NCBI GenBank assembly: GCA_017416805.1
Contig: JAFQBB010000052.1
Span: 1-63,170 of the forward strand
DNA from: Bacteroidaceae bacterium
GTDB lineage: Bacteria; Bacteroidota; Bacteroidia; Bacteroidales; Bacteroidaceae
Direction: 5' to 3'
DNA: 63,170 bases
Under the pieces are notes generated by a model. It saw nothing but the letters and a program-made list of their open reading frames with translations, was not told where the DNA came from and did not search any database. Every line of letters begins with the position of its first letter. The stretch's first letter is position 1. The translations under genes and the position numbers were made by a program. Positions 1 to 63,170 of the stretch are shown here, piece by piece.

Positions 1-125
1 TTCTCTTGGGTAGCATACTCGGCGGTAGAGTCTCCCGCCATAAAGATGGTACGTTGGGTGTGACACGAAGCCAACATCATGGTCGCCACCAGAAGCAAGC
101 CTTGTAGTTTCATTCTTCGTTTCAT
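1..125 (-). CDS. Secreted rhamnogalacturonan acetylesterase-like SGNH hydrolase (5' part only)
   Basis: Only the first 41 codons are inside the window; the gene runs off the left edge. The translation starts MKRRMKLQGLLLVA and has a short hydrophobic stretch ending in LASC, a lipoprotein-type signal. It is followed within a few residues by the block GDSTAEYA. The GDS box holding the nucleophilic Ser, directly after the export signal, is the hallmark of family CE12 rhamnogalacturonan acetylesterases and related SGNH esterases. A second in-frame ATG at 113 is an alternative start. A Bacteroides -7 box lies 33 bp upstream. The role is inferred to be deacetylation of pectin outside the cytoplasm, which fits the pectin genes at 44-62 kb. 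The catalytic Asp/His block cannot be checked because it lies outside the window. Confidence 0.7.
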   Translation of the reverse strand, partial: MKRRMKLQGLLLVATMMLASCHTQRTIFMAGDSTAEYATQE

Positions 126-157
126 GATTTACATTTATTAGGTTGAGTGTGTGTGTG

Positions 158-165
158 CAAAAATA
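158..165 (-). promoter_or_regulatory. Bacteroides -7 element for the leftward esterase
   Basis: On the minus strand the box reads TATTTTTG followed by C, matching TAnnTTTG. A CTTG sits 20 bp upstream as a weak -33 box. The start codon at 125 is 33 bp downstream. Confidence 0.55.
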
Positions 166-240
166 GCGGATATTATCAACGCGAGCAAGCAAAATGAAAA
201 GAAAATGTAATTTTTATCACGACATCCACGAAATGAATTT

Positions 241-317
241 ATTTTTGCCTCCCCATTGAGCGAATGGCCGACATGAGTGTATGCAATGACAGAACGTTCT
301 AAAACAAAAATCAGTCA
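241..317 (+). repeat. 77-bp direct repeat, copy 1
   Basis: This stretch recurs at 1791-1867 with five substitutions in 77 positions, in the same orientation. The two copies flank the ATPase gene at 350-1600 and its control region. Copy 2 is the natural leader of the gene at 1895 and contains its -7 box, so copy 1 looks like a duplicated leader left by insertion of the ATPase cassette. Most of the 220-bp gap 126-349 is this repeat plus the leftward promoter. Confidence 0.85.
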
Positions 318-349
318 CATTAATTTAAACTCATACATTATCACAATCA

Positions 350-1600
350 TCATGCAATCCTATCATCATTCAGCATAAAATCGTAAACATTGATAAATCG
401 AATACCATTGTCATTTATCCAAGGTTTAGCATGACCACCTACAATAACTATTTTTTCAAAACTGTCATCTATGCGCTGAAGAGAATTGATTTCTTGCAGC
501 ACTTTCTCCTCGTCAGGTAAGCTCAATGCCGACTGTATGTAGCAACGCTTATTGCCTTTATTACACACAAAATCTATTTCAAGTTGCTTACGCTGACTTA
601 CCCCTTGCTCATTACGTGAATTTACAACCACCATTCCCACATCCACATTCCAACCTCTGAGACGAAGTTCGTTGTATATAGCATTCTCCATCAGATGAGT
701 CTCTTCGTATTGACGGAAATTCAGCAGGACATTGCGCAATCCCAAGTCTGTAAAATAGTACTTTAAAGGAGTGCTAATGTATCTCTTTCCCTTTACGTCA
801 TACCTATTGGCAGACTCAAGCAAGAAGGCTTCGGACAGATAATCAATATATGCCTTAAGCGTTGCAGGACTTATTGACACACTTTTTACACTTTTGAATG
901 TATTGGATAATTTTTGCGGATTGGTCAATCCTCCGATATTTGAAGCCATTATCCGAAACAGTTCACTAAGTTCTGAATCATTTTTGATTCTGTTCCGATT
1001 CAGGATGTCTATCAGATAAGTTTCATCAATAAGGCTACGTAACAGTTTTTCTCTATCTTCATCAGTCGGTTGCAATACAACGGCTGGAAGTCCTCCATAT
1101 CTCAAATAGGCAGCCCAACCATCTTCCTTACTCCCCTGATATACAGTCATGAATTCCCGAAAGTTTAAAGGGGAGATGTGTATCTGGTCACCTCGTCCTC
1201 TGAACTCTGTGATAATATCTTTGGACAGGAACTTGGCATTACTGCCTGTTACATAAACATCCACATTGTCCCTATAGAGAAAGCCGTTTAACACATCTAC
1301 AAAACTATCCAACAATTGCACTTCATCAAGAAGCAAATAATACATACGCCCGTCATTGATACGTTTCTTCACATAATCATAGAACAACTCAGGATTACGA
1401 TATTGCCTGTTCTCAAAGTCATCAAAGGCCATTTCAATAATGTGTTCATCGTCTATTCCCTCATCCAACAAGAATCTTTTGAACAAACGAGAAAGTAAAT
1501 AAGATTTTCCACAACGCCTGATGCCAGTAATCACCTTTACCATATTATTATGGCGGTGACTGACCAACTGATTCAAATATAAATTTCGTTCTATAACCAT
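350..1600 (-). CDS. AAA_14/DUF4143 family ATP-binding protein (cassette 1)
   Basis: The 416-residue product has an N-terminal P-loop ATPase domain with Walker A GIRRCGKS at residues 26-33 and Walker B LLLDEVQ at 89-95. A sensor-like VTGSNAKFL block follows, then a C-terminal DUF4143 domain (roughly residues 200-400) with a PD-(D/E)XK-like stretch QLEIDFVCNKG. This domain order defines a large family of bacterial ATPases of unknown function that is common in Bacteroides. The gene sits alone, opposite in direction to its right neighbour, between 77-bp direct repeats. A second family member at 4273-5478 shares the architecture but is clearly divergent. Its promoter is bracketed by two identical 14-bp palindromes, so tight control is likely. 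The cellular role is unknown. The repeats suggest it was inserted as a cassette. Confidence 0.85.
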   Translation of the reverse strand: MVIERNLYLNQLVSHRHNNMVKVITGIRRCGKSYLLSRLFKRFLLDEGIDDEHIIEMAFDDFENRQYRNPELFYDYVKKRINDGRMYYLLLDEVQLLDSFVDVLNGFLYRDNVDVYVTGSNAKFLSKDIITEFRGRGDQIHISPLNFREFMTVYQGSKEDGWAAYLRYGGLPAVVLQPTDEDREKLLRSLIDETYLIDILNRNRIKNDSELSELFRIMASNIGGLTNPQKLSNTFKSVKSVSISPATLKAYIDYLSEAFLLESANRYDVKGKRYISTPLKYYFTDLGLRNVLLNFRQYEETHLMENAIYNELRLRGWNVDVGMVVVNSRNEQGVSQRKQLEIDFVCNKGNKRCYIQSALSLPDEEKVLQEINSLQRIDDSFEKIVIVGGHAKPWINDNGIRFINVYDFMLNDDRIA

Positions 1601-1620
1601 ACCCTTTTACAAAAGTTTTT

Positions 1621-1697
1621 TGCGTATATACGCATTTTTCTTCTGCAAAAGTATATATTTTAATCAAATCTACAAAAAAATTTTGCGTATATACGCA
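1621..1697 (-). promoter_or_regulatory. Promoter bracketed by two identical 14-bp palindromic operators
   Basis: On the minus strand TTTG (1673-1676), 19 bp, TACTTTTG (1646-1653) is an ideal Bacteroides promoter for the ATPase. The perfect palindrome TGCGTATATACGCA occurs at 1621-1634, just downstream of the expected transcription start, and again at 1684-1697, just upstream of the -33 box. The copies are exactly 63 bp apart, which is six helical turns. A further 9-10 bp beside each palindrome (TTTTTCTTCT) is also repeated. This is the layout of a looping repressor site; the binding protein is unknown. Confidence 0.75.
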
Positions 1698-1789
1698 TTT
1701 TTCTTCTACAAGCAGACCTATACACAACCTTTATTATTGGAAATATTACAATTCCTACCAAAAAGGAGCATATTTACACCCATTTGTAT

Positions 1790-1797
1790 TATTTTTG
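1790..1797 (+). promoter_or_regulatory. -7 element for the sigma-factor operon
   Basis: TATTTTTG matches TAnnTTTG and begins one base before repeat copy 2. No clear -33 TTTG is visible. It would give a leader of about 90 nt for the gene starting at 1895. Confidence 0.45.
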
Positions 1798-1867
1798 TCT
1801 CTCCATTGAACGAATGGCCGACATGGGTGTATGCAATGACAGAACGTTCTGAAACAAAAATCAGTCA
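1791..1867 (+). repeat. 77-bp direct repeat, copy 2
   Basis: This is the partner of 241-317 (72 of 77 identical). It forms most of the 5' leader of the gene starting at 1895. Confidence 0.85.
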
Positions 1868-1894
1868 TTAACAGAAAAAGAATCAGAGAAAGAA

Positions 1895-3097
1895 ATGAAA
1901 CATCAGATTATCGGAATCCTCCTCGGCATTGGACTACTGACCGGGAGCATAGCATGGGCAACCAACCGCAACACGACACAAAAGGTGGAACTGGAGAACA
2001 TCGTTTCGCCCACCAAAGTGGAATACGACTCCGTCTGGTACGCCCGACAGGCGGAAGGATGGGCCAAGGAAATCAAGAAGAATCCCAAGAATGAATATGC
2101 GTGGCGAAACTATTATCTGGCAAGCAAATACCAATGGACATGGTTTAATCCAAGTCCGTATAGCAAAGATCGGAGTACAAAGGATGCCACGAACTTCTTA
2201 GAAGGCATCCTCATCAATATGGAGAAGAACATTCCCGACTCACACGTGCTGAACATCCTGAGATATTTCCACGATGGGAAATGGGATGAAAAGTACAAAG
2301 AAGGGGTAATGCGGGCCATTGCCGAGGGACCGGACGATTTGCTGTTCTTTCCTGATTACGCCGCCTTTATGCTGAGGTGGGGCATGGAAGAGGAACTGAC
2401 CAAGCTCTGCAAAAAGATGTACGAAAGTGGTGAATACTCGCCCACACTGCTTAACTACGCCTACAATGAACTGGTGGGATTAGAGCCTGGCAGCATCCTA
2501 CTCACCAACGGCGACGTTCCTGTTTACTCCAAACTGCTCATTCAAAAGGGGAAAGGACTCTTCCCTGATGTCCACGTAGTGACATTTTCATTCCTCTATT
2601 TTGAAGACTACCGAAAGAGCGTTTTTACCAAATTGGGCATTCCCCTCGACATTGCCGCGGAAGATTGGAATGACGAAGGCCTGATTCGTCACATCGTACG
2701 CCATAGCAAAAAGCCTATCTATTTTTCAATCGCAAGTGGTATTCCCAAAGAGGACTTGACGGACAGTCTCTATTCCGAAGGACTTGTCATGCGCTATTCG
2801 GCCAAGCCCTACGACAACATCTCCATCAAAAGGCGGAATTACGAGAAAAGATATTTGCTTGACTATCTGCAGGAATCATTCTCTCCCGAACGCTATACAA
2901 CTTCGGCCGACAGGTTGAAACTGAATTACGTAGTAGTATTCCAATCGCTGCTCAAGCACTATCGCGAAGCTGGCGACGAGGCACGACTGAAAGAATTGCA
3001 CCAACTACTGGAGAAGGTGATAGACAATGTAGAACTGACTCCCGAAAGACGGGAAGGGTATATAAACTTCATCAACGAAGCGTATGAAGGGAAATAA
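1895..3097 (+). CDS. Exported protein of unknown function, first gene of an ECF sigma operon
   Basis: The 400-residue product has an N-terminal signal or anchor (MKHQIIGILLGIGLLTGSIAWA), so most of it should lie in the periplasm. No catalytic motif is recognised. The middle (about residues 195-240) contains a SILLTNGDVPVYSKLL block followed by PDVHVVTFSFL. This loosely resembles the C-terminal region of DUF2723-type membrane proteins (a TxGDNDTFP-like block), but I cannot assign a function from it. The C-terminus is helical and TPR-like in appearance. Its end overlaps the start of the sigma factor gene by 14 bp, so the two are translationally coupled. It is plausibly a sensor or a client of that sigma pathway. 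Confidence 0.75.
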   Translation: MKHQIIGILLGIGLLTGSIAWATNRNTTQKVELENIVSPTKVEYDSVWYARQAEGWAKEIKKNPKNEYAWRNYYLASKYQWTWFNPSPYSKDRSTKDATNFLEGILINMEKNIPDSHVLNILRYFHDGKWDEKYKEGVMRAIAEGPDDLLFFPDYAAFMLRWGMEEELTKLCKKMYESGEYSPTLLNYAYNELVGLEPGSILLTNGDVPVYSKLLIQKGKGLFPDVHVVTFSFLYFEDYRKSVFTKLGIPLDIAAEDWNDEGLIRHIVRHSKKPIYFSIASGIPKEDLTDSLYSEGLVMRYSAKPYDNISIKRRNYEKRYLLDYLQESFSPERYTTSADRLKLNYVVVFQSLLKHYREAGDEARLKELHQLLEKVIDNVELTPERREGYINFINEAYEGK

Positions 3098-3638
3098 CAC
3101 CGACGAACAACTGATGCAACTCATCGGGCAAGGCAATCAGGAAGCTTTCCACCAACTATACGAACGCCATGCCCGACGGTTGCAGGGTTTCTTCCTCCGT
3201 ATGCTGGCCTACGACGAGGAAAAGGCGAAGGACTTCACCCAAGAACTCTTCATAAAGGTGTACGAACAAAGTCCGCGCTTCAACGAAGGGAAAAGCCTCT
3301 TCACGACGTGGCTCTACAGCATGGCTTACAACCTCTGCAAAAACGAGTACCGCCACCAAGAGGTGGTGGAAGCATACAAGGCCGAACATCAGCTCAGGGA
3401 TGAGCCTGCCTCATCCCAAGGGGAAGGCTACCTTAACACAGAGCTGATGTACAAGCATCTGCGGAGAGCCATCGCCACCCTACCTGCGGAGCAACGCACG
3501 GCCTTCACACTACGTTATCAGGAGGAACTCCCCGTGAAGGAAATTGCCCACATCCTGCAAGTGCCCGAAGGAACCATCAAGTCGCGCCTGCACTACGCCC
3601 TGTTGAAGGTGCAGGAAGCGATGAAACCATTCAAATGA
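3084..3638 (+). CDS. ECF-type RNA polymerase sigma factor
   Basis: The 184-residue product is a standard two-domain ECF sigma-70 factor. Region 2 (about residues 8-90) contains FHQLYERHARRLQGFFLRML and DFTQELFIKVYE, and region 4 (about 125-180) contains LPAEQRTAFTLRYQEEL with the helix-turn-helix VKEIAHILQVPEGTIKSRL. It would direct RNA polymerase to a specific promoter set. The ATG overlaps the upstream gene by 14 bp. The next gene, 30 bp downstream, encodes a one-pass membrane protein suitable as its anti-sigma partner. There is no SusC/SusD or FecR neighbour, so this is not the usual carbohydrate-uptake sigma/anti-sigma arrangement. Confidence 0.93.
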   Translation: MKGNNTDEQLMQLIGQGNQEAFHQLYERHARRLQGFFLRMLAYDEEKAKDFTQELFIKVYEQSPRFNEGKSLFTTWLYSMAYNLCKNEYRHQEVVEAYKAEHQLRDEPASSQGEGYLNTELMYKHLRRAIATLPAEQRTAFTLRYQEELPVKEIAHILQVPEGTIKSRLHYALLKVQEAMKPFK

Positions 3639-3668
3639 ATCCCATCATCCCTAAAAACCATAAAAGAT

Positions 3669-4049
3669 ATGACAAATGACAATGAATTGAACAAACTGGA
3701 AGAGAGTGCTGACATCCGCCACCTCTTGAAGGAAGTACGGACAATGAGCAACGAGGAAAACGCCCAATGCACTCCCCCACCCTTCGACTCCCTGATGGAG
3801 CGCATAAGGGAGAAAGAGGCTCCACAGACAATCCCCTTCCCGCCCAAGAAGCGCACCGGCATCTCTCCCTGGTGGCTGGTAGCCGCCTGTCTGACGGGCC
3901 TCTGCATTGGCATAGCCATGCCTCGCCCGTGGGAAGAAGAAACGTACCCCATGCTCTCCTCCCACCTCCACAAAGACACCATCGACACCTCCTTAGGCGA
4001 AAGCCTCACCCAAGAAGGCTTCCCCCTCCACCTTATCGTTTCGATGTGA
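3669..4049 (+). CDS. Small one-pass membrane protein, putative anti-sigma factor
   Basis: The 126-residue product has a polar N-terminal half (about residues 1-75), a single hydrophobic segment (WWLVAACLTGLCIGIAM, about residues 77-93) and a short C-terminal tail. The size, topology and position right after the ECF gene match anti-sigma factors that hold the sigma factor at the membrane through the cytoplasmic N-terminus. No zinc-binding HxxxCxxC anti-sigma motif is present, so the assignment rests on context and topology only. Confidence 0.7.
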   Translation: MTNDNELNKLEESADIRHLLKEVRTMSNEENAQCTPPPFDSLMERIREKEAPQTIPFPPKKRTGISPWWLVAACLTGLCIGIAMPRPWEEETYPMLSSHLHKDTIDTSLGESLTQEGFPLHLIVSM

Positions 4050-4215
4050 GGACAGGTACTGTGTTAAAGATTCTTGCGACACCGGGCTGTTGGCTAACAA
4101 GCAAGTGTTGCCCAAGATAGACCGTGGTTTCTTCTGTTGACGGATAACCGAAGCACCCATGTGTAAAGGTCTGCTTGCCTTATTTTATGGGGAATTTGCA
4201 TATAAATGCCTTATT

Positions 4216-4249
4216 TTTGTTTCCTATAGGAAATAAAATTGTATATTTG
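4216..4249 (+). promoter_or_regulatory. Promoter with an embedded 14-bp palindrome (ATPase 2)
   Basis: TATATTTG at 4242-4249 is a good -7 box 24 bp before the start codon at 4273. TTTG at 4216-4219 is a possible -33 box with a slightly long 22-bp spacer. Between them lies the perfect palindrome TTTCCTATAGGAAA (4220-4233), an operator-like site. The rest of the 223-bp gap 4050-4272 shows nothing I can assign. Confidence 0.55.
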
Positions 4250-4272
4250 CACCAAAATAACAACTTATAAGT

Positions 4273-5478
4273 ATGCGACCGATTACGAGACAGCACTACG
4301 CGGATAAGGTGGATGCATGGATAGGCAAAGGACAAATAATCGTACTTACCGGGCAAAGGCGGGTAGGCAAGAGTTATATACTCAAAGACTTTGTTGAGCG
4401 ACATAAGGCCGAACCACAGACAAACTTTATCTATATAAATAAGGAGCGGAAGAAGTTTGATGCGATCAAGACCCATGAGCAACTGAATGCGTACATTGAT
4501 GGGCATATGGTGGAGGATGCACACAATTTTATTCTCATAGACGAGGTGCAGGAGATTGAATGTTGGGAAAAGAGTGTGCGTAGCTATCGCATGGAAGACG
4601 ATACCGACATTATTATCACAGGTAGCAACTCAAAGATGTTGTCAAGTGAACTGGGTACTCTGATTGGTGGCCGTTATCAAGAGATTTATATACAATCATT
4701 GAGCTATCAGGAGTTTCTCCTGTTTCACGGTTTGGAAGAAAGCGATGAAGCTTTGTGGAAATATCTGAACTATGGCGGATTGCCGGGGCTGATGCAAATC
4801 GGCCTTGATGACGAAGACCTTGTGTGGGACTACATCAAAGGGGTATATCATACAGTGATGCTGAAGGATATTGTTGAGAAAAACAGCATCCGTAATGTGG
4901 CGTTCCTCAACACGTTGCTACGCTACTTTGCAGACACGATTGGCAAATTGAACTCGCTGAATAATATCAGCAAGTTTATGAAATCGCAAGGACAGGATGT
5001 AGCAGTCAAGTCCATCGCCTCGTATCTTGGCTATTTCAAAGATGCTTACCTGTTATCGACGGTTGATAGATTTGATATTCACGGCAAGAAATTGTTGGAG
5101 TCTAACGAGAAACTCTATTTCGGCGATATCGGTCTGCGAAACTTGATTGCCGGTGGAGAGAGACAAGGTGATATGGAGAAGATTTTGGAGAATGTCGTAT
5201 ATCAGCAACTGTTGAGAATGGGATATACGGTTAATGTCGGACAGTTGAGGGTTGGTGAAGTGGATTTTGTGTGCACAAAGTCTAATGAGCGTATATATGT
5301 ACAAGTGACTTATCTCATAGCATCTGAGGAAACGGAGGATAGGGAGTTCGGTCGTTTGGAAAACATTCAGGACAATTATCCCAAATATGTTATATCCATG
5401 ACACCGCTCGTCAAAAAAAGTGACAGACAAGGAATTATTCACATGGGACTACGCGAGTTCCTGAGAAATGGATTCTGA
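4273..5478 (+). CDS. AAA_14/DUF4143 family ATP-binding protein (cassette 2)
   Basis: The 401-residue product has Walker A GQRRVGKS at residues 27-34, Walker B FILIDEVQ at 86-93, a TGSNSKML sensor block and a C-terminal DUF4143 domain with VGEVDFVCTKSNERIYVQV. It is the same family as the gene at 350-1600, but only the motifs are conserved between them. It stands alone on the plus strand with a palindrome inside its promoter. Its stop codon lies inside a 60-bp perfect palindrome. No toxin, nuclease or transporter partner is adjacent. The function of the family is unknown. Confidence 0.87.
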   Translation: MRPITRQHYADKVDAWIGKGQIIVLTGQRRVGKSYILKDFVERHKAEPQTNFIYINKERKKFDAIKTHEQLNAYIDGHMVEDAHNFILIDEVQEIECWEKSVRSYRMEDDTDIIITGSNSKMLSSELGTLIGGRYQEIYIQSLSYQEFLLFHGLEESDEALWKYLNYGGLPGLMQIGLDDEDLVWDYIKGVYHTVMLKDIVEKNSIRNVAFLNTLLRYFADTIGKLNSLNNISKFMKSQGQDVAVKSIASYLGYFKDAYLLSTVDRFDIHGKKLLESNEKLYFGDIGLRNLIAGGERQGDMEKILENVVYQQLLRMGYTVNVGQLRVGEVDFVCTKSNERIYVQVTYLIASEETEDREFGRLENIQDNYPKYVISMTPLVKKSDRQGIIHMGLREFLRNGF

Positions 5479-5533
5479 CCTGTCTTTTTGTAGAAAAGGT
5501 TGTACAACCTTTTCTACAAAAAGACAGGTCAGA
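5474..5533. terminator. 60-bp perfect palindrome between convergent genes
   Basis: Two 30-base arms meet with no spacer at 5503/5504 and are perfectly complementary. The left arm includes the TGA stop (5476-5478) of ATPase 2. In RNA it gives a long stem with a stretch of U on either strand. It lies between ATPase 2 (+) and the catalase gene (-), so it can act as a terminator for both. Confidence 0.8.
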
Positions 5534-5585
5534 TTATTTTAATTTTATAGAACACAGATATTTTGACACAGTCCTAAAATTCTCT

Positions 5586-7046
5586 TCATTCCTTCAGCGC
5601 CTCCACCAAGTCGATGCCCAAGGCACGGGCCACACCTTCGCCATAGCGGGGGTCGGCCCGATAGCAATTGCGCACGTGGCGCTGCTTGATGAAGAGATGG
5701 GCATCGCCCATGGCACGAGCGGTATTCTCGAACAGGAGTTGTTGCTCCTCAGGCGGCATCAGACGGAAGAGGTCGCCGGGTTGGCTGTAATAATCGTCGT
5801 CATACTCACGCTCGTTGTAGTTGTACACCGCGCCACTTACCTTCAAGGGCGGTTCTTTCATCTCGGGACTGTCCTTCCACTCACCAAAACTGTTCGGCTC
5901 GTAGCCGATGGTGCTTCCGTAGTTGCCGTCCACCCGCATGGCCCCGTCGCGATGATAGGCATGGAAGGGACAGCGCGGACGGTTTACGGGAATCTGCTCC
6001 AAGTTGACACCGAGCCTATAACGCTGGGCATCGCCATAGGAGAAGAGACGGCCTTGCAGCATCTTGTCGGGCGAGAAACCGATACCATCGATGGTATTGA
6101 TGGGATTGAAAGCCGCCTGCTCCACCTCGGCAAAGTAGTTTTCGGGATTGCGGTTCAACTCCAAGATACCTACATCGTACAGGGGAAAGTCGCCGTGTGG
6201 CCAAACCTTTGTCAGGTCAAAGGGATTGATGCGGTAATGGTCGGCCTGCTCCTCGGTCATCAGTTGCACTTGGAAGAGCCAACGGGGATAGTCGCCACGC
6301 TCGATACTCTCGTAGAGATCACGCTGGTGCGACTCGCGGTCTTTGGCCACGATGGCCTCGGCCTCCTCGTCGGTCAGGCACTCGATGCCCTGCAAGGTGC
6401 GCAGATGGAACTTCACCCAAGTGCGTACATTGTCGCGATTGATAAAGCTGTAGGTATGGCTTCCGAATCCGTGCATGTGGCGGTACGAACGGGGAATGCC
6501 ACGCGGACTCATGGTGATGGTCACCTGATGCAGTGCTTCGGGCAGGGAAGTCCAGAAATCCCAGTTGTTGGACGCACTGCGCATGTTGGTACGCGGGTCG
6601 CGCTTGATGGCATGGTTCAGGTCGGGGAACTTCAATGGGTCGCGCAGGAAAAAGACGGGCGTATTGTTGCCCACCAAGTCCCAATTGCCCGTCTCGGTAT
6701 AGAACTTCATGGCAAAGCCACGGATATCGCGCTCGGCATCAGCCGCCCCACGTTCGCCAGCTACGGTGGAGAAGCGCACGAAGCACTCCGTCTGCTTGCC
6801 CACTTCGCTGAAAATGGAGGCACGGGTATAGCGCGTGATGTCATGCGTCACCGTAAAGGTGCCGTATGCTCCCGAACCTTTGGCGTGCATACGCCGTTCG
6901 GGAATCACCTCGCGGTCGAAGTGCGCCAGTTTTTCCAAGAACCAAGGATCTTGCAGGGTGACAGGCCCACGCGGGCCCACTGTCTGGATGTTTTGATTGT
7001 CTGCCACGGGACGTCCGTTGGCTGCGGTCAGTCTTTTCTTTTCCAT
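5586..7046 (-). CDS. katA: Catalase (heme monofunctional, small subunit)
   Basis: The 486-residue cytoplasmic enzyme converts hydrogen peroxide to water and oxygen. I chose the second in-frame Met ([13 protein letters not shown]), which matches the usual start of small-subunit catalases; a Met two codons upstream is possible. Numbered from that upstream Met, the distal His is at 56 ([12 protein letters not shown]), the catalytic Asn is in GNNTPVFF at about 129-130, and the proximal heme-ligand Tyr is at 339 ([14 protein letters not shown]). The length and absence of a C-terminal flavodoxin-like domain place it in clade 3, like the Bacteroides fragilis KatB enzyme. A 14-bp palindrome lies 21 bp upstream of the start and may bind a peroxide regulator. 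No oxyR or Dps gene is adjacent. Confidence 0.97.
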
Positions 7047-7066
7047 AAACACATTCTTAAAGTGGG

Positions 7067-7080
7067 TTCTATCGATAGAA
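7067..7080. promoter_or_regulatory. 14-bp perfect palindrome upstream of the catalase gene
   Basis: TTCTATCGATAGAA is self-complementary and lies 21 bp before the catalase start codon, in the 128-bp divergent gap. It contains CTAT and ATAG half-sites in the opposite order to the classical OxyR core, so it is an operator candidate with no known binder. Confidence 0.45.
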
Positions 7081-7141
7081 GTACGACAAAGAGAGAAGGC
7101 ATTTTGTTTCAGGGATTACTCCGTTTTTTGTAAAATGTCAC

Positions 7142-7149
7142 TATATTTG
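7142..7149 (+). promoter_or_regulatory. -7 element for the sialate O-acetylesterase-like gene
   Basis: TATATTTG followed by C matches the Bacteroides -7 box and lies 26 bp before the start codon at 7175. A -33 box at the normal distance is not evident. Confidence 0.5.
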
Positions 7150-7174
7150 CACCATCTTACTTATCTGAACTATC

Positions 7175-8626
7175 ATGAAGAAATTGTTATTGACCCTCTT
7201 TTTAGGAATTGCCTTATGGCCTGTCTGCCAAGCACAAGTAAAAGGACAAATACGCTTCTCTATTCCCGACGTTCTGTCATCGCACATGGTGTTGCAACAG
7301 GGACAGCCCGTACCCGTGTGGGGAACAGCCGTGCCCGGTGAACGGGTGAAAGTGACCTTTGACAAACGGAAACTGACTACCCGAGCTGACAACGAGGGGA
7401 AATGGAAAGTGATGCTTCCGGCCATGACTGCCGACAAAACATCACACACACTGACCATCCAGGCAAAAGATACGACCATCGTACTCAACAATGTTGCCAT
7501 CGGTGAAGTATGGCTTTGTGCCGGACAGTCGAACATGGAGTACCGCATGAGGTTGCTCCCCCAATTTGCCCCGCCCAAGAAAGGAATCGATTTGGCTGCT
7601 GAGGAGCTGAAAAAGCCTGCCAATGAGATGATTCGCGTATTCCTTCCCGGCCGACGGGGAAAGAGCTGTTGGCGGGTGGCCGATGGTGAGAGTCTGCCCA
7701 ATGTATCGGCCGCAGGCTATTTCTTCGGAAAGAGGATACAGGAGGAGTTGGATGTACCCGTAGGCATCATCACCACTGCTGTAGGAGGCACACGCATCGA
7801 AGCTTGGACTCCTAAAGAGGCCTACGATAATGCCCCCTTCTCCCTATATGCCGACATACTGAAAGAGAACAACGGTATGATACAGGGAGTACGTCCGGGC
7901 GACATGTACAACAGGTTGCTCCGTCCCATTATCCCTTACGGTATCAAGGGGTTCCTGTGGTATCAGGGCGAGAACAATTGCGCTATCGATGACCGGGACT
8001 ATGCCCGCAAATTCCAACTGATGACCGAGCGGTGGCGAAAGGACTTCGGACTTCCCGAAGCCCCCTTCTACTACGTACTGCTGGCTTCACACATCTATTC
8101 CGACCGTATGCACCGCAATGCCAAAGGCCCCGTCACGGCCGAAACATTGCCTCTGTTCCGCCAGAGCCAGATAAATGCCAAGGAGCTGATACCAAACAGC
8201 GAATACATTGTTGTGAATGACCTGGTGGACGACTTGCGCGACATCCACCCTTCGTACAAATGGGAAGTGGGTGCCCGACTGGCCCGCGTGGCATTGGCCA
8301 AGAGCTATGGACGCGACTCCATCCTGTGGTCGGGACCACGCGTCAAGAGTTGGGAAAAGCGTGAACAGGAAATCATCATCACCTTTGACCACTGTGGTGA
8401 AGGATTGAAGACAAGCGACGGGAAGTTGCTCAGTTGGTTCGAACTGGCTTCGGACAAGAACGATTTCCGTCCGGCGCTGGCCGAAATCATCAGCAAAAAC
8501 CAAGTGCGGGTCTATGGGTTCTTTAAACCGACCCAAGTCCGCTTAGGTTGGCACGAAACGGCCATACCCAACCTGACAAACTCCGAAGGGCTACCCGTCA
8601 CACCCTTCTTCCCGAATGATTTTTAA
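7175..8626 (+). CDS. Sialate O-acetylesterase-like SGNH hydrolase, secreted
   Basis: The 483-residue product starts with a Sec signal peptide (MKKLLLTLFLGIALWPVCQAQ). A small beta-sandwich follows (about residues 30-105), then the SASA-type SGNH esterase domain. The block VWLCAGQSNMEYRM at about 112-125 carries the nucleophile Ser. A GFLWYQGENN block and DIHPSYK near residue 355 are likely oxyanion and His elements. Family members remove O-acetyl groups from sialic acid or from plant glycans such as xylan. It is probably periplasmic. No sialidase neighbour is present, so the substrate is not fixed. It is a single-gene unit facing argH. Confidence 0.88.
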   Translation: MKKLLLTLFLGIALWPVCQAQVKGQIRFSIPDVLSSHMVLQQGQPVPVWGTAVPGERVKVTFDKRKLTTRADNEGKWKVMLPAMTADKTSHTLTIQAKDTTIVLNNVAIGEVWLCAGQSNMEYRMRLLPQFAPPKKGIDLAAEELKKPANEMIRVFLPGRRGKSCWRVADGESLPNVSAAGYFFGKRIQEELDVPVGIITTAVGGTRIEAWTPKEAYDNAPFSLYADILKENNGMIQGVRPGDMYNRLLRPIIPYGIKGFLWYQGENNCAIDDRDYARKFQLMTERWRKDFGLPEAPFYYVLLASHIYSDRMHRNAKGPVTAETLPLFRQSQINAKELIPNSEYIVVNDLVDDLRDIHPSYKWEVGARLARVALAKSYGRDSILWSGPRVKSWEKREQEIIITFDHCGEGLKTSDGKLLSWFELASDKNDFRPALAEIISKNQVRVYGFFKPTQVRLGWHETAIPNLTNSEGLPVTPFFPNDF

Positions 8627-8670
8627 AACTGATCTGGTGATAGAAGGAGATAGTTCTCATCGGCATCTAA

Positions 8671-8752
8671 AAGATTAGCCTATGACTAAATATATACTAA
8701 CCTTAAACCGTGACAGAAACATACTATTATTGCATTAAAGTACTGGATGAAT
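8671..8752. repeat. Left conserved module of a paired intergenic repeat, copy 1
   Basis: The segment aligns with 47315-47395. The densest part is TTATTGCATTAAAGTAC, identical in both. In one frame both read as a short peptide start: VTETYYYCIKVLDE here and MTEAYCYCIKVQDE at 47 kb. Together with the right module at 8876-8917 it encloses array A. Confidence 0.7.
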
Positions 8753-8793
8753 ATCCTCTTCACAGTTGTGAAAAGATATCTTCACTTCTGTGA
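8710..8793 (+). other. Possible 27-codon peptide within the repeat
   Basis: A GTG-initiated frame reads VTETYYYCIKVLDEYPLHS and runs into the first palindromes of array A before stopping. The first 14 residues align with the 14-residue frame at 47351-47395 (nine identical). Most differences are at third or conservative positions, which hints at past coding. It could equally be a decayed gene end. Confidence 0.25.
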
Positions 8794-8860
8794 AGAGATG
8801 TCTTCACAGTTGTCAAGAGATGTCTTCACAGTTGTCAAGAGATCTCTTCACAGCTGTGAA
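8759..8860. repeat. Array A: five palindromes at exactly 22-bp spacing
   Basis: Five 14-bp units of the form TTCACAGTTGTGAA start at 8759, 8781, 8803, 8825 and 8847. Units 3 and 4 have one base change each, and unit 2 has CTTCTG in the middle. All four centre-to-centre distances are 22 bp, with 8-bp spacers such as GAGATGTC. It lies between convergent genes. Confidence 0.9.
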
Positions 8861-8875
8861 GAGGTTTAAAGGTCT

Positions 8876-8917
8876 ATACTTTTATCGTTATAAGGTATGT
8901 ATTTTATGTTATAAAGG
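8876..8917. repeat. Right conserved module of the paired repeat, copy 1
   Basis: The 42-bp segment matches 47534-47575 at 41 of 42 positions. The two copies are 38.7 kb apart. The sequence between left and right modules is unrelated in the two loci (array A here, a different hairpin at 47 kb). Confidence 0.85.
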
Positions 8918-8920
8918 ACA

Positions 8921-8991
8921 TGTCTTATACTGCTATAGGTAGACACATTTACTAACAATTAAAATGTGTCTACCTATAGCAGTATAAGACA
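8921..8991. terminator. Hairpin with a 30-bp perfect stem between convergent genes
   Basis: Arms 8921-8950 and 8962-8991 are perfectly complementary with an 11-nt loop. It directly follows the right repeat module. Its position between a rightward and a leftward gene suits a bidirectional terminator, but the stem is unusually long for that. Confidence 0.7.
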
Positions 8992-9030
8992 AAAGGTATC
9001 ACCAAACAGCAAAATATGATATGCTATATT

Positions 9031-9072
9031 CTGCCGAATGCATCAATTTTGATTGGATTCGGCAGGTTTTAT
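9031..9072 (+). terminator. Short hairpin with T-rich tail
   Basis: CTGCCGAAT (9031-9039) pairs with ATTCGGCAG (9057-9065), followed by GTTTTATAT. It may be a second terminator in the gap 8627-9134. Beyond it, up to 9134, I see nothing else. Confidence 0.4.
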
Positions 9073-9134
9073 ATAGGTCTGTGGCTATATATCAAGACAG
9101 GGAGAGAATCAGCCAATACTCTCCCACCCAGACT

Positions 9135-10472
9135 TTAGCCCAACAACTCTTTCTCGGCTTTTTCTACTGCATCGAAATTGAAGCCGCCGATAACACGCTG
9201 CATCAAGTTCTCTATATGGTCATTACATAGATTACCGATACTACCGGCATGGGTATGATGCACTTGTTTGTCATGGGTAAACTTTCCAGCTTCGATGTCC
9301 AGACCCACTTTCTTGTAAGCATCACGGAAAGGCATGCCTTCAGTGGCCAAGCGGTTGACCTCCTCTACGCTGAAAATATACAGGTAACGGTCATCATCAA
9401 GAATATGCTCATTTACCTTTATGCGATTGATGATATAGGCTGTCATGCGCAAACAATCTTTCAATTCCTCAAAGGCAGGAAGGAAGACTTCTTTAATAAT
9501 CTGCAAGTCGCGGAAATAACCGGATGGCAGATTGTTGGCTATCATCATTATTTGTCCGGGCAGGCTCTGAATCTTATTGCATTTGGCACGAGTGAGTTCG
9601 AATACATCAGGATTCTTCTTATGCGGCATGATACTGGAACCTGTAGTACATTCATCGGGCAGTTTGACAAATCCGAAATTCTGACTATTAAACATGCAGG
9701 CATCAAAGGCCAGTTTGCCTATGGTTCCGGCTATGGAGGCTAAAGCAAAAGCTACGTTCCGCTCCATCTTGCCTCGTCCCATTTGTGCATAGACTACATT
9801 ATAGTTCATCGAATCGAAGCCAAGGAGACGGGTCGTCATCTCGCGATTGAGGGGGAACGAAGAACCATATCCTGCTGCAGAACCAAGAGGATTGCGGTTA
9901 CACATGCGGTAAGCTGCCTGCAAGAAAGTAAGGTCATCGACCAAACTCTCGGCATAAGCTCCAAACCACAAACCAAAAGAAGAAGGCATGGCAATCTGCA
10001 GATGTGTATATCCCGGCATCAATACATCCTTATATCGGTTACTTTGTGTTATTAGTTCCTTGAACAGGATTTCTACCTCTTCAGTAACCTCACGAAGTTG
10101 TGAACGAGTGAACAATTTGAGGTCAAGAAGCACCTGGTCATTTCGTGAACGTCCGCTATGTATCTTCTTGCCTACGTCACCCAATTTGCGGGTGAGCATG
10201 AGTTCCACCTGTGAGTGTACATCCTCTACACCCTCTTCGATGACGAATTCGCCACGCTCGGCGATGGCATGGATATGTTTCAGTTCTGCAAGCAATGATT
10301 TCAATTCGTCTGCTGACAACAAACCTATACTTTCCAGCATAGTGATATGTGCCATTGAGCCAAGCACGTCATGCTTGGCCAAATAGAGATCCATTTCGCG
10401 GTCACGCCCCACGGTGAATCTCTCTATTTCTTCATTTACCTGTACGTTCTTCTCCCAGAGTTTCTGAGCCAT
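9135..10472 (-). CDS. argH: Argininosuccinate lyase
   Basis: The 445-residue cytoplasmic enzyme cleaves argininosuccinate to arginine and fumarate, the last step of arginine synthesis. It belongs to the fumarase/aspartase superfamily. Visible blocks are HSGRSRNDQV (105-114), PGYTHLQIA with the catalytic His (153-161) and the signature GSSIMPHKKNPD (278-289) with the catalytic Ser. The family usually has Q where His is seen in MPHKK. It is the last gene of the pyrE-SRPBCC-argH unit, separated from the gene before it by a repeat-filled 120-bp gap. Confidence 0.96.
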   Translation of the reverse strand: MAQKLWEKNVQVNEEIERFTVGRDREMDLYLAKHDVLGSMAHITMLESIGLLSADELKSLLAELKHIHAIAERGEFVIEEGVEDVHSQVELMLTRKLGDVGKKIHSGRSRNDQVLLDLKLFTRSQLREVTEEVEILFKELITQSNRYKDVLMPGYTHLQIAMPSSFGLWFGAYAESLVDDLTFLQAAYRMCNRNPLGSAAGYGSSFPLNREMTTRLLGFDSMNYNVVYAQMGRGKMERNVAFALASIAGTIGKLAFDACMFNSQNFGFVKLPDECTTGSSIMPHKKNPDVFELTRAKCNKIQSLPGQIMMIANNLPSGYFRDLQIIKEVFLPAFEELKDCLRMTAYIINRIKVNEHILDDDRYLYIFSVEEVNRLATEGMPFRDAYKKVGLDIEAGKFTHDKQVHHTHAGSIGNLCNDHIENLMQRVIGGFNFDAVEKAEKELLG

Positions 10473-10477
10473 AATAT

Positions 10478-10596
10478 TTAATGTGCTAATTTGTCAATGT
10501 GATAATGTGCTAATGTGGCAATGTGCTAATGCGACAATGTGCTAATGCGACAAAGTAGCGCGAGGTTATTAGCACATTGGAACATTAGCACATTAA
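10478..10596. repeat. TGCTAATG repeat cluster with terminal inverted repeats
   Basis: Near-identical units of about 18 bp containing AATGTGCTAATG repeat three to four times. The ends (10478-10490 and 10584-10596) are perfect 13-bp inverted repeats, so the whole gap can fold. The right end covers the stop codon of the SRPBCC gene. The same word family fills the next gap upstream (11021-11149). Confidence 0.75.
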
Positions 10597-11003
10597 TAAG
10601 GTATCTGCGCTATCATCTCGGCCATCTTTTCCAACCCTTCTTGTAAGGGCTTGGATACCATGCCTTTGATAAAGGGATTGAGTTCGGCCTTTACTGTAAG
10701 TTTCATCTTGCACTGGGTGTCATCAATTGCCACCAACTGAATCCAAAGATTAAAGGGTAGAGGCGAACTCGCTGTTTCAAATTTCACCAACTTGCATGGT
10801 TCACGCTCAATGATGCGCAAGCATACACTACCCATGGGAGATACGGTAAAATTGATAGAGTCGGTATCGAACTCGAAATTCTGAATCTTATCCTGAGGAA
10901 TACGGTCTTTGACCCCCTCCAGATTATTGAGGTCCGAGATTTTGGAATAAACCGCTTCTTGACTGAAGGGGATTACTTTGATGCTACTTTCAAATGTTGT
11001 CAT
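10593..11003 (-). CDS. SRPBCC/START-like small ligand-binding protein
   Basis: The 136-residue product begins MTTFESSIKVIPFSQEAVY. The reading frame is open 21 codons further upstream, but that part is translated repeat DNA (HYPISTLPHWH), so I reject the longer start. The pattern of strands and the C-terminal amphipathic helix (MVSKPLQEGLEKMAEMIAQI) fit the SRPBCC/polyketide-cyclase fold, which binds hydrophobic ligands in a deep pocket. No ligand can be named. It sits between pyrE and argH in one transcription unit. Confidence 0.85.
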   Translation of the reverse strand: MTTFESSIKVIPFSQEAVYSKISDLNNLEGVKDRIPQDKIQNFEFDTDSINFTVSPMGSVCLRIIEREPCKLVKFETASSPLPFNLWIQLVAIDDTQCKMKLTVKAELNPFIKGMVSKPLQEGLEKMAEMIAQIPY

Positions 11004-11020
11004 AAAATAATATGATAATC

Positions 11021-11149
11021 TGCTAATATGCCAATGTGGCAATGTGCTAATGGGATAATGAGACAATGGGATAATGTGACAATATACAAATATAATACAG
11101 GATTATTGGCATTGCCACATTAACACATTGCCACATTGGCATATTAGCA
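11021..11149. repeat. Long-stem hairpin of TGCTAATG repeats between pyrE and the SRPBCC gene
   Basis: Arms 11021-11046 and 11124-11149 form a perfect 26-bp stem. The loop holds more variants of GGATAATGNGACAATG. The repeat fills nearly all of the 172-bp gap. It lies inside an operon, so it may control mRNA processing or partial termination. Confidence 0.75.
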
Positions 11150-11175
11150 AATTAACACATTGGCACATTAAAATT

Positions 11176-11808
11176 TTATCCTTCCCAATGAGCCGGGTCT
11201 TTTCTCCAGGCATCAAGTACGGGAATGTCTTCTTCGCTGATATAACCAGTCTTTAAAGCGACGTCAAGCACAGCTTCATAGTTGGTAAGAGTTACCAATT
11301 TCACTTTTGCAGCTTTAAATGCCTCAATGGCAACCGGGAATCCATAAGTATATGATGCCACCATACCGATTACCTCGCAACCATCACGACGAATAGCTTC
11401 AACGGCTTTCAGACTGCTACCTCCTGTAGAGATAAGGTCTTCAATGACCACAACCTTCATGCCGGGACGAAGTTCTCCCTCTATAAGATTCTCCAGTCCA
11501 TGATCCTTTGGAGTGGAACGGACATATACGAAGGGCAAGTTCAACGCATCAGCGACCAAGGCTCCTTGAGGAATAGCACCAGTCGCAACACCAGCTATGG
11601 CATCCACTTCACCGAATTGCTCCTGAATAAGACGGGCAATCTCTAACTTTACGAAGTTACGCAACGCAGGATAAGACAATGTCTTGCGGTTGTCACAATA
11701 GAACGGAGACTTCCATCCAGAGGCCCATGTAAAAGGATTGGCGGGCTGCAACTTGATGGCTTTAATTTTCAATAACTTTTCTGCGAATAATTTCTCTAAA
11801 GTTTTCAT
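11176..11808 (-). CDS. pyrE: Orotate phosphoribosyltransferase
   Basis: The 210-residue cytoplasmic enzyme joins orotate to PRPP to give OMP in pyrimidine synthesis. I start it at MKTLEKLFAEKLLKIKAI; an upstream Met 20 codons earlier would place the start over the promoter. The PRPP-binding signature VVVIEDLISTGGSS is at about 118-131. FTWASGWKSPFYCDNR near the N-terminus is the usual orotate-site loop. It is the first gene of the unit and has a textbook promoter. Confidence 0.96.
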   Translation of the reverse strand: MKTLEKLFAEKLLKIKAIKLQPANPFTWASGWKSPFYCDNRKTLSYPALRNFVKLEIARLIQEQFGEVDAIAGVATGAIPQGALVADALNLPFVYVRSTPKDHGLENLIEGELRPGMKVVVIEDLISTGGSSLKAVEAIRRDGCEVIGMVASYTYGFPVAIEAFKAAKVKLVTLTNYEAVLDVALKTGYISEEDIPVLDAWRKDPAHWEG

Positions 11809-11838
11809 ATAATGGTTTCTTCTTAGGATATATGGGTG

Positions 11839-11869
11839 CAAAAGTAGGGAAAGAAGTTGGAATCTCAAA
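11839..11869 (-). promoter_or_regulatory. Promoter of the pyrE operon
   Basis: On the minus strand TTTG (11866-11869), 19 bp, TACTTTTG (11839-11846) is a full Bacteroides promoter 31 bp from the pyrE start. It supports the shorter pyrE start. Confidence 0.8.
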
Positions 11870-11921
11870 GGTTTGCATCATCTTTTTCTTCTTATTGGCA
11901 GATAATATCACAGATTTTCCC

Positions 11922-11929
11922 TACTTTTG
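11922..11929 (+). promoter_or_regulatory. -7 element of cysS
   Basis: TACTTTTG followed by C lies 18 bp before the cysS start codon. A -33 box at ideal spacing is not evident. Confidence 0.55.
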
Positions 11930-11947
11930 CAGCAAATTCTTTGATTT

Positions 11948-13426
11948 ATGGAACAAACTCTTCTTATCTATAACACACTGAAGCGCCAGAAAGAGGCCTT
12001 CAAGCCCCTTCATGCTCCGCATGTGGGAATGTATGTGTGCGGACCTACGGTCTATGGTGATGCACACCTTGGACACGCCCGTCCGGCCATTACGTTTGAT
12101 ATCCTATACCGCTACCTGACCCACTTGGGATACAAGGTGCGCTATGTACGCAACATTACCGATGTGGGTCATCTGGAACATGATGCCGACGAAGGTGAGG
12201 ACAAGATTGCCAAGAAGGCACGTCTGGAGCAACTGGAGCCTATGGAGGTGGTACAGCATTACCTGAACCGTTACCACAAGGCCATGGAGGCGCTGAATGT
12301 GCTTCCACCCAGCATCGAACCGCATGCTTCGGGACATATCATGGAGCAGATAGCATTGGTACAGGAGATTCTTGACAATGGCTATGCCTACGAAAGCAAA
12401 GGGTCTGTCTATTTCGATGTGGCCAAGTACAACAAGGATCACCACTACGGCAAATTGTCAGGACGCAATCTTGACGATGTCCTGAACACCACCCGCGAGT
12501 TGGATGGACAGGATGAGAAGCGCAACCCTGCTGACTTTGCCTTGTGGAAATGTGCCCAACCGGAACATATCATGCGTTGGCCAAGCCCCTGGAGTGACGG
12601 ATTCCCCGGATGGCACTGCGAGTGTACAGCTATGGGACGCAAGTATCTGGGCAGCCATTTCGATATCCATGGTGGAGGTATGGACCTTGTCTTCCCCCAT
12701 CATGAGTGCGAGATAGCACAGAGTGTGGCCAGCCAAGGCGACGACATGGTACACTATTGGATGCATAACAACATGATTACCATCAACGGACAGAAGATGG
12801 GCAAGTCATACAACAACTTCATCAACCTAAGCGAGTTTTTTGCCGGTTCACACCCTCTCCTTGAGCAGGCATACAGCCCCATGACCATCCGTTTCTTCAT
12901 CCTGCAGGCCCACTACCGCAGTACGGTTGATTTCGGTAACGAGGCATTGCAAGCCAGCGAAAAGGGATTGGCCCGTCTGATGGAGGCTGTAGGCAATCTG
13001 GAGCGTATCCAGCCTGCAACGGCCAGCAGCATCGATGTGAAGGAGTTGCGCCAAAAGTGCTACGATGCCATGAACGATGACTTGAACACACCCATCGTCA
13101 TCTCTCACCTGTTCGATGGTTGCCGTATCATCAACACTGTGCTCGACAAGAAAGCAACTCTGAATGCAGAGGATTTGGAGGAACTGAAGAGCCTGTTCCA
13201 CACCTTCCTGTTTGAAATCTTGGGATTGAAGGAAGAGAAAGGCGATGGTGACGGACGCCGTGAAGAGGCATTCGGCAAGGTGGTGGACATGTTGCTTGAA
13301 CAGCGTATGAAAGCCAAGGCTGCCAAGGACTGGGCTACCAGTGACCTTATCCGTGACCAACTTACCGCCCTCGGTTTTGAGATCAAGGATACCAAAGACG
13401 GATTCAGTTGGAAACTGAATGTGTAA
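11948..13426 (+). CDS. cysS: Cysteinyl-tRNA synthetase
   Basis: The 492-residue class I synthetase charges tRNA-Cys. [18 protein letters not shown] near residue 29 carries the zinc-ligand Cys31 and the HIGH motif (HLGH, 40-43). The KMSKS loop appears as GQKMGKS near residue 281. Other zinc-site residues are in [10 protein letters not shown] and FPHHECE. The length is normal for the family. It is a single-gene unit closed by a strong terminator. Confidence 0.97.
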
Positions 13427-13446
13427 GCCCATTGGGGATTGTCATA

Positions 13447-13493
13447 AAGCAAGAAGGGTTGCACCGCGCCGGTGCAACCCTTCTTGCTTTTAG
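13447..13493 (+). terminator. Strong rho-independent terminator after cysS
   Basis: A 19-bp perfect stem (13447-13465 with 13470-13488) with a 4-base loop is followed by TTTTA. Confidence 0.92.
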
Positions 13494-13512
13494 TGGCTGA
13501 TGGTTTGATAAT

Positions 13513-13551
13513 AAAAAGAGGAGCTGTTCAGAACAACTCCTCTTTTTTTTA
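13513..13551. terminator. Second terminator, probably for the leftward rhamnose operon
   Basis: AAAAAGAGGAG pairs with CTCCTCTTTTT around a small inner stem TGTTCAGAACA. A runs on the left and T runs on the right make it work in both directions. It lies just past the end of the operon at 13569. Confidence 0.8.
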
Positions 13552-13568
13552 TGCCATCCACTATACTT

Positions 13569-13853
13569 TCATCTCCAAAATATCATAGCAATGAAACCTG
13601 CCAACAAGGCCAAACCGACTATTAAAACCATTACCACGGACAGGCAACTGCCCTCTCCTTTGTCATAGCCGCTCCGAATTCCCATCTTGACGGCCAATTC
13701 GTCTATATAGTCCTTGGCCTCCTTGAGGTCGCACCCTTTGGCTTCTTTGTATGCCTTCACAGCCATAAGCGTGGCTCCGCTCTCAATGAGTTCGGCATAC
13801 GGTCTATCCTCTTCAGAGACTACATAGCCATTGGGCATAACTTTGGGTTCCAT
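13569..13853 (-). CDS. Small membrane protein with an L7/L12-like helical hairpin
   Basis: The 94-residue product has a cytoplasmic part with EAKGCDLKEAKDYIDELAVK at about residues 37-56. This resembles the helix pair of the ribosomal protein L7/L12 C-terminal domain, a motif also seen in unrelated small Bacteroides membrane proteins. One transmembrane segment follows (about 70-91) and the protein ends in FWR. It lies 15 bp after rhaD and is probably the last gene of the rhamnose operon. No function is known. Confidence 0.75.
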   Translation of the reverse strand: MEPKVMPNGYVVSEEDRPYAELIESGATLMAVKAYKEAKGCDLKEAKDYIDELAVKMGIRSGYDKGEGSCLSVVMVLIVGLALLAGFIAMIFWR

Positions 13854-13868
13854 AGCCTATCCTCCTTT

Positions 13869-14678
13869 TTATTTCGGCAAACCGAAAGTATCGCTCAACT
13901 CTTTCATCTGGGCATCGCTCATGCCTTCGGGCTCGAATCCCATGTTTTTGGCAGCAATGTAGATGAGGGCAGACTTGTTGAGTACATCCACCTGGTCGAA
14001 AGCAGACATGATGTCGGTATCGACAGCGAATACGCCATGTTTCTCCCACATTACCACATCGTAATCATCGTCGATAGCCTTGATAGTGGCATCGGCCAAC
14101 TCTACGCCGCTGGGCATCAGATAAGGAACCATACCCAATCCGCGCGGACAGAAAGCCTTTGTCTCGGGAATCATGCTCCACAACATGCGGGTAGCCACAT
14201 CCTTCTCCATATACTTCTGGCTGTGGGTCAGTGCCACCAGCTCGATAGGATGGGTGTGCAACGATGCACGGTAGGGAGAACCCTTGGCCAACAGATAGTT
14301 GTGTACACTCAAGTGTGAAGGAAGCTCAGACGTGGGCTTCACAGGATTATCAGCGATGATGACATAGCTGGCACAGTCGTCCAGGATGCGGATGATGGAA
14401 CCATTGTCCATCGGCCAACGGGCGAGGTCGCGCATACGCATCTGGGTACCCTTGCAATAGAAATAGCAACCCTTCAGGTGGGGCAATGTGGTACCAATCT
14501 GCATCACGTCGCTAATGGCTGGCATAGCCTTGATTTCGTCGTCGATATACTCGGTAATGTTTACGGTGATGTTGCCTCCATTACGCTCGGCCCAACCTTT
14601 CTGCCACAGGTAACCGGCAACCTCTGCTACTTGTCCCACGGCCTTGGCCAGTGCGGGACGATTGTCTAATATGCTCAT
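13869..14678 (-). CDS. rhaD: L-rhamnulose-1-phosphate aldolase
   Basis: The 269-residue class II aldolase/adducin-family enzyme splits rhamnulose 1-phosphate into dihydroxyacetone phosphate and L-lactaldehyde. Zinc-binding His residues are visible in SLHTHPIELVALTH and the later EKHGVFA block. I start it at MSILDNRPALAKAVGQ; a Met five codons upstream is less likely. It follows rhaT in the operon after a hairpin-containing gap. The lactaldehyde reductase gene found next to rhaD in some Bacteroides is absent here. Confidence 0.93.
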   Translation of the reverse strand: MSILDNRPALAKAVGQVAEVAGYLWQKGWAERNGGNITVNITEYIDDEIKAMPAISDVMQIGTTLPHLKGCYFYCKGTQMRMRDLARWPMDNGSIIRILDDCASYVIIADNPVKPTSELPSHLSVHNYLLAKGSPYRASLHTHPIELVALTHSQKYMEKDVATRMLWSMIPETKAFCPRGLGMVPYLMPSGVELADATIKAIDDDYDVVMWEKHGVFAVDTDIMSAFDQVDVLNKSALIYIAAKNMGFEPEGMSDAQMKELSDTFGLPK

Positions 14679-14699
14679 ACTTTTAGTTAACAAGTTAAC

Positions 14700-14772
14700 G
14701 AGTTGACAAGTTAACGAGGGAACAAGTTAATGAAGGACATATCGCTTTTACCCTTGTCAACTTGCCAACTCC
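14700..14772. repeat. Hairpin in the rhaT-rhaD gap
   Basis: GAGTTGACAAGTTAACGAGGG (read in two parts, 14700-14720) can pair with 14751-14771 with three mismatches. The left side is itself built of repeated GTTAACGAG/AAGTTAAC units. It fills the gap between two co-transcribed genes. Confidence 0.55.
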
Positions 14773-14774
14773 TA

Positions 14775-15812
14775 TTATTTCAATAATTCAGGAATAAACG
14801 TGGAAGCTATCAGCACGATGATACCGATAACCAATACGGTAATGGTCTTCTGAGAACAGCCTTTCCACTCCTTGAGGATGATGCCCCACACGTTGGAGAA
14901 GGTTACGTTCAATGCCATGAGGATGCAGAAGGCGAGAGTCATCAATGTGGGCGACTCGGTGAGGAATCCTTTACCCAACGAGAGGCCAAAGAACTGGCTG
15001 TACCACAGACCTCCGGCCAATGCACAGAAGATGATATTGTTCACCCATACACTTCCTTTCTTATAGTCGCCCCATGTCTTATTCTTGCTGTTCTGATAGA
15101 AACAGTAGATGGCATTGGTGACGAATCCGCCAAGAGTGACGAGCAATGTGGCTGGCAAGGTGCGGAACATCGGGTCGGTGAGTTCACCGAAATTGATGTC
15201 CTTGCCGAACTCCAGACCTACGTTGAAACAGCCGCTCATGAAACCGGCCAACAGAGCGATGGCCAATCCCTTCGGGAAGTTGAAGTCCTTCACAGCTGCC
15301 TTCTTCTCCTCTTCTGAGAGGGAAGCGGCTTTCATTCCACCGGCTACACCTATGATGGCGATACCCACAAGGGTAACTACCACACCAAGGATAACAGCAA
15401 AGGTCAATGACTCGAGGGCATTCAACTCGGGGAAGAATATGTTCAGCAACACGGGCCCCATGATGGTTCCCAATCCGGCACAGGTACCCAGCGCAATACT
15501 CTGTCCCAAGGCTACACCCAGATAGCGCATAGAGAGACCAAAAGTCAAACCTCCAACTCCCCACAGCACGCCAAAGAATATTGTCATCCAAATATTGAAT
15601 GAGCTGCCACTGGTGAACAAATCAAACAAGCTATGCCCTTCGGGCACTGCCAACAAAGCTCCCAACAAAGGGAACAACAACCATGCGAATACGCCCTGTA
15701 CAATCCAATACGACTCCCACGACCAATCCTTGATCTTGTTGATGGGCACGTAGCAGCTTGACTGACAGAAGGCACCGATGGCTATAATCAATAGTCCAAT
15801 TACTATGTCCAT
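14775..15812 (-). CDS. rhaT: L-rhamnose/proton symporter
   Basis: The 345-residue inner-membrane protein has about ten hydrophobic segments and the characteristic RhaT start (IGLLIIAIGAFCQSSCYVP) with GVLWGVGGLTFGLSMRYLG. It imports L-rhamnose with a proton. It lies between rhaA and rhaD. A hairpin precedes and follows it on the mRNA. Confidence 0.94.
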   Translation of the reverse strand: MDIVIGLLIIAIGAFCQSSCYVPINKIKDWSWESYWIVQGVFAWLLFPLLGALLAVPEGHSLFDLFTSGSSFNIWMTIFFGVLWGVGGLTFGLSMRYLGVALGQSIALGTCAGLGTIMGPVLLNIFFPELNALESLTFAVILGVVVTLVGIAIIGVAGGMKAASLSEEEKKAAVKDFNFPKGLAIALLAGFMSGCFNVGLEFGKDINFGELTDPMFRTLPATLLVTLGGFVTNAIYCFYQNSKNKTWGDYKKGSVWVNNIIFCALAGGLWYSQFFGLSLGKGFLTESPTLMTLAFCILMALNVTFSNVWGIILKEWKGCSQKTITVLVIGIIVLIASTFIPELLK

Positions 15813-15822
15813 TGTATAATTA

Positions 15823-15875
15823 TGAATTATGAATTATGAGACAGAGACTCATCCCTACCCATAATTCATAATTCA
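15823..15875. repeat. Hairpin in the rhaA-rhaT gap
   Basis: A perfect 16-bp stem (15823-15838 with 15860-15875) is built from tandem ATGAATT units, with a 21-base loop. It is unrelated in sequence to the hairpins of the neighbouring gaps. Confidence 0.75.
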
Positions 15876-15900
15876 AATTTTAGGATTTAGAATTCAAGAG

Positions 15901-17154
15901 TTATCTCTTGCTTGTAACCTCAGCTACGTACTTGTCGATCTCTGCGATGAAAGCGTCGCCTACAGGCACGTTGTTCTTCAAGCAGAACATGTCGTAAACT
16001 GCCTGCCAAGGCATAGCCTTCTGCTCTTCCATAATACCGAGCACCTTGTAGCCTTCGCCTGCAAGTTCGTACTTGGCAAGCAGGTCTTTCGGCTCGAGGA
16101 GGGCACGGAGCATGCACTTCTGGGCTGAACGAGAACCGATGACGTAAGCACCGATACGGTTGATAGAGCCGTCGAAGAAGTCGAGACCGTAGTGTACGCG
16201 GTCGAGAGCACCTGCACGAACGATTTCGAAGAAGAGTTCCTGAGTAGGATCGTCCATGATAGTTACGTGGTCAGAGTCCCAACGAACGGGGCGAGACACG
16301 TGGAGCATCAACTCCTTCACGAAAGGCAATACGGCAGAAACCTTGTCGGCAGGAGACTCTGTCGGGTGATAGTGACCGGTGTCGATAGTCAGAATCTTGT
16401 CGTACTTGGAGGCGTAAGCTGTGTAGAAGTCGTGTGAACCTACAGTGAAGCTTTCCAGACCGATACCGAATACTTTACCCTCGATACAATCCTTCATCAT
16501 AGGAAGTTCCTTAGCAAAGATTTCATCCAATGACTGCTTCAGCAAGCTACGATAGAGACCGTGGTTCACGCTAACATCCTTGCAACCGTCATGTACCCAA
16601 AGGTTCATGATACAGGGGTCGCCCTGAGCCTCGCCCATAGCATTGGCAATCTCACGACAACGCTTGGTGTGCTCAATCCAGAAGTCACGGATGCCCTTAT
16701 CGGGGTTAGAGAGAGAGAGGTTACCGCTCTTCGGGTGAGAGAATGAAGTAGAGTTGAAGTCCAACGGAGTGTTGTTCTCCTTACCCCAGTCAATCCAACT
16801 CTGGAAGTGCTCTATGCCAACCTCATCGCGGTCAACCACTTTACCTTGGAAGTCACCATAGATTTCGTGAAGGTTCAAACGGTGAGTTCCAGGAATCAAA
16901 GTTTTAGCTTTGAGAACATCCTGACGAAGTTCGTCGATATTACGGGCTGCACCGGGGAAGTCACCTGTTGACTGGATACCGCCAGAGAGGGCACCTGCCT
17001 GCACTTCGAATCCCTTCACGTCATCAGCCTGCCAGCAGTGCATACTGAGGTGGAAGTCCTGCAACTGTTCCAACACTTTGTCTGTGTCAATACCAAGGGC
17101 TGCATAGCGCTCTTTGGCAATTTCATACGCTTTGATAATCAATTCTTCTTTCAT
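15901..17154 (-). CDS. rhaA: L-rhamnose isomerase
   Basis: The 417-residue cytoplasmic metal-dependent TIM-barrel enzyme converts L-rhamnose to L-rhamnulose. Metal-site blocks are visible as LGIDTDKVLEQ near the start, MNLWVHDGCKD, FGIGLESFTVGSHDF and ILTIDTGHYHPTES. The length is typical. It is the second gene of the operon after rhaB. Confidence 0.96.
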   Translation of the reverse strand: MKEELIIKAYEIAKERYAALGIDTDKVLEQLQDFHLSMHCWQADDVKGFEVQAGALSGGIQSTGDFPGAARNIDELRQDVLKAKTLIPGTHRLNLHEIYGDFQGKVVDRDEVGIEHFQSWIDWGKENNTPLDFNSTSFSHPKSGNLSLSNPDKGIRDFWIEHTKRCREIANAMGEAQGDPCIMNLWVHDGCKDVSVNHGLYRSLLKQSLDEIFAKELPMMKDCIEGKVFGIGLESFTVGSHDFYTAYASKYDKILTIDTGHYHPTESPADKVSAVLPFVKELMLHVSRPVRWDSDHVTIMDDPTQELFFEIVRAGALDRVHYGLDFFDGSINRIGAYVIGSRSAQKCMLRALLEPKDLLAKYELAGEGYKVLGIMEEQKAMPWQAVYDMFCLKNNVPVGDAFIAEIDKYVAEVTSKR

Positions 17155-17190
17155 GATAGTTGTTTTTATTTTTGTTAGTTATTTATTTAG

Positions 17191-17267
17191 AACACAGAGA
17201 CACGAAGTCACAGAGGACTTAATCAAGAGAGACGGAAGAAAACTCTGTGTCTTCGTGTCTCTGTGTT
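17191..17267. repeat. Hairpin in the rhaB-rhaA gap
   Basis: Arms 17191-17215 and 17243-17267 pair over 25 bp with one mismatch. The word is ACACAGAGACACGAAG. The loop is 27 bases. Confidence 0.8.
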
Positions 17268-17278
17268 TGATTCATGTA

Positions 17279-18742
17279 TCACTTGGTCACTTCCACAAAT
17301 TTCTTGAAGGCTTCGTTCCACACCTCAGTATCCTGTGGTGCAAACTCGGTGGTCTCGATGGATGACGCAATGAGGTGACGCATCTCCTGGATGCCGTTTA
17401 CCATGCCGACAGCCTTGGCCTGCAACATGATGTTGCCAATGGCAGTAGCTTCTGAAGGGCCTGCCACTACGGGGATACCCAGGGCATTGGCTGTAAACTG
17501 GTTGAGCACATTGTTCTTTGAGCCTCCGCCGATGACGTGGAGTTTCTCGATGGTGAAGGGTGCCATTTCCTGCATCCAACCAAACACCTGCTTGTAGCGC
17601 AAGGGCAGACTCTCGAAGATGCAACGTGTCAACTCGCCGTGAGTTTCGGGCACAGGTTGGCCGGTGCGACGGCAATAGTCCTGAATAGCCTCAATCATGC
17701 GGTCGGGGTTGGCAAAGCATGCATCGTCCGGATTGATAAGGCTGCGGAAGGCAGGTGCTGCCATGGCGGCCTCGATGAGTTCGGGATACGAGTAGTCGGT
17801 GGTCCACTCCTTGCGGCAACGCTCGAGCAGCCACATGCCACATATATTCTTAAGGAAGCGGGTTGTACCCTCTACTCCACCTTCGTTGGTGAAGTTCACC
17901 TTATAGCTCTCCTCGGTAATGATGGCATCCTCCACTTCGATACCCATCAGTGACCATGTGCCCGAACTGAGGTAAGCAAAGCGCTCGTTCTGAGCGGGAA
18001 CGGCTGCTACGGCACTGCCTGTGTCGTGTCCGGCTACGGCAATGACGGGGATGGCTCCCAGTCCGGTCTGGCGCTGCACCTCTTCGCTGAGCGGCCCCAC
18101 CTCTTCACCAGGGAATACGAAACGGCCGAACTGCTCTTCAGTAACACCTACTGCATCCATCAGTTCCTTGTCGAAACGTTTGGTGCGGGGGTCAAGCATC
18201 TGGGAAGTAGAGGCAATGGTATATTCGGTAACCATCTTGCCGGTAAGCATGTAGCTGAGTGCATCAGGGATAAAGAGAATCTTGTCAGCAGCCTCCAGTG
18301 CCGAACTCTTGTCGCGCTTGAGGGCATAGAGTTGGAACAGACTGTTGAAGTTGAGGAACTGGATACCCGTTACGTTATAGACCTTCTCTTTAGGAACCAC
18401 ACTGAAGAACTCCTCCATGGCGCTGAACGTATGGGGGTCGCGGTAGCAATAGGGGCTACGCATCACACCACCATCCTTGCCGAAACATACGAAGTCAACA
18501 CCCCAAGTGTCGATACCGATACTCTCCACGTGTATGCCCTCTTGGGCCACGACCTTCAAGCCACGGATTATCTCGTGATACAGGGCATAGATGTCCCAAT
18601 AGAAATGTCCGCCCACCTCAATGATGTTGTTCGGGAAACGTGTCAGTTCGCGCATCTCGAAGTTACCGTCCGAAAGCGTACCCAAGATGGTACGTCCGCT
18701 GGTAGCACCCAGATCGACTGCAAAGAAATTCTTGTCTTTCAT
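17279..18742 (-). CDS. rhaB: L-rhamnulokinase
   Basis: The 487-residue FGGY-family sugar kinase phosphorylates rhamnulose. The N-terminal phosphate loop FAVDLGATSGRTILG (about 8-22), the GIDTWGVDFV block (about 76-85), GHDTGSAVAAVPA (about 242-254) and the C-terminal HVIGGGSKN are diagnostic. It is the first gene of the leftward operon rhaB-rhaA-rhaT-rhaD. An AraC-type rhamnose regulator, expected from other Bacteroides, is not adjacent. Confidence 0.95.
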   Translation of the reverse strand: MKDKNFFAVDLGATSGRTILGTLSDGNFEMRELTRFPNNIIEVGGHFYWDIYALYHEIIRGLKVVAQEGIHVESIGIDTWGVDFVCFGKDGGVMRSPYCYRDPHTFSAMEEFFSVVPKEKVYNVTGIQFLNFNSLFQLYALKRDKSSALEAADKILFIPDALSYMLTGKMVTEYTIASTSQMLDPRTKRFDKELMDAVGVTEEQFGRFVFPGEEVGPLSEEVQRQTGLGAIPVIAVAGHDTGSAVAAVPAQNERFAYLSSGTWSLMGIEVEDAIITEESYKVNFTNEGGVEGTTRFLKNICGMWLLERCRKEWTTDYSYPELIEAAMAAPAFRSLINPDDACFANPDRMIEAIQDYCRRTGQPVPETHGELTRCIFESLPLRYKQVFGWMQEMAPFTIEKLHVIGGGSKNNVLNQFTANALGIPVVAGPSEATAIGNIMLQAKAVGMVNGIQEMRHLIASSIETTEFAPQDTEVWNEAFKKFVEVTK

Positions 18743-18800
18743 GCGATATTTTAAGTTTGTTATGTGAGGGCTGTGCGGCCCCCGGTTAATAAAAATTGTC

Positions 18801-18831
18801 CAAAAGTAACGGTTTTCTGTCAGTCAGCCAA
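18801..18831 (-). promoter_or_regulatory. Promoter of the rhamnose operon
   Basis: On the minus strand TTG (18829-18831), 20 bp, TACTTTTG (18801-18808) gives a leader of about 55 nt before rhaB. Confidence 0.6.
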
Positions 18832-19217
18832 CTGCTTTTCCCTTTTTTTTTACCGCAAAGGGGTATTTAGAGTTTTTTAAGGATTCAGAGAGACCCCCAA
18901 ACAGTATTTCCGGCCTGTATCCGGCGGGGAGACGACAGGTCCACCCGAACTGTTTTCCAGCGAGGAAGCTCCGCGCAGCATACACAAAAGGGTCAATCTG
19001 TAAATTATTATAACCACACGCTCCTTGTTTCAAAATTACCCCATAAAGCATGAGAATGTATCCGTACTCTCCTCTCCAAAGTTCACTTCCGGACATTGCA
19101 AAAGAGCCCTAAAGAGGGATTTTACATAAAGAACTACCAATATGGTTATCAGCCAGTTACAAAACAAACCACCACTCACCTCTCCATCCGTACAAACAGA
19201 CAGTTATCTCCCTGCCC

Positions 19218-19282
19218 GACACACGGCCGTCTATACCCCCCGACACACGGCCGTGTGTCAGGCAAAGAGACGGCCGTGTGTC
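19218..19282. repeat. Array B: GACACACGGCCGTGTGTC palindromes in a gene-free gap
   Basis: A full 18-bp palindrome (19242-19259) is flanked by two partial copies (19218-19230 and 19269-19282). Centres are 24 and 23 bp apart. The gap 18743-19609 is otherwise without a convincing gene. A 90-codon and a 100-codon minus-strand frame exist but show no domain or export signal. Confidence 0.75.
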
Positions 19283-19571
19283 TTGAAGCGGCCCAACTCT
19301 CTCTCCTCCAAGAGAGAAACTCCGTTCCATTGCAAGGGATAAAATAGAAGCAAATCTGTCCGAATCGTTTACTAAGAACTTACGAACAAAGACCCTTAGA
19401 GACAGAAGGAACCATCCATCTGCCCAAAGAGTCCGAAATCCCATAGGCCAACTTGCCACATCTCCCTATTTTGAGCCGTTTTCGTCCTTCTTCTCACCGC
19501 ATACCGAGTTTTTTTAGGGGAGATTAGCCCACTTTTTTGCCCAGAAATAGGCTAATGTGCAAAAAAAGCCG

Positions 19572-19579
19572 TACCTTTG
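19572..19579 (+). promoter_or_regulatory. -7 element upstream of the small membrane protein gene
   Basis: TACCTTTG matches TAnnTTTG and lies 30 bp before the start codon at 19610. No -33 box is seen. Confidence 0.45.
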
Positions 19580-19609
19580 GCCAGATATATATATAATATA
19601 GGTATAGAA

Positions 19610-19993
19610 ATGGACATAACGATTGTGATAGCAGGCTTGCTGTTTGCCATGTTCTACACAGTGAGCAAAAATCTGAAGGGAGACAATGCCGACGGCACCT
19701 ACATGCCTGAGAACTGGCCCCAAATGCCGCTTCCCGAAGATATTGCCGACGAATCCGGTGAAACGGCAGAGCAGACGGCCCCTGTACATACGGAGACCAG
19801 ACAGTATGTGGGAAGAGAGCATCCGCGCACAGCGCAAGTTGCCACCACTCCCGTACGGACAGCTCCGGACTGCCATCAGGCCGACACAGACCACGCAGGG
19901 CATCCCAATCCTATAAGTCACGAACTGCGCTCGCCAAAGGGAGCACGCAGAGCATTCATATTCAGCGAAATATTCAAAAAGAAATACGTCTAA
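19610..19993 (+). CDS. Small membrane-anchored protein, unknown function
   Basis: The 127-residue product begins MDITIVIAGLLFAMFYTVSK, a single N-terminal membrane anchor. A long polar, Pro/Glu/Thr-rich part of low complexity follows, and then a basic tail (SPKGARRAFIFSEIFKKKYV). I chose this ATG because the frame upstream overlaps the promoter. It lies 44 bp before the CoA-transferase gene and is probably co-transcribed. No family is recognised. Confidence 0.7.
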   Translation: MDITIVIAGLLFAMFYTVSKNLKGDNADGTYMPENWPQMPLPEDIADESGETAEQTAPVHTETRQYVGREHPRTAQVATTPVRTAPDCHQADTDHAGHPNPISHELRSPKGARRAFIFSEIFKKKYV

Positions 19994-20037
19994 TGGGGAA
20001 GCACATCTGCCCCCGGAACAAAAAAAGCAAAAGAAAT

Positions 20038-21534
20038 ATGGCATTGAAATTCATCACAGCAGCCGAGGCTGCCAGCTTGGTAAAACATGGAGATAACATC
20101 GGCCTCAGCGGCTTTACGCCTGCAGGCACCCCCAAAGCAGTAACACAAGAAATAGCAAAAATAGCAGAGGCCGAACACACCAAAGGAAACCCCTATCAGA
20201 TAGGCATCTTTACGGGAGCCAGCACAGGCGATTCATGCGACGGAATCCTTGCCCGCAACAAAGCCATCCGCTACCGTGCCCCCTATACTACCAACCCCGA
20301 CTTCCGCAAGGCTGTGAACAACGGCGAAATAGCCTACAACGACATACACCTCTCACAAATGGCACAGGAATTGCGCTACGGCTTCATGGGCAAAGTGAAC
20401 CTGGCCATCCTGGAGGCATGCGAGGTAACCCCGGACGGGAAAGTCTATCTGACCGCCGCCGGAGGTATCTCACCCACCATAGCACGCATGGCCGACAAGG
20501 TGGTGATTGAACTGAACGCGGCACACAGCCGCAACAGCATAGGGCTGCACGACGTGTATGAACCGCTTGACCCACCCTACCGCCGCGAAATCCCCATCTT
20601 CAAACCCAGCGACCGCATCGGTACGACCTACGTGCAGGTTGACCCGACCAAGATTGTGGGTATCGTAGAGGTGAACAAGCCCGACGAAGCACGTGCCTTC
20701 ACTGCCCCCGACCCCATCACGGACAAGATTGGTCAGAACGTGGCCGACTTCTTGGCTGCCGATATGCGACGCGGCATCATCCCACCGACCTTCCTGCCCC
20801 TGCAGAGCGGTGTGGGAAACATTGCCAACGCCGTCCTTGGAGCATTGGGACGCGACACCACCATACCGGCCTTCGAAATGTACACCGAGGTCCTTCAGGA
20901 TGCAGTGGTTGACCTCATCCGGGCCGGACGCGTGAAGTTCGGAAGCACCTGCTCGCTCACCGTGACAAACGACTGCCTGAACGGCATATACAGCGACATC
21001 GAGTTCTTCCGCGACAAACTGGTGCTCCGTCCCAGCGAAATCAGCAACAGCCCCGAAGTGGCACGCCGTCTGGGCATCATCTCCATCAACACTGCCATCG
21101 AAGCAGACATCTATGGAAACATCAACTCCACCCACATAGGCGGTACCAAGATGATGAACGGCATTGGCGGAAGCGGAGACTTCACACGCAATGCATACAT
21201 CTCCATCTTCACCTGCCCGTCAGTAGCCAAAGAGGGCAAAATCAGTGCCATCGTGCCCATGGTGTCACACCACGACCATACGGAACACGACGTGAACATC
21301 ATCGTCACCGAACAAGGCGTGGCCGACCTGCGCGGTAAGAGCCCCATGCAGCGCGCACAAACCATCATAGAGAACTGTGCACACCCAGACTACAAGAACC
21401 TCTTGTGGGACTACCTGAAACTCTCGTCCAAGGGACAGACCTGTCACAACGTGGCCGCCTCGCTGGCCATGCACGACACACTGGCCAAGAAAGGCGACAT
21501 GCGCCTGACCGACTGGGCAGAGTATGTGAAGTGA
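20038..21534 (+). CDS. Acetyl-CoA hydrolase / succinyl-CoA:acetate CoA-transferase
   Basis: The 498-residue class I CoA-transferase starts MALKFITAAEAASLVKHGDN, with the LSGFTPAGTPKAV glycine-rich block near residue 22. IGGTKMMNGIGGSGDFTRN (about 365-383) and VTEQGVADLRGKSPM (about 422-436) are the conserved CoA-binding and oxyanion regions. The enzyme moves CoA between acetate and succinate or propionate, fitting the acetate/succinate/propionate fermentation of Bacteroides. Fifteen codons of upstream frame are open but lack family similarity. Confidence 0.92.
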   Translation: MALKFITAAEAASLVKHGDNIGLSGFTPAGTPKAVTQEIAKIAEAEHTKGNPYQIGIFTGASTGDSCDGILARNKAIRYRAPYTTNPDFRKAVNNGEIAYNDIHLSQMAQELRYGFMGKVNLAILEACEVTPDGKVYLTAAGGISPTIARMADKVVIELNAAHSRNSIGLHDVYEPLDPPYRREIPIFKPSDRIGTTYVQVDPTKIVGIVEVNKPDEARAFTAPDPITDKIGQNVADFLAADMRRGIIPPTFLPLQSGVGNIANAVLGALGRDTTIPAFEMYTEVLQDAVVDLIRAGRVKFGSTCSLTVTNDCLNGIYSDIEFFRDKLVLRPSEISNSPEVARRLGIISINTAIEADIYGNINSTHIGGTKMMNGIGGSGDFTRNAYISIFTCPSVAKEGKISAIVPMVSHHDHTEHDVNIIVTEQGVADLRGKSPMQRAQTIIENCAHPDYKNLLWDYLKLSSKGQTCHNVAASLAMHDTLAKKGDMRLTDWAEYVK

Positions 21535-21540
21535 TGAATC

Positions 21541-21567
21541 TTTTAGGGGTGTTTAACACCCCTAAAA
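21541..21567 (+). terminator. Terminator after the CoA-transferase gene
   Basis: TTTTAGGGGTG pairs with CACCCCTAAAA around a TTTAA loop. It lies 7 bp after the stop. Confidence 0.8.
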
Positions 21568-21588
21568 AACTAAGATAAAAAAGAAAAC

Positions 21589-23634
21589 ATGACCCTGAAA
21601 CGAACCATCTTTTCCTCCCCCATAGCCTTCGTAGCCAACATGGCATGGGCCTACGTGGCTTATGCCCTCTGCCGCATCATCTACCTCGCAGAGAACTGGA
21701 GCGTACTAGGGAGCAATCTCTCCTGGACCTCAGTATGGGAAATGATGCAAGGAGCATGGATGTTCGACACCTCGGCATTGCTTTATACCAACGCCCTGTA
21801 TGCCCTGATGATGCTCGTGCCACTCCACTACAAAGAACGCGACGGATGGCAACATGCAGCCAAAGCGGTATTCATAGCAGTCAATGCCCTGGCCATCTGC
21901 ATCAATCTGGCAGACAGTGTCTATTTCCAATACACCGGCCGACGCACCACAGCCACTATCTTCAGCGAGTTCAGCAACGAAGGGAATCTGGGAAGCATCA
22001 TCAGCATCGAACTGCTGAACCACTGGTACCTGGTCGTAGCGGCCATCGCACTCATCTATGGGCTCAGCAAAGCTTATGTGCTACCCGTAGGCAAGCCGTG
22101 GCGCCGGCCCTTCGGACTATACTACACCATACAGACCATCTGTCTGGCCCTCTTCATACCCCTATGCATCTGCGGCATGAGGGGCGGTGCCACCACTGCC
22201 GTGCGCCCCATCACCATCAGCAATGCCAACCAGTATGTGGACCGCCCGGCAGAAGCCGCCTTGGTGCTGAACACCCCCTTCTCGCTTATCCGCACACTCG
22301 GCAAGAAGCCCTTTGTTGACCCCAAATATTTCGACAAGGAGACATTGGACAGCCTCTATTCACCGGTACACAATGCGGCAGCAGCCACAGAGGTTCAAGA
22401 ATCCGGAGAGCCAGCCAATACTCCCGGCGCCATGCAAGCAGGACATTCGTCTGAACTCCTAAGCGAAACGTCACTCCTACACTCCTGCACTCCTGAAAGG
22501 AAAAACATCGTCATCCTCATCGTCGAGAGTTTCGGACGTGAGTATATCGGCGCCCTCAACCGCCACATCCCCGGCTATCAGGGATATACCCCCTTCGTAG
22601 ATTCACTCATCAGCCAAAGCCTCACGTGGGAATACAGCTATTGCAATGGGCGGAAAAGCATTGACGGAATGCCCTCCGTACTGAGCAGCATCCCCATGTT
22701 TGTAGAGCCCTTCTTCCTGACACCGGCCTCAACCAATGCCCTCGGGGGAATAGCTCGCGAACTTGGCAAGGATGGTTACCACACAGCATTCTTCCATGGA
22801 GCCGAAAACGGCTCAATGGGCTTTCAGGCTTTTGCCCGCGCCACTGGTTTCCAGGAGTATTACGGAAGGACTGAATACAACGAAGACAAGCGCTTCGGGG
22901 GTGACAACGACTTTGATGGGACCTGGGCCGTGTGGGACGAACCCTTCATGCAATTCTATGCACAGACAATGAACGACATGAAGGAACCCTTCCTTACAGC
23001 CATCTTCACCGCATCATCACACCACCCGTTTGCCGTACCCGAAGAATACACCGACACCTTTCCAAAAGGAGACAAGCCTATCCATCAATGCATAGGCTAC
23101 ACAGACCATGCCCTACGGCGCTTCTTCGAGACAGCCAGCCGACAGCCATGGTACAAGAATACACTCTTCGTACTCACTGCCGACCACCCCAACCAATCAT
23201 CACTGCCCGAATACCAGACAGCATTGGGCAGCTTCAGTGTACCCATCATTCTCTTTGATCCATCGGGAGCATTGCCTGCAGGCATACAGCCGGGCATAGC
23301 CCAACAGATTGACATCATGCCCACCCTACTTGGACTGTTGGGACACGACAAACCATACGTAGCCTTCGGAATTGACCTGCTGGACACCCCCGCAGAGGAG
23401 ACCTGGGCCGTAAGTTACCAGAACGACATCTACCAGTTAGTCAAAGGCAACCACCTGATACTCTTCGACGGACAGGCCACAAAGGCCATATACAACTTCC
23501 GCGAAGACCCACTGCTACAGCACGACCTGTCAGGAAACGCCCCACAACCAAACCTGGAACAAGAACTGAAAGCCATCATCCAAAGCTACATGCAACGGAT
23601 GAACGGAAACCAACTGATAATAAAAGAACCATAA
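21589..23634 (+). CDS. LtaS/OpgB-like membrane sulfatase-fold transferase
   Basis: The 681-residue product has about five N-terminal transmembrane segments (residues 10-190) and an extracytoplasmic alkaline-phosphatase-fold domain from about residue 305. Metal-site blocks are IVESFGREY, the nucleophile region GRKSIDGMP (Ser in the position often Thr) and TADHPNQ. Such enzymes transfer phosphoglycerol or phosphoethanolamine to glycans. Residues about 265-303 form a Ser/Thr-rich linker whose DNA has near-repeats of CACTCCTGCA, so it may vary in length. The next gene starts right after its stop codon, so the two are coupled. The context is lipid A and glycan synthesis. Confidence 0.88.
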   Translation: MTLKRTIFSSPIAFVANMAWAYVAYALCRIIYLAENWSVLGSNLSWTSVWEMMQGAWMFDTSALLYTNALYALMMLVPLHYKERDGWQHAAKAVFIAVNALAICINLADSVYFQYTGRRTTATIFSEFSNEGNLGSIISIELLNHWYLVVAAIALIYGLSKAYVLPVGKPWRRPFGLYYTIQTICLALFIPLCICGMRGGATTAVRPITISNANQYVDRPAEAALVLNTPFSLIRTLGKKPFVDPKYFDKETLDSLYSPVHNAAAATEVQESGEPANTPGAMQAGHSSELLSETSLLHSCTPERKNIVILIVESFGREYIGALNRHIPGYQGYTPFVDSLISQSLTWEYSYCNGRKSIDGMPSVLSSIPMFVEPFFLTPASTNALGGIARELGKDGYHTAFFHGAENGSMGFQAFARATGFQEYYGRTEYNEDKRFGGDNDFDGTWAVWDEPFMQFYAQTMNDMKEPFLTAIFTASSHHPFAVPEEYTDTFPKGDKPIHQCIGYTDHALRRFFETASRQPWYKNTLFVLTADHPNQSSLPEYQTALGSFSVPIILFDPSGALPAGIQPGIAQQIDIMPTLLGLLGHDKPYVAFGIDLLDTPAEETWAVSYQNDIYQLVKGNHLILFDGQATKAIYNFREDPLLQHDLSGNAPQPNLEQELKAIIQSYMQRMNGNQLIIKEP

Positions 23635-24579
23635 ATGAACACCAAATATCTCCTTATACGTACAGGATGGCGGCTGATGTCACTCTTACCCTTCTGGGCC
23701 ATATACCTAATCAGCGACTTTATCTACTTTCCACTATACTACGTGGCACGCTACCGCCGGAAAGTAGTCCGCAAGAACCTCACCAATTCCTTTCCCGAAA
23801 AGACAGAAAAGGAGATTATACGGATAGAGAAACGCTTCTACTCGGCATTTTGCGATTACCTGATGGAGACCGTGAAACTGATGGACATGTCTCCCAAGAA
23901 AGTAAAAAAGCACATGCGTTTTGAAGGCCTGGAAGAATTGGAACGCTTAGTGGTCAAAGAAGGAAAATCCTGTGTACTGTACATGGGACATAATTTCAAT
24001 TGGGAACTTGTCACCTCGCTCCCACTCCACTTCAAGGACGAATCAAACATCCGGTTCGGACAAATCTACCACCCCCTGACCGACAAGAACATGGACAAAC
24101 TTTTCATCGAGCTGCGTGAGCAATACGGCTCAGAGTGTATCCCCATGGCCCGTACCCTGCGCCGCATAGCCGAACTGGAGAAACAAAAAGCCCCCTTCGT
24201 CATCGGCTTCATAGCCGACCAGGTACCGTACTGGGAGGCAATAAATCATTGGGTAGATTTTTTACATCAAGATACTCCAGTCTTTAACGGCACAGAAAAG
24301 ATTGCCCGCCGTACTCATAGTTCCGTATTCTACTTCTCCGTCAGAAAAGAAAAGCGAGGACACTACGTTGGAAAATTTGAACTCCTCACAGAGGATGCAT
24401 CAACAACATCTACCAACGAACTGACCGAATGCTATTTCAAAATGTTAGAGGATGGAATAAAGAAGGAGCCTCACCTATGGCTCTGGACCCACAAACGTTG
24501 GAAACGAACCCGCGAAGGATACGAAGCAAGAGAAGCTCAACGGATATTGGAACGACAGAGATACAAGAATAATGCATAA
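23635..24579 (+). CDS. Lipid A biosynthesis (LpxL/HtrB-type) acyltransferase
   Basis: The 314-residue inner-membrane protein has an N-terminal anchor (about residues 10-40), VRKNLTNSFPEKTEKEI near 45-61 and the catalytic HxxxxE block in YMGHNFNWE (about 117-125). FVIGFIADQVPYW is the acyl-site block. It adds a secondary acyl chain to lipid A. The start codon abuts the stop of the sulfatase-fold gene. Confidence 0.92.
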   Translation: MNTKYLLIRTGWRLMSLLPFWAIYLISDFIYFPLYYVARYRRKVVRKNLTNSFPEKTEKEIIRIEKRFYSAFCDYLMETVKLMDMSPKKVKKHMRFEGLEELERLVVKEGKSCVLYMGHNFNWELVTSLPLHFKDESNIRFGQIYHPLTDKNMDKLFIELREQYGSECIPMARTLRRIAELEKQKAPFVIGFIADQVPYWEAINHWVDFLHQDTPVFNGTEKIARRTHSSVFYFSVRKEKRGHYVGKFELLTEDASTTSTNELTECYFKMLEDGIKKEPHLWLWTHKRWKRTREGYEAREAQRILERQRYKNNA

Positions 24580-24642
24580 CAGAATAAGCTTAAACATAAT
24601 ATCGAATCAAAAGATTGATAGTTATAACTTATATTTTTAACA

Positions 24643-25473
24643 ATGGAGGCAAGAAGGACAAAAATAACATTACTCATTTCTACCTATAATTGGAAGGAAT
24701 CTCTCAAATGCTCCCTTACAAGTGCATTCAGACAAACATTATTGCCAATGGAAATAATCATTGCAGATGATGGTTCAAAAGAAGACACCCGCGAATTGAT
24801 AGAAGAAATGCGACAAATAAGTCCTGTTCCACTTATTCATGTATGGCACGAAGATAGAGGTTTCCGCAAATGCGAAATACTAAATAAAGCTATTGCAAAG
24901 GCCCAAGGAGATTATATTGTACAGATTGATGGAGACATTGTCATGGAGCAACATTTCATTGAAGACCATGCCAATATGATGGAAAAAGGGTATTTCATCT
25001 GCGGAAGTCGTGTCCTACTCACTAAAGAAATTACAGACAAAATCCTAACCGGAATAATCAAAAAACCAAATGTTTTCAGTTTACCATTAGGATATGCATT
25101 GAATGGATTTAGAATAAGTCCCTTACGAAAATACCTTGCCAAACGATATGCAAAAGATATTGGACACCTAAGAGGTTGTAACATGGCATTCTGGAAAGAA
25201 GACATCATAGCAATCAACGGCTACAATGAAGACTTGACCCAATGGGGACATGAAGATACAGAATTAGGGTTTCGTCTTTACCATAAAGGTCTCCAAAAGA
25301 AAGTCCTTAAAATGGGCGGGATTGCGTACCATCTATACCACAAACCATCCGACAGGAGCAATGAGCAATTCCATTGGGATACATTAAACACCGTTCGAAA
25401 AGAAAGATCCTTTTGGACAAAGAATGGTATAGATAAATTATTATTAACGAGTGTATTTTGCCAAATCCTTTAA
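24643..25473 (+). CDS. Family 2 glycosyltransferase
   Basis: The 276-residue product has a GT-A fold: ITLLISTYNWKESL at the start, the nucleotide-binding IIIADDGSKEDT (about 38-49), DGDIVM as the DxD region (about 96-101) and a C-terminal block GHEDTELGFRLYHKG typical of this GT2 subgroup. It is cytoplasmic and probably adds a sugar to the lipopolysaccharide core. Its last 30 bp overlap the end of the convergent GT8 gene. From here on the DNA is visibly A+T-rich. Confidence 0.9.
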   Translation: MEARRTKITLLISTYNWKESLKCSLTSAFRQTLLPMEIIIADDGSKEDTRELIEEMRQISPVPLIHVWHEDRGFRKCEILNKAIAKAQGDYIVQIDGDIVMEQHFIEDHANMMEKGYFICGSRVLLTKEITDKILTGIIKKPNVFSLPLGYALNGFRISPLRKYLAKRYAKDIGHLRGCNMAFWKEDIIAINGYNEDLTQWGHEDTELGFRLYHKGLQKKVLKMGGIAYHLYHKPSDRSNEQFHWDTLNTVRKERSFWTKNGIDKLLLTSVFCQIL

Positions 25474-26370
25474 GCGAATAGTTTTTCTTTTATTAATCAA
25501 GACATACAACCATTTACGAAAGAAATAATGAATACTGTCACGGTAGGAAATGACATTCCAACCATTCTTCCGAGCATAGTTAATATATGTGTCGCGAAAA
25601 GGATTATCGCAACTGTATTTCCATGGCTTTCTTGGTCCTGTAAAATGTACGATAGCCGGGCCATTTAATGATTCTTTCCAATCTTCAATTCTGCTTGGTT
25701 GGACTTCGGGTTTTATGTACAAAAAGAAATCCATCACATTCCATCGAATTGAGATAAACTTCTTGTCTTTATGCAATAGTGCATTCAGAACATCTTGGTC
25801 GTGGAATATTATATTATTCTGGTTTGTCATAATGAACGATAGAGCTTGATTGACAAAATCCATATCCCTTAATTTTTCCAGATTTAATAACATTACTCCA
25901 GAATTAAAATACGAATGTTCTATAGAATAATTCAGTCTTTTAGGAGATTCGTAGTCATGTGGTTCACGTTCCTCAACAGCAGCAACGGCACTATCGGAAA
26001 TATCAATATTCCATAGTTCTTTTATTGAGCCTATAACCATCATGTCACAATCTAAATATAACACTTTATTTACTGATTCTGGCAGAAGGTTTGGTGTAAA
26101 TAATCTCAAATAAGCGGATAAGTTCAAATGGTCACGTGAATCTATTGGAAAATTCTTTATCTCAGAATAATCTACTTTATAATAGACGATAGTATTTCCT
26201 TCTTTCTGACACAGAGTCGAAATCCTTCTTTTTTGTGTAGCCGAAACTTTATTTGTGCATATTGCATGAATTGCAAACTCTTCATTTGGATTATGGTCAA
26301 ACAAACTGTTAAGCATTACACCACAATACTCAACGTAATTGTTATCTATATTACAAACTATGTGAATCAT
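25444..26370 (-). CDS. Family 8 glycosyltransferase
   Basis: The 308-residue product begins MIHIVCNIDNNYVEYCGVML. I prefer this start because it gives a one-base gap after the TGA of the upstream gene; an in-frame Met lies seven codons earlier. LDCDMMVIGSI contains the DxD metal motif, and HDQDVLNALLH and VHFTGPRKPW are typical GT8 blocks. It is the last gene of a four-gene leftward operon. Confidence 0.92.
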   Translation of the reverse strand: MIHIVCNIDNNYVEYCGVMLNSLFDHNPNEEFAIHAICTNKVSATQKRRISTLCQKEGNTIVYYKVDYSEIKNFPIDSRDHLNLSAYLRLFTPNLLPESVNKVLYLDCDMMVIGSIKELWNIDISDSAVAAVEEREPHDYESPKRLNYSIEHSYFNSGVMLLNLEKLRDMDFVNQALSFIMTNQNNIIFHDQDVLNALLHKDKKFISIRWNVMDFFLYIKPEVQPSRIEDWKESLNGPAIVHFTGPRKPWKYSCDNPFRDTYINYARKNGWNVISYRDSIHYFFRKWLYVLINKRKTIRLKDLAKYTR

Positions 26371-26371
26371 T

Positions 26372-27343
26372 TCAAGCTCCTTTGCTAACAAAATATACGT
26401 ATAATATGAAAATCAAGGTCTCAATCCCCAATAAAATTGCAAATAAATTCGCCCTACGAATATGTTTATGCTTCTTCCGTTTTTCAGTCTTAACCTTCTC
26501 TCTTTGTTTGTTTTCGAATGAACAATTTTCTTTGGAGGCTTTTTCTATAATTAAGGATTTGTACCTATCAAACAACGCAGCTAAAGGATGTGAGCAGGCC
26601 TCAGTCCAAGGCTTCCAAACTCCAGTATAATGTATTATTATAGGGGTTTCCTTCGCTCTTTCTATTGCATCCCATTTATTATAATGCATAAGCCACCATT
26701 CTTTGGGTTCATACCATCTTTCTTGTACGTTATAACGATAATCTAATGGTAAAATATAATCAGCCAAATTAGCATTTATTGCATCTTGATCAGGATATAA
26801 ACAACGTTCAGGATAAATTCTCATGTACTCCAATAAAAGTTCGTCTATTCTTTTTTCTCTCCAAAAGTTGAGATTCATAAACAACACCCCCGCATTGTAA
26901 TATGGAGTATACGTTTGTATCCGATTGTGCAAGGTTATATCTTCACAAGCCTGGTCCTCTACCATACAGCATGCTTTATTATCCATGTCAATACTCCATA
27001 ATGTGTCAATATTACCGTTCACTATTATGTCACAATCCAAATATAGTGCCTTATCAAAATCGAACAACTTAGGAATCAAAAGTCTAAAGAAATTCGAAAT
27101 TGGGAAACGATCCGACACAACTGCACCATCCAGCATGGAACTGTCAATCTCTACAAATTCTATTGTCGCATCCTCAAATTTGTTCTTTAATTGTTTGAAT
27201 ATGCCCATGTTGCTTTCGTTAAAACCTTGGGTTAAAATATGAATAGCATATTCATTAGGATTATTATTACTTAAGATTGAAGTTGCAGTGACAAAACAAG
27301 GAATAGCGTAATTGTCATCTGCAGCAAGAATTATGTGTCTCAT
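26372..27343 (-). CDS. Family 8 glycosyltransferase with C-terminal membrane anchor
   Basis: The 323-residue product has IILAADDNYAIPCFVTATSI at the start, the DxD in LDCDIIVNGNI and the GT8 block YPDQDAINANL. IHYTGVWKPW follows, then a basic stretch KREKVKTEKRKKHKH and a C-terminal hydrophobic segment (about 298-317). The anchor is not present in the downstream GT8 protein. It overlaps the preceding GT2 gene by 29 bp. Confidence 0.92.
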   Translation of the reverse strand: MRHIILAADDNYAIPCFVTATSILSNNNPNEYAIHILTQGFNESNMGIFKQLKNKFEDATIEFVEIDSSMLDGAVVSDRFPISNFFRLLIPKLFDFDKALYLDCDIIVNGNIDTLWSIDMDNKACCMVEDQACEDITLHNRIQTYTPYYNAGVLFMNLNFWREKRIDELLLEYMRIYPERCLYPDQDAINANLADYILPLDYRYNVQERWYEPKEWWLMHYNKWDAIERAKETPIIIHYTGVWKPWTEACSHPLAALFDRYKSLIIEKASKENCSFENKQREKVKTEKRKKHKHIRRANLFAILLGIETLIFILYVYFVSKGA

Positions 27344-28304
27344 TTTTCTTGTTTTTTAAATTAAGATTGAACTTATTTTTATCTATTTTCTGGTAAAAAG
27401 AGGATAAAAAGCCATATATCTTGAATTTTTTCTTATGTATATATTTGTAATCATAGTCAATAGACTCCCAAAGTTCCCGTATAATAGGACGTGAAAACCA
27501 TTTCCACTTAAATATGCTCATGGATTTCTTGGACAAGCTATAAAATGTAATATACAAAGTTGTTTCAAGATGTGGAGATGGAGTACCAATTTTACTATAT
27601 GCATTATATATATTGCACAGATACTCTATCGACTTTTCTACAGGAAGTTGATATTTTTTAATAAAAAAATCCGCATGTGTTCTCCACATGTAAAAAGAAT
27701 TATCCACCGTTCTTATACTTTTCACTTCTGCAAGAATGGAAAACATAAACACAGAATCCTCCCCTATTGTTTGGCCTATCGGAAATGATTTATTATGAAT
27801 AATATCACGCTTGATGAGTTTTCCCCATGGTGTTCTCATTATGTTCTGATGAAGCCACTTTGAAAAATAAAGGTGTATTTGATTTATATCTGTTATACCA
27901 GAGACAGGCTCAATATTCTCTCCCTCAGAAATATTACCGTTGTTGTCGAAACATTTATATTGAAGAAAAACCACATCTTCTGTAATAGGATAATCTTGAA
28001 AAAAACAAAAGAAATCTTCCGACAAATAATCGTCAACATCAACAAATAAGACATAATCGCCTTGCGCTTTTTGCAAACCGAGATTCCTTGCAGAACTCAC
28101 CCCCCCATTTTCTTTAGTAAAAACATGTATCTGTGGATACTTCTCCGCATAATCTCTACATAAAAGTAATGAAGCATCCTTACTTCCATCATTAACCAAA
28201 ATCAATTCCCAATCATTATACGACTGAGAAGTAATACTATCTATACAAGTCTGTATATACTTTTCCGCATTATATATCGGAATTATTATAGAAACCTTAC
28301 ACAT
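27315..28304 (-). CDS. Family 2 glycosyltransferase
   Basis: The 329-residue product starts MCKVSIIIPIYNAEKYIQTC, with LILVNDGSKDASL (about 34-46), GGVSSARNLGL and the DxD equivalent FVDVDDYLSED (about 88-98). It is a classic GT2 catalytic domain with a short basic C-terminus. It overlaps its upstream neighbour by 19 bp and its downstream neighbour by 29 bp. The acceptor is unknown. Confidence 0.92.
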   Translation of the reverse strand: MCKVSIIIPIYNAEKYIQTCIDSITSQSYNDWELILVNDGSKDASLLLCRDYAEKYPQIHVFTKENGGVSSARNLGLQKAQGDYVLFVDVDDYLSEDFFCFFQDYPITEDVVFLQYKCFDNNGNISEGENIEPVSGITDINQIHLYFSKWLHQNIMRTPWGKLIKRDIIHNKSFPIGQTIGEDSVFMFSILAEVKSIRTVDNSFYMWRTHADFFIKKYQLPVEKSIEYLCNIYNAYSKIGTPSPHLETTLYITFYSLSKKSMSIFKWKWFSRPIIRELWESIDYDYKYIHKKKFKIYGFLSSFYQKIDKNKFNLNLKNKKNETHNSCCR

Positions 28305-29659
28305 ATAACCATTACGATTATTAATATTGATAAAATAACGAACAGAGAAACCAAGATTTTCTTATCTTTTTGCAATCTCTTTACTTTTCTTTGGTTATTT
28401 TCGATAGTGCAATTACATTCTTTCAATCTATTTTCACTATCATTTAGTTGAATCAACAATTCTCTCATCTTTTTCTCATACAACAACTGTGCAAATCCAT
28501 ACCCCATGCGCTCCATAACTAACCTCTCTTCTATATGTAAGAAAATACGTTGAGAGAAATTTTTCCTATAATCGAACCAAGAATCTGCAATCTCTCGTTT
28601 AGAATCTTCTAAATAGAAACTATTGTTTATATAAATCTGCAGATATTTTATCACATCATCAAGCGTCTCTGCTAAATTGAAAAACATGCGCCTATGTTCT
28701 AATGCGGAATCAATTTTTAATCTATCAAGACCACCTTCTTCGTATAGTGAATCATCCTTATCTGGAATCCAATAGATTACAGGTTTATGTTGATAAAGGA
28801 AATCAAATGAAGCACTTGAAAAATCTGTTATAAACATATCCGCATCACGAATCCATCTTGAAATCTCCTTTTGTTCTATGAAATCAATATTAAATGGTTT
28901 TTGCAACGTTTCAATGTTATTAAACAATGAATGATGTAAAGCGACAACAAATTTCACTCCATTCTTTTGGTATGCAAGAACAATCTCATGAGAAAGGAGG
29001 CTCTTTAAACCCTCCCAATATCTGGAGTTGAAAATATTCTTAGGTTCTTTTGAGAAGATATTTCTCCAAGTGAACATAATAAAAATCACTTTTTCAGAAG
29101 TGTTTATCACATCACTTCCCTTTTTTAGGAACTCAAACCTTGGCAATCCACCTATAAAACATTTTTTTGAAGACGACTCTGCATTAATTAGCATCTTTTC
29201 TCTTTCAGAGGATACATTAATATCGTTGTATATATGCTTACAAGGGTATAGCAAAAGATCTGTAATACAAGTACCAATAACTCCATGTTGAAGAAACACG
29301 TACCTACAATCTGGTAAATCATGCAACCAATAATCAACTTCTGTACCACCTAAATCCCATTCCACAACAAAGGCACAAGCTCGCGCCCACAGTTCCTCAA
29401 GTTCTAACAACTCATATCCCTTGTTAAAAGAATCTATAGCGATAACATCTTTAAAATTTGCAACTTCGTCATAAAAAGAGTCTTCCTTTTTTAAAATATA
29501 TTTTGATGGGACTCCTTGTTTTTGGAGCCACATAAAAAATGTCCAAGAATCTATTGGAAAAATATTTGATACTTGCAACTGGCCTGCCACAAGATATAAA
29601 TCATGGACACTGTTTAAACGTAACTCTTCTATTCTCTCAAACTTGTCATTTAATGTCAT
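28286..29659 (-). CDS. CDP-glycerol glycerophosphotransferase (TagB/TagF)-like protein
   Basis: The 457-residue product has the two halves of the Glyphos_transf fold. An N-terminal part ends in YVFLQHGVIGT (His near 126), and the C-terminal part includes ADMFITDFSSASFDFLYQHKPVIYW, the typical DFSS nucleotide-binding block. After residue about 400 comes a coiled coil (LIQLNDSENRLKECNC) and a C-terminal transmembrane segment (about 436-455). Relatives polymerise glycerol or ribitol phosphate in teichoic acids and act in some Gram-negative glycans. It is the first gene of the leftward operon and strongly A+T-rich. The start ATG follows a -7 box by about 140 bp. Confidence 0.85.
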   Translation of the reverse strand: MTLNDKFERIEELRLNSVHDLYLVAGQLQVSNIFPIDSWTFFMWLQKQGVPSKYILKKEDSFYDEVANFKDVIAIDSFNKGYELLELEELWARACAFVVEWDLGGTEVDYWLHDLPDCRYVFLQHGVIGTCITDLLLYPCKHIYNDINVSSEREKMLINAESSSKKCFIGGLPRFEFLKKGSDVINTSEKVIFIMFTWRNIFSKEPKNIFNSRYWEGLKSLLSHEIVLAYQKNGVKFVVALHHSLFNNIETLQKPFNIDFIEQKEISRWIRDADMFITDFSSASFDFLYQHKPVIYWIPDKDDSLYEEGGLDRLKIDSALEHRRMFFNLAETLDDVIKYLQIYINNSFYLEDSKREIADSWFDYRKNFSQRIFLHIEERLVMERMGYGFAQLLYEKKMRELLIQLNDSENRLKECNCTIENNQRKVKRLQKDKKILVSLFVILSILIIVMVICVRFL

Positions 29660-29796
29660 CTTACAAAAAAAACCAAATACTTAGCAAATAAAGGTTATCT
29701 ATTTTAGAATTAACAAACTATCTATTTAGAATCTCTATAATTAATGCCTTATATAGAGAGCATAGCCCCCATAATAACAAATTCTAAGGCCCACTG

Positions 29797-29804
29797 CAAA
29801 AGTA
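29797..29804 (-). promoter_or_regulatory. -7 element for the leftward glycan operon
   Basis: On the minus strand TACTTTTG followed by C gives a leader of about 130 nt. The 376-bp divergent gap 29660-30035 also holds a small inverted repeat (AAATTGTTT ... AAACAATTT, about 29858-29890) and otherwise A+T-rich DNA with nothing recognisable. Confidence 0.5.
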
Positions 29805-29973
29805 ATAAATTATTCAATATAATGAAAGTTATTTGGATGAAAATATGAATTAAACCAAATAAATTGTTTTTGCCCCCCCAGAAACAATTTGCGAACTCGC
29901 TTATTTCGCTTTCTTGTTGTGACCATCAACTCCTTTTAAGGCTTTTTACTGGTTAAAAAAAACAAAAATAAAA

Positions 29974-30002
29974 TTGATGATAGAAATTATTATCTAACTT
30001 TG
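29974..30002 (+). promoter_or_regulatory. Promoter of the lipoprotein gene at 30042
   Basis: TTG (29974-29976), 18 bp, TAACTTTG (29995-30002) gives a leader of about 30 nt. Confidence 0.6.
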
Positions 30003-30041
30003 CAAATATATTTACAAAAAGGGGAATAACTCCATTTGGCA

Positions 30042-30716
30042 ATGAAATATTTAAATCTCCTTCACAAGTTCCTGTTCCTATTAATTGTGAGTTGCATGTT
30101 CGGTGCGTGCAATTTGAAAAAAGACAATACAAATATCCACGAAGCTATTGACCTTGGACTTCCTAGTGGTGTCAAATGGGCAACCTGCAACATCGGAGCC
30201 TCTTCTCCCGAAGAATACGGAGATTACTATGCTTGGAGTGAAATAGAGGAAAAGAACGATTACTCTTGGACCACTTATAACTGGTGTAACGGTACAGGTA
30301 ATTCCATGACAAAGTATTGTACAAGCAATAGATGGGGTACAGTTGATAATAGGAAAATCCTTGCCCCTAAAGATGATGTTGCCCACGTAAAATGGGGTGG
30401 CAGTTGGCGCATGCCGACCATAAATGAGTTCAATGAACTCCGTAGCAATTGTACTTGGCAATGGATAACCCAAAACGGAGTAAACGGCCAACTTGTCACT
30501 GGCCCTAATGGTAATAGCATTTTCTTGCCAGCTGCAGGCTACCGATATGGTACGGGGATTGACAATTGTGGTTCTTACGGCTATTATTGGTCCGCCACAT
30601 TAGGCGAAAACAACAGCGGACTCGCGTGCGGCCTCAGTTTCTACAAAGGCAGTAGAGGTTGGAATGATAGCGGCCGTTACTACGGTCACTCCGTTCGCCC
30701 CGTCACAGATAAGTAG
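30042..30716 (+). CDS. Lipoprotein with a fibrobacter major paralogous (FISUMP-type) domain
   Basis: The 224-residue product begins MKYLNLLHKFLFLLIVSCMF and has a lipobox ending FGAC. HEAIDLGLPSGVKWATCNIG follows, then GGSWRMPTINEFNEL and the C-terminal YYGHSVRPVTDK. The DLGLSVKWA/WRMPT/SVRPV pattern is typical of the FISUMP-type surface domain that is common in Bacteroides. The function is unknown; a binding or lectin-like role is possible. It sits alone within the glycan locus. Confidence 0.85.
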   Translation: MKYLNLLHKFLFLLIVSCMFGACNLKKDNTNIHEAIDLGLPSGVKWATCNIGASSPEEYGDYYAWSEIEEKNDYSWTTYNWCNGTGNSMTKYCTSNRWGTVDNRKILAPKDDVAHVKWGGSWRMPTINEFNELRSNCTWQWITQNGVNGQLVTGPNGNSIFLPAAGYRYGTGIDNCGSYGYYWSATLGENNSGLACGLSFYKGSRGWNDSGRYYGHSVRPVTDK

Positions 30717-30809
30717 TCAAGCATTAAAAGGTTTCAATAAAATAAAAGAGAGTCCTTTAGTATATATACATCATTCAGCCAACCCTAATAAGTTACGAAC
30801 ATAACAAGC

Positions 30810-31541
30810 ATGAAAAGCAAAAGACGTGACAATGAGTGTGTAACCGTCATTACCGTGTGCAGAAATGCATCATCACTGTTGGATAAGACACAAAAAAGTG
30901 TCTTACGGCAAAGCTATAAAAACATAGAATATATCATCATAGACGGGGCCTCAACAGATGACACTATAGATATTCTGAATAAAATAAGTGCCCCCCAAGT
31001 ACATTGGACATCAGAACCCGACAAAGGAATCTATGATGCAATGAACAAAGGTATCCATATGGCTCACGGCAAATGGTGTATATTCATGAATGCAGGAGAT
31101 ATATTTGCCGATGATTTAGTAATAGAAACAATAATGGGCCAAGAAGGAATAGAAGAGGCAGAAATCATATATGGAGATGTTATCAAGGGGGGGGGCATCA
31201 AAAAAGCAGAAAAACCACACAATGCACACCGAATGTACTTCTGCCACCAATGTGTTTTTATCAGGACCGCTCTGCTCAAAGAGTTTCCGTTCGACATTAA
31301 TCATAAGATGTCTGCAGATTTCAAGCAAATGAAGCAATTATGGTTGGCTAAAAAGAGATTCAAACAATTGAACATACCCGTTGCCGTATTTGACACATCC
31401 GGCATTTCAAATTCCAAACGGGCAGAAGGTCTGTGGGACAATATACAAGTCATCCGTGAAGTGGACGCCATCTCTGAGCAATTTAGGTTGCTACCCAGAC
31501 TTTTATTCACTTGGTTGGTATGCAAATTAAGGGGTAGGTAA
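30810..31541 (+). CDS. Family 2 glycosyltransferase
   Basis: The 243-residue product has VTVITVCRNASSLLDKTQKS, IIIDGASTDDTIDIL and the DxD-like MNAGDIFADD, followed by IIYGDVI, a pattern of WcaA/colanic-type GT2 enzymes. It is a compact catalytic domain with no membrane anchor. It is rightward and alone; the next genes are convergent. Confidence 0.92.
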   Translation: MKSKRRDNECVTVITVCRNASSLLDKTQKSVLRQSYKNIEYIIIDGASTDDTIDILNKISAPQVHWTSEPDKGIYDAMNKGIHMAHGKWCIFMNAGDIFADDLVIETIMGQEGIEEAEIIYGDVIKGGGIKKAEKPHNAHRMYFCHQCVFIRTALLKEFPFDINHKMSADFKQMKQLWLAKKRFKQLNIPVAVFDTSGISNSKRAEGLWDNIQVIREVDAISEQFRLLPRLLFTWLVCKLRGR

Positions 31542-31639
31542 CGCACAAGCCACAGGTTCATACAGATTTTTCATCTTCAACACCTTCAGATTGGCCTACC
31601 TATATAGTGAGAAGAATGCACACAAATGCGACACATTCT

Positions 31640-32395
31640 TTATTGCCCTTTATTTCTTAAATCCTTTTCGGCGATTTTGGACAAAAGAGTCACTTGATAA
31701 AAAGCAGACAGATATGCATTAATAAGCCCACGTCTCCCCATTAAGAAACCACCTTGCAATATGTATGTACGCCCAAAACGCCAAATGGGCCGCCACAGAA
31801 GAGAAGCGACTCCATATTTCTTTTTGTGCTTTCTATAAATCTCATTATCTGTATATCTGTTTATTTTCTGAATCCAATCCCACATCGTTTCGTCAGCAAG
31901 ATGTAACATTTTATATTTTAAAGGAGCGCGTTCTACAGTCCCATCTACTTCCGGCATAGAATGAACATATGGTGGCCAAAAAGTCTTCTGACGCATGAAA
32001 AAGCGCAATTGATAATCATGACTCCAGTCCATATAATACTTTCCTAAAAACTTATTCAAACGGGAGATATAAAGCCCTGCAGGAGATTCCGTCTGAGTTA
32101 TTCTATGGTACAAATAGTTGCGAAGTTCTGGAGTTATAACTTCATCGGCATCAACAACCAGAACCCATTCTGACGTTGCTTGTTGGATTGCAAAATTACG
32201 TGCAGGTTCCGCAATAGTAATATCTCCTTTAGGGAATGTCACGATTCGACACCCATATTTTTCCGCTATGCCTCTCGTTGCATCCGTACTCTCCATATCA
32301 CAAACTACAACTTCGTCAAAATCCTTGACAGATTCTAAGACTTCAGCCAAATGCTTCTCTGCATTGTAGGTATTTATGACAACTGATATAGACAT
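31640..32395 (-). CDS. Family 2 glycosyltransferase, WaaE/KdtX-like
   Basis: The 251-residue product begins MSISVVINTYNAEKHLAEVL, with VVVCDMESTDATRGIAEKYG, a DxD in LVVDADEVITPEL and WSHDYQLRFFMR. This matches lipopolysaccharide-core GT2 enzymes of the WaaE/KdtX group. It lies 12 bp after the GT4 gene in the same leftward unit, so the two probably act on the same glycan. Confidence 0.9.
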   Translation of the reverse strand: MSISVVINTYNAEKHLAEVLESVKDFDEVVVCDMESTDATRGIAEKYGCRIVTFPKGDITIAEPARNFAIQQATSEWVLVVDADEVITPELRNYLYHRITQTESPAGLYISRLNKFLGKYYMDWSHDYQLRFFMRQKTFWPPYVHSMPEVDGTVERAPLKYKMLHLADETMWDWIQKINRYTDNEIYRKHKKKYGVASLLWRPIWRFGRTYILQGGFLMGRRGLINAYLSAFYQVTLLSKIAEKDLRNKGQ

Positions 32396-32407
32396 GCTAC
32401 TTTCTGA

Positions 32408-33544
32408 TTATTTTATATTCAACACTGTTTTATAACATTCCATCGTTTCCCGAGCCATCTGTTCTTTGGAAAACTGAGAAGCCCACTTAAGCCCTTCAGC
32501 AACCATTCGTTGACGATTTTGAGGTAGCAGGGACTGAGCAATGGCCTCAGCCAAGCCTTTATCGTCGTCAGGATGCACATACAAGGAATAAGGTCCGCCA
32601 GCTTCCTCCAAGCAAGATCCCGTGGCGGCAACTACGGGTACACGACTATTCAACGCTTCAAGAATAGGAATCCCAAAACCTTCGTAACGTGAAGGATAGA
32701 CAAAAGTTTCTGCACACTGATAAATGGCTGGCAGATCCACAAAAGGAACATTTTGTAAGATGTGTACACGTGATTCCAGCTTGTACTCACAGATAAAATC
32801 TATCACCTTTTTAGTATAAGCCGTTTCCTTACCAACCAACACCAAATGATATTCTACCGGCAGATGGAGAAGTGACTTGACGATTAACAATGCATTTTTC
32901 CGTTCTTCAATCGAACCAACAGAAAGAATATAATGCTTTGGCAGGGCATAACGTTTGAGGACCTCAACCTTTCTATCGTCCGATACGGATTGTGCAAAAA
33001 CTGGATCACAACCTTGATAAATGACTTCTATCTTATCAGCAGGAATACCATAATCAGAAATAATGTCGCGTTTGGTACATTCGCTGACAGCTATAATCTT
33101 ATCCGCTTTTTGGCAAGCCTTTCTAAACTTATAGTCATATATCCAACGATCTACAATCGGATAGCATTGTGGCAAACGGCGAAATATCAAGTCGTGAATA
33201 GTGACAACACTCTTTACTCTTTTTTGTCTGCCAATATTCAATGGAAGTTCGTTACTTAATCCATGAAATAATACAATTCCATCTTTTTCCCAATCATCCG
33301 TTATTCCCCAAATACGCCATAGAGCAGAAAAACGTGTCCACCATGCAGAAGAGGGGAACCGCAAATATGCATTCCCTTTCTCAAGAAGTTTTTTCAAACG
33401 AGGATTCTTTCGGCGTTTAGGTGCATAAATCACATATTCATTGTCAGGAAAATATTCCTGCAATGCTTCAAGGACATAACGGCTGTAATTACCTAATCCT
33501 GTGAAATTTTGCACTGCACGCTTACCATCGTATCCGATTTTCAT
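32408..33544 (-). CDS. Family 4 glycosyltransferase
   Basis: The 378-residue GT-B enzyme has a glycine-rich acceptor loop FTGLGNYSRYVLEAL near the start and ILSVGSIEERKN at the nucleotide-sugar domain. The E-x7-E signature region is in YPSRYEGFGIPILEALNSR (about 290-308). It is cytoplasmic and first in a two-gene unit with the WaaE-like gene. The sugar transferred is not predictable. Confidence 0.93.
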   Translation of the reverse strand: MKIGYDGKRAVQNFTGLGNYSRYVLEALQEYFPDNEYVIYAPKRRKNPRLKKLLEKGNAYLRFPSSAWWTRFSALWRIWGITDDWEKDGIVLFHGLSNELPLNIGRQKRVKSVVTIHDLIFRRLPQCYPIVDRWIYDYKFRKACQKADKIIAVSECTKRDIISDYGIPADKIEVIYQGCDPVFAQSVSDDRKVEVLKRYALPKHYILSVGSIEERKNALLIVKSLLHLPVEYHLVLVGKETAYTKKVIDFICEYKLESRVHILQNVPFVDLPAIYQCAETFVYPSRYEGFGIPILEALNSRVPVVAATGSCLEEAGGPYSLYVHPDDDKGLAEAIAQSLLPQNRQRMVAEGLKWASQFSKEQMARETMECYKTVLNIK

Positions 33545-33671
33545 AGGTCCTCAATATGTTAATCTGCTGATATTTTTTTTAAATCTGGGACAAAGATAGT
33601 GAAACAGATGAAAAGGACAAAATTTTAAAGAAGCAAGATCTGCAAAGAGACCTTTTCCCTATACAGAATCT

Positions 33672-33703
33672 TTTGGTAGTTTCACAGATTCTATCTAACT
33701 TTG
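33672..33703 (+). promoter_or_regulatory. Promoter of rodA
   Basis: TTTG (33672-33675), 20 bp, TAACTTTG (33696-33703). The -7 box covers an apparent TTG start at 33701, so the real start must be downstream. Confidence 0.75.
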
Positions 33704-33733
33704 CAGAAATTTATCAGCATATTATTTACAGTA

Positions 33734-35200
33734 GTGGAGTCAAGCAGGATATCATACAGGAAGAAGGGAATCTGGCAATCTGTAGATTGGATAACAGTCG
33801 GGTTATATCTGGTTCTTGTCATTTGTGGTTGGTTCAGTATTTGTGGGGCAAGTTATACGTATGGCGAGACTGATTTATTCAGTTTTGATAGCCGGTCGGG
33901 CAAGCAATTGGTGTGGATTGGCTGTTCATTGGGACTTGGCTTTATATTATTGATGTTGGAAGAAAAGGTTTATGAGTTGTTGGCCTACCTTTTCTATGCA
34001 GGCATGATGCTTTTGTTATTGATTACTCCATTTTTGGCCCGTGACATCAAGGGGTCGCTTTCTTGGATAAGTTTAGGCCCTGTAAGTCTTCAGCCTGCGG
34101 AGTTTGCAAAATTTGCTACTGCTTTAGCTTTAGCAAAACTAATGAGCAATTACGGATTCACATTAGAACAGAAAAAGAATTTTGTCCGAGCCGTAGGCTT
34201 GATTCTCCTTCCTATGTTGCTGATTATTTTACAGAAGGAGACAGGCTCTGCTCTTGTTTATGCGGCTTTTTTCCTGGTCCTTTACCGCGAAGGAATGTCT
34301 GGTGCCATTCTTTTTACGGGAGTAGCCATGGTGATATATTTTGTAGTGGGAATCCGTTTTGGCAATGATTTACTATGGGAGTCCACAACTTCCTTGGGAA
34401 GGTTTGTTGTATTAGGACTGATCATTCTATTTACTATAGGAATGGTCCATAACTATCACAAGCAAAAGCATCCGGTTCGTATCATGCTGATTGGAAGTGC
34501 CGGAATGACCTTACTTGGATGCTTATTCTCCGAATATGTAATTCCTTTTGACTTGACTTATCTGATGTTAGGAGAATGTTTGCTTCTGTGCGGATACCTA
34601 TTTTATTTGGCGTTGAGATATCGTAAACAGAAGTTCGCATTGATTGCTCTTTTTTGTATAGGCTCAGTGATTTTTCTCTATTCATGCAATGCCGTATTTA
34701 ACAAACTGGATGATCATCAACGCATTCGTATTGAAGTTCTTTTAGGAATGAAAGATGACCCCAAGGGAGCCGGCTACAACGTGAACCAATCAAAAATTGC
34801 CATCGGTTCAGGAGGATTAATGGGAAAAGGGTTTCTGAATGGGACTCAAACCAAGTTAAAATATGTTCCCGAACAAGATACGGATTTCATTTTCTGTACG
34901 GTAGGAGAAGAAATGGGTTTTGTGGGTTCTTCTTGCATTTTGTTGCTATTTATGGGCTTTATCTTGCGCCTGCTTTATCTGGCAGAAAAACAGCAACATG
35001 CATTCGGACGTATTTATGGTTATTGTTTAGTCTGCATATTCCTTTTCCATCTGTTTATTAATGTCGGTATGGTATTGGGGTTGACTCCTGTCATTGGCAT
35101 TCCTCTTCCTTTTTTCAGTTATGGAGGTTCCTCTTTATGGGGATTCACACTTCTTCTGTTCACTTTTCTTCGTGTCAATGCCGAGTACAACAGTAAGTGA
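33734..35200 (+). CDS. rodA: Rod-shape determining peptidoglycan glycosyltransferase RodA (SEDS family)
   Basis: The product is about 488 residues with ten or so transmembrane segments. It polymerises lipid II for side-wall growth. The GTG start at 33734 (VESSRISYRKKGIWQSVDWI) is chosen because the frame upstream overlaps the promoter. SEDS blocks visible are SLGPVSLQPAEFAKFATALA (about 115-134), GYNVNQSKIAIGSGGLMGKG, FIFCTVGEEMGFVGS and GIPLPFFSYGGSSLWGF near the end. The penicillin-binding protein gene often found upstream of rodA is not here. Confidence 0.93.
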   Translation: MESSRISYRKKGIWQSVDWITVGLYLVLVICGWFSICGASYTYGETDLFSFDSRSGKQLVWIGCSLGLGFILLMLEEKVYELLAYLFYAGMMLLLLITPFLARDIKGSLSWISLGPVSLQPAEFAKFATALALAKLMSNYGFTLEQKKNFVRAVGLILLPMLLIILQKETGSALVYAAFFLVLYREGMSGAILFTGVAMVIYFVVGIRFGNDLLWESTTSLGRFVVLGLIILFTIGMVHNYHKQKHPVRIMLIGSAGMTLLGCLFSEYVIPFDLTYLMLGECLLLCGYLFYLALRYRKQKFALIALFCIGSVIFLYSCNAVFNKLDDHQRIRIEVLLGMKDDPKGAGYNVNQSKIAIGSGGLMGKGFLNGTQTKLKYVPEQDTDFIFCTVGEEMGFVGSSCILLLFMGFILRLLYLAEKQQHAFGRIYGYCLVCIFLFHLFINVGMVLGLTPVIGIPLPFFSYGGSSLWGFTLLLFTFLRVNAEYNSK

Positions 35201-35216
35201 TGTATAAAGGTCCCTT

Positions 35217-35867
35217 CTACTGCCTTCTTACCATTTCATCCCCCAACCACTTGCCGAAGATGATATTTCCCTTGCTCGTAAACAAGGCTCCATATCCATA
35301 TCTGATGTTGTTACTATATTGGCCATACCAATAATTCCCATTGGCCCAATAATAAATACCATATCCGTGTTTGTTTCCATTCAAGGTTTCACCCACATAT
35401 CGGTCTCCATTAGCATAATTCAGGGCTTCAAAGTGATATCCTTCGGTTTCATCGTGTGAAAGCGCACGATCATTTCCACTTTTACGAATAAACTTGATAC
35501 GGCATGTTGCAAGATCGTAATACACATAGTGAGTCTTAGATCCTATAGTGGCCGATGTCCCATCCATAAGAATACCAAAAATACATTCACCTTTGCGATA
35601 TTGGCCTATCCATTGACTTCCATCATTGGCATAATAGATTCCATATCCATAAAGCAAACCATCACGTGTATGTCCGAGGAATTGACCTTTATCCGTTGTA
35701 ATAATACGTGTGTCACTTTCTTCTATAAAATCATTAAAGACTTCCTGGAAATCATCTGGGATAGCGGGATAACGTCCCAAAGGATCATTATTTTGAGCCT
35801 CTATAGGCAAAGCGAAAAAAGGGAGCATATATAAAAGTGCCCATAATGTAGTAATTCGAATATTCAT
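35217..35867 (-). CDS. Secreted MORN-repeat protein
   Basis: The 216-residue product has a signal peptide (MNIRITTLWALLYMLPFFALPIEA) and several MORN-type units: RDGLLYGYGIYYANDGSQWI, NGNKHGYGIYYWANGNYWYG and SNNIRYGYGALFTSKGNIIFG. It is probably periplasmic. MORN repeats mediate lipid or protein contacts; no partner is suggested. It converges on rodA with a 16-bp gap and no terminator. Confidence 0.88.
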   Translation of the reverse strand: MNIRITTLWALLYMLPFFALPIEAQNNDPLGRYPAIPDDFQEVFNDFIEESDTRIITTDKGQFLGHTRDGLLYGYGIYYANDGSQWIGQYRKGECIFGILMDGTSATIGSKTHYVYYDLATCRIKFIRKSGNDRALSHDETEGYHFEALNYANGDRYVGETLNGNKHGYGIYYWANGNYWYGQYSNNIRYGYGALFTSKGNIIFGKWLGDEMVRRQ

Positions 35868-35917
35868 AACATTCTGATATTTGAGATAAAAAAAATAAGA
35901 ATGGTGAAACGATGCGA

Positions 35918-35925
35918 CAAAAATA
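35918..35925 (-). promoter_or_regulatory. -7 element of the MORN-repeat gene
   Basis: TATTTTTG on the minus strand, 50 bp from the start codon. Confidence 0.45.
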
Positions 35926-36073
35926 CAAATAAATAACGAGTTATAAAGCCTTTAATATGACATAATTCAAAGGTTAATTAAAAATAATGATTAGAGAGAA
36001 AGGAGTGAAAGTCTTGTTTACGTCTAAAATCTTTCTTTACTTTGTCGGAGAAAAACATACATAAATATATATT

Positions 36074-37045
36074 ATGGAAACAAGTATTCAAAAAAACTAT
36101 GTTGTAGGAATAGACATAGGCGGAACAAACACAGTTATCGGAATTGTGGATCAACAAGGCAATATAATGGAAACATCTTCGGTAAAAACTGGTGAATATG
36201 CCCGCGTTGAGGATTATGTAGAAGCCGTTTGCGATGTATTATTATTGCTTATCAAGGCTTATGGAGGTACAGAAAAGTTCCGTGGAATCGGAATTGGGGC
36301 TCCTAATGGCAATTATTATCGTGGCACCATTGAGGAAGCCCCCAATCTGCCATGGAAAGGAGTTATCCATTTAGCCCAAATGTTCAAAGAACGTACAGGA
36401 ATACCTGCGGCTCTGACGAATGATGCCAATGCAGCAGCTTTAGGCGAAATGGCTTATGGAGCTACGCGTGGGATGAAGGACTTTATTATGATTACATTAG
36501 GCACCGGAGTGGGTAGCGGCATTGTCGTAAACGGCCAAATGTTATATGGCCATGACGGTTTTGCCGGAGAGTTAGGACATGTATGTGTAGATCGTTCACC
36601 AGAAGCAAGAGTCTGTGGTTGTGGCCGTAAAGGATGTCTGGAAGCATATTGTTCTGCTACAGGAGTGGCTCGTACTGCACGCGAAATCCTGAGTATGACC
36701 AATGAAGACAGCCTATTGCGCGAACTTCCTTCCGAACAGATAACCTCTAAAGAAGTCTATGATGCCGCAATTAAAGGTGATAAAATTGCCATTGAGATAT
36801 TCCGCCGTACAGGTGAAATATTAGGCCGTTCAATTGCCGATTTCATTGCATTCAGCAGCCCTGAAGCTATAGTCTTATTTGGAGGTTTGACCAAGGCCGG
36901 TGATTTTATTATGAAACCTATCCAAGATGCCCTTGACTCGAATATCATGCCCATTTTCAAGGGAAAAGCCCAATTGCTTGTCTCCAAACTGAAAGATGCA
37001 GATGCAGCCGTTTTAGGAGCCAGTACCTTGGGCTGGGAAGCATAA
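36074..37045 (+). CDS. rokA: ROK-family hexokinase/glucokinase
   Basis: The 323-residue cytoplasmic sugar kinase has the phosphate loop VVGIDIGGTNTVIGIVDQQG (about 10-29), GIGIGAPNG, LTNDANAAALGEM with the catalytic Asp (about 116-128) and the zinc-binding ROK signature VCGCGRKGCLEAYCSATG (about 179-196). ROK glucokinases such as RokA of Bacteroides fragilis phosphorylate glucose, mannose and N-acetylglucosamine; the same role is inferred. It is a single-gene unit. Confidence 0.9.
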   Translation: METSIQKNYVVGIDIGGTNTVIGIVDQQGNIMETSSVKTGEYARVEDYVEAVCDVLLLLIKAYGGTEKFRGIGIGAPNGNYYRGTIEEAPNLPWKGVIHLAQMFKERTGIPAALTNDANAAALGEMAYGATRGMKDFIMITLGTGVGSGIVVNGQMLYGHDGFAGELGHVCVDRSPEARVCGCGRKGCLEAYCSATGVARTAREILSMTNEDSLLRELPSEQITSKEVYDAAIKGDKIAIEIFRRTGEILGRSIADFIAFSSPEAIVLFGGLTKAGDFIMKPIQDALDSNIMPIFKGKAQLLVSKLKDADAAVLGASTLGWEA

Positions 37046-37134
37046 TGAAAGGAATCAACCAAGACTATAAATAGAACAGAAAACAGTCAACGGAAATCGT
37101 TAACATACAAAGTGTGAAAACAGACCTAAAAAAA

Positions 37135-37213
37135 TGAACATATGTTCAAGTGCCTCTGAACATATGTTCAAGTGCCAACGAACATATGTTCGTGGCCATT
37201 TGAACATATGTTC
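37135..37213. repeat. Array C: four TGAACATATGTTCA palindromes at exactly 22-bp spacing
   Basis: Centres are at 37141.5, 37163.5, 37185.5 and 37207.5. Spacers are 8 bp (AGTGCCTC, AGTGCCAA, TGGCCATT). It lies between the convergent ROK and CE7 genes. Confidence 0.93.
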
Positions 37214-37251
37214 TTATTTTTACCTGATTCCAACTAAATTGCAGAAGATCC

Positions 37252-37271
37252 ACTGAAATCAGGAAAAGACA
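37252..37271. repeat. Conserved 20-bp core between arrays C and D
   Basis: ACTGAAATCAGGAAAAGACA is identical to the complement of 62341-62360 and matches 47699-47718 at 19 of 20 positions. Weaker similarity extends about 30 bp to the left. Each copy has a palindrome array on at least one side. Confidence 0.85.
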
Positions 37272-37286
37272 AAGTGTCAGCTCAGT

Positions 37287-37366
37287 ATCGTTTAAGAGAT
37301 ACTCCAATACTTCTTAAGTAGTACTCCAATACTTCCTGTATAGTACTGCAGTACTTCCTAAGAAGT
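37287..37366. repeat. Array D: four degenerate ACTTCTTAAGTAGT palindromes at 22-bp spacing
   Basis: Fourteen-base units centre on 37293.5, 37315.5, 37337.5 and 37359.5. The third is the most degenerate. Two of the three spacers are ACTCCAAT. It ends 41 bp before the end of the CE7 gene. Confidence 0.8.
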
Positions 37367-37406
37367 ATTGAAGGAGTGCAGTAACACCAAAGCGTCTGCC
37401 GAAACA

Positions 37407-38717
37407 TCATTTCTTCAGGTTCTTCAATATCCACTTCAAGTGGCCATATTCAGTTTCATCCGTGGTCCAATGTTCATTGATTGGAGTAATGAGCGGTTCT
37501 TTAGGGCAATTCATTACATTATAGACCATCCAACTGGTAGTGGGGGGACATACATTGTCGTTATACCCCCAAGTAATACGCACGGGACAGGTTATTTGAC
37601 GAGCAAAGTTCACCACATCAAAATATTCCAATGTGGCCAATTGTTGCTTGGTCAGATTTATATTTTTCCCATTATTGAAGTGAGGATAACCACCCGTACC
37701 ACCGGCGGCATAGCCTGCCATATCACTCAAAGCAGGATGATTGGCCACACAAGCGGTCACACGTTTATCCAATCCTGCCGTAATGAGAGCCAACGCTCCA
37801 CCTTGGCTTCCGCCTTGTACTATTACATTCTTTCCATCCCAATCAGACAATGAGGTCAGATAATCAATGGCACGCACACAAGCCAGATACACGCGTTTCA
37901 TATAATAGTTTTCTCTTGTTTCCAAGCTATTGGAAAGATAACCGTTTTCACGGCTACTAAAGGCATTGCTTATCTCTTTAAAAGTTGCCGCATCAATCTC
38001 GGGGTTCAAACCATGAATTTCCATTTCCAAACGGATACATCCCTCTTCGGCATAATATTTGCGGCGCATAGGTTCTTTAATCGTTTTGATTCCGGCACCA
38101 GGAGGGTTCAGCACTACAGGATATGAACCTTTAGCCTTGGGGCGGGTCAAATAGCCATATACGCATTGCCCACGGTTGGTCACATCCAATTTTATCAAAT
38201 AGCAATCAATCTTTTCATTCGAATATTCCGCCACATACTTGGTCGTATATCTCAAAGGAACTTTCTTCAGTGCTTCCAACTCGGATGCCCAGAAATCATT
38301 AAAGTCCTTGGGCAATTTGGTCACAGGTTGCAACTTCTCAGGCGAGAAACCGACCTTTACGTGATGGTTATATTTCTTTCCATTGAACTCTACGGTAAAG
38401 TTACAATCCCGGAAGCCCGGTTTTTTCATGGTACCCATGTCAACCTTAGCGCGACCGTTCTTCAATGTGACGGTACCGTTTTTATCCGGAGCCAGGTTGT
38501 CTTGTCCTAAAGTATAGGTGAGCACTACCCCATCCTGAGGTATGCCATAGCGATAGAGTTGCACCTCGACGGTAGCTTTCTCGCCCGTCTTGTAAAGCCA
38601 ATCGGCATGGTCAGGCACAGTCACCCAAAGGAGGTCGCTACGATAAGGATAGTTTTCAGCCAAAGCTGGTAACATGCACATCAATATCAGCGCAAACGCA
38701 AAAAGTCTGTTTTTCAT
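37407..38717 (-). CDS. Acetylxylan esterase-like (CE7) secreted esterase
   Basis: The 436-residue product has a signal peptide (MKNRLFAFALILMCMLPALA), an N-terminal beta-sandwich (about 25-125) and an alpha/beta-hydrolase domain of the cephalosporin-C deacetylase/acetylxylan esterase family. Nucleophile Ser304 is in GGSQGG, Asp387 in GYNDNVCPPTTS, and His426 in DETEYGH. It removes acetyl groups from xylo- or other oligosaccharides, probably in the periplasm. It stands alone and faces the ROK gene. Confidence 0.93.
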   Translation of the reverse strand: MKNRLFAFALILMCMLPALAENYPYRSDLLWVTVPDHADWLYKTGEKATVEVQLYRYGIPQDGVVLTYTLGQDNLAPDKNGTVTLKNGRAKVDMGTMKKPGFRDCNFTVEFNGKKYNHHVKVGFSPEKLQPVTKLPKDFNDFWASELEALKKVPLRYTTKYVAEYSNEKIDCYLIKLDVTNRGQCVYGYLTRPKAKGSYPVVLNPPGAGIKTIKEPMRRKYYAEEGCIRLEMEIHGLNPEIDAATFKEISNAFSSRENGYLSNSLETRENYYMKRVYLACVRAIDYLTSLSDWDGKNVIVQGGSQGGALALITAGLDKRVTACVANHPALSDMAGYAAGGTGGYPHFNNGKNINLTKQQLATLEYFDVVNFARQITCPVRITWGYNDNVCPPTTSWMVYNVMNCPKEPLITPINEHWTTDETEYGHLKWILKNLKK

Positions 38718-38758
38718 TTTTATTCAATATTTGTGTTAATATCCGGTCAATTTCCCTG

Positions 38759-38814
38759 CAAATGTACATCATTTTCGCGTATGTTGCTTATCTTTGCTCC
38801 ACCAAATTGGTGGA
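38759..38814. promoter_or_regulatory. Divergent promoters with a palindrome at the start site
   Basis: A minus-strand -7 box TACATTTG (38759-38766) serves the CE7 gene and a plus-strand TATCTTTG (38789-38796) serves the metallophosphoesterase. TCCACCAA A TTGGTGGA (38798-38814), two perfect 8-bp arms around one base, covers the expected plus-strand transcription start. Confidence 0.55.
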
Positions 38815-38828
38815 TAAATGAATCAAAT

Positions 38829-39647
38829 ATGAGAAAATACTATTTTTTATCCCTCCTTACGACAATTTTTATACTATCGTCATGCGCTTCACTCTCCCGT
38901 TATCCTGGTATAGGGCGCATCCGACGCTATACAATCAACAGTTCACAAGTGCCGGCCGCATTCGACGGTTTTCGCATCGCCTTTGCCAGTGATTTTCATT
39001 TGGAAAGCAAATATAAAGAGCGTCATCTCATGAACACAATACGCGCCCTACAAGACGAGCAACCCGATTTGCTCCTGTTAGGCGGAGATTATCAGGAAGG
39101 ATGCCAATATGTAGAGCCACTCTTCACCGCTCTGGGACAGGTAGCCCTTCCCTTCGGCACCTATGCCGTATTGGGCAACAATGATTATGAGCGATGCACA
39201 GACGAGATACGTAATGCCATGAAGAAGAATGGCATCCACCTGCTGGAGCACGAATTGGACACCCTCACGCGCAACGGACAACGTCTCATACTGGCCGGTG
39301 TAGCCAACGGCTTCGACCTGAAGCGTTACGCCACCTCACCAACCGCTCCATTGAAGGACGAGGACTACGTCGTAATGATTACCCACACGCCCGACTACAC
39401 CGAGGATGCAGACATCGTCCACACCGACCTCGCTCTTGCCGGACATACACACGGTGGACAGGTGACCCTCTTCGGCCTGATAGTGCCCGAAACTGCTTCA
39501 AAATATGGCCGCCGTTTCCTCACGGGGCTCAACTACAACACCCAAGGAATCCCCGTCATCACCAGCAACGGACTTGGCACTTCGCGAAAGAACATCCGCA
39601 CCGGTGCCCGTAGTGATTTGGTAATAGTGACCCTAAGAAAAGAATGA
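38829..39647 (+). CDS. Metallophosphoesterase, lipoprotein
   Basis: The 272-residue product begins MRKYYFLSLLTTIFILSSCA, a lipoprotein signal with lipobox LSSC. The calcineurin-like motifs are complete: ASDFHLE (D-x-H), LGGDYQEG (GD), LGNNDYE (GNND/H variant), VMITHTPDY and LAGHTHGGQ. YkuE-like enzymes of this type hydrolyse UDP-sugar lipids or other phosphoesters outside the cytoplasm; the substrate here is unknown. The frame is open 32 codons upstream but that part covers the promoter. Confidence 0.9.
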   Translation: MRKYYFLSLLTTIFILSSCASLSRYPGIGRIRRYTINSSQVPAAFDGFRIAFASDFHLESKYKERHLMNTIRALQDEQPDLLLLGGDYQEGCQYVEPLFTALGQVALPFGTYAVLGNNDYERCTDEIRNAMKKNGIHLLEHELDTLTRNGQRLILAGVANGFDLKRYATSPTAPLKDEDYVVMITHTPDYTEDADIVHTDLALAGHTHGGQVTLFGLIVPETASKYGRRFLTGLNYNTQGIPVITSNGLGTSRKNIRTGARSDLVIVTLRKE

Positions 39648-39686
39648 CTCCAACCCTGTCCATGAGGAAAAAAAAGAAGAAATCAT

Positions 39687-39717
39687 TTTGCTCTCCCCCT
39701 ACCTTACACTATCTTTG
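39687..39717 (+). promoter_or_regulatory. Promoter of miaB
   Basis: TTTG (39687-39690), 19 bp, TATCTTTG (39710-39717), an exact match to the Bacteroides consensus, 35 bp before the start codon. Confidence 0.8.
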
Positions 39718-39752
39718 CAGCATATTTTCACCTATAATAAACATATATAGAC

Positions 39753-41135
39753 ATGCAAACCTATCAAGAAGCGGACTCAAAATCCGCAACTGAACTAAAA
39801 AAGCTCTTCATCGAAACCTATGGATGCCAAATGAACGTGGCAGACAGTGAGGTTGTAGCCTCCATCATGCAGATGGCAGGCTATGAGGTATGCAACTCGT
39901 TAGAAGAGGCCGAAGCTGTATTTTTAAACACATGCTCAATCCGCGATAATGCAGAACAAAAAATTCTGAACCGTTTGGAATATTTTTTTTCCCTGCGGAA
40001 GAAAAAAAAGAACTTGATTGTCGGTATTCTCGGATGCATGGCCGAACGTGTAAAAGAAGACCTCATCAACAATCATCATGTGGATCTTGTGGCGGGTCCT
40101 GATGCTTATCTCTCTTTGCCCGATTTGATTGCTCAGGTTGAGGCCGGACAAAAGGCCATGAATGTAGAACTTTCTACGACTGAAACTTATCGCAACGTCA
40201 TCCCTGCCCGCATCGGAGGGAACCGTGTATCAGGCTATGTCAGCATCATGCGCGGATGTAACAACTTCTGTCATTATTGTATTGTTCCTTATACCCGCGG
40301 ACGTGAAAGGAGTCGCGATGTGAAGAGCATCTTAGACGAAGTGGCCGACCTTGTAGCTAAGGGATACAAGGAGATTACCCTATTAGGACAAAATGTAAAC
40401 TCCTATCGCTTTGAGGCAGAGGATGGTATAGTCATCACCTTCCCCCAATTGCTCCGCACCGTAGCCCAAGCGGCTAAAGGCATACGCATACGCTTTACCA
40501 CTTCACATCCTAAGGACATGAGTGACGAAACACTACACGTCATTGCCGAAGAGCCCAACGTATGCCGACACATCCACCTGCCCGTGCAGAGTGGCAGTAG
40601 CCGCATTTTGAAACTGATGAACCGTAAATACACCCGTGAATGGTATCTTGACCGTGTCGAAGCTATCCGACGCATCATCCCTGATTGCGGATTAAGTACT
40701 GACATCTTCAGTGGTTTCCACTCCGAAACGGAAGAAGATCATCAAATGTCCCTTTCGCTCATGCGTGAGTGTCAATACGATTCTGCTTTCATGTTCAAGT
40801 ATAGCGAACGCCCAGGCACATACGCCTCGAAACACTTACCTGATGACATCTCTGAGGAGATAAAAATCCGCCGTCTGAACGAGATTATTGAATTACAGAA
40901 CCAACTTTCAGCAGAAGCCAACCAGCGTTGCATCGGCAAGACCTATGAAGTTTTGGTCGAAGGTTTCTCCAAACGTTCACGCGAACAACTGGTAGGACGT
41001 ACTGAGCAAAACCGCGTAGTAGTATTCGACCGTGGATCACACCACATAGGTGACTTTGTGAACGTACGCATTACCGAATCTTCTTCGGCTACTCTGAAAG
41101 GTAAGGAAGTTTTTGAGGGAGGTTCTATAAATTAG
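39753..41135 (+). CDS. miaB: tRNA-2-methylthio-N6-dimethylallyladenosine synthase
   Basis: The 460-residue radical-SAM methylthiotransferase modifies A37 of tRNAs that read UNN codons. The N-terminal UPF0004 domain has cluster Cys 25, 61 and 95, and the radical-SAM CxxxCxxC is at 169, 173 and 176 (GCNNFCHYC). A TRAM RNA-binding domain lies at about 385-450. The length and all cluster ligands are normal. Confidence 0.96.
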   Translation: MQTYQEADSKSATELKKLFIETYGCQMNVADSEVVASIMQMAGYEVCNSLEEAEAVFLNTCSIRDNAEQKILNRLEYFFSLRKKKKNLIVGILGCMAERVKEDLINNHHVDLVAGPDAYLSLPDLIAQVEAGQKAMNVELSTTETYRNVIPARIGGNRVSGYVSIMRGCNNFCHYCIVPYTRGRERSRDVKSILDEVADLVAKGYKEITLLGQNVNSYRFEAEDGIVITFPQLLRTVAQAAKGIRIRFTTSHPKDMSDETLHVIAEEPNVCRHIHLPVQSGSSRILKLMNRKYTREWYLDRVEAIRRIIPDCGLSTDIFSGFHSETEEDHQMSLSLMRECQYDSAFMFKYSERPGTYASKHLPDDISEEIKIRRLNEIIELQNQLSAEANQRCIGKTYEVLVEGFSKRSREQLVGRTEQNRVVVFDRGSHHIGDFVNVRITESSSATLKGKEVFEGGSIN

Positions 41136-41176
41136 CCCCCTTGAACAGGAGCAAACTGACAATTCAACTCCTTTCG

Positions 41177-41207
41177 TTGAATATTTCGGTGTTTTTCTGT
41201 AACTTTG
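41177..41207 (+). promoter_or_regulatory. Promoter of typA
   Basis: TTG (41177-41179), 20 bp, TAACTTTG (41200-41207), 34 bp before the start codon. Confidence 0.7.
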
Positions 41208-41240
41208 CCCCGTTTTTGGTAAAAAGACAAAAGAACGAAT

Positions 41241-43040
41241 ATGCAAGATATTAGAAACATTGCAATTATTGCGCATGTTGACCACGGAAAAACCACGTTG
41301 GTTGACAAAATGATGCTCGCCGGCCATTTATTTCGTGGCGACCAGACAAACGGCGAATTGGTATTGGATAACAACGACCTCGAACGCGAACGAGGAATAA
41401 CCATTCTATCAAAGAATGTCTCTATCATATATAAGGATACAAAAATCAACATCATTGATACCCCGGGACACAGCGACTTCGGTGGCGAAGTAGAGCGTGT
41501 ACTGAACATGGCCGATGGATGCATTCTATTGGTAGATGCATTCGAAGGGCCAATGCCCCAGACCCGCTTCGTATTGCAAAAGGCATTGCAAATTGGTTTG
41601 AAGCCCATCGTGGTAGTAAACAAGGTGGACAAGCCAAATTGCCGCCCCGAAGAGGTGTATGAGATGGTATTCGATTTGATGTTCAGCCTCAATGCTACGG
41701 AAGACCAATTGGATTTTCCTGTTGTATATGGTTCAGCAAAAAACTATTGGATGGGCGAAGACTGGAAAACTCCGACGGAAGACATCAATTATCTGCTCGA
41801 CCAGATTATCGAACACATTCCTGCCCCCAAAAGATTGGAAGGTACACCCCAGATGCTCATCACATCCCTTGATTACTCTTCATATACAGGACGAATCGCT
41901 GTGGGACGTGTACACCGTGGCACTCTGACTGAAGGCATGAACGTCACGCTCTCACACCGTGACGGTAGCCAAACACGTGCAAAGATAAAAGAACTGCATA
42001 CATTCGAAGGCTTGGGACGCAAGCGGGTAGAGAGTGTCAGTTCAGGTGATATCTGCGCCATCGTGGGATTGGAAGCATTTGAAATCGGAGACACCATCTG
42101 CGATTTCGAAAATCCTGAACCATTGCCTACCATTGCCATCGACGAGCCTACCATGAGTATGGTCTTCACCATCAATGATTCTCCCTTTTTCGGCAAAGAA
42201 GGCAAGTTTGTCACCAGCCGCCATATCCATGACCGTCTGATGAAAGAACTGGACAAGAATCTGGCATTGCGCGTACAAAAAGATGAAACGACAGACAAGT
42301 GGACGGTGTTCGGACGTGGCGTATTGCACCTTTCAGTCCTCATTGAAACTATGCGCCGCGAAGGATACGAATTGCAAGTAGGCCAACCGCAGGTTATATA
42401 CAAGACCATCAACGACCAACGTTGCGAACCTATCGAAGAGCTGACCATCAGCGTACCCGAAGAATATGCCAGCAAAATGATTGATATGGTGACCCGCCGT
42501 AAAGGCGAACTGACCTCTATGGAAACAGCCGGTGACCGTGTAAACATTGAGTTCAACATTCCCTCAAGGGGTATCATCGGCCTGCGCACCAACGTTCTGA
42601 CCGCATCAGCCGGAGAGGCTATCATGGCACACCGTTTCAAGGAATACCAACCCTACAAAGGTGACATTGAGCGCCGCACCAACGGTTCGATGATTGCCAT
42701 GGAGACAGGCACAGCTTTTGCCTATGCCATAGACAAGCTACAAGATCGCGGCAAGTTCTTCATTTTCCCTCAAGAAGAGGTCTATGCCGGACAAGTGGTA
42801 GGCGAACATGCACACGACAACGACCTGGTCATCAATGTCACCAAGAGTAAGAAATTGACAAACATGCGCGCCAGCGGTTCTGACGATAAAGCACGCATCG
42901 TTCCTCCCATTGTCTTCTCACTCGAAGAGGCATTGGAATACATCAAGGAAGATGAATACGTAGAGATTACTCCCAAAAGCATGCGTATGCGCAAGATTAT
43001 TCTCGACGAATTAGAGCGCAAACGCGCGAACAAGCAATAG
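41241..43040 (+). CDS. typA: Ribosome-associated GTPase TypA/BipA
   Basis: The 599-residue translational GTPase has G1 AHVDHGKT (11-18), G2 around ERERGIT, G3 DTPGHSDFGGEV, G4 NKVDKP and the EF-G-like domains III and V. The BipA-specific C-terminal domain ends near KRANKQ. It assists 50S assembly and stress or cold growth. It is a single gene closed by a bidirectional hairpin. Confidence 0.97.
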   Translation: MQDIRNIAIIAHVDHGKTTLVDKMMLAGHLFRGDQTNGELVLDNNDLERERGITILSKNVSIIYKDTKINIIDTPGHSDFGGEVERVLNMADGCILLVDAFEGPMPQTRFVLQKALQIGLKPIVVVNKVDKPNCRPEEVYEMVFDLMFSLNATEDQLDFPVVYGSAKNYWMGEDWKTPTEDINYLLDQIIEHIPAPKRLEGTPQMLITSLDYSSYTGRIAVGRVHRGTLTEGMNVTLSHRDGSQTRAKIKELHTFEGLGRKRVESVSSGDICAIVGLEAFEIGDTICDFENPEPLPTIAIDEPTMSMVFTINDSPFFGKEGKFVTSRHIHDRLMKELDKNLALRVQKDETTDKWTVFGRGVLHLSVLIETMRREGYELQVGQPQVIYKTINDQRCEPIEELTISVPEEYASKMIDMVTRRKGELTSMETAGDRVNIEFNIPSRGIIGLRTNVLTASAGEAIMAHRFKEYQPYKGDIERRTNGSMIAMETGTAFAYAIDKLQDRGKFFIFPQEEVYAGQVVGEHAHDNDLVINVTKSKKLTNMRASGSDDKARIVPPIVFSLEEALEYIKEDEYVEITPKSMRMRKIILDELERKRANKQ

Positions 43041-43067
43041 AAGTAAAGGATATAAGACTAAACAAAA

Positions 43068-43114
43068 ATAAAGAGAGTGCGTGTTAATTTATCATTTACA
43101 TACACTCTCTTTAT
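43068..43114. terminator. Bidirectional terminator between typA and the DUF2795 gene
   Basis: ATAAAGAGAGTG (43068-43079) pairs perfectly with CACTCTCTTTAT (43103-43114). Confidence 0.85.
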
Positions 43115-43128
43115 CCATTTGTCCGATT

Positions 43129-43350
43129 TTAATACTCATCCTCGTTGAAGAAGAAGTCCTCCTTGCTGGGATAGTCGGGCCAGATATCCTCGATGGATTC
43201 ATAAATCTCACCTTCATCTTCTATCTCCTGCAAGTTCTCTATCACCTCAAGAGGCGATCCCGAGCGGACCGCATAGTCAATCAATTCGTCCTTGGAAGCG
43301 GGCCAAGGAGCATCCTCCAGTTTGGAGGCCAATTCCAATGTCCAATACAT
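43129..43350 (-). CDS. DUF2795 family small acidic protein
   Basis: The 73-residue acidic product starts MYWTLELASKLEDAPWPASK and contains ELIDYAVRSGSPLEVIENL, a compact helical motif seen in DUF2795 proteins, often with EDIWPDYPSKEDF at the end as here. The function is unknown. It lies 66 bp after the adenosyltransferase gene and may be the last gene of that operon. Confidence 0.85.
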   Translation of the reverse strand: MYWTLELASKLEDAPWPASKDELIDYAVRSGSPLEVIENLQEIEDEGEIYESIEDIWPDYPSKEDFFFNEDEY

Positions 43351-43416
43351 ATATTTCTTCTTGTTATTTTAATTTGGCCGCAAAAATAAAACAAATATTC
43401 TCAACCACAAGCATTA

Positions 43417-43959
43417 TTACAAATAAAAATCATCAAAGCCGGCAATACTATTGATTTTGCGCGACAAAACAAACAAATAGTCAGACATACGGTTCAAAAA
43501 TGTCAGAATATTGTCATCCATGACACAACCGGCCTCTCTCATGGCAAGAGTACGACGTTCTGCCCGGCGACATACGGTTCTGCATACGTGGCATAGCGCA
43601 CTTCCCCTACTCCCACCTGGAATAATAAACGAACGACATGGTTGAAGGGTCTTCTGTACGGAATCAATAAGTTGTTCCAACTTGCTGATGTCTGATTGTC
43701 CGATTTGCGTTAAAGAGCGCTTTAAAGAAGAGGAATCTTCCGTTGCGAGCAAAGTGCCGATAACGAAAAGTTTCTTCTGTATCCATTGGACATTACCCAC
43801 TTCTTCTCCATCAACCAAATAAGTACATAGCACCCCCAACTGCGCATTCAGTTCATCAAGGGTTCCATAGGCTTCGAGGCGCACGTGTGTTTTCGGCACA
43901 CGTGCACCTCCTGCCAGACTGGTCATTCCCTTATCTCCGGTTTTGGTGTAGATTTTCAT
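43417..43959 (-). CDS. Cob(I)alamin adenosyltransferase, PduO type
   Basis: The 180-residue product makes adenosylcobalamin from ATP and cob(I)alamin. The N-terminal YTKTGDKGMTSLAGGARVPK and VRLEAYGTLDELNAQLG match the PduO-type ATP-binding region, and RTVCRRAERRT (about 126-136) is the conserved Arg block. It starts one base after the stop of the GH28 gene. Methylmalonyl-CoA mutase of the propionate pathway would need its product. Confidence 0.95.
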   Translation of the reverse strand: MKIYTKTGDKGMTSLAGGARVPKTHVRLEAYGTLDELNAQLGVLCTYLVDGEEVGNVQWIQKKLFVIGTLLATEDSSSLKRSLTQIGQSDISKLEQLIDSVQKTLQPCRSFIIPGGSRGSALCHVCRTVCRRAERRTLAMREAGCVMDDNILTFLNRMSDYLFVLSRKINSIAGFDDFYL

Positions 43960-43960
43960 C

Positions 43961-45577
43961 TTACAACTCTATACTTTGTGCTTTAAATCCTATTTCGGCA
44001 TATTCTTTACCGTCAATCTTCAGATTCTTGGCATTGTTTACCTTCAAACGATCACTACCGTCAACGGTCTCGACAAGGACATTCTCAAATGTCACATCCT
44101 CAGCTTGGCTGATGACTACCCCACGTTTGGCTTGAGTGATAATCACATCTTTAACCGACACATTCTTTACAGGCATTTCCGGCAATCCGTTGAAGAACAT
44201 GGCACGACCGTCACATCCTTTGCATTTCACGTTGCTGATGAATATATTACGGAATGCAGGGGTCTTTTCCGTAACAGGAGGTATAGCGGCACGCATACGG
44301 GCTGCAACCTCTTCATCGGTTTCCTCGCCTGCACCCTTTCCTCCATAGAAAAGGTCAAAGAGCAATGGTTCATTGGGAATATCAATCATATTGATGTTTT
44401 CAATCCAGATATTCTCTACGATGCCGCCACGTCCACGTGTGCTCTTGAATCGGAGTCCTACATCAGTACCCATAAATGAACAATCGGCCACATAGATGTT
44501 TTTCACACCTCCAGACATTTCACTTCCAACGACAAATCCACCATGTCCGTGTAGCACCACATTATTCTTCACAATAACATTTTCGCAAGGAATGCCCCGA
44601 CGACGGCCATCCTCATCCTTGCCCGACTTGATACAGATAGCATCGTCTCCAGCATCAAATATACAATTGGTAATCAAAGCATTCTTACAAGACTCCAAAT
44701 CAAGGGCATCACCATTTTGTGAATACCAAGGATTGAACACTTTTACACGATTCAAAGTAATATCCTCACACATGAGCGGGTGCAGACACCACGCAGGAGA
44801 GTTCTTGAATGTGGCGTCTTCGAGCAAAACACGCTTGCATCCCACAAAGCTGAGCAATACAGGACGAAGCCAAGGACGCACTTCATTCCATTCGGCTTCA
44901 GAAGTAAGTCCTTCAGGAGTATTGAATTGTTTGGTAGCTTTAGCTCCCTTCAAAGATCCTTCGGTCGGATACCAGACATTCTTTTCAACAACTCCTCCAC
45001 TGGCCACCAGCTTTTTCCATTGCCCTTCGGTGAGTTTGCCTTTCTTTACAGGGCGCCAGCTATCTCCCGAACCATCAAACACTCCTTTTCCCGTGATGGC
45101 TATATTCTCTACATTCCAGGCAGAAAGCGGTGATTGGCAACGGCGGGTATTCAACCCTTCAAAGGATGTGTCAAGAATGGGATACAACATAAAATCATCG
45201 GAGAAGATGACCAATGCATTTTCTTCGGCATGAAGGTTTACATTACTTTGCAACACAATAGGTCCTGTGTACCAGATTCCGGCAGGAATAACAACCTTAC
45301 CTCCACCCTTCTCACTGACGCTCTTTATGGCATTATTAATGGCTTCGGTATTCAGGGTTATGCCATCACCCTTAGCCCCAAAATCCGTTATACATACTTG
45401 ATTGTCCGGAAACGAAGGGCGTTTGACTTCGTCCATCTCAAATGGAAGATTCTTGTAAACACAACTCTGATCCGCAACCTGATTACACCCTTGTTGTGAA
45501 GAAGTTGACGGACAACAAGCTGACAAGGAAGTAGCAATTGCCATAAGAATGGCTACATTTCTGAATGATTTTTTCAT
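43961..45577 (-). CDS. GH28 polygalacturonase, lipoprotein
   Basis: The 538-residue product has a lipoprotein signal with lipobox LSAC (Cys21). After GAKGDGITLNTEAINNAI the right-handed beta-helix follows. Active-site blocks are NGDALD (288-293), the Asp pair AGDDAICIKSG (309-319), GHGG (344-347) and RFKS (376-379), the NTD/DD/GHG/RxK pattern of GH28. It hydrolyses polygalacturonan or rhamnogalacturonan, on the cell surface or in the periplasm. It is co-directional and nearly contiguous with the adenosyltransferase gene. Confidence 0.94.
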   Translation of the reverse strand: MKKSFRNVAILMAIATSLSACCPSTSSQQGCNQVADQSCVYKNLPFEMDEVKRPSFPDNQVCITDFGAKGDGITLNTEAINNAIKSVSEKGGGKVVIPAGIWYTGPIVLQSNVNLHAEENALVIFSDDFMLYPILDTSFEGLNTRRCQSPLSAWNVENIAITGKGVFDGSGDSWRPVKKGKLTEGQWKKLVASGGVVEKNVWYPTEGSLKGAKATKQFNTPEGLTSEAEWNEVRPWLRPVLLSFVGCKRVLLEDATFKNSPAWCLHPLMCEDITLNRVKVFNPWYSQNGDALDLESCKNALITNCIFDAGDDAICIKSGKDEDGRRRGIPCENVIVKNNVVLHGHGGFVVGSEMSGGVKNIYVADCSFMGTDVGLRFKSTRGRGGIVENIWIENINMIDIPNEPLLFDLFYGGKGAGEETDEEVAARMRAAIPPVTEKTPAFRNIFISNVKCKGCDGRAMFFNGLPEMPVKNVSVKDVIITQAKRGVVISQAEDVTFENVLVETVDGSDRLKVNNAKNLKIDGKEYAEIGFKAQSIEL

Positions 45578-45614
45578 AGGTAAATAGTTTGTTAATAACA
45601 GTTTTTTATGTTCT

Positions 45615-46301
45615 CTAAAAGTTTACTATGTAGTGTTGCTTGTTCATGGTATGATTGAAAAATATCAACCCCACTTCATACAGGTCAAAAGTGATTCCCG
45701 TCCGTTTATCGGCAACCAGTTCTTCCCACCATGCCTGTTTGACAGCATCCGCATGAATTCCGTTTATAACAACGAGTGTTTTTTCTGTCAGGTAAGGAAA
45801 ACATTTTTCATAAACCTGCCGGTATTTGTCCGTGTGTGCAATATGCAACAGGTCAATACGTGGCATCACCTCCAATTCGCATTGCAATGCCTTCATCAAT
45901 TCTCCCCCTATCACTTTCCCGTTCTTGCAAAGGTTCATCTTCAAAGCATCATCTCCACTAATAGAGACATCATATAATGACACGCATTTGGAATCAGCCT
46001 TTCCGGCCGTCAAATAACAAAATTCTACCCCTGCACCAGTGCCAGCCTCCAATACATACTCGGGTTGGAAATGATTCACCAGCTTGAACAACAGTTTGTC
46101 AACCCGTTCAGCACAATACGGTTCTCCCTTCGGAGCTTTCTTGCGCAAGATTTTCAGTTCGCTATAAGCATAATAGGGCAATTTTTCATAGATGACCTCC
46201 GTTATCAATTTGAACGCAAAAGGTGAATGCACCCCGTAACCCTTACGGTATCGGAAACGCCGACACCAAATGTATGCTCGCTTCAAGAAACTCATACGCA
46301 T
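45615..46301 (-). CDS. SAM-dependent methyltransferase-like protein
   Basis: The 228-residue product begins MRMSFLKRAYIWCRRFRYRK, and a Met two codons later is also possible; the frame upstream covers a -7 box. YVLEAGTGAGVEFCYLTAG (about 79-97) is the class I methyltransferase SAM loop. Otherwise the protein resembles the short Bacteroides methyltransferase-like family with KGYGVHSPFAFKLITEVIYE at the N-terminus. Substrate unknown. It precedes the GH28 gene by 37 bp. Confidence 0.82.
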   Translation of the reverse strand: MRMSFLKRAYIWCRRFRYRKGYGVHSPFAFKLITEVIYEKLPYYAYSELKILRKKAPKGEPYCAERVDKLLFKLVNHFQPEYVLEAGTGAGVEFCYLTAGKADSKCVSLYDVSISGDDALKMNLCKNGKVIGGELMKALQCELEVMPRIDLLHIAHTDKYRQVYEKCFPYLTEKTLVVINGIHADAVKQAWWEELVADKRTGITFDLYEVGLIFFNHTMNKQHYIVNF

Positions 46302-46315
46302 GAAATTTAGAAGTG

Positions 46316-46323
46316 CAAATATA
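46316..46323 (-). promoter_or_regulatory. -7 element for the methyltransferase-GH28-adenosyltransferase unit
   Basis: TATATTTG followed by C on the minus strand, 14 bp before the start codon. Confidence 0.5.
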
Positions 46324-46454
46324 CATGAAAAGGTTGACAAATAATCCATATTCCTATATAATTTTTACATTTCAGACCTGACCCTACAGAAAAGTTTAAC
46401 AATACCATATAGAATATAAAACAAAAAATCCTTTTTTGGAACAAATCAAAGCTG

Positions 46455-46462
46455 TATCTTTG
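46455..46462 (+). promoter_or_regulatory. -7 element of the SDR gene
   Basis: TATCTTTG followed by C, 36 bp before the start codon; TTTG at 46435-46438 is a possible -33 box with a short 16-bp spacer. Confidence 0.5.
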
Positions 46463-46498
46463 CAGACAAAGAAAACCATTATTAATACAACAAGAATT

Positions 46499-47311
46499 AT
46501 GAACGAACTATTCAGCGTAAAAGACCAAGTGGTTGTTATCACTGGTGGAACAGGAGTTTTAGGCCGTTGCATTGCCAAGTATCTGGCAAAAGAAGGTGCC
46601 AAGGTCGTAGTCATGGGCCGTAAAGCCGATATTGGCAATGAAATTGTAAACGATATCAAAGCACAAGGAGGAGAAGCCATGTTCCTCGTTACTGACGTAA
46701 TGAATGTAGCCAAAGTAGAAGAAAACCTGCAAGACATCCTTAATGCATACGGTCGGGTAGATGCCCTACTGAATGCCGCTGGCGGAAATATGCCCGGTGC
46801 CACCATTGCCCCTACCGGCAACTTCTTTGATTTGGACCCCGAGCAATTCAAGCGCGTTTTGGAATTGAACCTTACAGGTACTGTCATTCCTACTCAGGTA
46901 TTCCTTAAAGCTATGGTAAAACAGGGCAAAGGCTCTATCGTGAATTTCTCCTCCATGGCAGCCTTCCGTCCCATGACCCGCGTATGCGGATATGCTGCCG
47001 CAAAAGCCGGAATCTCGAACTTTACCGCCTTCATGGCCAATGAAGTTGCCACCAAGTTTACTGAGAAAATCCGCGTGAATGCCATTGCACCAGGTTTCTT
47101 TCTGACCGAGCAGAACCTTCTGCTCCTGACTGATGGAAAGGGCAACCTCACCGAACGCGGACAAGACGTAATCCGCCAAACTCCTTTCAAACGATTCGGC
47201 GAGCCCGAAGAATTGTGCGGAACAATCCAATACCTCATCAGTGATGCCTCCAAATTCGTGACAGGTACTGTAGCTGTTGTTGACGGTGGTTTCAACGTCT
47301 TTGCAATGTAA
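46499..47311 (+). CDS. SDR oxidoreductase, probable fructuronate reductase (D-mannonate oxidoreductase)
   Basis: The 270-residue NAD(P)-dependent product begins MNELFSVKDQVVVITGGTGV. The Rossmann loop is TGGTGVLGRCIAKYL. ALLNAAGGNMPGATIAP is a block shared with YjmF/UxuB-type short-chain mannonate oxidoreductases, and the catalytic YAAAK is in GYAAAKAG. It would act in galacturonate or glucuronate breakdown. That fits the divergent polygalacturonase gene, but mannonate dehydratase (uxuA) is not adjacent. Confidence 0.85.
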   Translation: MNELFSVKDQVVVITGGTGVLGRCIAKYLAKEGAKVVVMGRKADIGNEIVNDIKAQGGEAMFLVTDVMNVAKVEENLQDILNAYGRVDALLNAAGGNMPGATIAPTGNFFDLDPEQFKRVLELNLTGTVIPTQVFLKAMVKQGKGSIVNFSSMAAFRPMTRVCGYAAAKAGISNFTAFMANEVATKFTEKIRVNAIAPGFFLTEQNLLLLTDGKGNLTERGQDVIRQTPFKRFGEPEELCGTIQYLISDASKFVTGTVAVVDGGFNVFAM

Positions 47312-47314
47312 ATA

Positions 47315-47395
47315 AAGATTAGCCCAATACTAAAAAATGGCACTTAAAGCATGACAGAAGCATACTGTTATTGCATTAAAGTACAGGACGAGTAG
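47315..47395. repeat. Left conserved module of the paired repeat, copy 2
   Basis: It aligns with 8671-8752. Within it an ATG frame (47351-47395) reads MTEAYCYCIKVQDE and stops. It begins four bases after the stop codon of the SDR gene. Confidence 0.7.
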
Positions 47396-47424
47396 GGGGG
47401 GGGCAAAATGCCTTCTTTTCATTC

Positions 47425-47503
47425 TTTAGACGCGGATAACGCGGATAAATTATAACCTATCGGGTATAATAATCAAGAGAAATCCGCGTCATCTGCGTCT
47501 AAA
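47425..47503. repeat. Hairpin cargo between the repeat modules at 47 kb
   Basis: Arms 47425-47446 and 47482-47503 pair at 20 of 22 positions (word GACGCGGAT). It occupies the place that array A holds in the copy at 8.7 kb. Confidence 0.75.
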
Positions 47504-47533
47504 AAGTCAGTTATGACACCCTCTTAAAAGCCG

Positions 47534-47575
47534 ATACTTTTATCGTTATAAGGTATATATTTTATGTTATAAAGG
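47534..47575. repeat. Right conserved module of the paired repeat, copy 2
   Basis: It is identical to 8876-8917 except for one base in 42. Confidence 0.85.
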
Positions 47576-47698
47576 TCATTAGACAGACAGACAGGAGTGT
47601 CAAGCCGAACAGCAGGGAATAGGAGAAAACGTAAACATCTCCAGTATGGCAAGAAGAAAGGTGTAAACCTTTTTAGCTAATGAAGCAAAAAAACGTCT

Positions 47699-47718
47699 AC
47701 TGAAATCAGAAAAAGACA
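47699..47718. repeat. Conserved core next to array G
   Basis: It matches the 37252-37271 core at 19 of 20 positions. On the left, AGCTAATGAAGCAAAAAAACG matches the complement of 62370-62393 with few changes. The frame reads FLANEAKKRLLKSEKDTLNL, which resembles a decayed coding end. Confidence 0.75.
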
Positions 47719-47771
47719 CTTTAAACCTTAAACTTTGAACCTTGAACGAAAATGTCAGGCACACTCAAAAA

Positions 47772-47830
47772 AAATGCGCCTTGCATTTTCCAAAATGCGG
47801 CTCGCATTTGAGAAAAAGCAAGGCGCATTT
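47772..47830. repeat. Array G: three AAATGC...GCATTT palindromes
   Basis: Unit centres are about 47780, 47801 and 47822, i.e. 21 bp apart. Unit 3 is the complement of unit 1 with one base missing. It ends 15 bp before the end of the leftward gene. The whole gap 47312-47845 is thus built of repeat modules. Confidence 0.8.
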
Positions 47831-47845
47831 TTATACTTTCTCGTT

Positions 47846-48211
47846 TCATGCCCGACGGGTCTTATAGGAAAGGATATGCCAACTGATGCCGATGGCAAGC
47901 AGGAAGAGGAGGATGCGTAGCCAAAGCGGATCGACTACAAAGAAGATGCAATAGAGCAAAGTGACCCATACCATGGTGACTGACACGACCTTGACACGGA
48001 GAGGAATGGCCTTGTCTTCACGGAAGCTATGGATATAGGGGCCTAACGTGGGATGGGACATGAGCCAACTATAAAGGCGGTCCGACCCATGAAAATAACA
48101 GGTGGCAGAAAGCAACAGGAAGGGAGTGGTGGGAAGCAAAGGAAGGGCTATACCCAACAGACCTAACACCAAGGATAGAGTACCTAAAACAATCAGAAAG
48201 TTCTTTTTCAT
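47846..48211 (-). CDS. YbaN-like (DUF454) inner-membrane protein
   Basis: The 121-residue product starts MKKNFLIVLGTLSLVLGLLG and contains LPLLPTTPFLLLSATCYFHG, the YbaN/DUF454 signature, followed by HPTLGPYIHSFREDKAIPL and two more membrane segments. The function is unknown. The frame is open 32 codons further upstream without family similarity. It lies 100 bp after the CotH gene. Confidence 0.9.
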   Translation of the reverse strand: MKKNFLIVLGTLSLVLGLLGIALPLLPTTPFLLLSATCYFHGSDRLYSWLMSHPTLGPYIHSFREDKAIPLRVKVVSVTMVWVTLLYCIFFVVDPLWLRILLFLLAIGISWHILSYKTRRA

Positions 48212-48311
48212 CAATCTTATTTTCACAAACCTATTTTCACGATGCTCCCCAGATGGCAAACCCGCCAAATCGCCCATCCGCTCACACCGCAGGCCGGTAA
48301 TCTGCAACCTG

Positions 48312-49535
48312 CTATTCCAAGCTATTTACCAGACTGTCGAGCTTGACAATACGGGTGCGATAGGTGGTCTTCAACGTTTCAAAAGCCGAAGGATAGGTGG
48401 TGCAAGTGTCGAAACGGGCCGGTTCAAGACTGTTCCACTTCTGCTGGTCGGCTATGGCAGAAGGACGAATCAGATTGTCCAGACTGTCCATATAGGCTGT
48501 CAGCCCTTCAAAACGGGGTTTGAGCAGTTGCCAACGGCTCTTCACATGGGCCACGAAAGAGGAATCCTGCAACAAGCGGCCGTACCACAAAAAGCGAGCA
48601 TTGTAGAGTGAATCGGCAGTAAGCAGACGAACACCGGGCATACCGGCCTTACGCAAAGGGCGAAGGTCGTTGCCCTGATCGACACCTACAGGGATGAAGG
48701 CCAAATCGAAATCCCATACCGGCCCAGCAGCCATACGCCCATCTGGAAGGATGTGCATATAACAACTGCGCGGTCCATTAAGTTCTCCGTTCTGACAGAG
48801 TTCTTCCACCAAATAGTAATCAGCGAATGTATCAAAGTCAATATGCCCGATCGGGGCAGTCTCAATCCGATTGACCAACTCCTGAACCGCCTCAAATAAT
48901 GGAGGGGAGAGTTTCTTAGGACTCCGAACAGATACAGGCAGACCACCATGTGTGCGAAATATATATTCATCTTCACCGAGCGCGTATGTATCAAACTCCA
49001 ATAGGACAGTCTCCTCACTTACCATATCCAACACACGTTCGGACATATAATAAAGTCCCTGCTCCTCATCACCCACCTCCAAACGGACAAAACATCCTTG
49101 GGGAGTTGTCGGTGCCAATGACGTCTTACGAGCAATCTCTTGCCCTAAGGCATTGCGCATCAAGGAGTGGTCAAAGAATCCAGCCAGCAACACCCAACGC
49201 TCACGAGCCGGCAGTCCAAAGAAGGATTCCGGCTTATCCAATTTGATGTTATAAGGTTTCTTGGGCTTGTCTGAGGTAGAATGCCCACGCCCTTCCAACT
49301 CGGCATAAGTCGAATTATAAACACTCCAACCCGTAGCTCCGTAAATACGCACATTGCAATCCTCTGTCCATACATCACGAAGCACCGGTCCGGCATCGTC
49401 AGGGATAGTAATCTTCACCAAAGGCAACGAAGAGAAAGTGACCGTCTGCTCACTCACATGCCTCCAACCGAAGAAAGCCAACAAGCCCAATAATGCAAGG
49501 GCAAAGAGGATATAGATGGTGCGAGTCTTTTTCAT
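48312..49535 (-). CDS. CotH-domain protein, membrane-anchored or secreted
   Basis: The 407-residue product has an N-terminal signal anchor (about residues 7-24) and a CotH kinase-like domain: RGHSTSDKPKKPYNIKLDK (a RGN/S-T-KK-Y block, about 82-100), WVLLAGFFDHSLMRNALGQEIA (about 113-134), LYYMSERV and the metal block GPVWDFDLAF (about 263-272). CotH proteins are atypical protein kinases or structural surface proteins. It follows the rhamnosidase gene in the same direction after a 66-bp gap. Confidence 0.9.
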   Translation of the reverse strand: MKKTRTIYILFALALLGLLAFFGWRHVSEQTVTFSSLPLVKITIPDDAGPVLRDVWTEDCNVRIYGATGWSVYNSTYAELEGRGHSTSDKPKKPYNIKLDKPESFFGLPARERWVLLAGFFDHSLMRNALGQEIARKTSLAPTTPQGCFVRLEVGDEEQGLYYMSERVLDMVSEETVLLEFDTYALGEDEYIFRTHGGLPVSVRSPKKLSPPLFEAVQELVNRIETAPIGHIDFDTFADYYLVEELCQNGELNGPRSCYMHILPDGRMAAGPVWDFDLAFIPVGVDQGNDLRPLRKAGMPGVRLLTADSLYNARFLWYGRLLQDSSFVAHVKSRWQLLKPRFEGLTAYMDSLDNLIRPSAIADQQKWNSLEPARFDTCTTYPSAFETLKTTYRTRIVKLDSLVNSLE

Positions 49536-49548
49536 ACTTCTTTTTTAG

Positions 49549-49582
49549 CCCACGGATGACACGAATCCGTATCTTCCGTGGG
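49549..49582. repeat. Hairpin between the GH106 and CotH genes
   Basis: CCCACGGA (49549-49556) pairs with TCCGTGGG (49575-49582). It has no T run on the minus strand, so it is more likely a processing or attenuation structure than a full terminator. Confidence 0.5.
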
Positions 49583-49601
49583 GTATTATTCAGTTATACT
49601 C

Positions 49602-52376
49602 TTATTTCATTGGAACCAGCTTCACAGGGCCAAGCAATCCGCTGGGCATAGTGTGCCACTGGCCGTAGCCGCCCTTCTTGTAGTTGATACCCACCACATT
49701 GATATCCTTGAACTTGCGCCACTTGATACCCTGACGGTCATACTCGGCAATGCGGTTGGCCGGCAGATTGGTCACCTCCACCTCCAGCACATTCTTGCCG
49801 GGTTTCAGATACTGGCCTACCAAGGTGCGGAACGGCACGGCAAACAGGGTTGCCACCTCCTGTCCGTTGATGCGGATGCGGGCACTCTCGCGCACATCGC
49901 CAAGGTCGAGTTGCCACTCGGCAGCAGGCATAGCCGGCAGGTCGAACTCTACACGATAGAGACCGGCACCCATGTTTACTGTCGCATTCGGGATGTCCTG
50001 CTCTGTCCATGAGCCGAGCGTTCCGATAGCGTAGGTTCCGCTGATGGCCGGTTCGCTCTCAGGGAAACTGAGTGTCCAACCGCCATCGATGCTCAGGCTG
50101 ACAGGTTGCGGTGCGTAGTAAGCCCATGCATCGGCCTCCACCTCCTTGTCGGCAAAGACTTTCAGGATGACACTCTCACCCGACGCCAGCTGCAGGCGCA
50201 CACTCTTGCCATTCACTTCGGCCTTGCCCACTTTGCCGGTCATAGGGTCAAAGATAAGGGCACTCTTCACTGGTACGGCCAGATCTATCCAGCCATCCAC
50301 GCCCTTGGGCTGGAGTGAGGAGATGAAGTAGTGATGTCCCTCGGCATTGGTACGACGGATGTACTGGAGACCATACTGTGATTTCATCATTTCGTTGGCA
50401 ACTCCCGTAGCGGCAAGGGTCTGTGCATAGTCGTTACCGGTGATAATCTGACCTTTCTTCAGGGCCTGCTTCTCTACCTTGCCGAAGTCGGCTTTGGGCA
50501 GACGGGCCAACAGTTTGTCGAACTGTGCCGTACGCTTGGCCAGGTTGCTGTATCCGGGCACGCTATCGGGATAGTTGCCTACGAAAACAATCTCGGCACC
50601 CTGTTCGGCCAACGTGATAAGTTTCTGCAGGATGTCGGCCGGCATACGCTTCACAGCAGGGATGATGATGGCCTTGTATCTGGTGCCGCCCACGGTCTTC
50701 AGCATACCACCCTCACAACGGGTTGAGCGGATGTAGTTATCGCTGATGTAATCCACATCGTAACCGGCAGACATGATGCTGTTCACCGTTTCGATGAACT
50801 TGGGTGCACGCTTGTGCATACCATGGATGTCGAAAGAGAGCATACGTCCGGGTTGTTCGTTCCACATGTCATAGACAGGCAGATAGACGAGGAAATCATT
50901 ATCGGGCTGTCCCATCTGCAGGAACGACTGGCAACGGCTGATATAGTCGAAGAAGGCTCCGGCATCGCGCCAGATGCTGTTGGTGGGAGTCATATCCACC
51001 GAGGCATAGAATTTCCATCCCGGCCAGGCTTCGCCCTTCGGTGTGTAGGTGGCTCCATGGAAGAAGGTGTGGTTCACTCCGGAGAGGAACATCAGGTCGA
51101 TATCAGGCTTGCACTGCGAGAGTGAGGTGCGGAAGTGGTCGGTAAGCCAAGTGAAGGTCTCGGAAGAGACGAGCGGCTTGCCGGTAAGGTGGGCACCCGA
51201 AGAGGCATATTTGAGCATGGACATATCGGAATCGTTCTTGCGGGTGAGGGTGTCCTGACGGAGTCCCTTGATGCCGAAGTTGGAGAGTCCGAAACCTTCG
51301 CACTCGGGCACATCTACAGTAGCATAGAGGTCGATAAGGTTACCGGGCGAACCGTGTGCCTGATTACGGGTCTGACTGCCATGCTTGTGCGCCCACTCGG
51401 TCCACTGGCGGGTGAAGTTCTCGTAGAGCAGTTCGCCCATTGTCTCGCGGTAGTCGCTGACAATGCGGGCCGTAGCATCGGTGCGGGCTGCACCCTTGGC
51501 TTCGTCGAGGAACTCAGGGAAGTGGTCTTCCAGACGATACCCCCGGCGCTTGGCAAACTCCTTGAGCAGCGTAGGAGTCCAATCGGCACCATACACCTCA
51601 TAAGAGTCGTTGAAGAAGTTGTTGGGTATCTGCTTCAGGCCATTCTCCTTGAAAGCCTTGTCGAACTTGGCCAAATAACGTTTCACGGCGCCCTTGTCGA
51701 GATGGTCCATCACATATCCCTCTCCACCGGGAGCGGCACGCTTCACCTTCTGCAGAGTCTTGCCGGTGAACTGGGCTATGAGGGTCCACTCGCCACCAGC
51801 CGGAGCCGTCCAAGCAAGTTTGCCGTCAGCCGCCACCTTCTTGGTCAGGTTCACCGTCTTGCCATTGGGGCCATAGGCCATGAGGCAGCCCAAGCGGGCC
51901 ACATCCTTCTGCTTGCGGTCTTTCATCACCACAGGCTCGTCCAACGCCTGACCACCCGGCAAGGTATAGGTCTGGAACAAGGCACGTGTGGCGGCATCCT
52001 CGATGCTCACCTCGGGGCCACCGAAAGGCCATCCTGTACCGTTGTTCATATCGATGTTCATACCCAACCGCTCTGCTTCACTCATCGTATGGTTCAGCAT
52101 TTCCATCCACTTCGGAGTCAGGTAGTCGATGTCATTAGCCTCGTTGCCAATCACTCCATAGATGGGGGTAATCTCCACAGTGCCCATACCCTTCTCTGCA
52201 TAAGCTTCAAGGTTGTGGGTCAATCCTTCTTTATCTACGGCACTGCCCAACCACCACCAACGGGCTGCAGGGCGCGCTTCAGTTTCCACAACAGGCCACT
52301 CTGTGGGAGCCTGTGCCTGACCCATTGCGGCAACAGCCAACAACAGACCACTCATAAACAGGTTGTTTTTCTTCAT
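49602..52376 (-). CDS. Alpha-L-rhamnosidase-like glycoside hydrolase (GH106)
   Basis: The 924-residue secreted product starts MKKNNLFMSGLLLAVAAMGQ; upstream Met codons overlap the promoter. The catalytic part begins with RPAARWWWLGSAVDKEGL and includes GMGTVEITPIYGV, MNIDMNNGTGWPFGGPEV and MFLSGVNHTFFHGATYTP. The C-terminus (about 770-900) is a GH2-like sugar-binding beta-sandwich (LDLGDVRESARIRINGQEVA). This layout matches GH106 enzymes that remove L-rhamnose from rhamnogalacturonan. It is divergent from the regulator gene and should be its target. Confidence 0.88.
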   Translation of the reverse strand: MKKNNLFMSGLLLAVAAMGQAQAPTEWPVVETEARPAARWWWLGSAVDKEGLTHNLEAYAEKGMGTVEITPIYGVIGNEANDIDYLTPKWMEMLNHTMSEAERLGMNIDMNNGTGWPFGGPEVSIEDAATRALFQTYTLPGGQALDEPVVMKDRKQKDVARLGCLMAYGPNGKTVNLTKKVAADGKLAWTAPAGGEWTLIAQFTGKTLQKVKRAAPGGEGYVMDHLDKGAVKRYLAKFDKAFKENGLKQIPNNFFNDSYEVYGADWTPTLLKEFAKRRGYRLEDHFPEFLDEAKGAARTDATARIVSDYRETMGELLYENFTRQWTEWAHKHGSQTRNQAHGSPGNLIDLYATVDVPECEGFGLSNFGIKGLRQDTLTRKNDSDMSMLKYASSGAHLTGKPLVSSETFTWLTDHFRTSLSQCKPDIDLMFLSGVNHTFFHGATYTPKGEAWPGWKFYASVDMTPTNSIWRDAGAFFDYISRCQSFLQMGQPDNDFLVYLPVYDMWNEQPGRMLSFDIHGMHKRAPKFIETVNSIMSAGYDVDYISDNYIRSTRCEGGMLKTVGGTRYKAIIIPAVKRMPADILQKLITLAEQGAEIVFVGNYPDSVPGYSNLAKRTAQFDKLLARLPKADFGKVEKQALKKGQIITGNDYAQTLAATGVANEMMKSQYGLQYIRRTNAEGHHYFISSLQPKGVDGWIDLAVPVKSALIFDPMTGKVGKAEVNGKSVRLQLASGESVILKVFADKEVEADAWAYYAPQPVSLSIDGGWTLSFPESEPAISGTYAIGTLGSWTEQDIPNATVNMGAGLYRVEFDLPAMPAAEWQLDLGDVRESARIRINGQEVATLFAVPFRTLVGQYLKPGKNVLEVEVTNLPANRIAEYDRQGIKWRKFKDINVVGINYKKGGYGQWHTMPSGLLGPVKLVPMK

Positions 52377-52417
52377 AATCGAATATCTTATTTGTCTATT
52401 ATTCATGGTAACGCGCA

Positions 52418-52425
52418 CAAAGATA
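52418..52425 (-). promoter_or_regulatory. -7 element of the rhamnosidase gene
   Basis: TATCTTTG on the minus strand, 41 bp before the start codon. A -33 box is not clear, which would fit a promoter that needs an activator. Confidence 0.5.
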
Positions 52426-52477
52426 CACGATTTTATGTGATTAGAAGGATAAAAGGAAAAGAAATTTGCAGGAAAAG

Positions 52478-52509
52478 TTTGGCAGGTAGTAGAAATGGCA
52501 GTACTTTTG
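52478..52509 (+). promoter_or_regulatory. Promoter of the propeller-AraC regulator gene
   Basis: TTTG (52478-52481), 20 bp, TACTTTTG (52502-52509), 74 bp before the start codon at 52584. Confidence 0.75.
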
Positions 52510-52583
52510 CCCTTCGTATAAAGTGAAAGAATGAAAAATTGAATTCAGCATCTTATCTCCAAATTATATCGCGTACACCAGTC

Positions 52584-55160
52584 ATGAAACCTATTACATA
52601 TACCTACAGGATTCTTTCTTTCTTATTCCTACTATTCCTTTACCAACAAGGAAATGTAGTAGCTGCACCTATATGCCGGGTCACTCGCTATGACGAAAAC
52701 AACGGTTTGTCCCAATGGCGCGTCACACAGATGCTCCAAGACCACAATGGCATTATGTGGTTTGCCACTTGGAATGGTTTGAACAGGTTTGACGGTTACG
52801 AATTCAAATGTTTCAAAGTCAGTGAAAAGCGTCAATGCCAGAAGACAGATGACCGCATCCGCAATATTTGGCTATCAGACGAAGGCTACATTTATTGCAA
52901 AAGTGATGAAGGATATTATTATTTTAATCCTGACACCTATACTTTTCACGACATTCCGGATGAAGAAAACGAATCGATGTACCGGAAACTGCTTTCCAAG
53001 TACAAAGGTTTCTGGATAGACAATATGGCCAATGGCAACCTACATCACACAGATGCCAACGGTTATAATTGGACGTTAACTCACGGAGGTCATCTCTATT
53101 ACAAGGACAAAAAGACGGGGACACAGATTGAATACCCATTGGATATCCCAATGCAGGATTTGCGTTTCTGCTACTCAGACAAGCAGGGCAATCTGTGGAT
53201 AATCTTCACCGGCGGTGTGTACAAATTCACTTTTACAGACAACTCCATTGTCCCCCTGCCACAAGAACATCCCACTCATGTCCGTTGTATTTTTGTGGAC
53301 AGCAAGATGCGTTATTGGGTAACAGGCCGGAACGACAACAGTGTGCGTATATATACTCCAGACAACCAATTGTCAGGTTATTTGGGAGAGGACGGAAGAC
53401 TACACCCGAAATATACCCCTTTTACCGCACCTGTTTACTGTATCATGCAAGATAGTCATGGAAACATCTGGATGGGGTGCAAACCGGGAGGATTAATCCG
53501 TCTGAAAGAACAACCTGACAAAAAGGGTGTGTTCAACATGACACAGTTACAACACAATCCAACCCAACCTTACTCTTTAAGCCACAATGATGTGTACGAC
53601 ATCAAAGAAGATGCATGGGGGCGCTTATGGATTGCCACACTGGGAGGAGGCATTAACTGTCTGACAAACCCGGAAAGCAGTACTCCCCAATTCATTCATA
53701 AAGACAATGAAATGAGTGGTTATCCCACTAATTTATGCCATAAGGTAAGGTATCTGCACTTGACTTCTGACAGTATCATGCTGGCCGCTACTACCGAAGG
53801 ATTGCTTGCCACACAACTACCTGAACAGGCAGAGAATTCATACAATCGTATGAAATACCGTCATCATGTAAAGCAACCCGACAGATTCAATAGTCTCAGT
53901 TGTAGTGCCATTATGGACATTCTGCAAGACTCGCATGGCAAAATATTCATCAGCACCGAAAATGGAGGCATAAATCAATTAATCACAAACAATCTGTTGG
54001 CCGACACTTTGGTCTTCAAGCATTTCAATACAAGCAACGGACTCCCCTCCGATGTAAGTCTGATGATGACCGAACACGTAGGAAACTTATGGGTGGTCTG
54101 TTCCAACCAGATATGTGTAATCAATCCTTATGAAGAAATATTCAGCAGCTTTGATTCCAACTTCTTTGGAAGGTATTACCGCTTTTCTGAGGCACGCCCT
54201 GTCCAACTTCCAAACGGACGTTGGATATTCGGTTTGCATGATGGAGCATTCACCTTGAATACCAATAAGATGAGAAAGAGCGAATTCACACCACTCATAA
54301 TCAAAACAGACATTTTCATTCAAAATCAGAAAGCTGATATGCTACTCTGCAATCACGACACGCTGATTCTGCAACCAGACGAAAGGAACCTCACCATACA
54401 TTTTGCGGCTATAGACTACACAAACGCCGAACTGATAAACTATGCATTCCGACTGAACAAAAAGGGCAAAAGCGAAACAAATCCATGGAATAGTATTGGG
54501 AAAAGTCGTTCTGCCACCTTCTTGGACCTACGTCCCGGAGAATACGAACTAAATATCAGTTCGACAAACGCAGACGGAGTGTGGGTGGACAATACACTAA
54601 CCACGACCCTCATTGTACTTCCAACCTTTTGGGAAACGGGATGGGCCATGCTGCTCTACATCCTTATTGGAACCTCCGTTTTAAGCTCCGCCTTCTATAC
54701 CTATATATATATAAGGAGAATAAACAAACAAAAACGTGACACATTAGAGGCCTATTTGGCTCTGCTGAACAAACCCGATGAAAAGGTTATGCCCATACCT
54801 GTTCAAACCGAAAGCCCTGAAAAACCACGAATTAATAAGGAAGACGAACTTTTCATGCACCGGGTTATGACCTTTGTCGAAGAACATTTGGCCGATGCTG
54901 ACATCAACATTGGTGATATGGCCGATGCGGTACATGCCAGCCGTTCGGGGCTGAACCGTAAACTAAAATCCATATTAGGGATAACCCCACTCGACCTTTT
55001 ACGCGAAGTGCGCATCAAACGTGCCTGCCAACTCCTGGAGGATGGAGATTTGAACATCTCTGAAGTGGCTTATCGTTGCGGATTCGCCGACCCTAAATAT
55101 TTCAGCCGTTGCTTCAAACAGACTATAGGAGTATCCCCCACGGAATACAAGAAGAACTAA
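52584..55160 (+). CDS. Propeller-sensor membrane regulator with AraC-type DNA-binding domain, no kinase
   Basis: The 858-residue product starts MKPITYTYRILSFLFLLFLY, an N-terminal signal or anchor. A periplasmic two-propeller sensor of the hybrid two-component type follows (NGLSQWRVTQMLQDHNGIMWFAT, DAWGRLWIATLGGGI, DSHGKIFISTENGGI), then a Y_Y_Y domain (about 600-675). One transmembrane segment is at about 685-710. After a 50-residue linker comes an AraC HTH domain (about 755-858; INIGDMADAVHASRSGLNRK, ISEVAYRCGFADPKYFSRCF). No histidine-kinase H-box, ATPase or receiver domain is present, and the length is far below the usual 1300 or more residues. The signal must pass directly from sensor to DNA. 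It lies between the GH106 and CE12-CE8 genes, which it likely controls. Confidence 0.9.
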   Translation: MKPITYTYRILSFLFLLFLYQQGNVVAAPICRVTRYDENNGLSQWRVTQMLQDHNGIMWFATWNGLNRFDGYEFKCFKVSEKRQCQKTDDRIRNIWLSDEGYIYCKSDEGYYYFNPDTYTFHDIPDEENESMYRKLLSKYKGFWIDNMANGNLHHTDANGYNWTLTHGGHLYYKDKKTGTQIEYPLDIPMQDLRFCYSDKQGNLWIIFTGGVYKFTFTDNSIVPLPQEHPTHVRCIFVDSKMRYWVTGRNDNSVRIYTPDNQLSGYLGEDGRLHPKYTPFTAPVYCIMQDSHGNIWMGCKPGGLIRLKEQPDKKGVFNMTQLQHNPTQPYSLSHNDVYDIKEDAWGRLWIATLGGGINCLTNPESSTPQFIHKDNEMSGYPTNLCHKVRYLHLTSDSIMLAATTEGLLATQLPEQAENSYNRMKYRHHVKQPDRFNSLSCSAIMDILQDSHGKIFISTENGGINQLITNNLLADTLVFKHFNTSNGLPSDVSLMMTEHVGNLWVVCSNQICVINPYEEIFSSFDSNFFGRYYRFSEARPVQLPNGRWIFGLHDGAFTLNTNKMRKSEFTPLIIKTDIFIQNQKADMLLCNHDTLILQPDERNLTIHFAAIDYTNAELINYAFRLNKKGKSETNPWNSIGKSRSATFLDLRPGEYELNISSTNADGVWVDNTLTTTLIVLPTFWETGWAMLLYILIGTSVLSSAFYTYIYIRRINKQKRDTLEAYLALLNKPDEKVMPIPVQTESPEKPRINKEDELFMHRVMTFVEEHLADADINIGDMADAVHASRSGLNRKLKSILGITPLDLLREVRIKRACQLLEDGDLNISEVAYRCGFADPKYFSRCFKQTIGVSPTEYKKN

Positions 55161-55249
55161 TATCTACTATCGATTCCTTTATTCTTCACTTTTCCACAAT
55201 TTTCCTCCTGTTTGACATTTTTTTCACCCTTCAAGTGAATTATTCGCCC

Positions 55250-55257
55250 TATTTTTG
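55250..55257 (+). promoter_or_regulatory. -7 element of the CE12-CE8 gene
   Basis: TATTTTTG followed by C, 34 bp before the start codon. There is no -33 box at normal spacing, again suggesting activator dependence. Confidence 0.55.
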
Positions 55258-55291
55258 CAGCGTGAATCAATTTTATTAACTTAATAATATC

Positions 55292-58200
55292 ATGCTGCAA
55301 ATGAAAATTAATAGCAAACTTAGGGGAATTTTCCTCACGACACTTATGGTAAGTGCCATTACGGCTACAGCGGCTATCAAAGTACACACCATCGGTGACT
55401 CCACCATGGCAAACTATGATGAAAGCTCTACCGACAAACGTGGCTGGTGTCAGATGCTCCAGCAATTCTTTAATGCAGACGAAGTGGTTATCAACAACCG
55501 TGGAAAGAGCGGCGCTTCGTCCAAATCCTTTTATCAGGAGGCAGCCTATTGGAAGACTGTCATTGCCGGAGTGAATGAAGGAGACTACGTCCTCATCCAG
55601 TTCGCCCACAACGATGAGAAGAACGGTGGCTTGGATGGCGATACCTTGAAGGCTTATACCATTGCACAAGGGGGAGACGCATCAAGTATCGACTATCGTG
55701 GAACCACCGCCAATGGTACATTCAAGAAGTTTATCCGTGCATACATTGAAGAAACCAAGGCCAAAGGTGGTAAACCCATTATTGTAACTCCTATCTGTCG
55801 TAAGTATTTCAGCGGAAACACCATCCGTCGTAACGGTATGCACGACCTGGGCGATTCATTCAGCATTTTGGGTAGCAGTTCAAAGGGTAGTGTGCCCGAA
55901 AGTGACAATACCCATGACTATGCACAAGCTTTGCGTGATGTGGCTGCCGAGTATGAAGATGTGCCTGTCATTGATTTGACTTTGATGACACGTGATCTCT
56001 ATTTGAGCTACGGTGACAGTTATTGTACGGAGCACCTATTCTGTACTGATGACAGCACTCACCCTGCCAAGATGGGTGCTACGCTCATAGCTCGTCTTTT
56101 TGCCCAGGCGATGAAGGAACAAGGTGTATTAGCCGAACATATTATCGTAGGTACAGACATCACCTTCAGCCCCACTATAGGTGACTTCGGAAAGGGATAT
56201 GCCGGACAGACTGTAACCAAAGAATTCAATGTTTCAGCCTTTGGCTTGAGCAACCAGACTGGTAATTTCACCTTCACTGTATCGGAAGGATTTGAGGTTT
56301 CGACTGACAAAAACACTTACGCACAAAGCGTATCTGCCGCATACACGGGCGGAAACCTTATCACGTCAATCTATGTACGTACTACCCTCGAAACTCCCGG
56401 AACCCTCAATGGGACATTGACTGCCACCGATGGCAATGTAAGCCGCGAACTCCCACTGACCATACAATGCATCGATTTGAATGGTGGCGAAGAGGTGTCG
56501 CTCTTGTGGCCTCTTACTGCCGACTCTAATCCTGTGGTAACTGGAGCCTGTACGGCTATCGACCAAAGTTGGAGTGGTATGGAGGTTCAGAAATACTCCG
56601 CCATCAATGCCAATGCCGTATGGCCGGCCGAAAGTGGACGTGACGCTTCGCACCTGACACAACGCAACGTCATTGTGGGAGGAACCTGGCCTGCCGGTGA
56701 AATTGACGAAGTTTCAACACGCTATATCCAATTTGGCATGAAGGCTCCTGCCGAAACAACCATTGATATTGACAAGATAAGTCTTTATGTCGCAGGGGCC
56801 GGAGGTAGTGGTATGCGGTGCAAAATCTATTATGCCACTGATGCGGAGTTCTCCAATGCAACTCTGATACAAGAGTTCTCCAGCATGGCAGGCAATACTG
56901 TATATGGGGTGGAGAGTACTCCTGTTGTGAGTATTGCTGATGGTGAAAGCATTTATCTGCGTATCTATCCTTGGTACAGCAGCGGGGCCACAGGAAAGAC
57001 CATCTGTTTAAGCGATGTATATATCCACGGTATGGCCAAAAAGGCTGGAGCAACAGTGGAAAATCAACAGGCCACTATCACTTATGCCTTTGATAAAGGA
57101 ACAGATGGACAGACTGGAACCTATAGTGAAGGTACAGAGGAGTGGTTCAAGAACAATTATGTGGAAGTGGGTCAAAACTTGGCCTATGCCGGTGTGAAGA
57201 GCGCTGGTGGAGTGACTGGTACTGGATTCCAACCTGCGGTAAGTAACGAAGGAAGTGCCAATGAGGGTAACTGCATTGATTTTGCTATCCAACCTAAAAA
57301 CGGACTCTATTTTATTCCTACCAAAGTTTCATTCCAAACTACCCGTCATGGAACTGATGGTGGTAAGGTGGATGTGTCGTGGGTAAATGCTGACGGTACT
57401 GTCGTCAGTTTGCAGAAAGGCATCTCACCGGCACGTAACAATGCCTCTCCTGCTGTGACAAATGTGTCATGTGATATTGCCGGTGCCCCTGCTTCCGACG
57501 GAGAGTGCCGATTGCGCTTGAATCTCTATAGCTTGGGAAACACCAAGCAGGTAAGTTTTGCCAATGTGGTCATCGAGGGAATGGTTAGCGGACAAGTGAA
57601 AGATATTCCCCAATATGTCCTGAATGTTTCGCTTGAGGACAATAATGCGGGCAAATTGACAGTGAAGCCCGGTGGGGATATTTTCAGTGAAGGCGACGAA
57701 GTGACTCTCTCTGTCGAAGAGAATTTCAGCTATCATTTCAAGGCTTGGGTAGATGCCGAGGGCAAAATTGTTTCGACAGAGAACCCATATACTTTTGCTA
57801 TCGCTGCAGATACCAAGTTGACAGCCACTTTCGACAAGGCTACCACCTATGCCCTGAATATGAAGGTTGTCGATGATATGGAGAACATATATGGTAATGC
57901 TAATTTGGTAACCATTGTCCCTGAAGGTGTTATGGTGGATGGTGTACGTTCCTACGAAGCTGGAACCGACGTGAAATTGACAGTGAATAACAATAAGATT
58001 CTCAGTTTCATCGGATGGGAAGATGGTAACACCAATGCCGAGCGCATCATCCGCATGGATGGTGAAAAGAACCTGACGGTCAATTATGCTGCCGCCGATT
58101 ATATTGTAGCATGGGACCTCTATCAGGATGAACCTAAGAGTGAACGTGCCGCCGACTATAAAAGTAATCCCGAGAATGCAGGCCTGCTCTCATTGCGCAA

Positions 58201-60274
58201 AGCAGATGGCACCACTTCCGGATGGCTCACACGTGGCGTGAACAACGGTGCTGAAGAGGGCCGTTGGGGTGCCCGTATCTGGAAACTGCGCTCCGAAGGC
58301 TGGTACTGGGAAATCTCTTTCTCTACCAAGGGATACAGCAACATCACTTTCTCTAACGGCTTCGGACACTCATACAACACCTATGCTGTAATGAAGGCCG
58401 AATACTCTGTAGATGGAACAAACTTCACCGAAGTGGGAACCTACGATATCCCTACACGCGGATGGGTTGACGGCGAGTTTGCCTTGCCTGCCGAGGCAAA
58501 TAACCAAGACCGTGTATGGATACGCTGGATGCCGGGTTCAGAAGAACTTGTAGGTAACGAAACAGACTATGACGGACTCTCTATCGGTGACATCTTCGTA
58601 TTGGGTGAGAGTGAACAGGCCAATGATCAGGTAGCTCCCGTACTTGTAGGCAGCAATCCCGAAAACAATGCCACCGGTGTATCTGCCACAGGAAGCATCG
58701 TGCTGACCTTCAACGAACGTATCAAGGCTGGAACAGGCACAGCTACACTGAACGGTGAAGCTATTGCACCTACCGTCAACGGAAAGACCGCCGTATTCCA
58801 ATACACTGGGTTGGACTACAATGCTGCATACACCTTCGCTTTGCCGGCCGGTGTCATCACCGACCGTAGCGGCAATGCCTACGAAGGTATCACACTGAAC
58901 TTCACCACCATGGAGCGTACGCAGCCTGCAGCCCGCCTCTATGACGCTGTGGTGGCTGCTGACGGCAGTGGTGACTACCTGACCGTACAGGAGGCCATCG
59001 ATGCTGCTCCCGAAGGACGTGCCATTCCTTGGCTCATCTTCATCAAGAATGGTGAGTACAAAGGACATGTGGACATTCCCAAGGCCAAACCTTACCTGCA
59101 CTTCATTGGTCAGGAACGCGACAAGGTAATCATTACTGACGACAAACTCTGTGGTGGCGACAATGCCCTTCACGTCAGCGTAGGTGCTACTGTTGTGGTA
59201 AATTCCAACGATTGCTACTTCGACAACCTTACCCTTGAGAACTCTTGGGGACACGACAAACAAGCCGGTCCGCAGGCATTGGCACTGAACACCAGCGGCG
59301 ACCGCACCGTGTTCAAGAATGTGGCTATGCTCTCTTATCAGGACACTTGGATCACTCCCTCGACTTCAAACTATCGCGCATACGCTAAGGACTGTTTCAT
59401 CGAAGGTGCTGTGGATTTCATTTATAACAGTGGAAACATCTATATCGATAATACAACCCTTTATATCAACCGCAAGAGCGGTGGATACATCGTGGCTCCT
59501 TCACACGGTGCCGACGTGGAGTGGGGATATGTCTTCATGAACTGCCGCATCACTGCTCCGGGCGTACCTTCTGAGACCGACGTATGGTTGGGCCGCCCCT
59601 GGCACAACAGCCCGAAGACTGTCTTCATCAACACCATTGCCGAAGTGACCATTCCTGCCAAGGGTTGGTATCCCACCATGGGAGGTTTGCCCGTACTGTG
59701 GGCTGACTACAACACCATGGACGGCAATGGTAACCCTGTTGACCTGAGCCAGCGCGAAGATACCTATTATTATACAGTCAAAGAGACCGGTGAAAAAGTA
59801 TATGGAAAGGCCAAAAACTACCTGACAGCCGAAGAGGCTGCCCAGTACACCGTGAAGAATGTGTTGAGCGGAAGCGACAACTGGCAGCCGAATGTCATCA
59901 CTGAATCATGTGCTGCACCCGTAGCCACTTTGAGCGATGACAAAACTGCTCTCTCATGGGAAGCCGTACCTTATGCCATCTGCTACGTTGTGGTGAAGAA
60001 CGGTACGGAGGTAAGTTTCACTACCGAAACAAGCATCGCCACTGAAGCCGGAGCCTTCTACATGATTTATGCAGCCAACGAGCAGGGCGGACTCAGTGCC
60101 GGATGCAATCCCAACCCGGAAACCATCAAAAAAGAGATTGCAGATTCTGAACTTGAAACCGTGGCCATCTATACCGCCAACGGCACCCAAGTAAGGGAAC
60201 TGCAGCCTGGCCTCAACATTGTGAAGGCACAAGATAGACAAGGGAATATAATCACCAAAAAGATTATCCGATAA
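55292..60274 (+). CDS. Multidomain pectin esterase: CE12-like acetylesterase and CE8 pectin methylesterase in one chain
   Basis: The 1660-residue secreted product has a signal peptide (a later Met at codon 4 is an alternative start). The first enzyme domain (about 30-280) is SGNH/CE12-like: TIGDSTMANY with nucleophile Ser36 and DDSTHPAKMG near 253. Beta-sandwich domains follow (about 285-590 and 600-770), then two InlB-like or Big modules around 775-945, a sandwich around 945-1110 and a Big_5-type domain around 1115-1210. The CE8 domain (about 1215-1530) begins VAADGSGDYLTVQEAIDAAP and has GPQALAL, YQDTW and FIYNSGN with the catalytic Asp residues, and WLGRPW with the Arg. The last 80 residues resemble a type A C-terminal sorting domain (IYTANGTQVRELQPGLNIVK). 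It would deacetylate and demethylate pectin. Confidence 0.9.
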   Translation: MLQMKINSKLRGIFLTTLMVSAITATAAIKVHTIGDSTMANYDESSTDKRGWCQMLQQFFNADEVVINNRGKSGASSKSFYQEAAYWKTVIAGVNEGDYVLIQFAHNDEKNGGLDGDTLKAYTIAQGGDASSIDYRGTTANGTFKKFIRAYIEETKAKGGKPIIVTPICRKYFSGNTIRRNGMHDLGDSFSILGSSSKGSVPESDNTHDYAQALRDVAAEYEDVPVIDLTLMTRDLYLSYGDSYCTEHLFCTDDSTHPAKMGATLIARLFAQAMKEQGVLAEHIIVGTDITFSPTIGDFGKGYAGQTVTKEFNVSAFGLSNQTGNFTFTVSEGFEVSTDKNTYAQSVSAAYTGGNLITSIYVRTTLETPGTLNGTLTATDGNVSRELPLTIQCIDLNGGEEVSLLWPLTADSNPVVTGACTAIDQSWSGMEVQKYSAINANAVWPAESGRDASHLTQRNVIVGGTWPAGEIDEVSTRYIQFGMKAPAETTIDIDKISLYVAGAGGSGMRCKIYYATDAEFSNATLIQEFSSMAGNTVYGVESTPVVSIADGESIYLRIYPWYSSGATGKTICLSDVYIHGMAKKAGATVENQQATITYAFDKGTDGQTGTYSEGTEEWFKNNYVEVGQNLAYAGVKSAGGVTGTGFQPAVSNEGSANEGNCIDFAIQPKNGLYFIPTKVSFQTTRHGTDGGKVDVSWVNADGTVVSLQKGISPARNNASPAVTNVSCDIAGAPASDGECRLRLNLYSLGNTKQVSFANVVIEGMVSGQVKDIPQYVLNVSLEDNNAGKLTVKPGGDIFSEGDEVTLSVEENFSYHFKAWVDAEGKIVSTENPYTFAIAADTKLTATFDKATTYALNMKVVDDMENIYGNANLVTIVPEGVMVDGVRSYEAGTDVKLTVNNNKILSFIGWEDGNTNAERIIRMDGEKNLTVNYAAADYIVAWDLYQDEPKSERAADYKSNPENAGLLSLRKADGTTSGWLTRGVNNGAEEGRWGARIWKLRSEGWYWEISFSTKGYSNITFSNGFGHSYNTYAVMKAEYSVDGTNFTEVGTYDIPTRGWVDGEFALPAEANNQDRVWIRWMPGSEELVGNETDYDGLSIGDIFVLGESEQANDQVAPVLVGSNPENNATGVSATGSIVLTFNERIKAGTGTATLNGEAIAPTVNGKTAVFQYTGLDYNAAYTFALPAGVITDRSGNAYEGITLNFTTMERTQPAARLYDAVVAADGSGDYLTVQEAIDAAPEGRAIPWLIFIKNGEYKGHVDIPKAKPYLHFIGQERDKVIITDDKLCGGDNALHVSVGATVVVNSNDCYFDNLTLENSWGHDKQAGPQALALNTSGDRTVFKNVAMLSYQDTWITPSTSNYRAYAKDCFIEGAVDFIYNSGNIYIDNTTLYINRKSGGYIVAPSHGADVEWGYVFMNCRITAPGVPSETDVWLGRPWHNSPKTVFINTIAEVTIPAKGWYPTMGGLPVLWADYNTMDGNGNPVDLSQREDTYYYTVKETGEKVYGKAKNYLTAEEAAQYTVKNVLSGSDNWQPNVITESCAAPVATLSDDKTALSWEAVPYAICYVVVKNGTEVSFTTETSIATEAGAFYMIYAANEQGGLSAGCNPNPETIKKEIADSELETVAIYTANGTQVRELQPGLNIVKAQDRQGNIITKKIIR

Positions 60275-60306
60275 CGAAGAAGGGTGAAATTCCACCTTTG
60301 ATCTGC

Positions 60307-60399
60307 CAGACGCAGATTGCACAGATTACACGGATATTATTCAAGTCAATGAAACAATGAAAATTATCCGTGTAGCCTGTGTGGTCCACGTCTGTTTTT
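60307..60399 (+). terminator. Hairpin after the CE12-CE8 gene
   Basis: TACACGGATA pairs with TATCCGTGTA and the outer CAGACG pairs with CGTCTG, followed by TTTTTA. The gap 60275-60540 contains no other recognisable feature. Confidence 0.7.
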
Positions 60400-60540
60400 A
60401 TTCATAGATGGAGAATCCCTGTATCTCATCCCGAAGCAAAACACAATAAGCTCTAAATCCCCACCTATTTTACTTCCTCCATTTAAACCTTGTCGGACGT
60501 AAAATGTCAAATGCAGAAAAAACTTATTAAGGGAATAAAT

Positions 60541-62214
60541 ATGCCTAATCTCAAAACCTTAGCAATAGCATTATGCCTGACAGGTTTGAACATCGGACTG
60601 TCAGCACAGGATGTAAAGAGTGAAAATGGTCTCCCCAATCGGATGATGCCCCGTAACGGTAATGGCATGATGCCGATGGGTGGCATGATGCCACATGGTG
60701 GTGGAATGATGCCATTTGGTGGCGCTCTGAACCAGTTCGGAGTGGAATTTGCCAAAGAGATGCCACAAGATGAAGATGTGGTGGTGAAGTCGAAATCTGA
60801 TACTCTGTACAACTATTATGTGGAGAATGTCAAGTTCGGGAAACCGGCCAAGATTGTTTTCTCCGACAACAACGCCGAGGTTACAAATCTTCCAAAGGGT
60901 GTGAAGATAGAAGCTGATGGAGCATACCTGACCATTACTTCAGGGATGGATGCCCCTCTGGCCATCGAGCTTCAAGGAAAGACAGAGAATGGAGCCTTGA
61001 AGTTCAACATCAGTGCCCCACTCAAATTGCTGTTCAACAATGTCACTGTGAAAAGTCAGCGTGGCGATGCCATCTTGTCACTGGGGAAAAACCATGTCTA
61101 TGCCGTGTTGGCCGAAGGGAGTGTGAACGAACTCTCTGATTGCCGCAATCCCGAGATGCCTCCGATGATGGGATTCCCACCAATGGGACCGGATAGGAAA
61201 ATTCCCAATAGGGAAAGTATGCCTGATTTCAAACCGGGCGAAATGCCTATGCCATTCATGGATCGTGACCGTGAGGAGAATCCCGAAGACTACCATATAC
61301 AGTATGGCATACGTATGAAAAAGCCCATGATGAAGAAAAAGCTGAAGATTGACGGCACCTTTGTCTGTACAGGTCCATTGACCGTGAGCGGAAAGGGAAC
61401 CCTGCAGATACAGAGCAATAACAAAGTGGGACTGAAGAGCAAAGCCAGTCTCATGCTTCGTCCCGGCAACGAGATTACAGTGAAGGCATTGTCCGGCAAA
61501 GGGGTAAATGCCAAAAACGAGCTCTATATGTATGGTGGCATACTGAATGTGGACTGCTCATTCAGCGCTGACAAGGCACTGACCAGCGGACGCAACATGT
61601 ATATCCGTGGAGGTCATACCGTGGTCAAAGCAGGCGGTGGCGAGTCAAGCGAAGGAGTGGAATCCAAGTTCCTCATGCAGATTGATGGCGGTGTGGTAGA
61701 AGTTGCAGCCCAGGATGATGCCATCAATGCCCAAGGCGATTTGATTATAAACGGAGGAGAAGTGAAGGCATATTCGATGGTGAACGATGCCATTGATGCC
61801 AACTGCAACATCGTAATCAACGGAGGTGACATATTTGCTTGTGGCAACGGAATGCCGGAAGGCGGACTGGACTGTGCTGAAGAGGAAGGATACCGTCTGT
61901 TCATCAACGGAGGAACAGTCATTGCCATCGGCGGCAGACACTCCATGCCCGACAAGCAATCCCGCCAACCCTCCATACAATGGCGACTGGACAATCTGGA
62001 GGCTGGCAAGGAATATGGGATAGAGGGCATCAGTTCGTACAAGTCCGACCGCACCTATCAGATGGGTGGCGCCACCCTCCTGTTCTCATCACCGGAACTG
62101 CAAGCGGGCAAACCTTACACCCTCACCATTGATGGAACAGAAGCCGAGCGGATAGAATCTCTCTCCGCACCACTCGGCACAGCAAGCAATGCCAGACGGC
62201 CGATGTTTAGATAG
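60541..62214 (+). CDS. DUF4353 (Cthe_2159-like) carbohydrate-binding beta-helix protein
   Basis: The 557-residue product starts MPNLKTLAIALCLTGLNIGL, a signal peptide. A Met/Gly/Pro-rich segment follows at residues 35-61, with a second Met/Pro-rich stretch near 200-240. The beta-helix is built of GGT/GGE-type rungs: KLKIDGTFVCTGPLTVSGKG, NKVGLKSKASLMLRPG, DDAINAQGDLIINGGEVKAY, NDAIDANCNIVINGGDIFAC. This is the DUF4353 pattern; the founding protein binds cellulose and polygalacturonate. It lies downstream of the pectin esterase gene and probably helps capture pectin at the surface. The frame is open 17 codons upstream without a signal peptide. Confidence 0.87.
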   Translation: MPNLKTLAIALCLTGLNIGLSAQDVKSENGLPNRMMPRNGNGMMPMGGMMPHGGGMMPFGGALNQFGVEFAKEMPQDEDVVVKSKSDTLYNYYVENVKFGKPAKIVFSDNNAEVTNLPKGVKIEADGAYLTITSGMDAPLAIELQGKTENGALKFNISAPLKLLFNNVTVKSQRGDAILSLGKNHVYAVLAEGSVNELSDCRNPEMPPMMGFPPMGPDRKIPNRESMPDFKPGEMPMPFMDRDREENPEDYHIQYGIRMKKPMMKKKLKIDGTFVCTGPLTVSGKGTLQIQSNNKVGLKSKASLMLRPGNEITVKALSGKGVNAKNELYMYGGILNVDCSFSADKALTSGRNMYIRGGHTVVKAGGGESSEGVESKFLMQIDGGVVEVAAQDDAINAQGDLIINGGEVKAYSMVNDAIDANCNIVINGGDIFACGNGMPEGGLDCAEEEGYRLFINGGTVIAIGGRHSMPDKQSRQPSIQWRLDNLEAGKEYGIEGISSYKSDRTYQMGGATLLFSSPELQAGKPYTLTIDGTEAERIESLSAPLGTASNARRPMFR

Positions 62215-62261
62215 GGAGGGAATCCACACCTAAAATTGGGGAATATAGGTTCAATTACAAA

Positions 62262-62319
62262 GTATCCTAAGATACTTGCCCATTTATCTTAAGATAGACA
62301 GGCATTTATCTTAGGATAC
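62262..62319. repeat. Array E: three palindromes at 22-bp spacing
   Basis: Units GTATCCTAAGATAC, TTATCTTAAGATAG and TTATCTTAGGATAC centre on 62268.5, 62290.5 and 62312.5. The outer units can also pair with each other (AAGTATCCTAAGATA with TATCTTAGGATACTT), followed by a T run, so it may terminate the DUF4353 transcript. Confidence 0.85.
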
Positions 62320-62340
62320 TTTTTTCTTTATTTCAATAGC

Positions 62341-62360
62341 TGTCTTTTCCTGATTTCAGT
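62341..62360. repeat. Conserved core (reverse) between arrays E and F
   Basis: The reverse complement is ACTGAAATCAGGAAAAGACA, identical to 37252-37271. It overlaps the end of the short frame at 62356-62466. Confidence 0.85.
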
Positions 62361-62466
62361 TCAGTAAACGGTTTTCTGTTTCATTAGCTGAATTAATAAA
62401 CTCTTCTTCTTGAAATCCGCTGAAAAGCTTTACACGTTTGATAAAATCAACATTATATGTTCTCAT
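62356..62466 (-). CDS. Possible 36-residue small protein within the repeat module
   Basis: An ATG frame reads MRTYNVDFIKRVKLFSGFQ then EEEFINSANETENRLLN. The last part resembles the frames in the other core copies (FLANEAKKRLLKSEKD at 47.7 kb and FLPDSN at 37.2 kb), so either a small gene or a gene end is being copied and decays. It has no known family. Confidence 0.3.
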   Translation of the reverse strand: MRTYNVDFIKRVKLFSGFQEEEFINSANETENRLLN

Positions 62467-62515
62467 AAATATTTGATGATCAACAATGTTTCAAATCACT
62501 AAAACCTGCTGAAAT

Positions 62516-62616
62516 ATCTCTTAAGCGTTAAGTCAGTTACGCTTAAGCGTAAGTAAAATATCTCTTAAGCGTTAGCACATTAACGCTTAAGCGTTATCCA
62601 GCCACGCTTAAGGCTG
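62516..62616. repeat. Array F: five ACGCTTAAGCGT palindromes at 22/22/22/21-bp spacing
   Basis: Centres are at 62522.5, 62544.5, 62566.5, 62588.5 and 62609.5. Units 2 and 4 are perfect (TACGCTTAAGCGTA and AACGCTTAAGCGTT), and units 1, 3 and 5 are half-altered. Confidence 0.92.
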
Positions 62617-62664
62617 CCGAAATAGGGGCAAAGAGATAGGACACTAACTCCTGATATTGTTTGA

Positions 62665-62823
62665 AAAACTCTTTACATTCCTATAATTGCCGCCACCAAT
62701 TTGACCTTGGAAGAAATCAAAACCAAATACGGACTTCGTACCTTTGACCGCCTGAGAGCTAACATGCAAGTCGTGATTATTCGGGAAAAGTCGTTGAGGG
62801 AGAAGTATGAAAAGTATTTTTGA
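62665..62823 (+). pseudogene. C-terminal relic of a DnaC/IstB-like ATPase gene
   Basis: An open frame without a start codon encodes IPIIAATNLTLEEIKTKYG, then LRTFDRLRANMQVVIIREKS and ends KYEKYF. The TTN-LEEI-YG-RxxDRLR pattern matches the sensor region at the end of DnaC/IstB-type helicase-loader ATPases carried by mobile elements. The rest of the gene is missing and a stop codon lies directly upstream. Confidence 0.5.
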
Positions 62824-62838
62824 ATAATTCCGTATAAA

Positions 62839-62924
62839 TTTACCTAAAACACAAAGAATCGTCTCTATTTAGTAAACTTATTTAGGTAAACTTGTCGTTT
62901 CTGTAGATATTATTTGTACTTTTG
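62839..62924 (+). promoter_or_regulatory. Operator-like repeats and -7 box before the XRE gene
   Basis: TTTACCTAAA (62839-62848) and its complement TTTAGGTAAA (62881-62890) form an inverted pair. A third near copy (TTTAGTAAAC) lies at about 62868-62877. TACTTTTG at 62917-62924 is the -7 box, 25 bp before the start. The half-sites lie just upstream of the promoter, which fits autoregulation. Confidence 0.5.
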
Positions 62925-62948
62925 CATAAATGAATTAAATCTAAAACA

Positions 62949-63170
62949 ATGGCAAAAGACATTAATCGTATAAAAGTAGTACTTGCCGAGAAGAAACGTA
63001 CAGGCAAATGGTTGGCAGAAACTATCGGAAAAGACCCTGCCACAGTATCTAAATGGTGTACTAATTCCGCCCAACCAGGACTTGAAACACTTCTTGAAAT
63101 AGCTCACGTACTCGAAGTGGACGTGAAAGAACTTATCAATTCAAGTAAAGATGATGTGATGTATATTCAA
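62949..63170 (+). CDS. XRE-family helix-turn-helix regulator (cut by window end)
   Basis: The first 74 codons are inside the window and no stop is reached. The product starts MAKDINRIKVVLAEKKRTGK; the helix-turn-helix is WLAETIGKDPATVSKWCTN, followed by PGLETLLEIAHVLEVDVKEL. In Bacteroides such short Cro/CI-like proteins often open restriction-modification or other defence operons. That is family knowledge and cannot be checked here. Confidence 0.88.
   Translation, partial: MAKDINRIKVVLAEKKRTGKWLAETIGKDPATVSKWCTNSAQPGLETLLEIAHVLEVDVKELINSSKDDVMYIQ

Follow-up and report, generated by a model that had tools for sequence, protein, structure and literature searches.

Seven arrays of short tandem palindromes (A–G; Table 1) lie in the window, by which we mean the whole 63,170-nt stretch of contig JAFQBB010000052.1, from a Bacteroidaceae bacterium, that was analysed. 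All seven were read in the sequence where a first-pass annotation had placed them, and they occurred above chance. We tentatively interpret them, with confidence a little below even, as lineage-specific, short, non-coding, dispersed repeats resembling MITE or REP elements, whose core would be a symmetric site read by a putative dimeric protein.

Table 1. Arrays and associated elements in the window. Steps are the distances between successive unit centres.
Feature	Position	Strand	Steps (bp)	Units and remarks
Array A	8759..8860	no strand	22	five TTCACA-NN-TGTGAA-type units; spacer near GAGATCTC
Array B	19218..19282	no strand	24, 23	three units around ACGGCCGT
Dispersed element with array C and tail	37117..37273	+		copy on contig C5, same genome
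Array C	37135..37213	no strand	22, 22, 22	four TGAACATATGTTCA-type units
Tail motif CTGAAATCAGGAAAAGACA adjoining C	37253..37271	+		also beside G and E
Array D	37287..37366	no strand	22	AGTACTNCAGTACT-centred units alternating with TTCTTAAG-like stretches
Array G	47772..47830	no strand	21	three AAATGCG..GCATTT-type units
Array E	62262..62319	no strand	22, 22	three TATCTTAAGATA-type units
Array F	62516..62616	no strand	22, 22, 22, 21	five units around CTTAAG (AACGCTTAAGCGTT)

Centre distances recomputed for A–G reproduced the step sizes first reported (those of F run between CTTAAG centres). The accompanying statement that the words share no sequence did not hold, as E and F have the centre CTTAAG in common. 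A detector scoring three-unit dyads together with unit identity (threshold 34) returned eight matches in the window, namely A–G and one match with a 16-bp pitch at 14692, against none in each of eight Markov-resampled windows. Palindromes alone gave a weaker signal, in excess over shuffled sequence with 6-bp arms and one mismatch (five arrays against 0–2 in 20 block shuffles) but not with 7-bp arms and two mismatches (14 against 4–17 in shuffles). Palindrome-only detection, too weak at such lax settings, was superseded by dyad plus identity. The window gave no match to curated Rfam families at the gathering threshold.

The fixed pitch proved both real and general. Among 134 arrays collected from Bacteroidales, which fall into 51 word clusters with 3 to 12 copies per run, the modal pitch was 22 in 108 and 23 in eight, within a set restricted to pitches of 20–24. 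Some matches of the array scans were short-period repeats rather than true arrays (e.g. ATTGACA runs at L143–L145). Intergenic tandem repeats of period 14–40 also peaked at 22 in a 2.03-Mb sample that was not picked for arrays, though the window is part of it. Period 22 accounted there for 17 of 25 strongly palindromic intergenic repeats and for 21 of the 67 others, so weakly dyadic 22-bp tandem repeats exist too. Arrays were found in Bacteroidaceae and Parabacteroides, which are common gut bacteria, with one array every 23 kb in the window's genus and one every 67 kb in the named set at the extremes of density. By extrapolation, a genome would have between some tens and slightly more than 100 loci.

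The first-pass rule of a different word in each array gave way to the finding that the words searched are multicopy within one genome. Genome-wide searches in the window's genome (G000) covered words A, C and E, placing A at six loci, C at at least 25 loci (58 forward matches) and E at 17 loci; in a relative, G010, the main word had 254 matches at at least 61 loci, and the reversed pattern none. Copies of A and of C have flanking sequence in common. Array A sits at the centre of a short element, roughly 8718–8900, whose ~40-bp flanks on either side are similar in an alignment of the six loci, and the C5 copy of the array-C element (L018) extends over 158 bp at 91% identity. A further family shows 92% identity over 214 bp, and in G000 the elements of A and C, and those of one other family, have flanks shorter than those of the G010 element. 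The tail motif beside C recurs at 47700 (+ strand, one mismatch, beside G) and at 62341 (− strand, beside E), and it occupies 15 places in G000 at three or fewer mismatches (two for a reversed control), with G-type units adjoining other copies of it. The motif looked like an insertion-sequence end; no transposase was recognised by eye in three-frame translations of six adjoining stretches. A plasmid search with 37100–37400 gave no match.

The left end of the G010 element had 46 matches, and 30 aligned copies have the same geometry, spanning about −145 to +421. Its ends show only a weak TGWCAAAAWG-like terminal similarity, and no target-site duplication was found, the largest excess over boundary choices being a 2-mer present in 7 of the 30 copies where 2.3 were expected; both points count against the interpretation preferred here. 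Orientation and replichore bias of the 46 copies was weak. For its constant-length unconserved zone a coding role was rejected, with no common reading frame observed in eight copies, as was a conserved hairpin, 23 of the 30 copies giving no consensus structure (the other seven, whose spacing differs by 1–2 bases, were dropped from that alignment). No Rfam match overlapped the arrays of eight G010 loci. Being palindromic, intergenic and high in copy number, the arrays recall classical REP/REPIN elements mobilised by a RAYT (Y1) transposase. That origin is highly improbable and was rejected for both genomes, because PF01797 had no match in G000 or in the near-complete G010, with its many loci of one word; of the 15 genus genomes, five did have a PF01797 match.

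The distribution of words tracks clades, and the occupied sites change from one species to another. Word A was found in G000, G007 and G008, and genus g30 has a variant of it; nine of the 201 genomes searched matched, one or more of them apparently by chance. Of the 15 genus genomes, three contain word C and eight word E, and the G010 word was found in none of 118 genomes across the phylum. About 200 bp with an array is present at L065 and absent from L069 and L078, which we read as a gain, and an array common to L119 and L122 has lost one unit and decays. The first-pass annotation had held that its proposal would be refuted if pitch and palindromes were both missing from these loci in related strains. 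This is what we found at the C/D place, where 13 relatives have no array (one carries an array of another word elsewhere in the locus), and it points to turnover, not to an artefact. Fast turnover and the decaying L119/L122 array, together with the excess of intergenic 22-bp repeats without strong dyads, would also suit an origin devoid of function, in which slippage or hairpin-templated copying yields ~22-bp tandem repeats and template switching yields palindromes. We consider such an origin distinctly unlikely, however, as conserved flanks at dozens of loci require dispersal rather than local slippage, conservation within units is position-specific, and the excess did not appear in the genomes sampled outside Bacteroidales (one array of pitch 20–24 in 404 kb).

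Four of the seven window arrays (A, C, D and G) lie between convergent ORFs, as first reported for genes, and B lies between co-directional ORFs; placement was by ORFs without annotation, and E and F, near the contig end, were not placeable. In G000, 11 of 16 placed arrays were convergent, whereas gaps of this kind make up 22% of intergenic bases; five of the sampled loci had been retrieved through word A. In other species, five arrays were convergent, five co-directional and six divergent, with three inside ORFs and one at an edge. Convergent placement holds in the window's genome and fails in other species. No recurrent neighbour gene appeared among 310 ORF products near G000 and G010 arrays; the largest cluster consisted of ORFs overlapping the repeat, and the other clusters shown resembled, by eye, common Bacteroidales genes. 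Array density was about twofold higher near Rpn (PDDEXK_2, PF12784) genes, both in the genus (8 arrays in 94.7 kb v 29 in 682 kb) and at family level (7 in 235 kb v 25 in 1703 kb), and at L299 one Rpn gene is flanked on both sides by arrays with related words. It is nonetheless very unlikely that the arrays are mobilised or regulatory repeats tied to Rpn genes, given that the enrichment is modest, arrays are missing from the majority of the Rpn loci scanned, and G007 has 12 word-A sites and no PF12784 match.

The convergent placement in the window and in G000 is in keeping with a role as nucleic-acid structure, whether as transcribed long hairpins acting as two-way terminators or 3'-end protectors, or through cruciform extrusion. 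A terminator or 3'-end protector role has been proposed for REP/BIME elements. We regard a structural role here as a serious alternative, though less likely than not. All seven arrays folded as RNA beyond dinucleotide shuffles (z −4.97 to −10.90; 0 of 200 as good for each), but any run of tandem palindromes is bound to fold, and these scores therefore do not discriminate. Units 1 and 3 of E, each unit of which is locally imperfect, are exact reverse complements over 12 bp; B, with units 1 and 3 nearly reverse complements of each other, and G, with nearly complementary outer units, fold likewise. Array C matches the terminator pattern of a G+C-rich stem and a T run on either strand, yet terminator-like matches over 36900–47950 numbered 12 against 10.2 expected, and in other species, including P. 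distasonis, arrays also lie between divergent genes. For the G010 element, RNAalifold found a whole-core hairpin in the 23-copy alignment, a candidate that was rejected because its Watson–Crick pairing (0.870) equals that under independence (0.866).

Pairing between the arms of single units bears both on a structural role and on the first-pass proposal that self-complementarity, not a motif, is selected. No arm position of word A paired above independence in 29 units, which counts against both. In the G010 word, three of six variable positions covaried, lending the proposal partial support: positions 1, 2 and 9 paired above independence (0.74 v 0.68, 0.77 v 0.60 and 0.56 v 0.42), whereas positions 3, 7 and 8 paired at or below it (position 8, 0.46 v 0.48, with 48 G-G and 41 C-C). 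Positions 4–6, being nearly invariant, were 96–99% paired in the 183 G010 units, whose likeness may stem from recent copying, with few independent changes beneath it. Among oriented copies, single departures from local pairing comprised one G-T, eight A-C and 43 others, and 12 of 15 double departures kept a Watson–Crick pair. With pairing across the whole array, single departures comprised 60 G-T against 29 A-C and 118 others, and the pair was kept in 14 of 24 double departures. Position 1 of the G010 arm and the double departures speak for partial compensation.

Mirror-placed units paired no better than others over all 134 arrays (11.68 v 11.68). A small mirror effect in G010 arrays (p 0.0025) also carried that in the 105 arrays with at least four units (p 0.0375); outside G010 none was found in 88 arrays (p 0.37) or in the 63 with at least four units (p 0.39). 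In the window, mirror pairing exceeded non-mirror pairing in B, D and E, with unit centres and array ends set automatically in these tests; A was in the alternate dyad register and G had a shifted extra unit. The partial covariation, compensated double departures, whole-array G-T excess and mirror effect of G010 thus argue for structure, and the lack of covariation in word A and of a mirror effect elsewhere argues against it. Half-sites are largely fixed in both families tested closely, word A and G010.

On the dimeric-reader interpretation that we tentatively prefer, one symmetric site would be repeated in tandem 3 to 12 times in each core, at ~22-bp intervals. The fixed half-sites suggest constraint on a specific symmetric double-stranded site, and its putative dimeric DNA-binding reader might be a transposase or a protein with a chromosomal or regulatory role. 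The two-turn pitch would line successive dimers along one face of the helix and so may allow cooperative binding, and divergence of element families together with their putative readers would give rise to new words. Judged on sequence, a specific symmetric site every two helical turns appears to fit somewhat better than free self-complementarity, but the many words in one genome would need many readers, which counts against the dimeric-reader view. A bolder version, which we think unlikely, is a repeat class set by geometry: unrelated words would each have their own reader from a diversified dimeric protein family, dimers would polymerise on one face at the two-turn pitch, word and reader would co-diverge by lineage, and the BrickBuilt element described below would be one member. 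If true, this would be a protein–DNA code able to mark chromosome domains or drive element spread.

We found no description of the general array class in the open-access (PMC) literature, judged mostly from listings, and the arrays are apparently a widespread, not previously described generalisation of a known kind of repeat. A class recognised by pitch and dyad would escape repeat finding based on sequence similarity, and array DNA offers an experimental handle on organisation or termination in Bacteroidales chromosomes. The arrays resemble REP/BIME/REPIN elements as short, palindromic, intergenic, high-copy, lineage-specific repeats with a convergent bias in some genomes, but differ in their ~14-bp units, fixed 22-bp pitch, runs of 3–12 and lack of a Y1 match in G000 and G010. 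Like CRISPR arrays they have regular, partly palindromic repeats with short spacers; unlike them, they have a 14-bp unit and 8-bp spacer, identical spacers recur at many loci, and each genome has many dispersed loci.

The nearest described relative, compared through its published description and consensus, is BrickBuilt, a MITE/minisatellite reported from Porphyromonas gingivalis and P. gulae, with intergenic 23-nt imperfect direct tandem repeats that vary in unit number between leader and tail segments, and with 19 copies in ATCC 33277 (PMC4596501). Target-site duplications of variable length accompany three of four intact copies, and long stem-loops are predicted; the authors mention dyad symmetry, and 'palindrom' is absent from the main text (PMC4596501). 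BrickBuilt and the arrays have in common a Bacteroidales host, intergenic position and constant-length tandem repeats of ~22–23 nt without long spacers, and the conserved leader and tail and dispersed intergenic copies recur in the G010 element. In contrast, BrickBuilt has one word at pitch 23, where we found many words mostly at 22, and of its IS5-like terminal repeats the G010 element shows at most the weak terminal similarity noted above. With R taken as A and Y as C, the repeat junction of the 23-nt BrickBuilt consensus is spanned by a 12-bp palindrome, TCTCATATGAGA; when the unit was shuffled 2000 times, 124 of the results reached the same dyad score, so this link is suggestive only. The comparison places BrickBuilt in a possible wider family.

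Arrays of tandem palindromes are real and widespread in Bacteroidales. The first-pass annotation had placed seven intergenic arrays (A–G) in the window, and reading the sequences confirmed each of them. When three-unit dyad symmetry was scored together with unit-to-unit identity, eight matches in the window reached threshold 34, seven of them the arrays and the eighth a match of 16-bp pitch; each of eight Markov-resampled windows gave 0. Judged by palindromes alone under lax mismatch settings, the window was no better than shuffles. Arrays E and F have a CTTAAG centre in common.

Coordinates of the arrays and of other repeat features (positions in the window unless a locus is named)
Feature	Position	Remarks
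Array A	8759-8860	
Array B	19218-19282	
Array C	37135-37213	
Array D	37287-37366	
Array E	62262-62319	
Array F	62516-62616	
Array G	47772-47830	
Long inverted repeat adjoining A	8922-8990	Seen by eye; 29-bp arms (8922-8950, 8962-8990), 11-base loop
Motif CTGAAATCAGGAAAAGACA beside C	37253	
Motif CTGAAATCAGGAAAAGACA beside G	47700	
Motif CTGAAATCAGGAAAAGACA beside E	62341	
TTTAGGA-type motif	L038:10405, L041:3136, L151:3356	Different motif, 22-bp period, three genus stretches
Nested array	L185:2955-3242	TAAGTATAATACTT about eight times at pitch 22, flanked by AAACACAAGTGTTT-type units, one register
22-bp arrays with related words	L299:1296-1362, 2464-2531	Rpn (PDDEXK_2) gene between them

Among named records, 80 loci around argH (80 of 575 kept; mostly Bacteroidaceae, 1.35 Mb) gave 23 matches at threshold 35 versus 0 in one resampled set; a few were short-period repeats, and both steps were 22 in 13 of the 23. 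A genus sample gave 16 matches versus 0. It combined ten 20-kb stretches of the related genome G010, of which nine were spread at even intervals and one surrounded a selected gene, with ten stretches from other members; several of the matches (loci L143-L145) were short-period repeats. Four matches, all of pitch 22, were found in 353 kb of stretches from 20 other genera of the family, five in 200 kb of Parabacteroides distasonis (pitches 21-23), two in 98 kb of Phocaeicola massiliensis, one in 100 kb of B. finegoldii and none in 100 kb of Persicobacter. Genomes of the same class or phylum, taken as outside Bacteroidales, had 0 matches of pitch 20-25 at threshold 35; together with Persicobacter they had one in 404 kb at threshold 34. 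Intergenic tandem repeats most often had a period of 22 in 2.03 Mb that, the window apart, had not been picked for arrays (17 of 25 strongly dyadic repeats, 21 of the remaining 67). Modal pitch was 22 in 108 of 134 collected arrays, a set filtered to pitch 20-24, with exact duplicates removed and loci fetched for their word (the palindromic unit sequence) included. They fell into 51 word clusters, the largest of 45.

Words A, C and E were searched in the window's own genome (G000; 3.16 Mb, 64 contigs), and reversed controls gave 0 matches for each. Word A lay at six loci, including the window's, word C had 58 forward matches (at least 25 listed loci) and word E 30 (17 loci). Among the matches listed, array C and its tail had a copy on another contig (91% identity over 158 bp), and two loci of a further family, with word GAAATATATATTTC, were 92% identical over 214 bp. 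Conserved flanks in the alignments ran to ~40 bp for A and were longer for C and the GAAATATATATTTC-word family. The tail of C was also found after an E-type array (locus L014); thus, modules recombine. Motif CTGAAATCAGGAAAAGACA recurs at 12 further places in G000, with G-type units behind it at about five of 15 places; contigs C18, C46 and C57 start ~120 bp ahead of it.

Word A was matched in nine of 201 family genomes: G000 had 22 sites, the relatives G007 and G008 had 12 and 3, and another genus had a variant. Word C occurred in three of 15 genus genomes and word E in eight of 15 (2 to 50 matches each). Within G010 its dominant word had 254 strand matches, with no fewer than 61 loci listed; across the phylum, none of 118 sampled genomes matched it. 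No array lay at the C/D locus in any of 13 relatives; in one of them the fetched locus carried, at a different point, an array built on another word. About 200 bp including an array occupied a site in L065 and was absent from L069 and L078, an array in L047 was missing from L049, and L119 and L122 had one decaying array in common.

One element of G010 had 46 left-end matches, and 30 aligned copies (L192-L221) spanned ~566 bp, with module-to-module spacing of 320-323 bases in all 30. The ~95 bp between conserved modules (+225 to +318) was barely conserved yet near-constant in length, and we found neither a consensus fold nor a common frame to account for it. The element's terminal repeat was weak, and no target-site duplication was found.

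The first-pass annotation had proposed that pitch and self-complementarity, rather than any one motif, are selected or arise from a copying mechanism. For self-complementarity this was only partly borne out: in 29 units of word A pairing exceeded independence at 0 positions, and in the 134 arrays units placed symmetrically about the midpoint (mirror units) complemented each other no better than other units (11.68 vs 11.68; spacers, 3.41 vs 3.39). In arrays of at least four units, mirror permutation gave P = 0.0375 (all 105), 0.0025 (42 from G010) and 0.39 (other 63). A structural, nucleic-acid role would fit the strong RNA folding of all seven window arrays, the better mirror than non-mirror pairing in B, D and E, and the T runs on either side of C; we consider it a serious, if less probable, alternative.

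Arm positions 4 to 6 were near-invariant across 183 distinct G010 units and are therefore silent on pairing. Against independent columns, the six variable positions within nine divided into three pairing at or below expectation (3, 0.66 vs 0.68; 7, 0.83 vs 0.84; 8, 0.46 vs 0.48, with 48 G-G and 41 C-C) and three above it (1, 0.74 vs 0.68; 2, 0.77 vs 0.60; 9, 0.56 vs 0.42), and at the latter the proposal stood in part. Across 30 oriented copies, the single departures seen locally comprised 1 G-T, 8 A-C and 43 others, local double departures kept a pair in 12 of 15, and single departures in whole-array pairing comprised 60 G-T, 29 A-C and 118 others. On balance, fixed symmetric sites are favoured over free self-complementarity, with a compensatory component retained in G010.

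Placed G000 arrays, including five loci fetched for word A, lay between convergent (11), co-directional (5) and divergent (0) ORFs or at edges (4). For named-record loci the tally was five convergent, five co-directional and six divergent, plus three inside ORFs and one at an edge. Placed by gene annotation, the five arrays of P. distasonis were convergent (1), co-directional (2) and divergent (2). Rpn genes had arrays nearby in about two-fold excess, an association too weak to claim. No Y1 transposase match was found in G000 or G010.

The likeliest single mechanism, at a little under an even chance, is an array of symmetric, putative protein sites; the arrays would act as runs of such binding sites. 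None of the papers listed by an open-access literature search describes the general class. PMC4596501 describes BrickBuilt as a 23-nt tandem repeat within a leader-tail MITE of P. gingivalis and refers to 22-nt tandem repeats reported previously from strain W83; PMC5771137 and PMC3733652 were also consulted. The BrickBuilt consensus unit contains, in one reading, a 12-bp palindrome. BrickBuilt is the nearest described element, and the arrays are most aptly viewed as a numerous group of BrickBuilt-like or REP-like repeats that differ widely in sequence and share a two-turn pitch.
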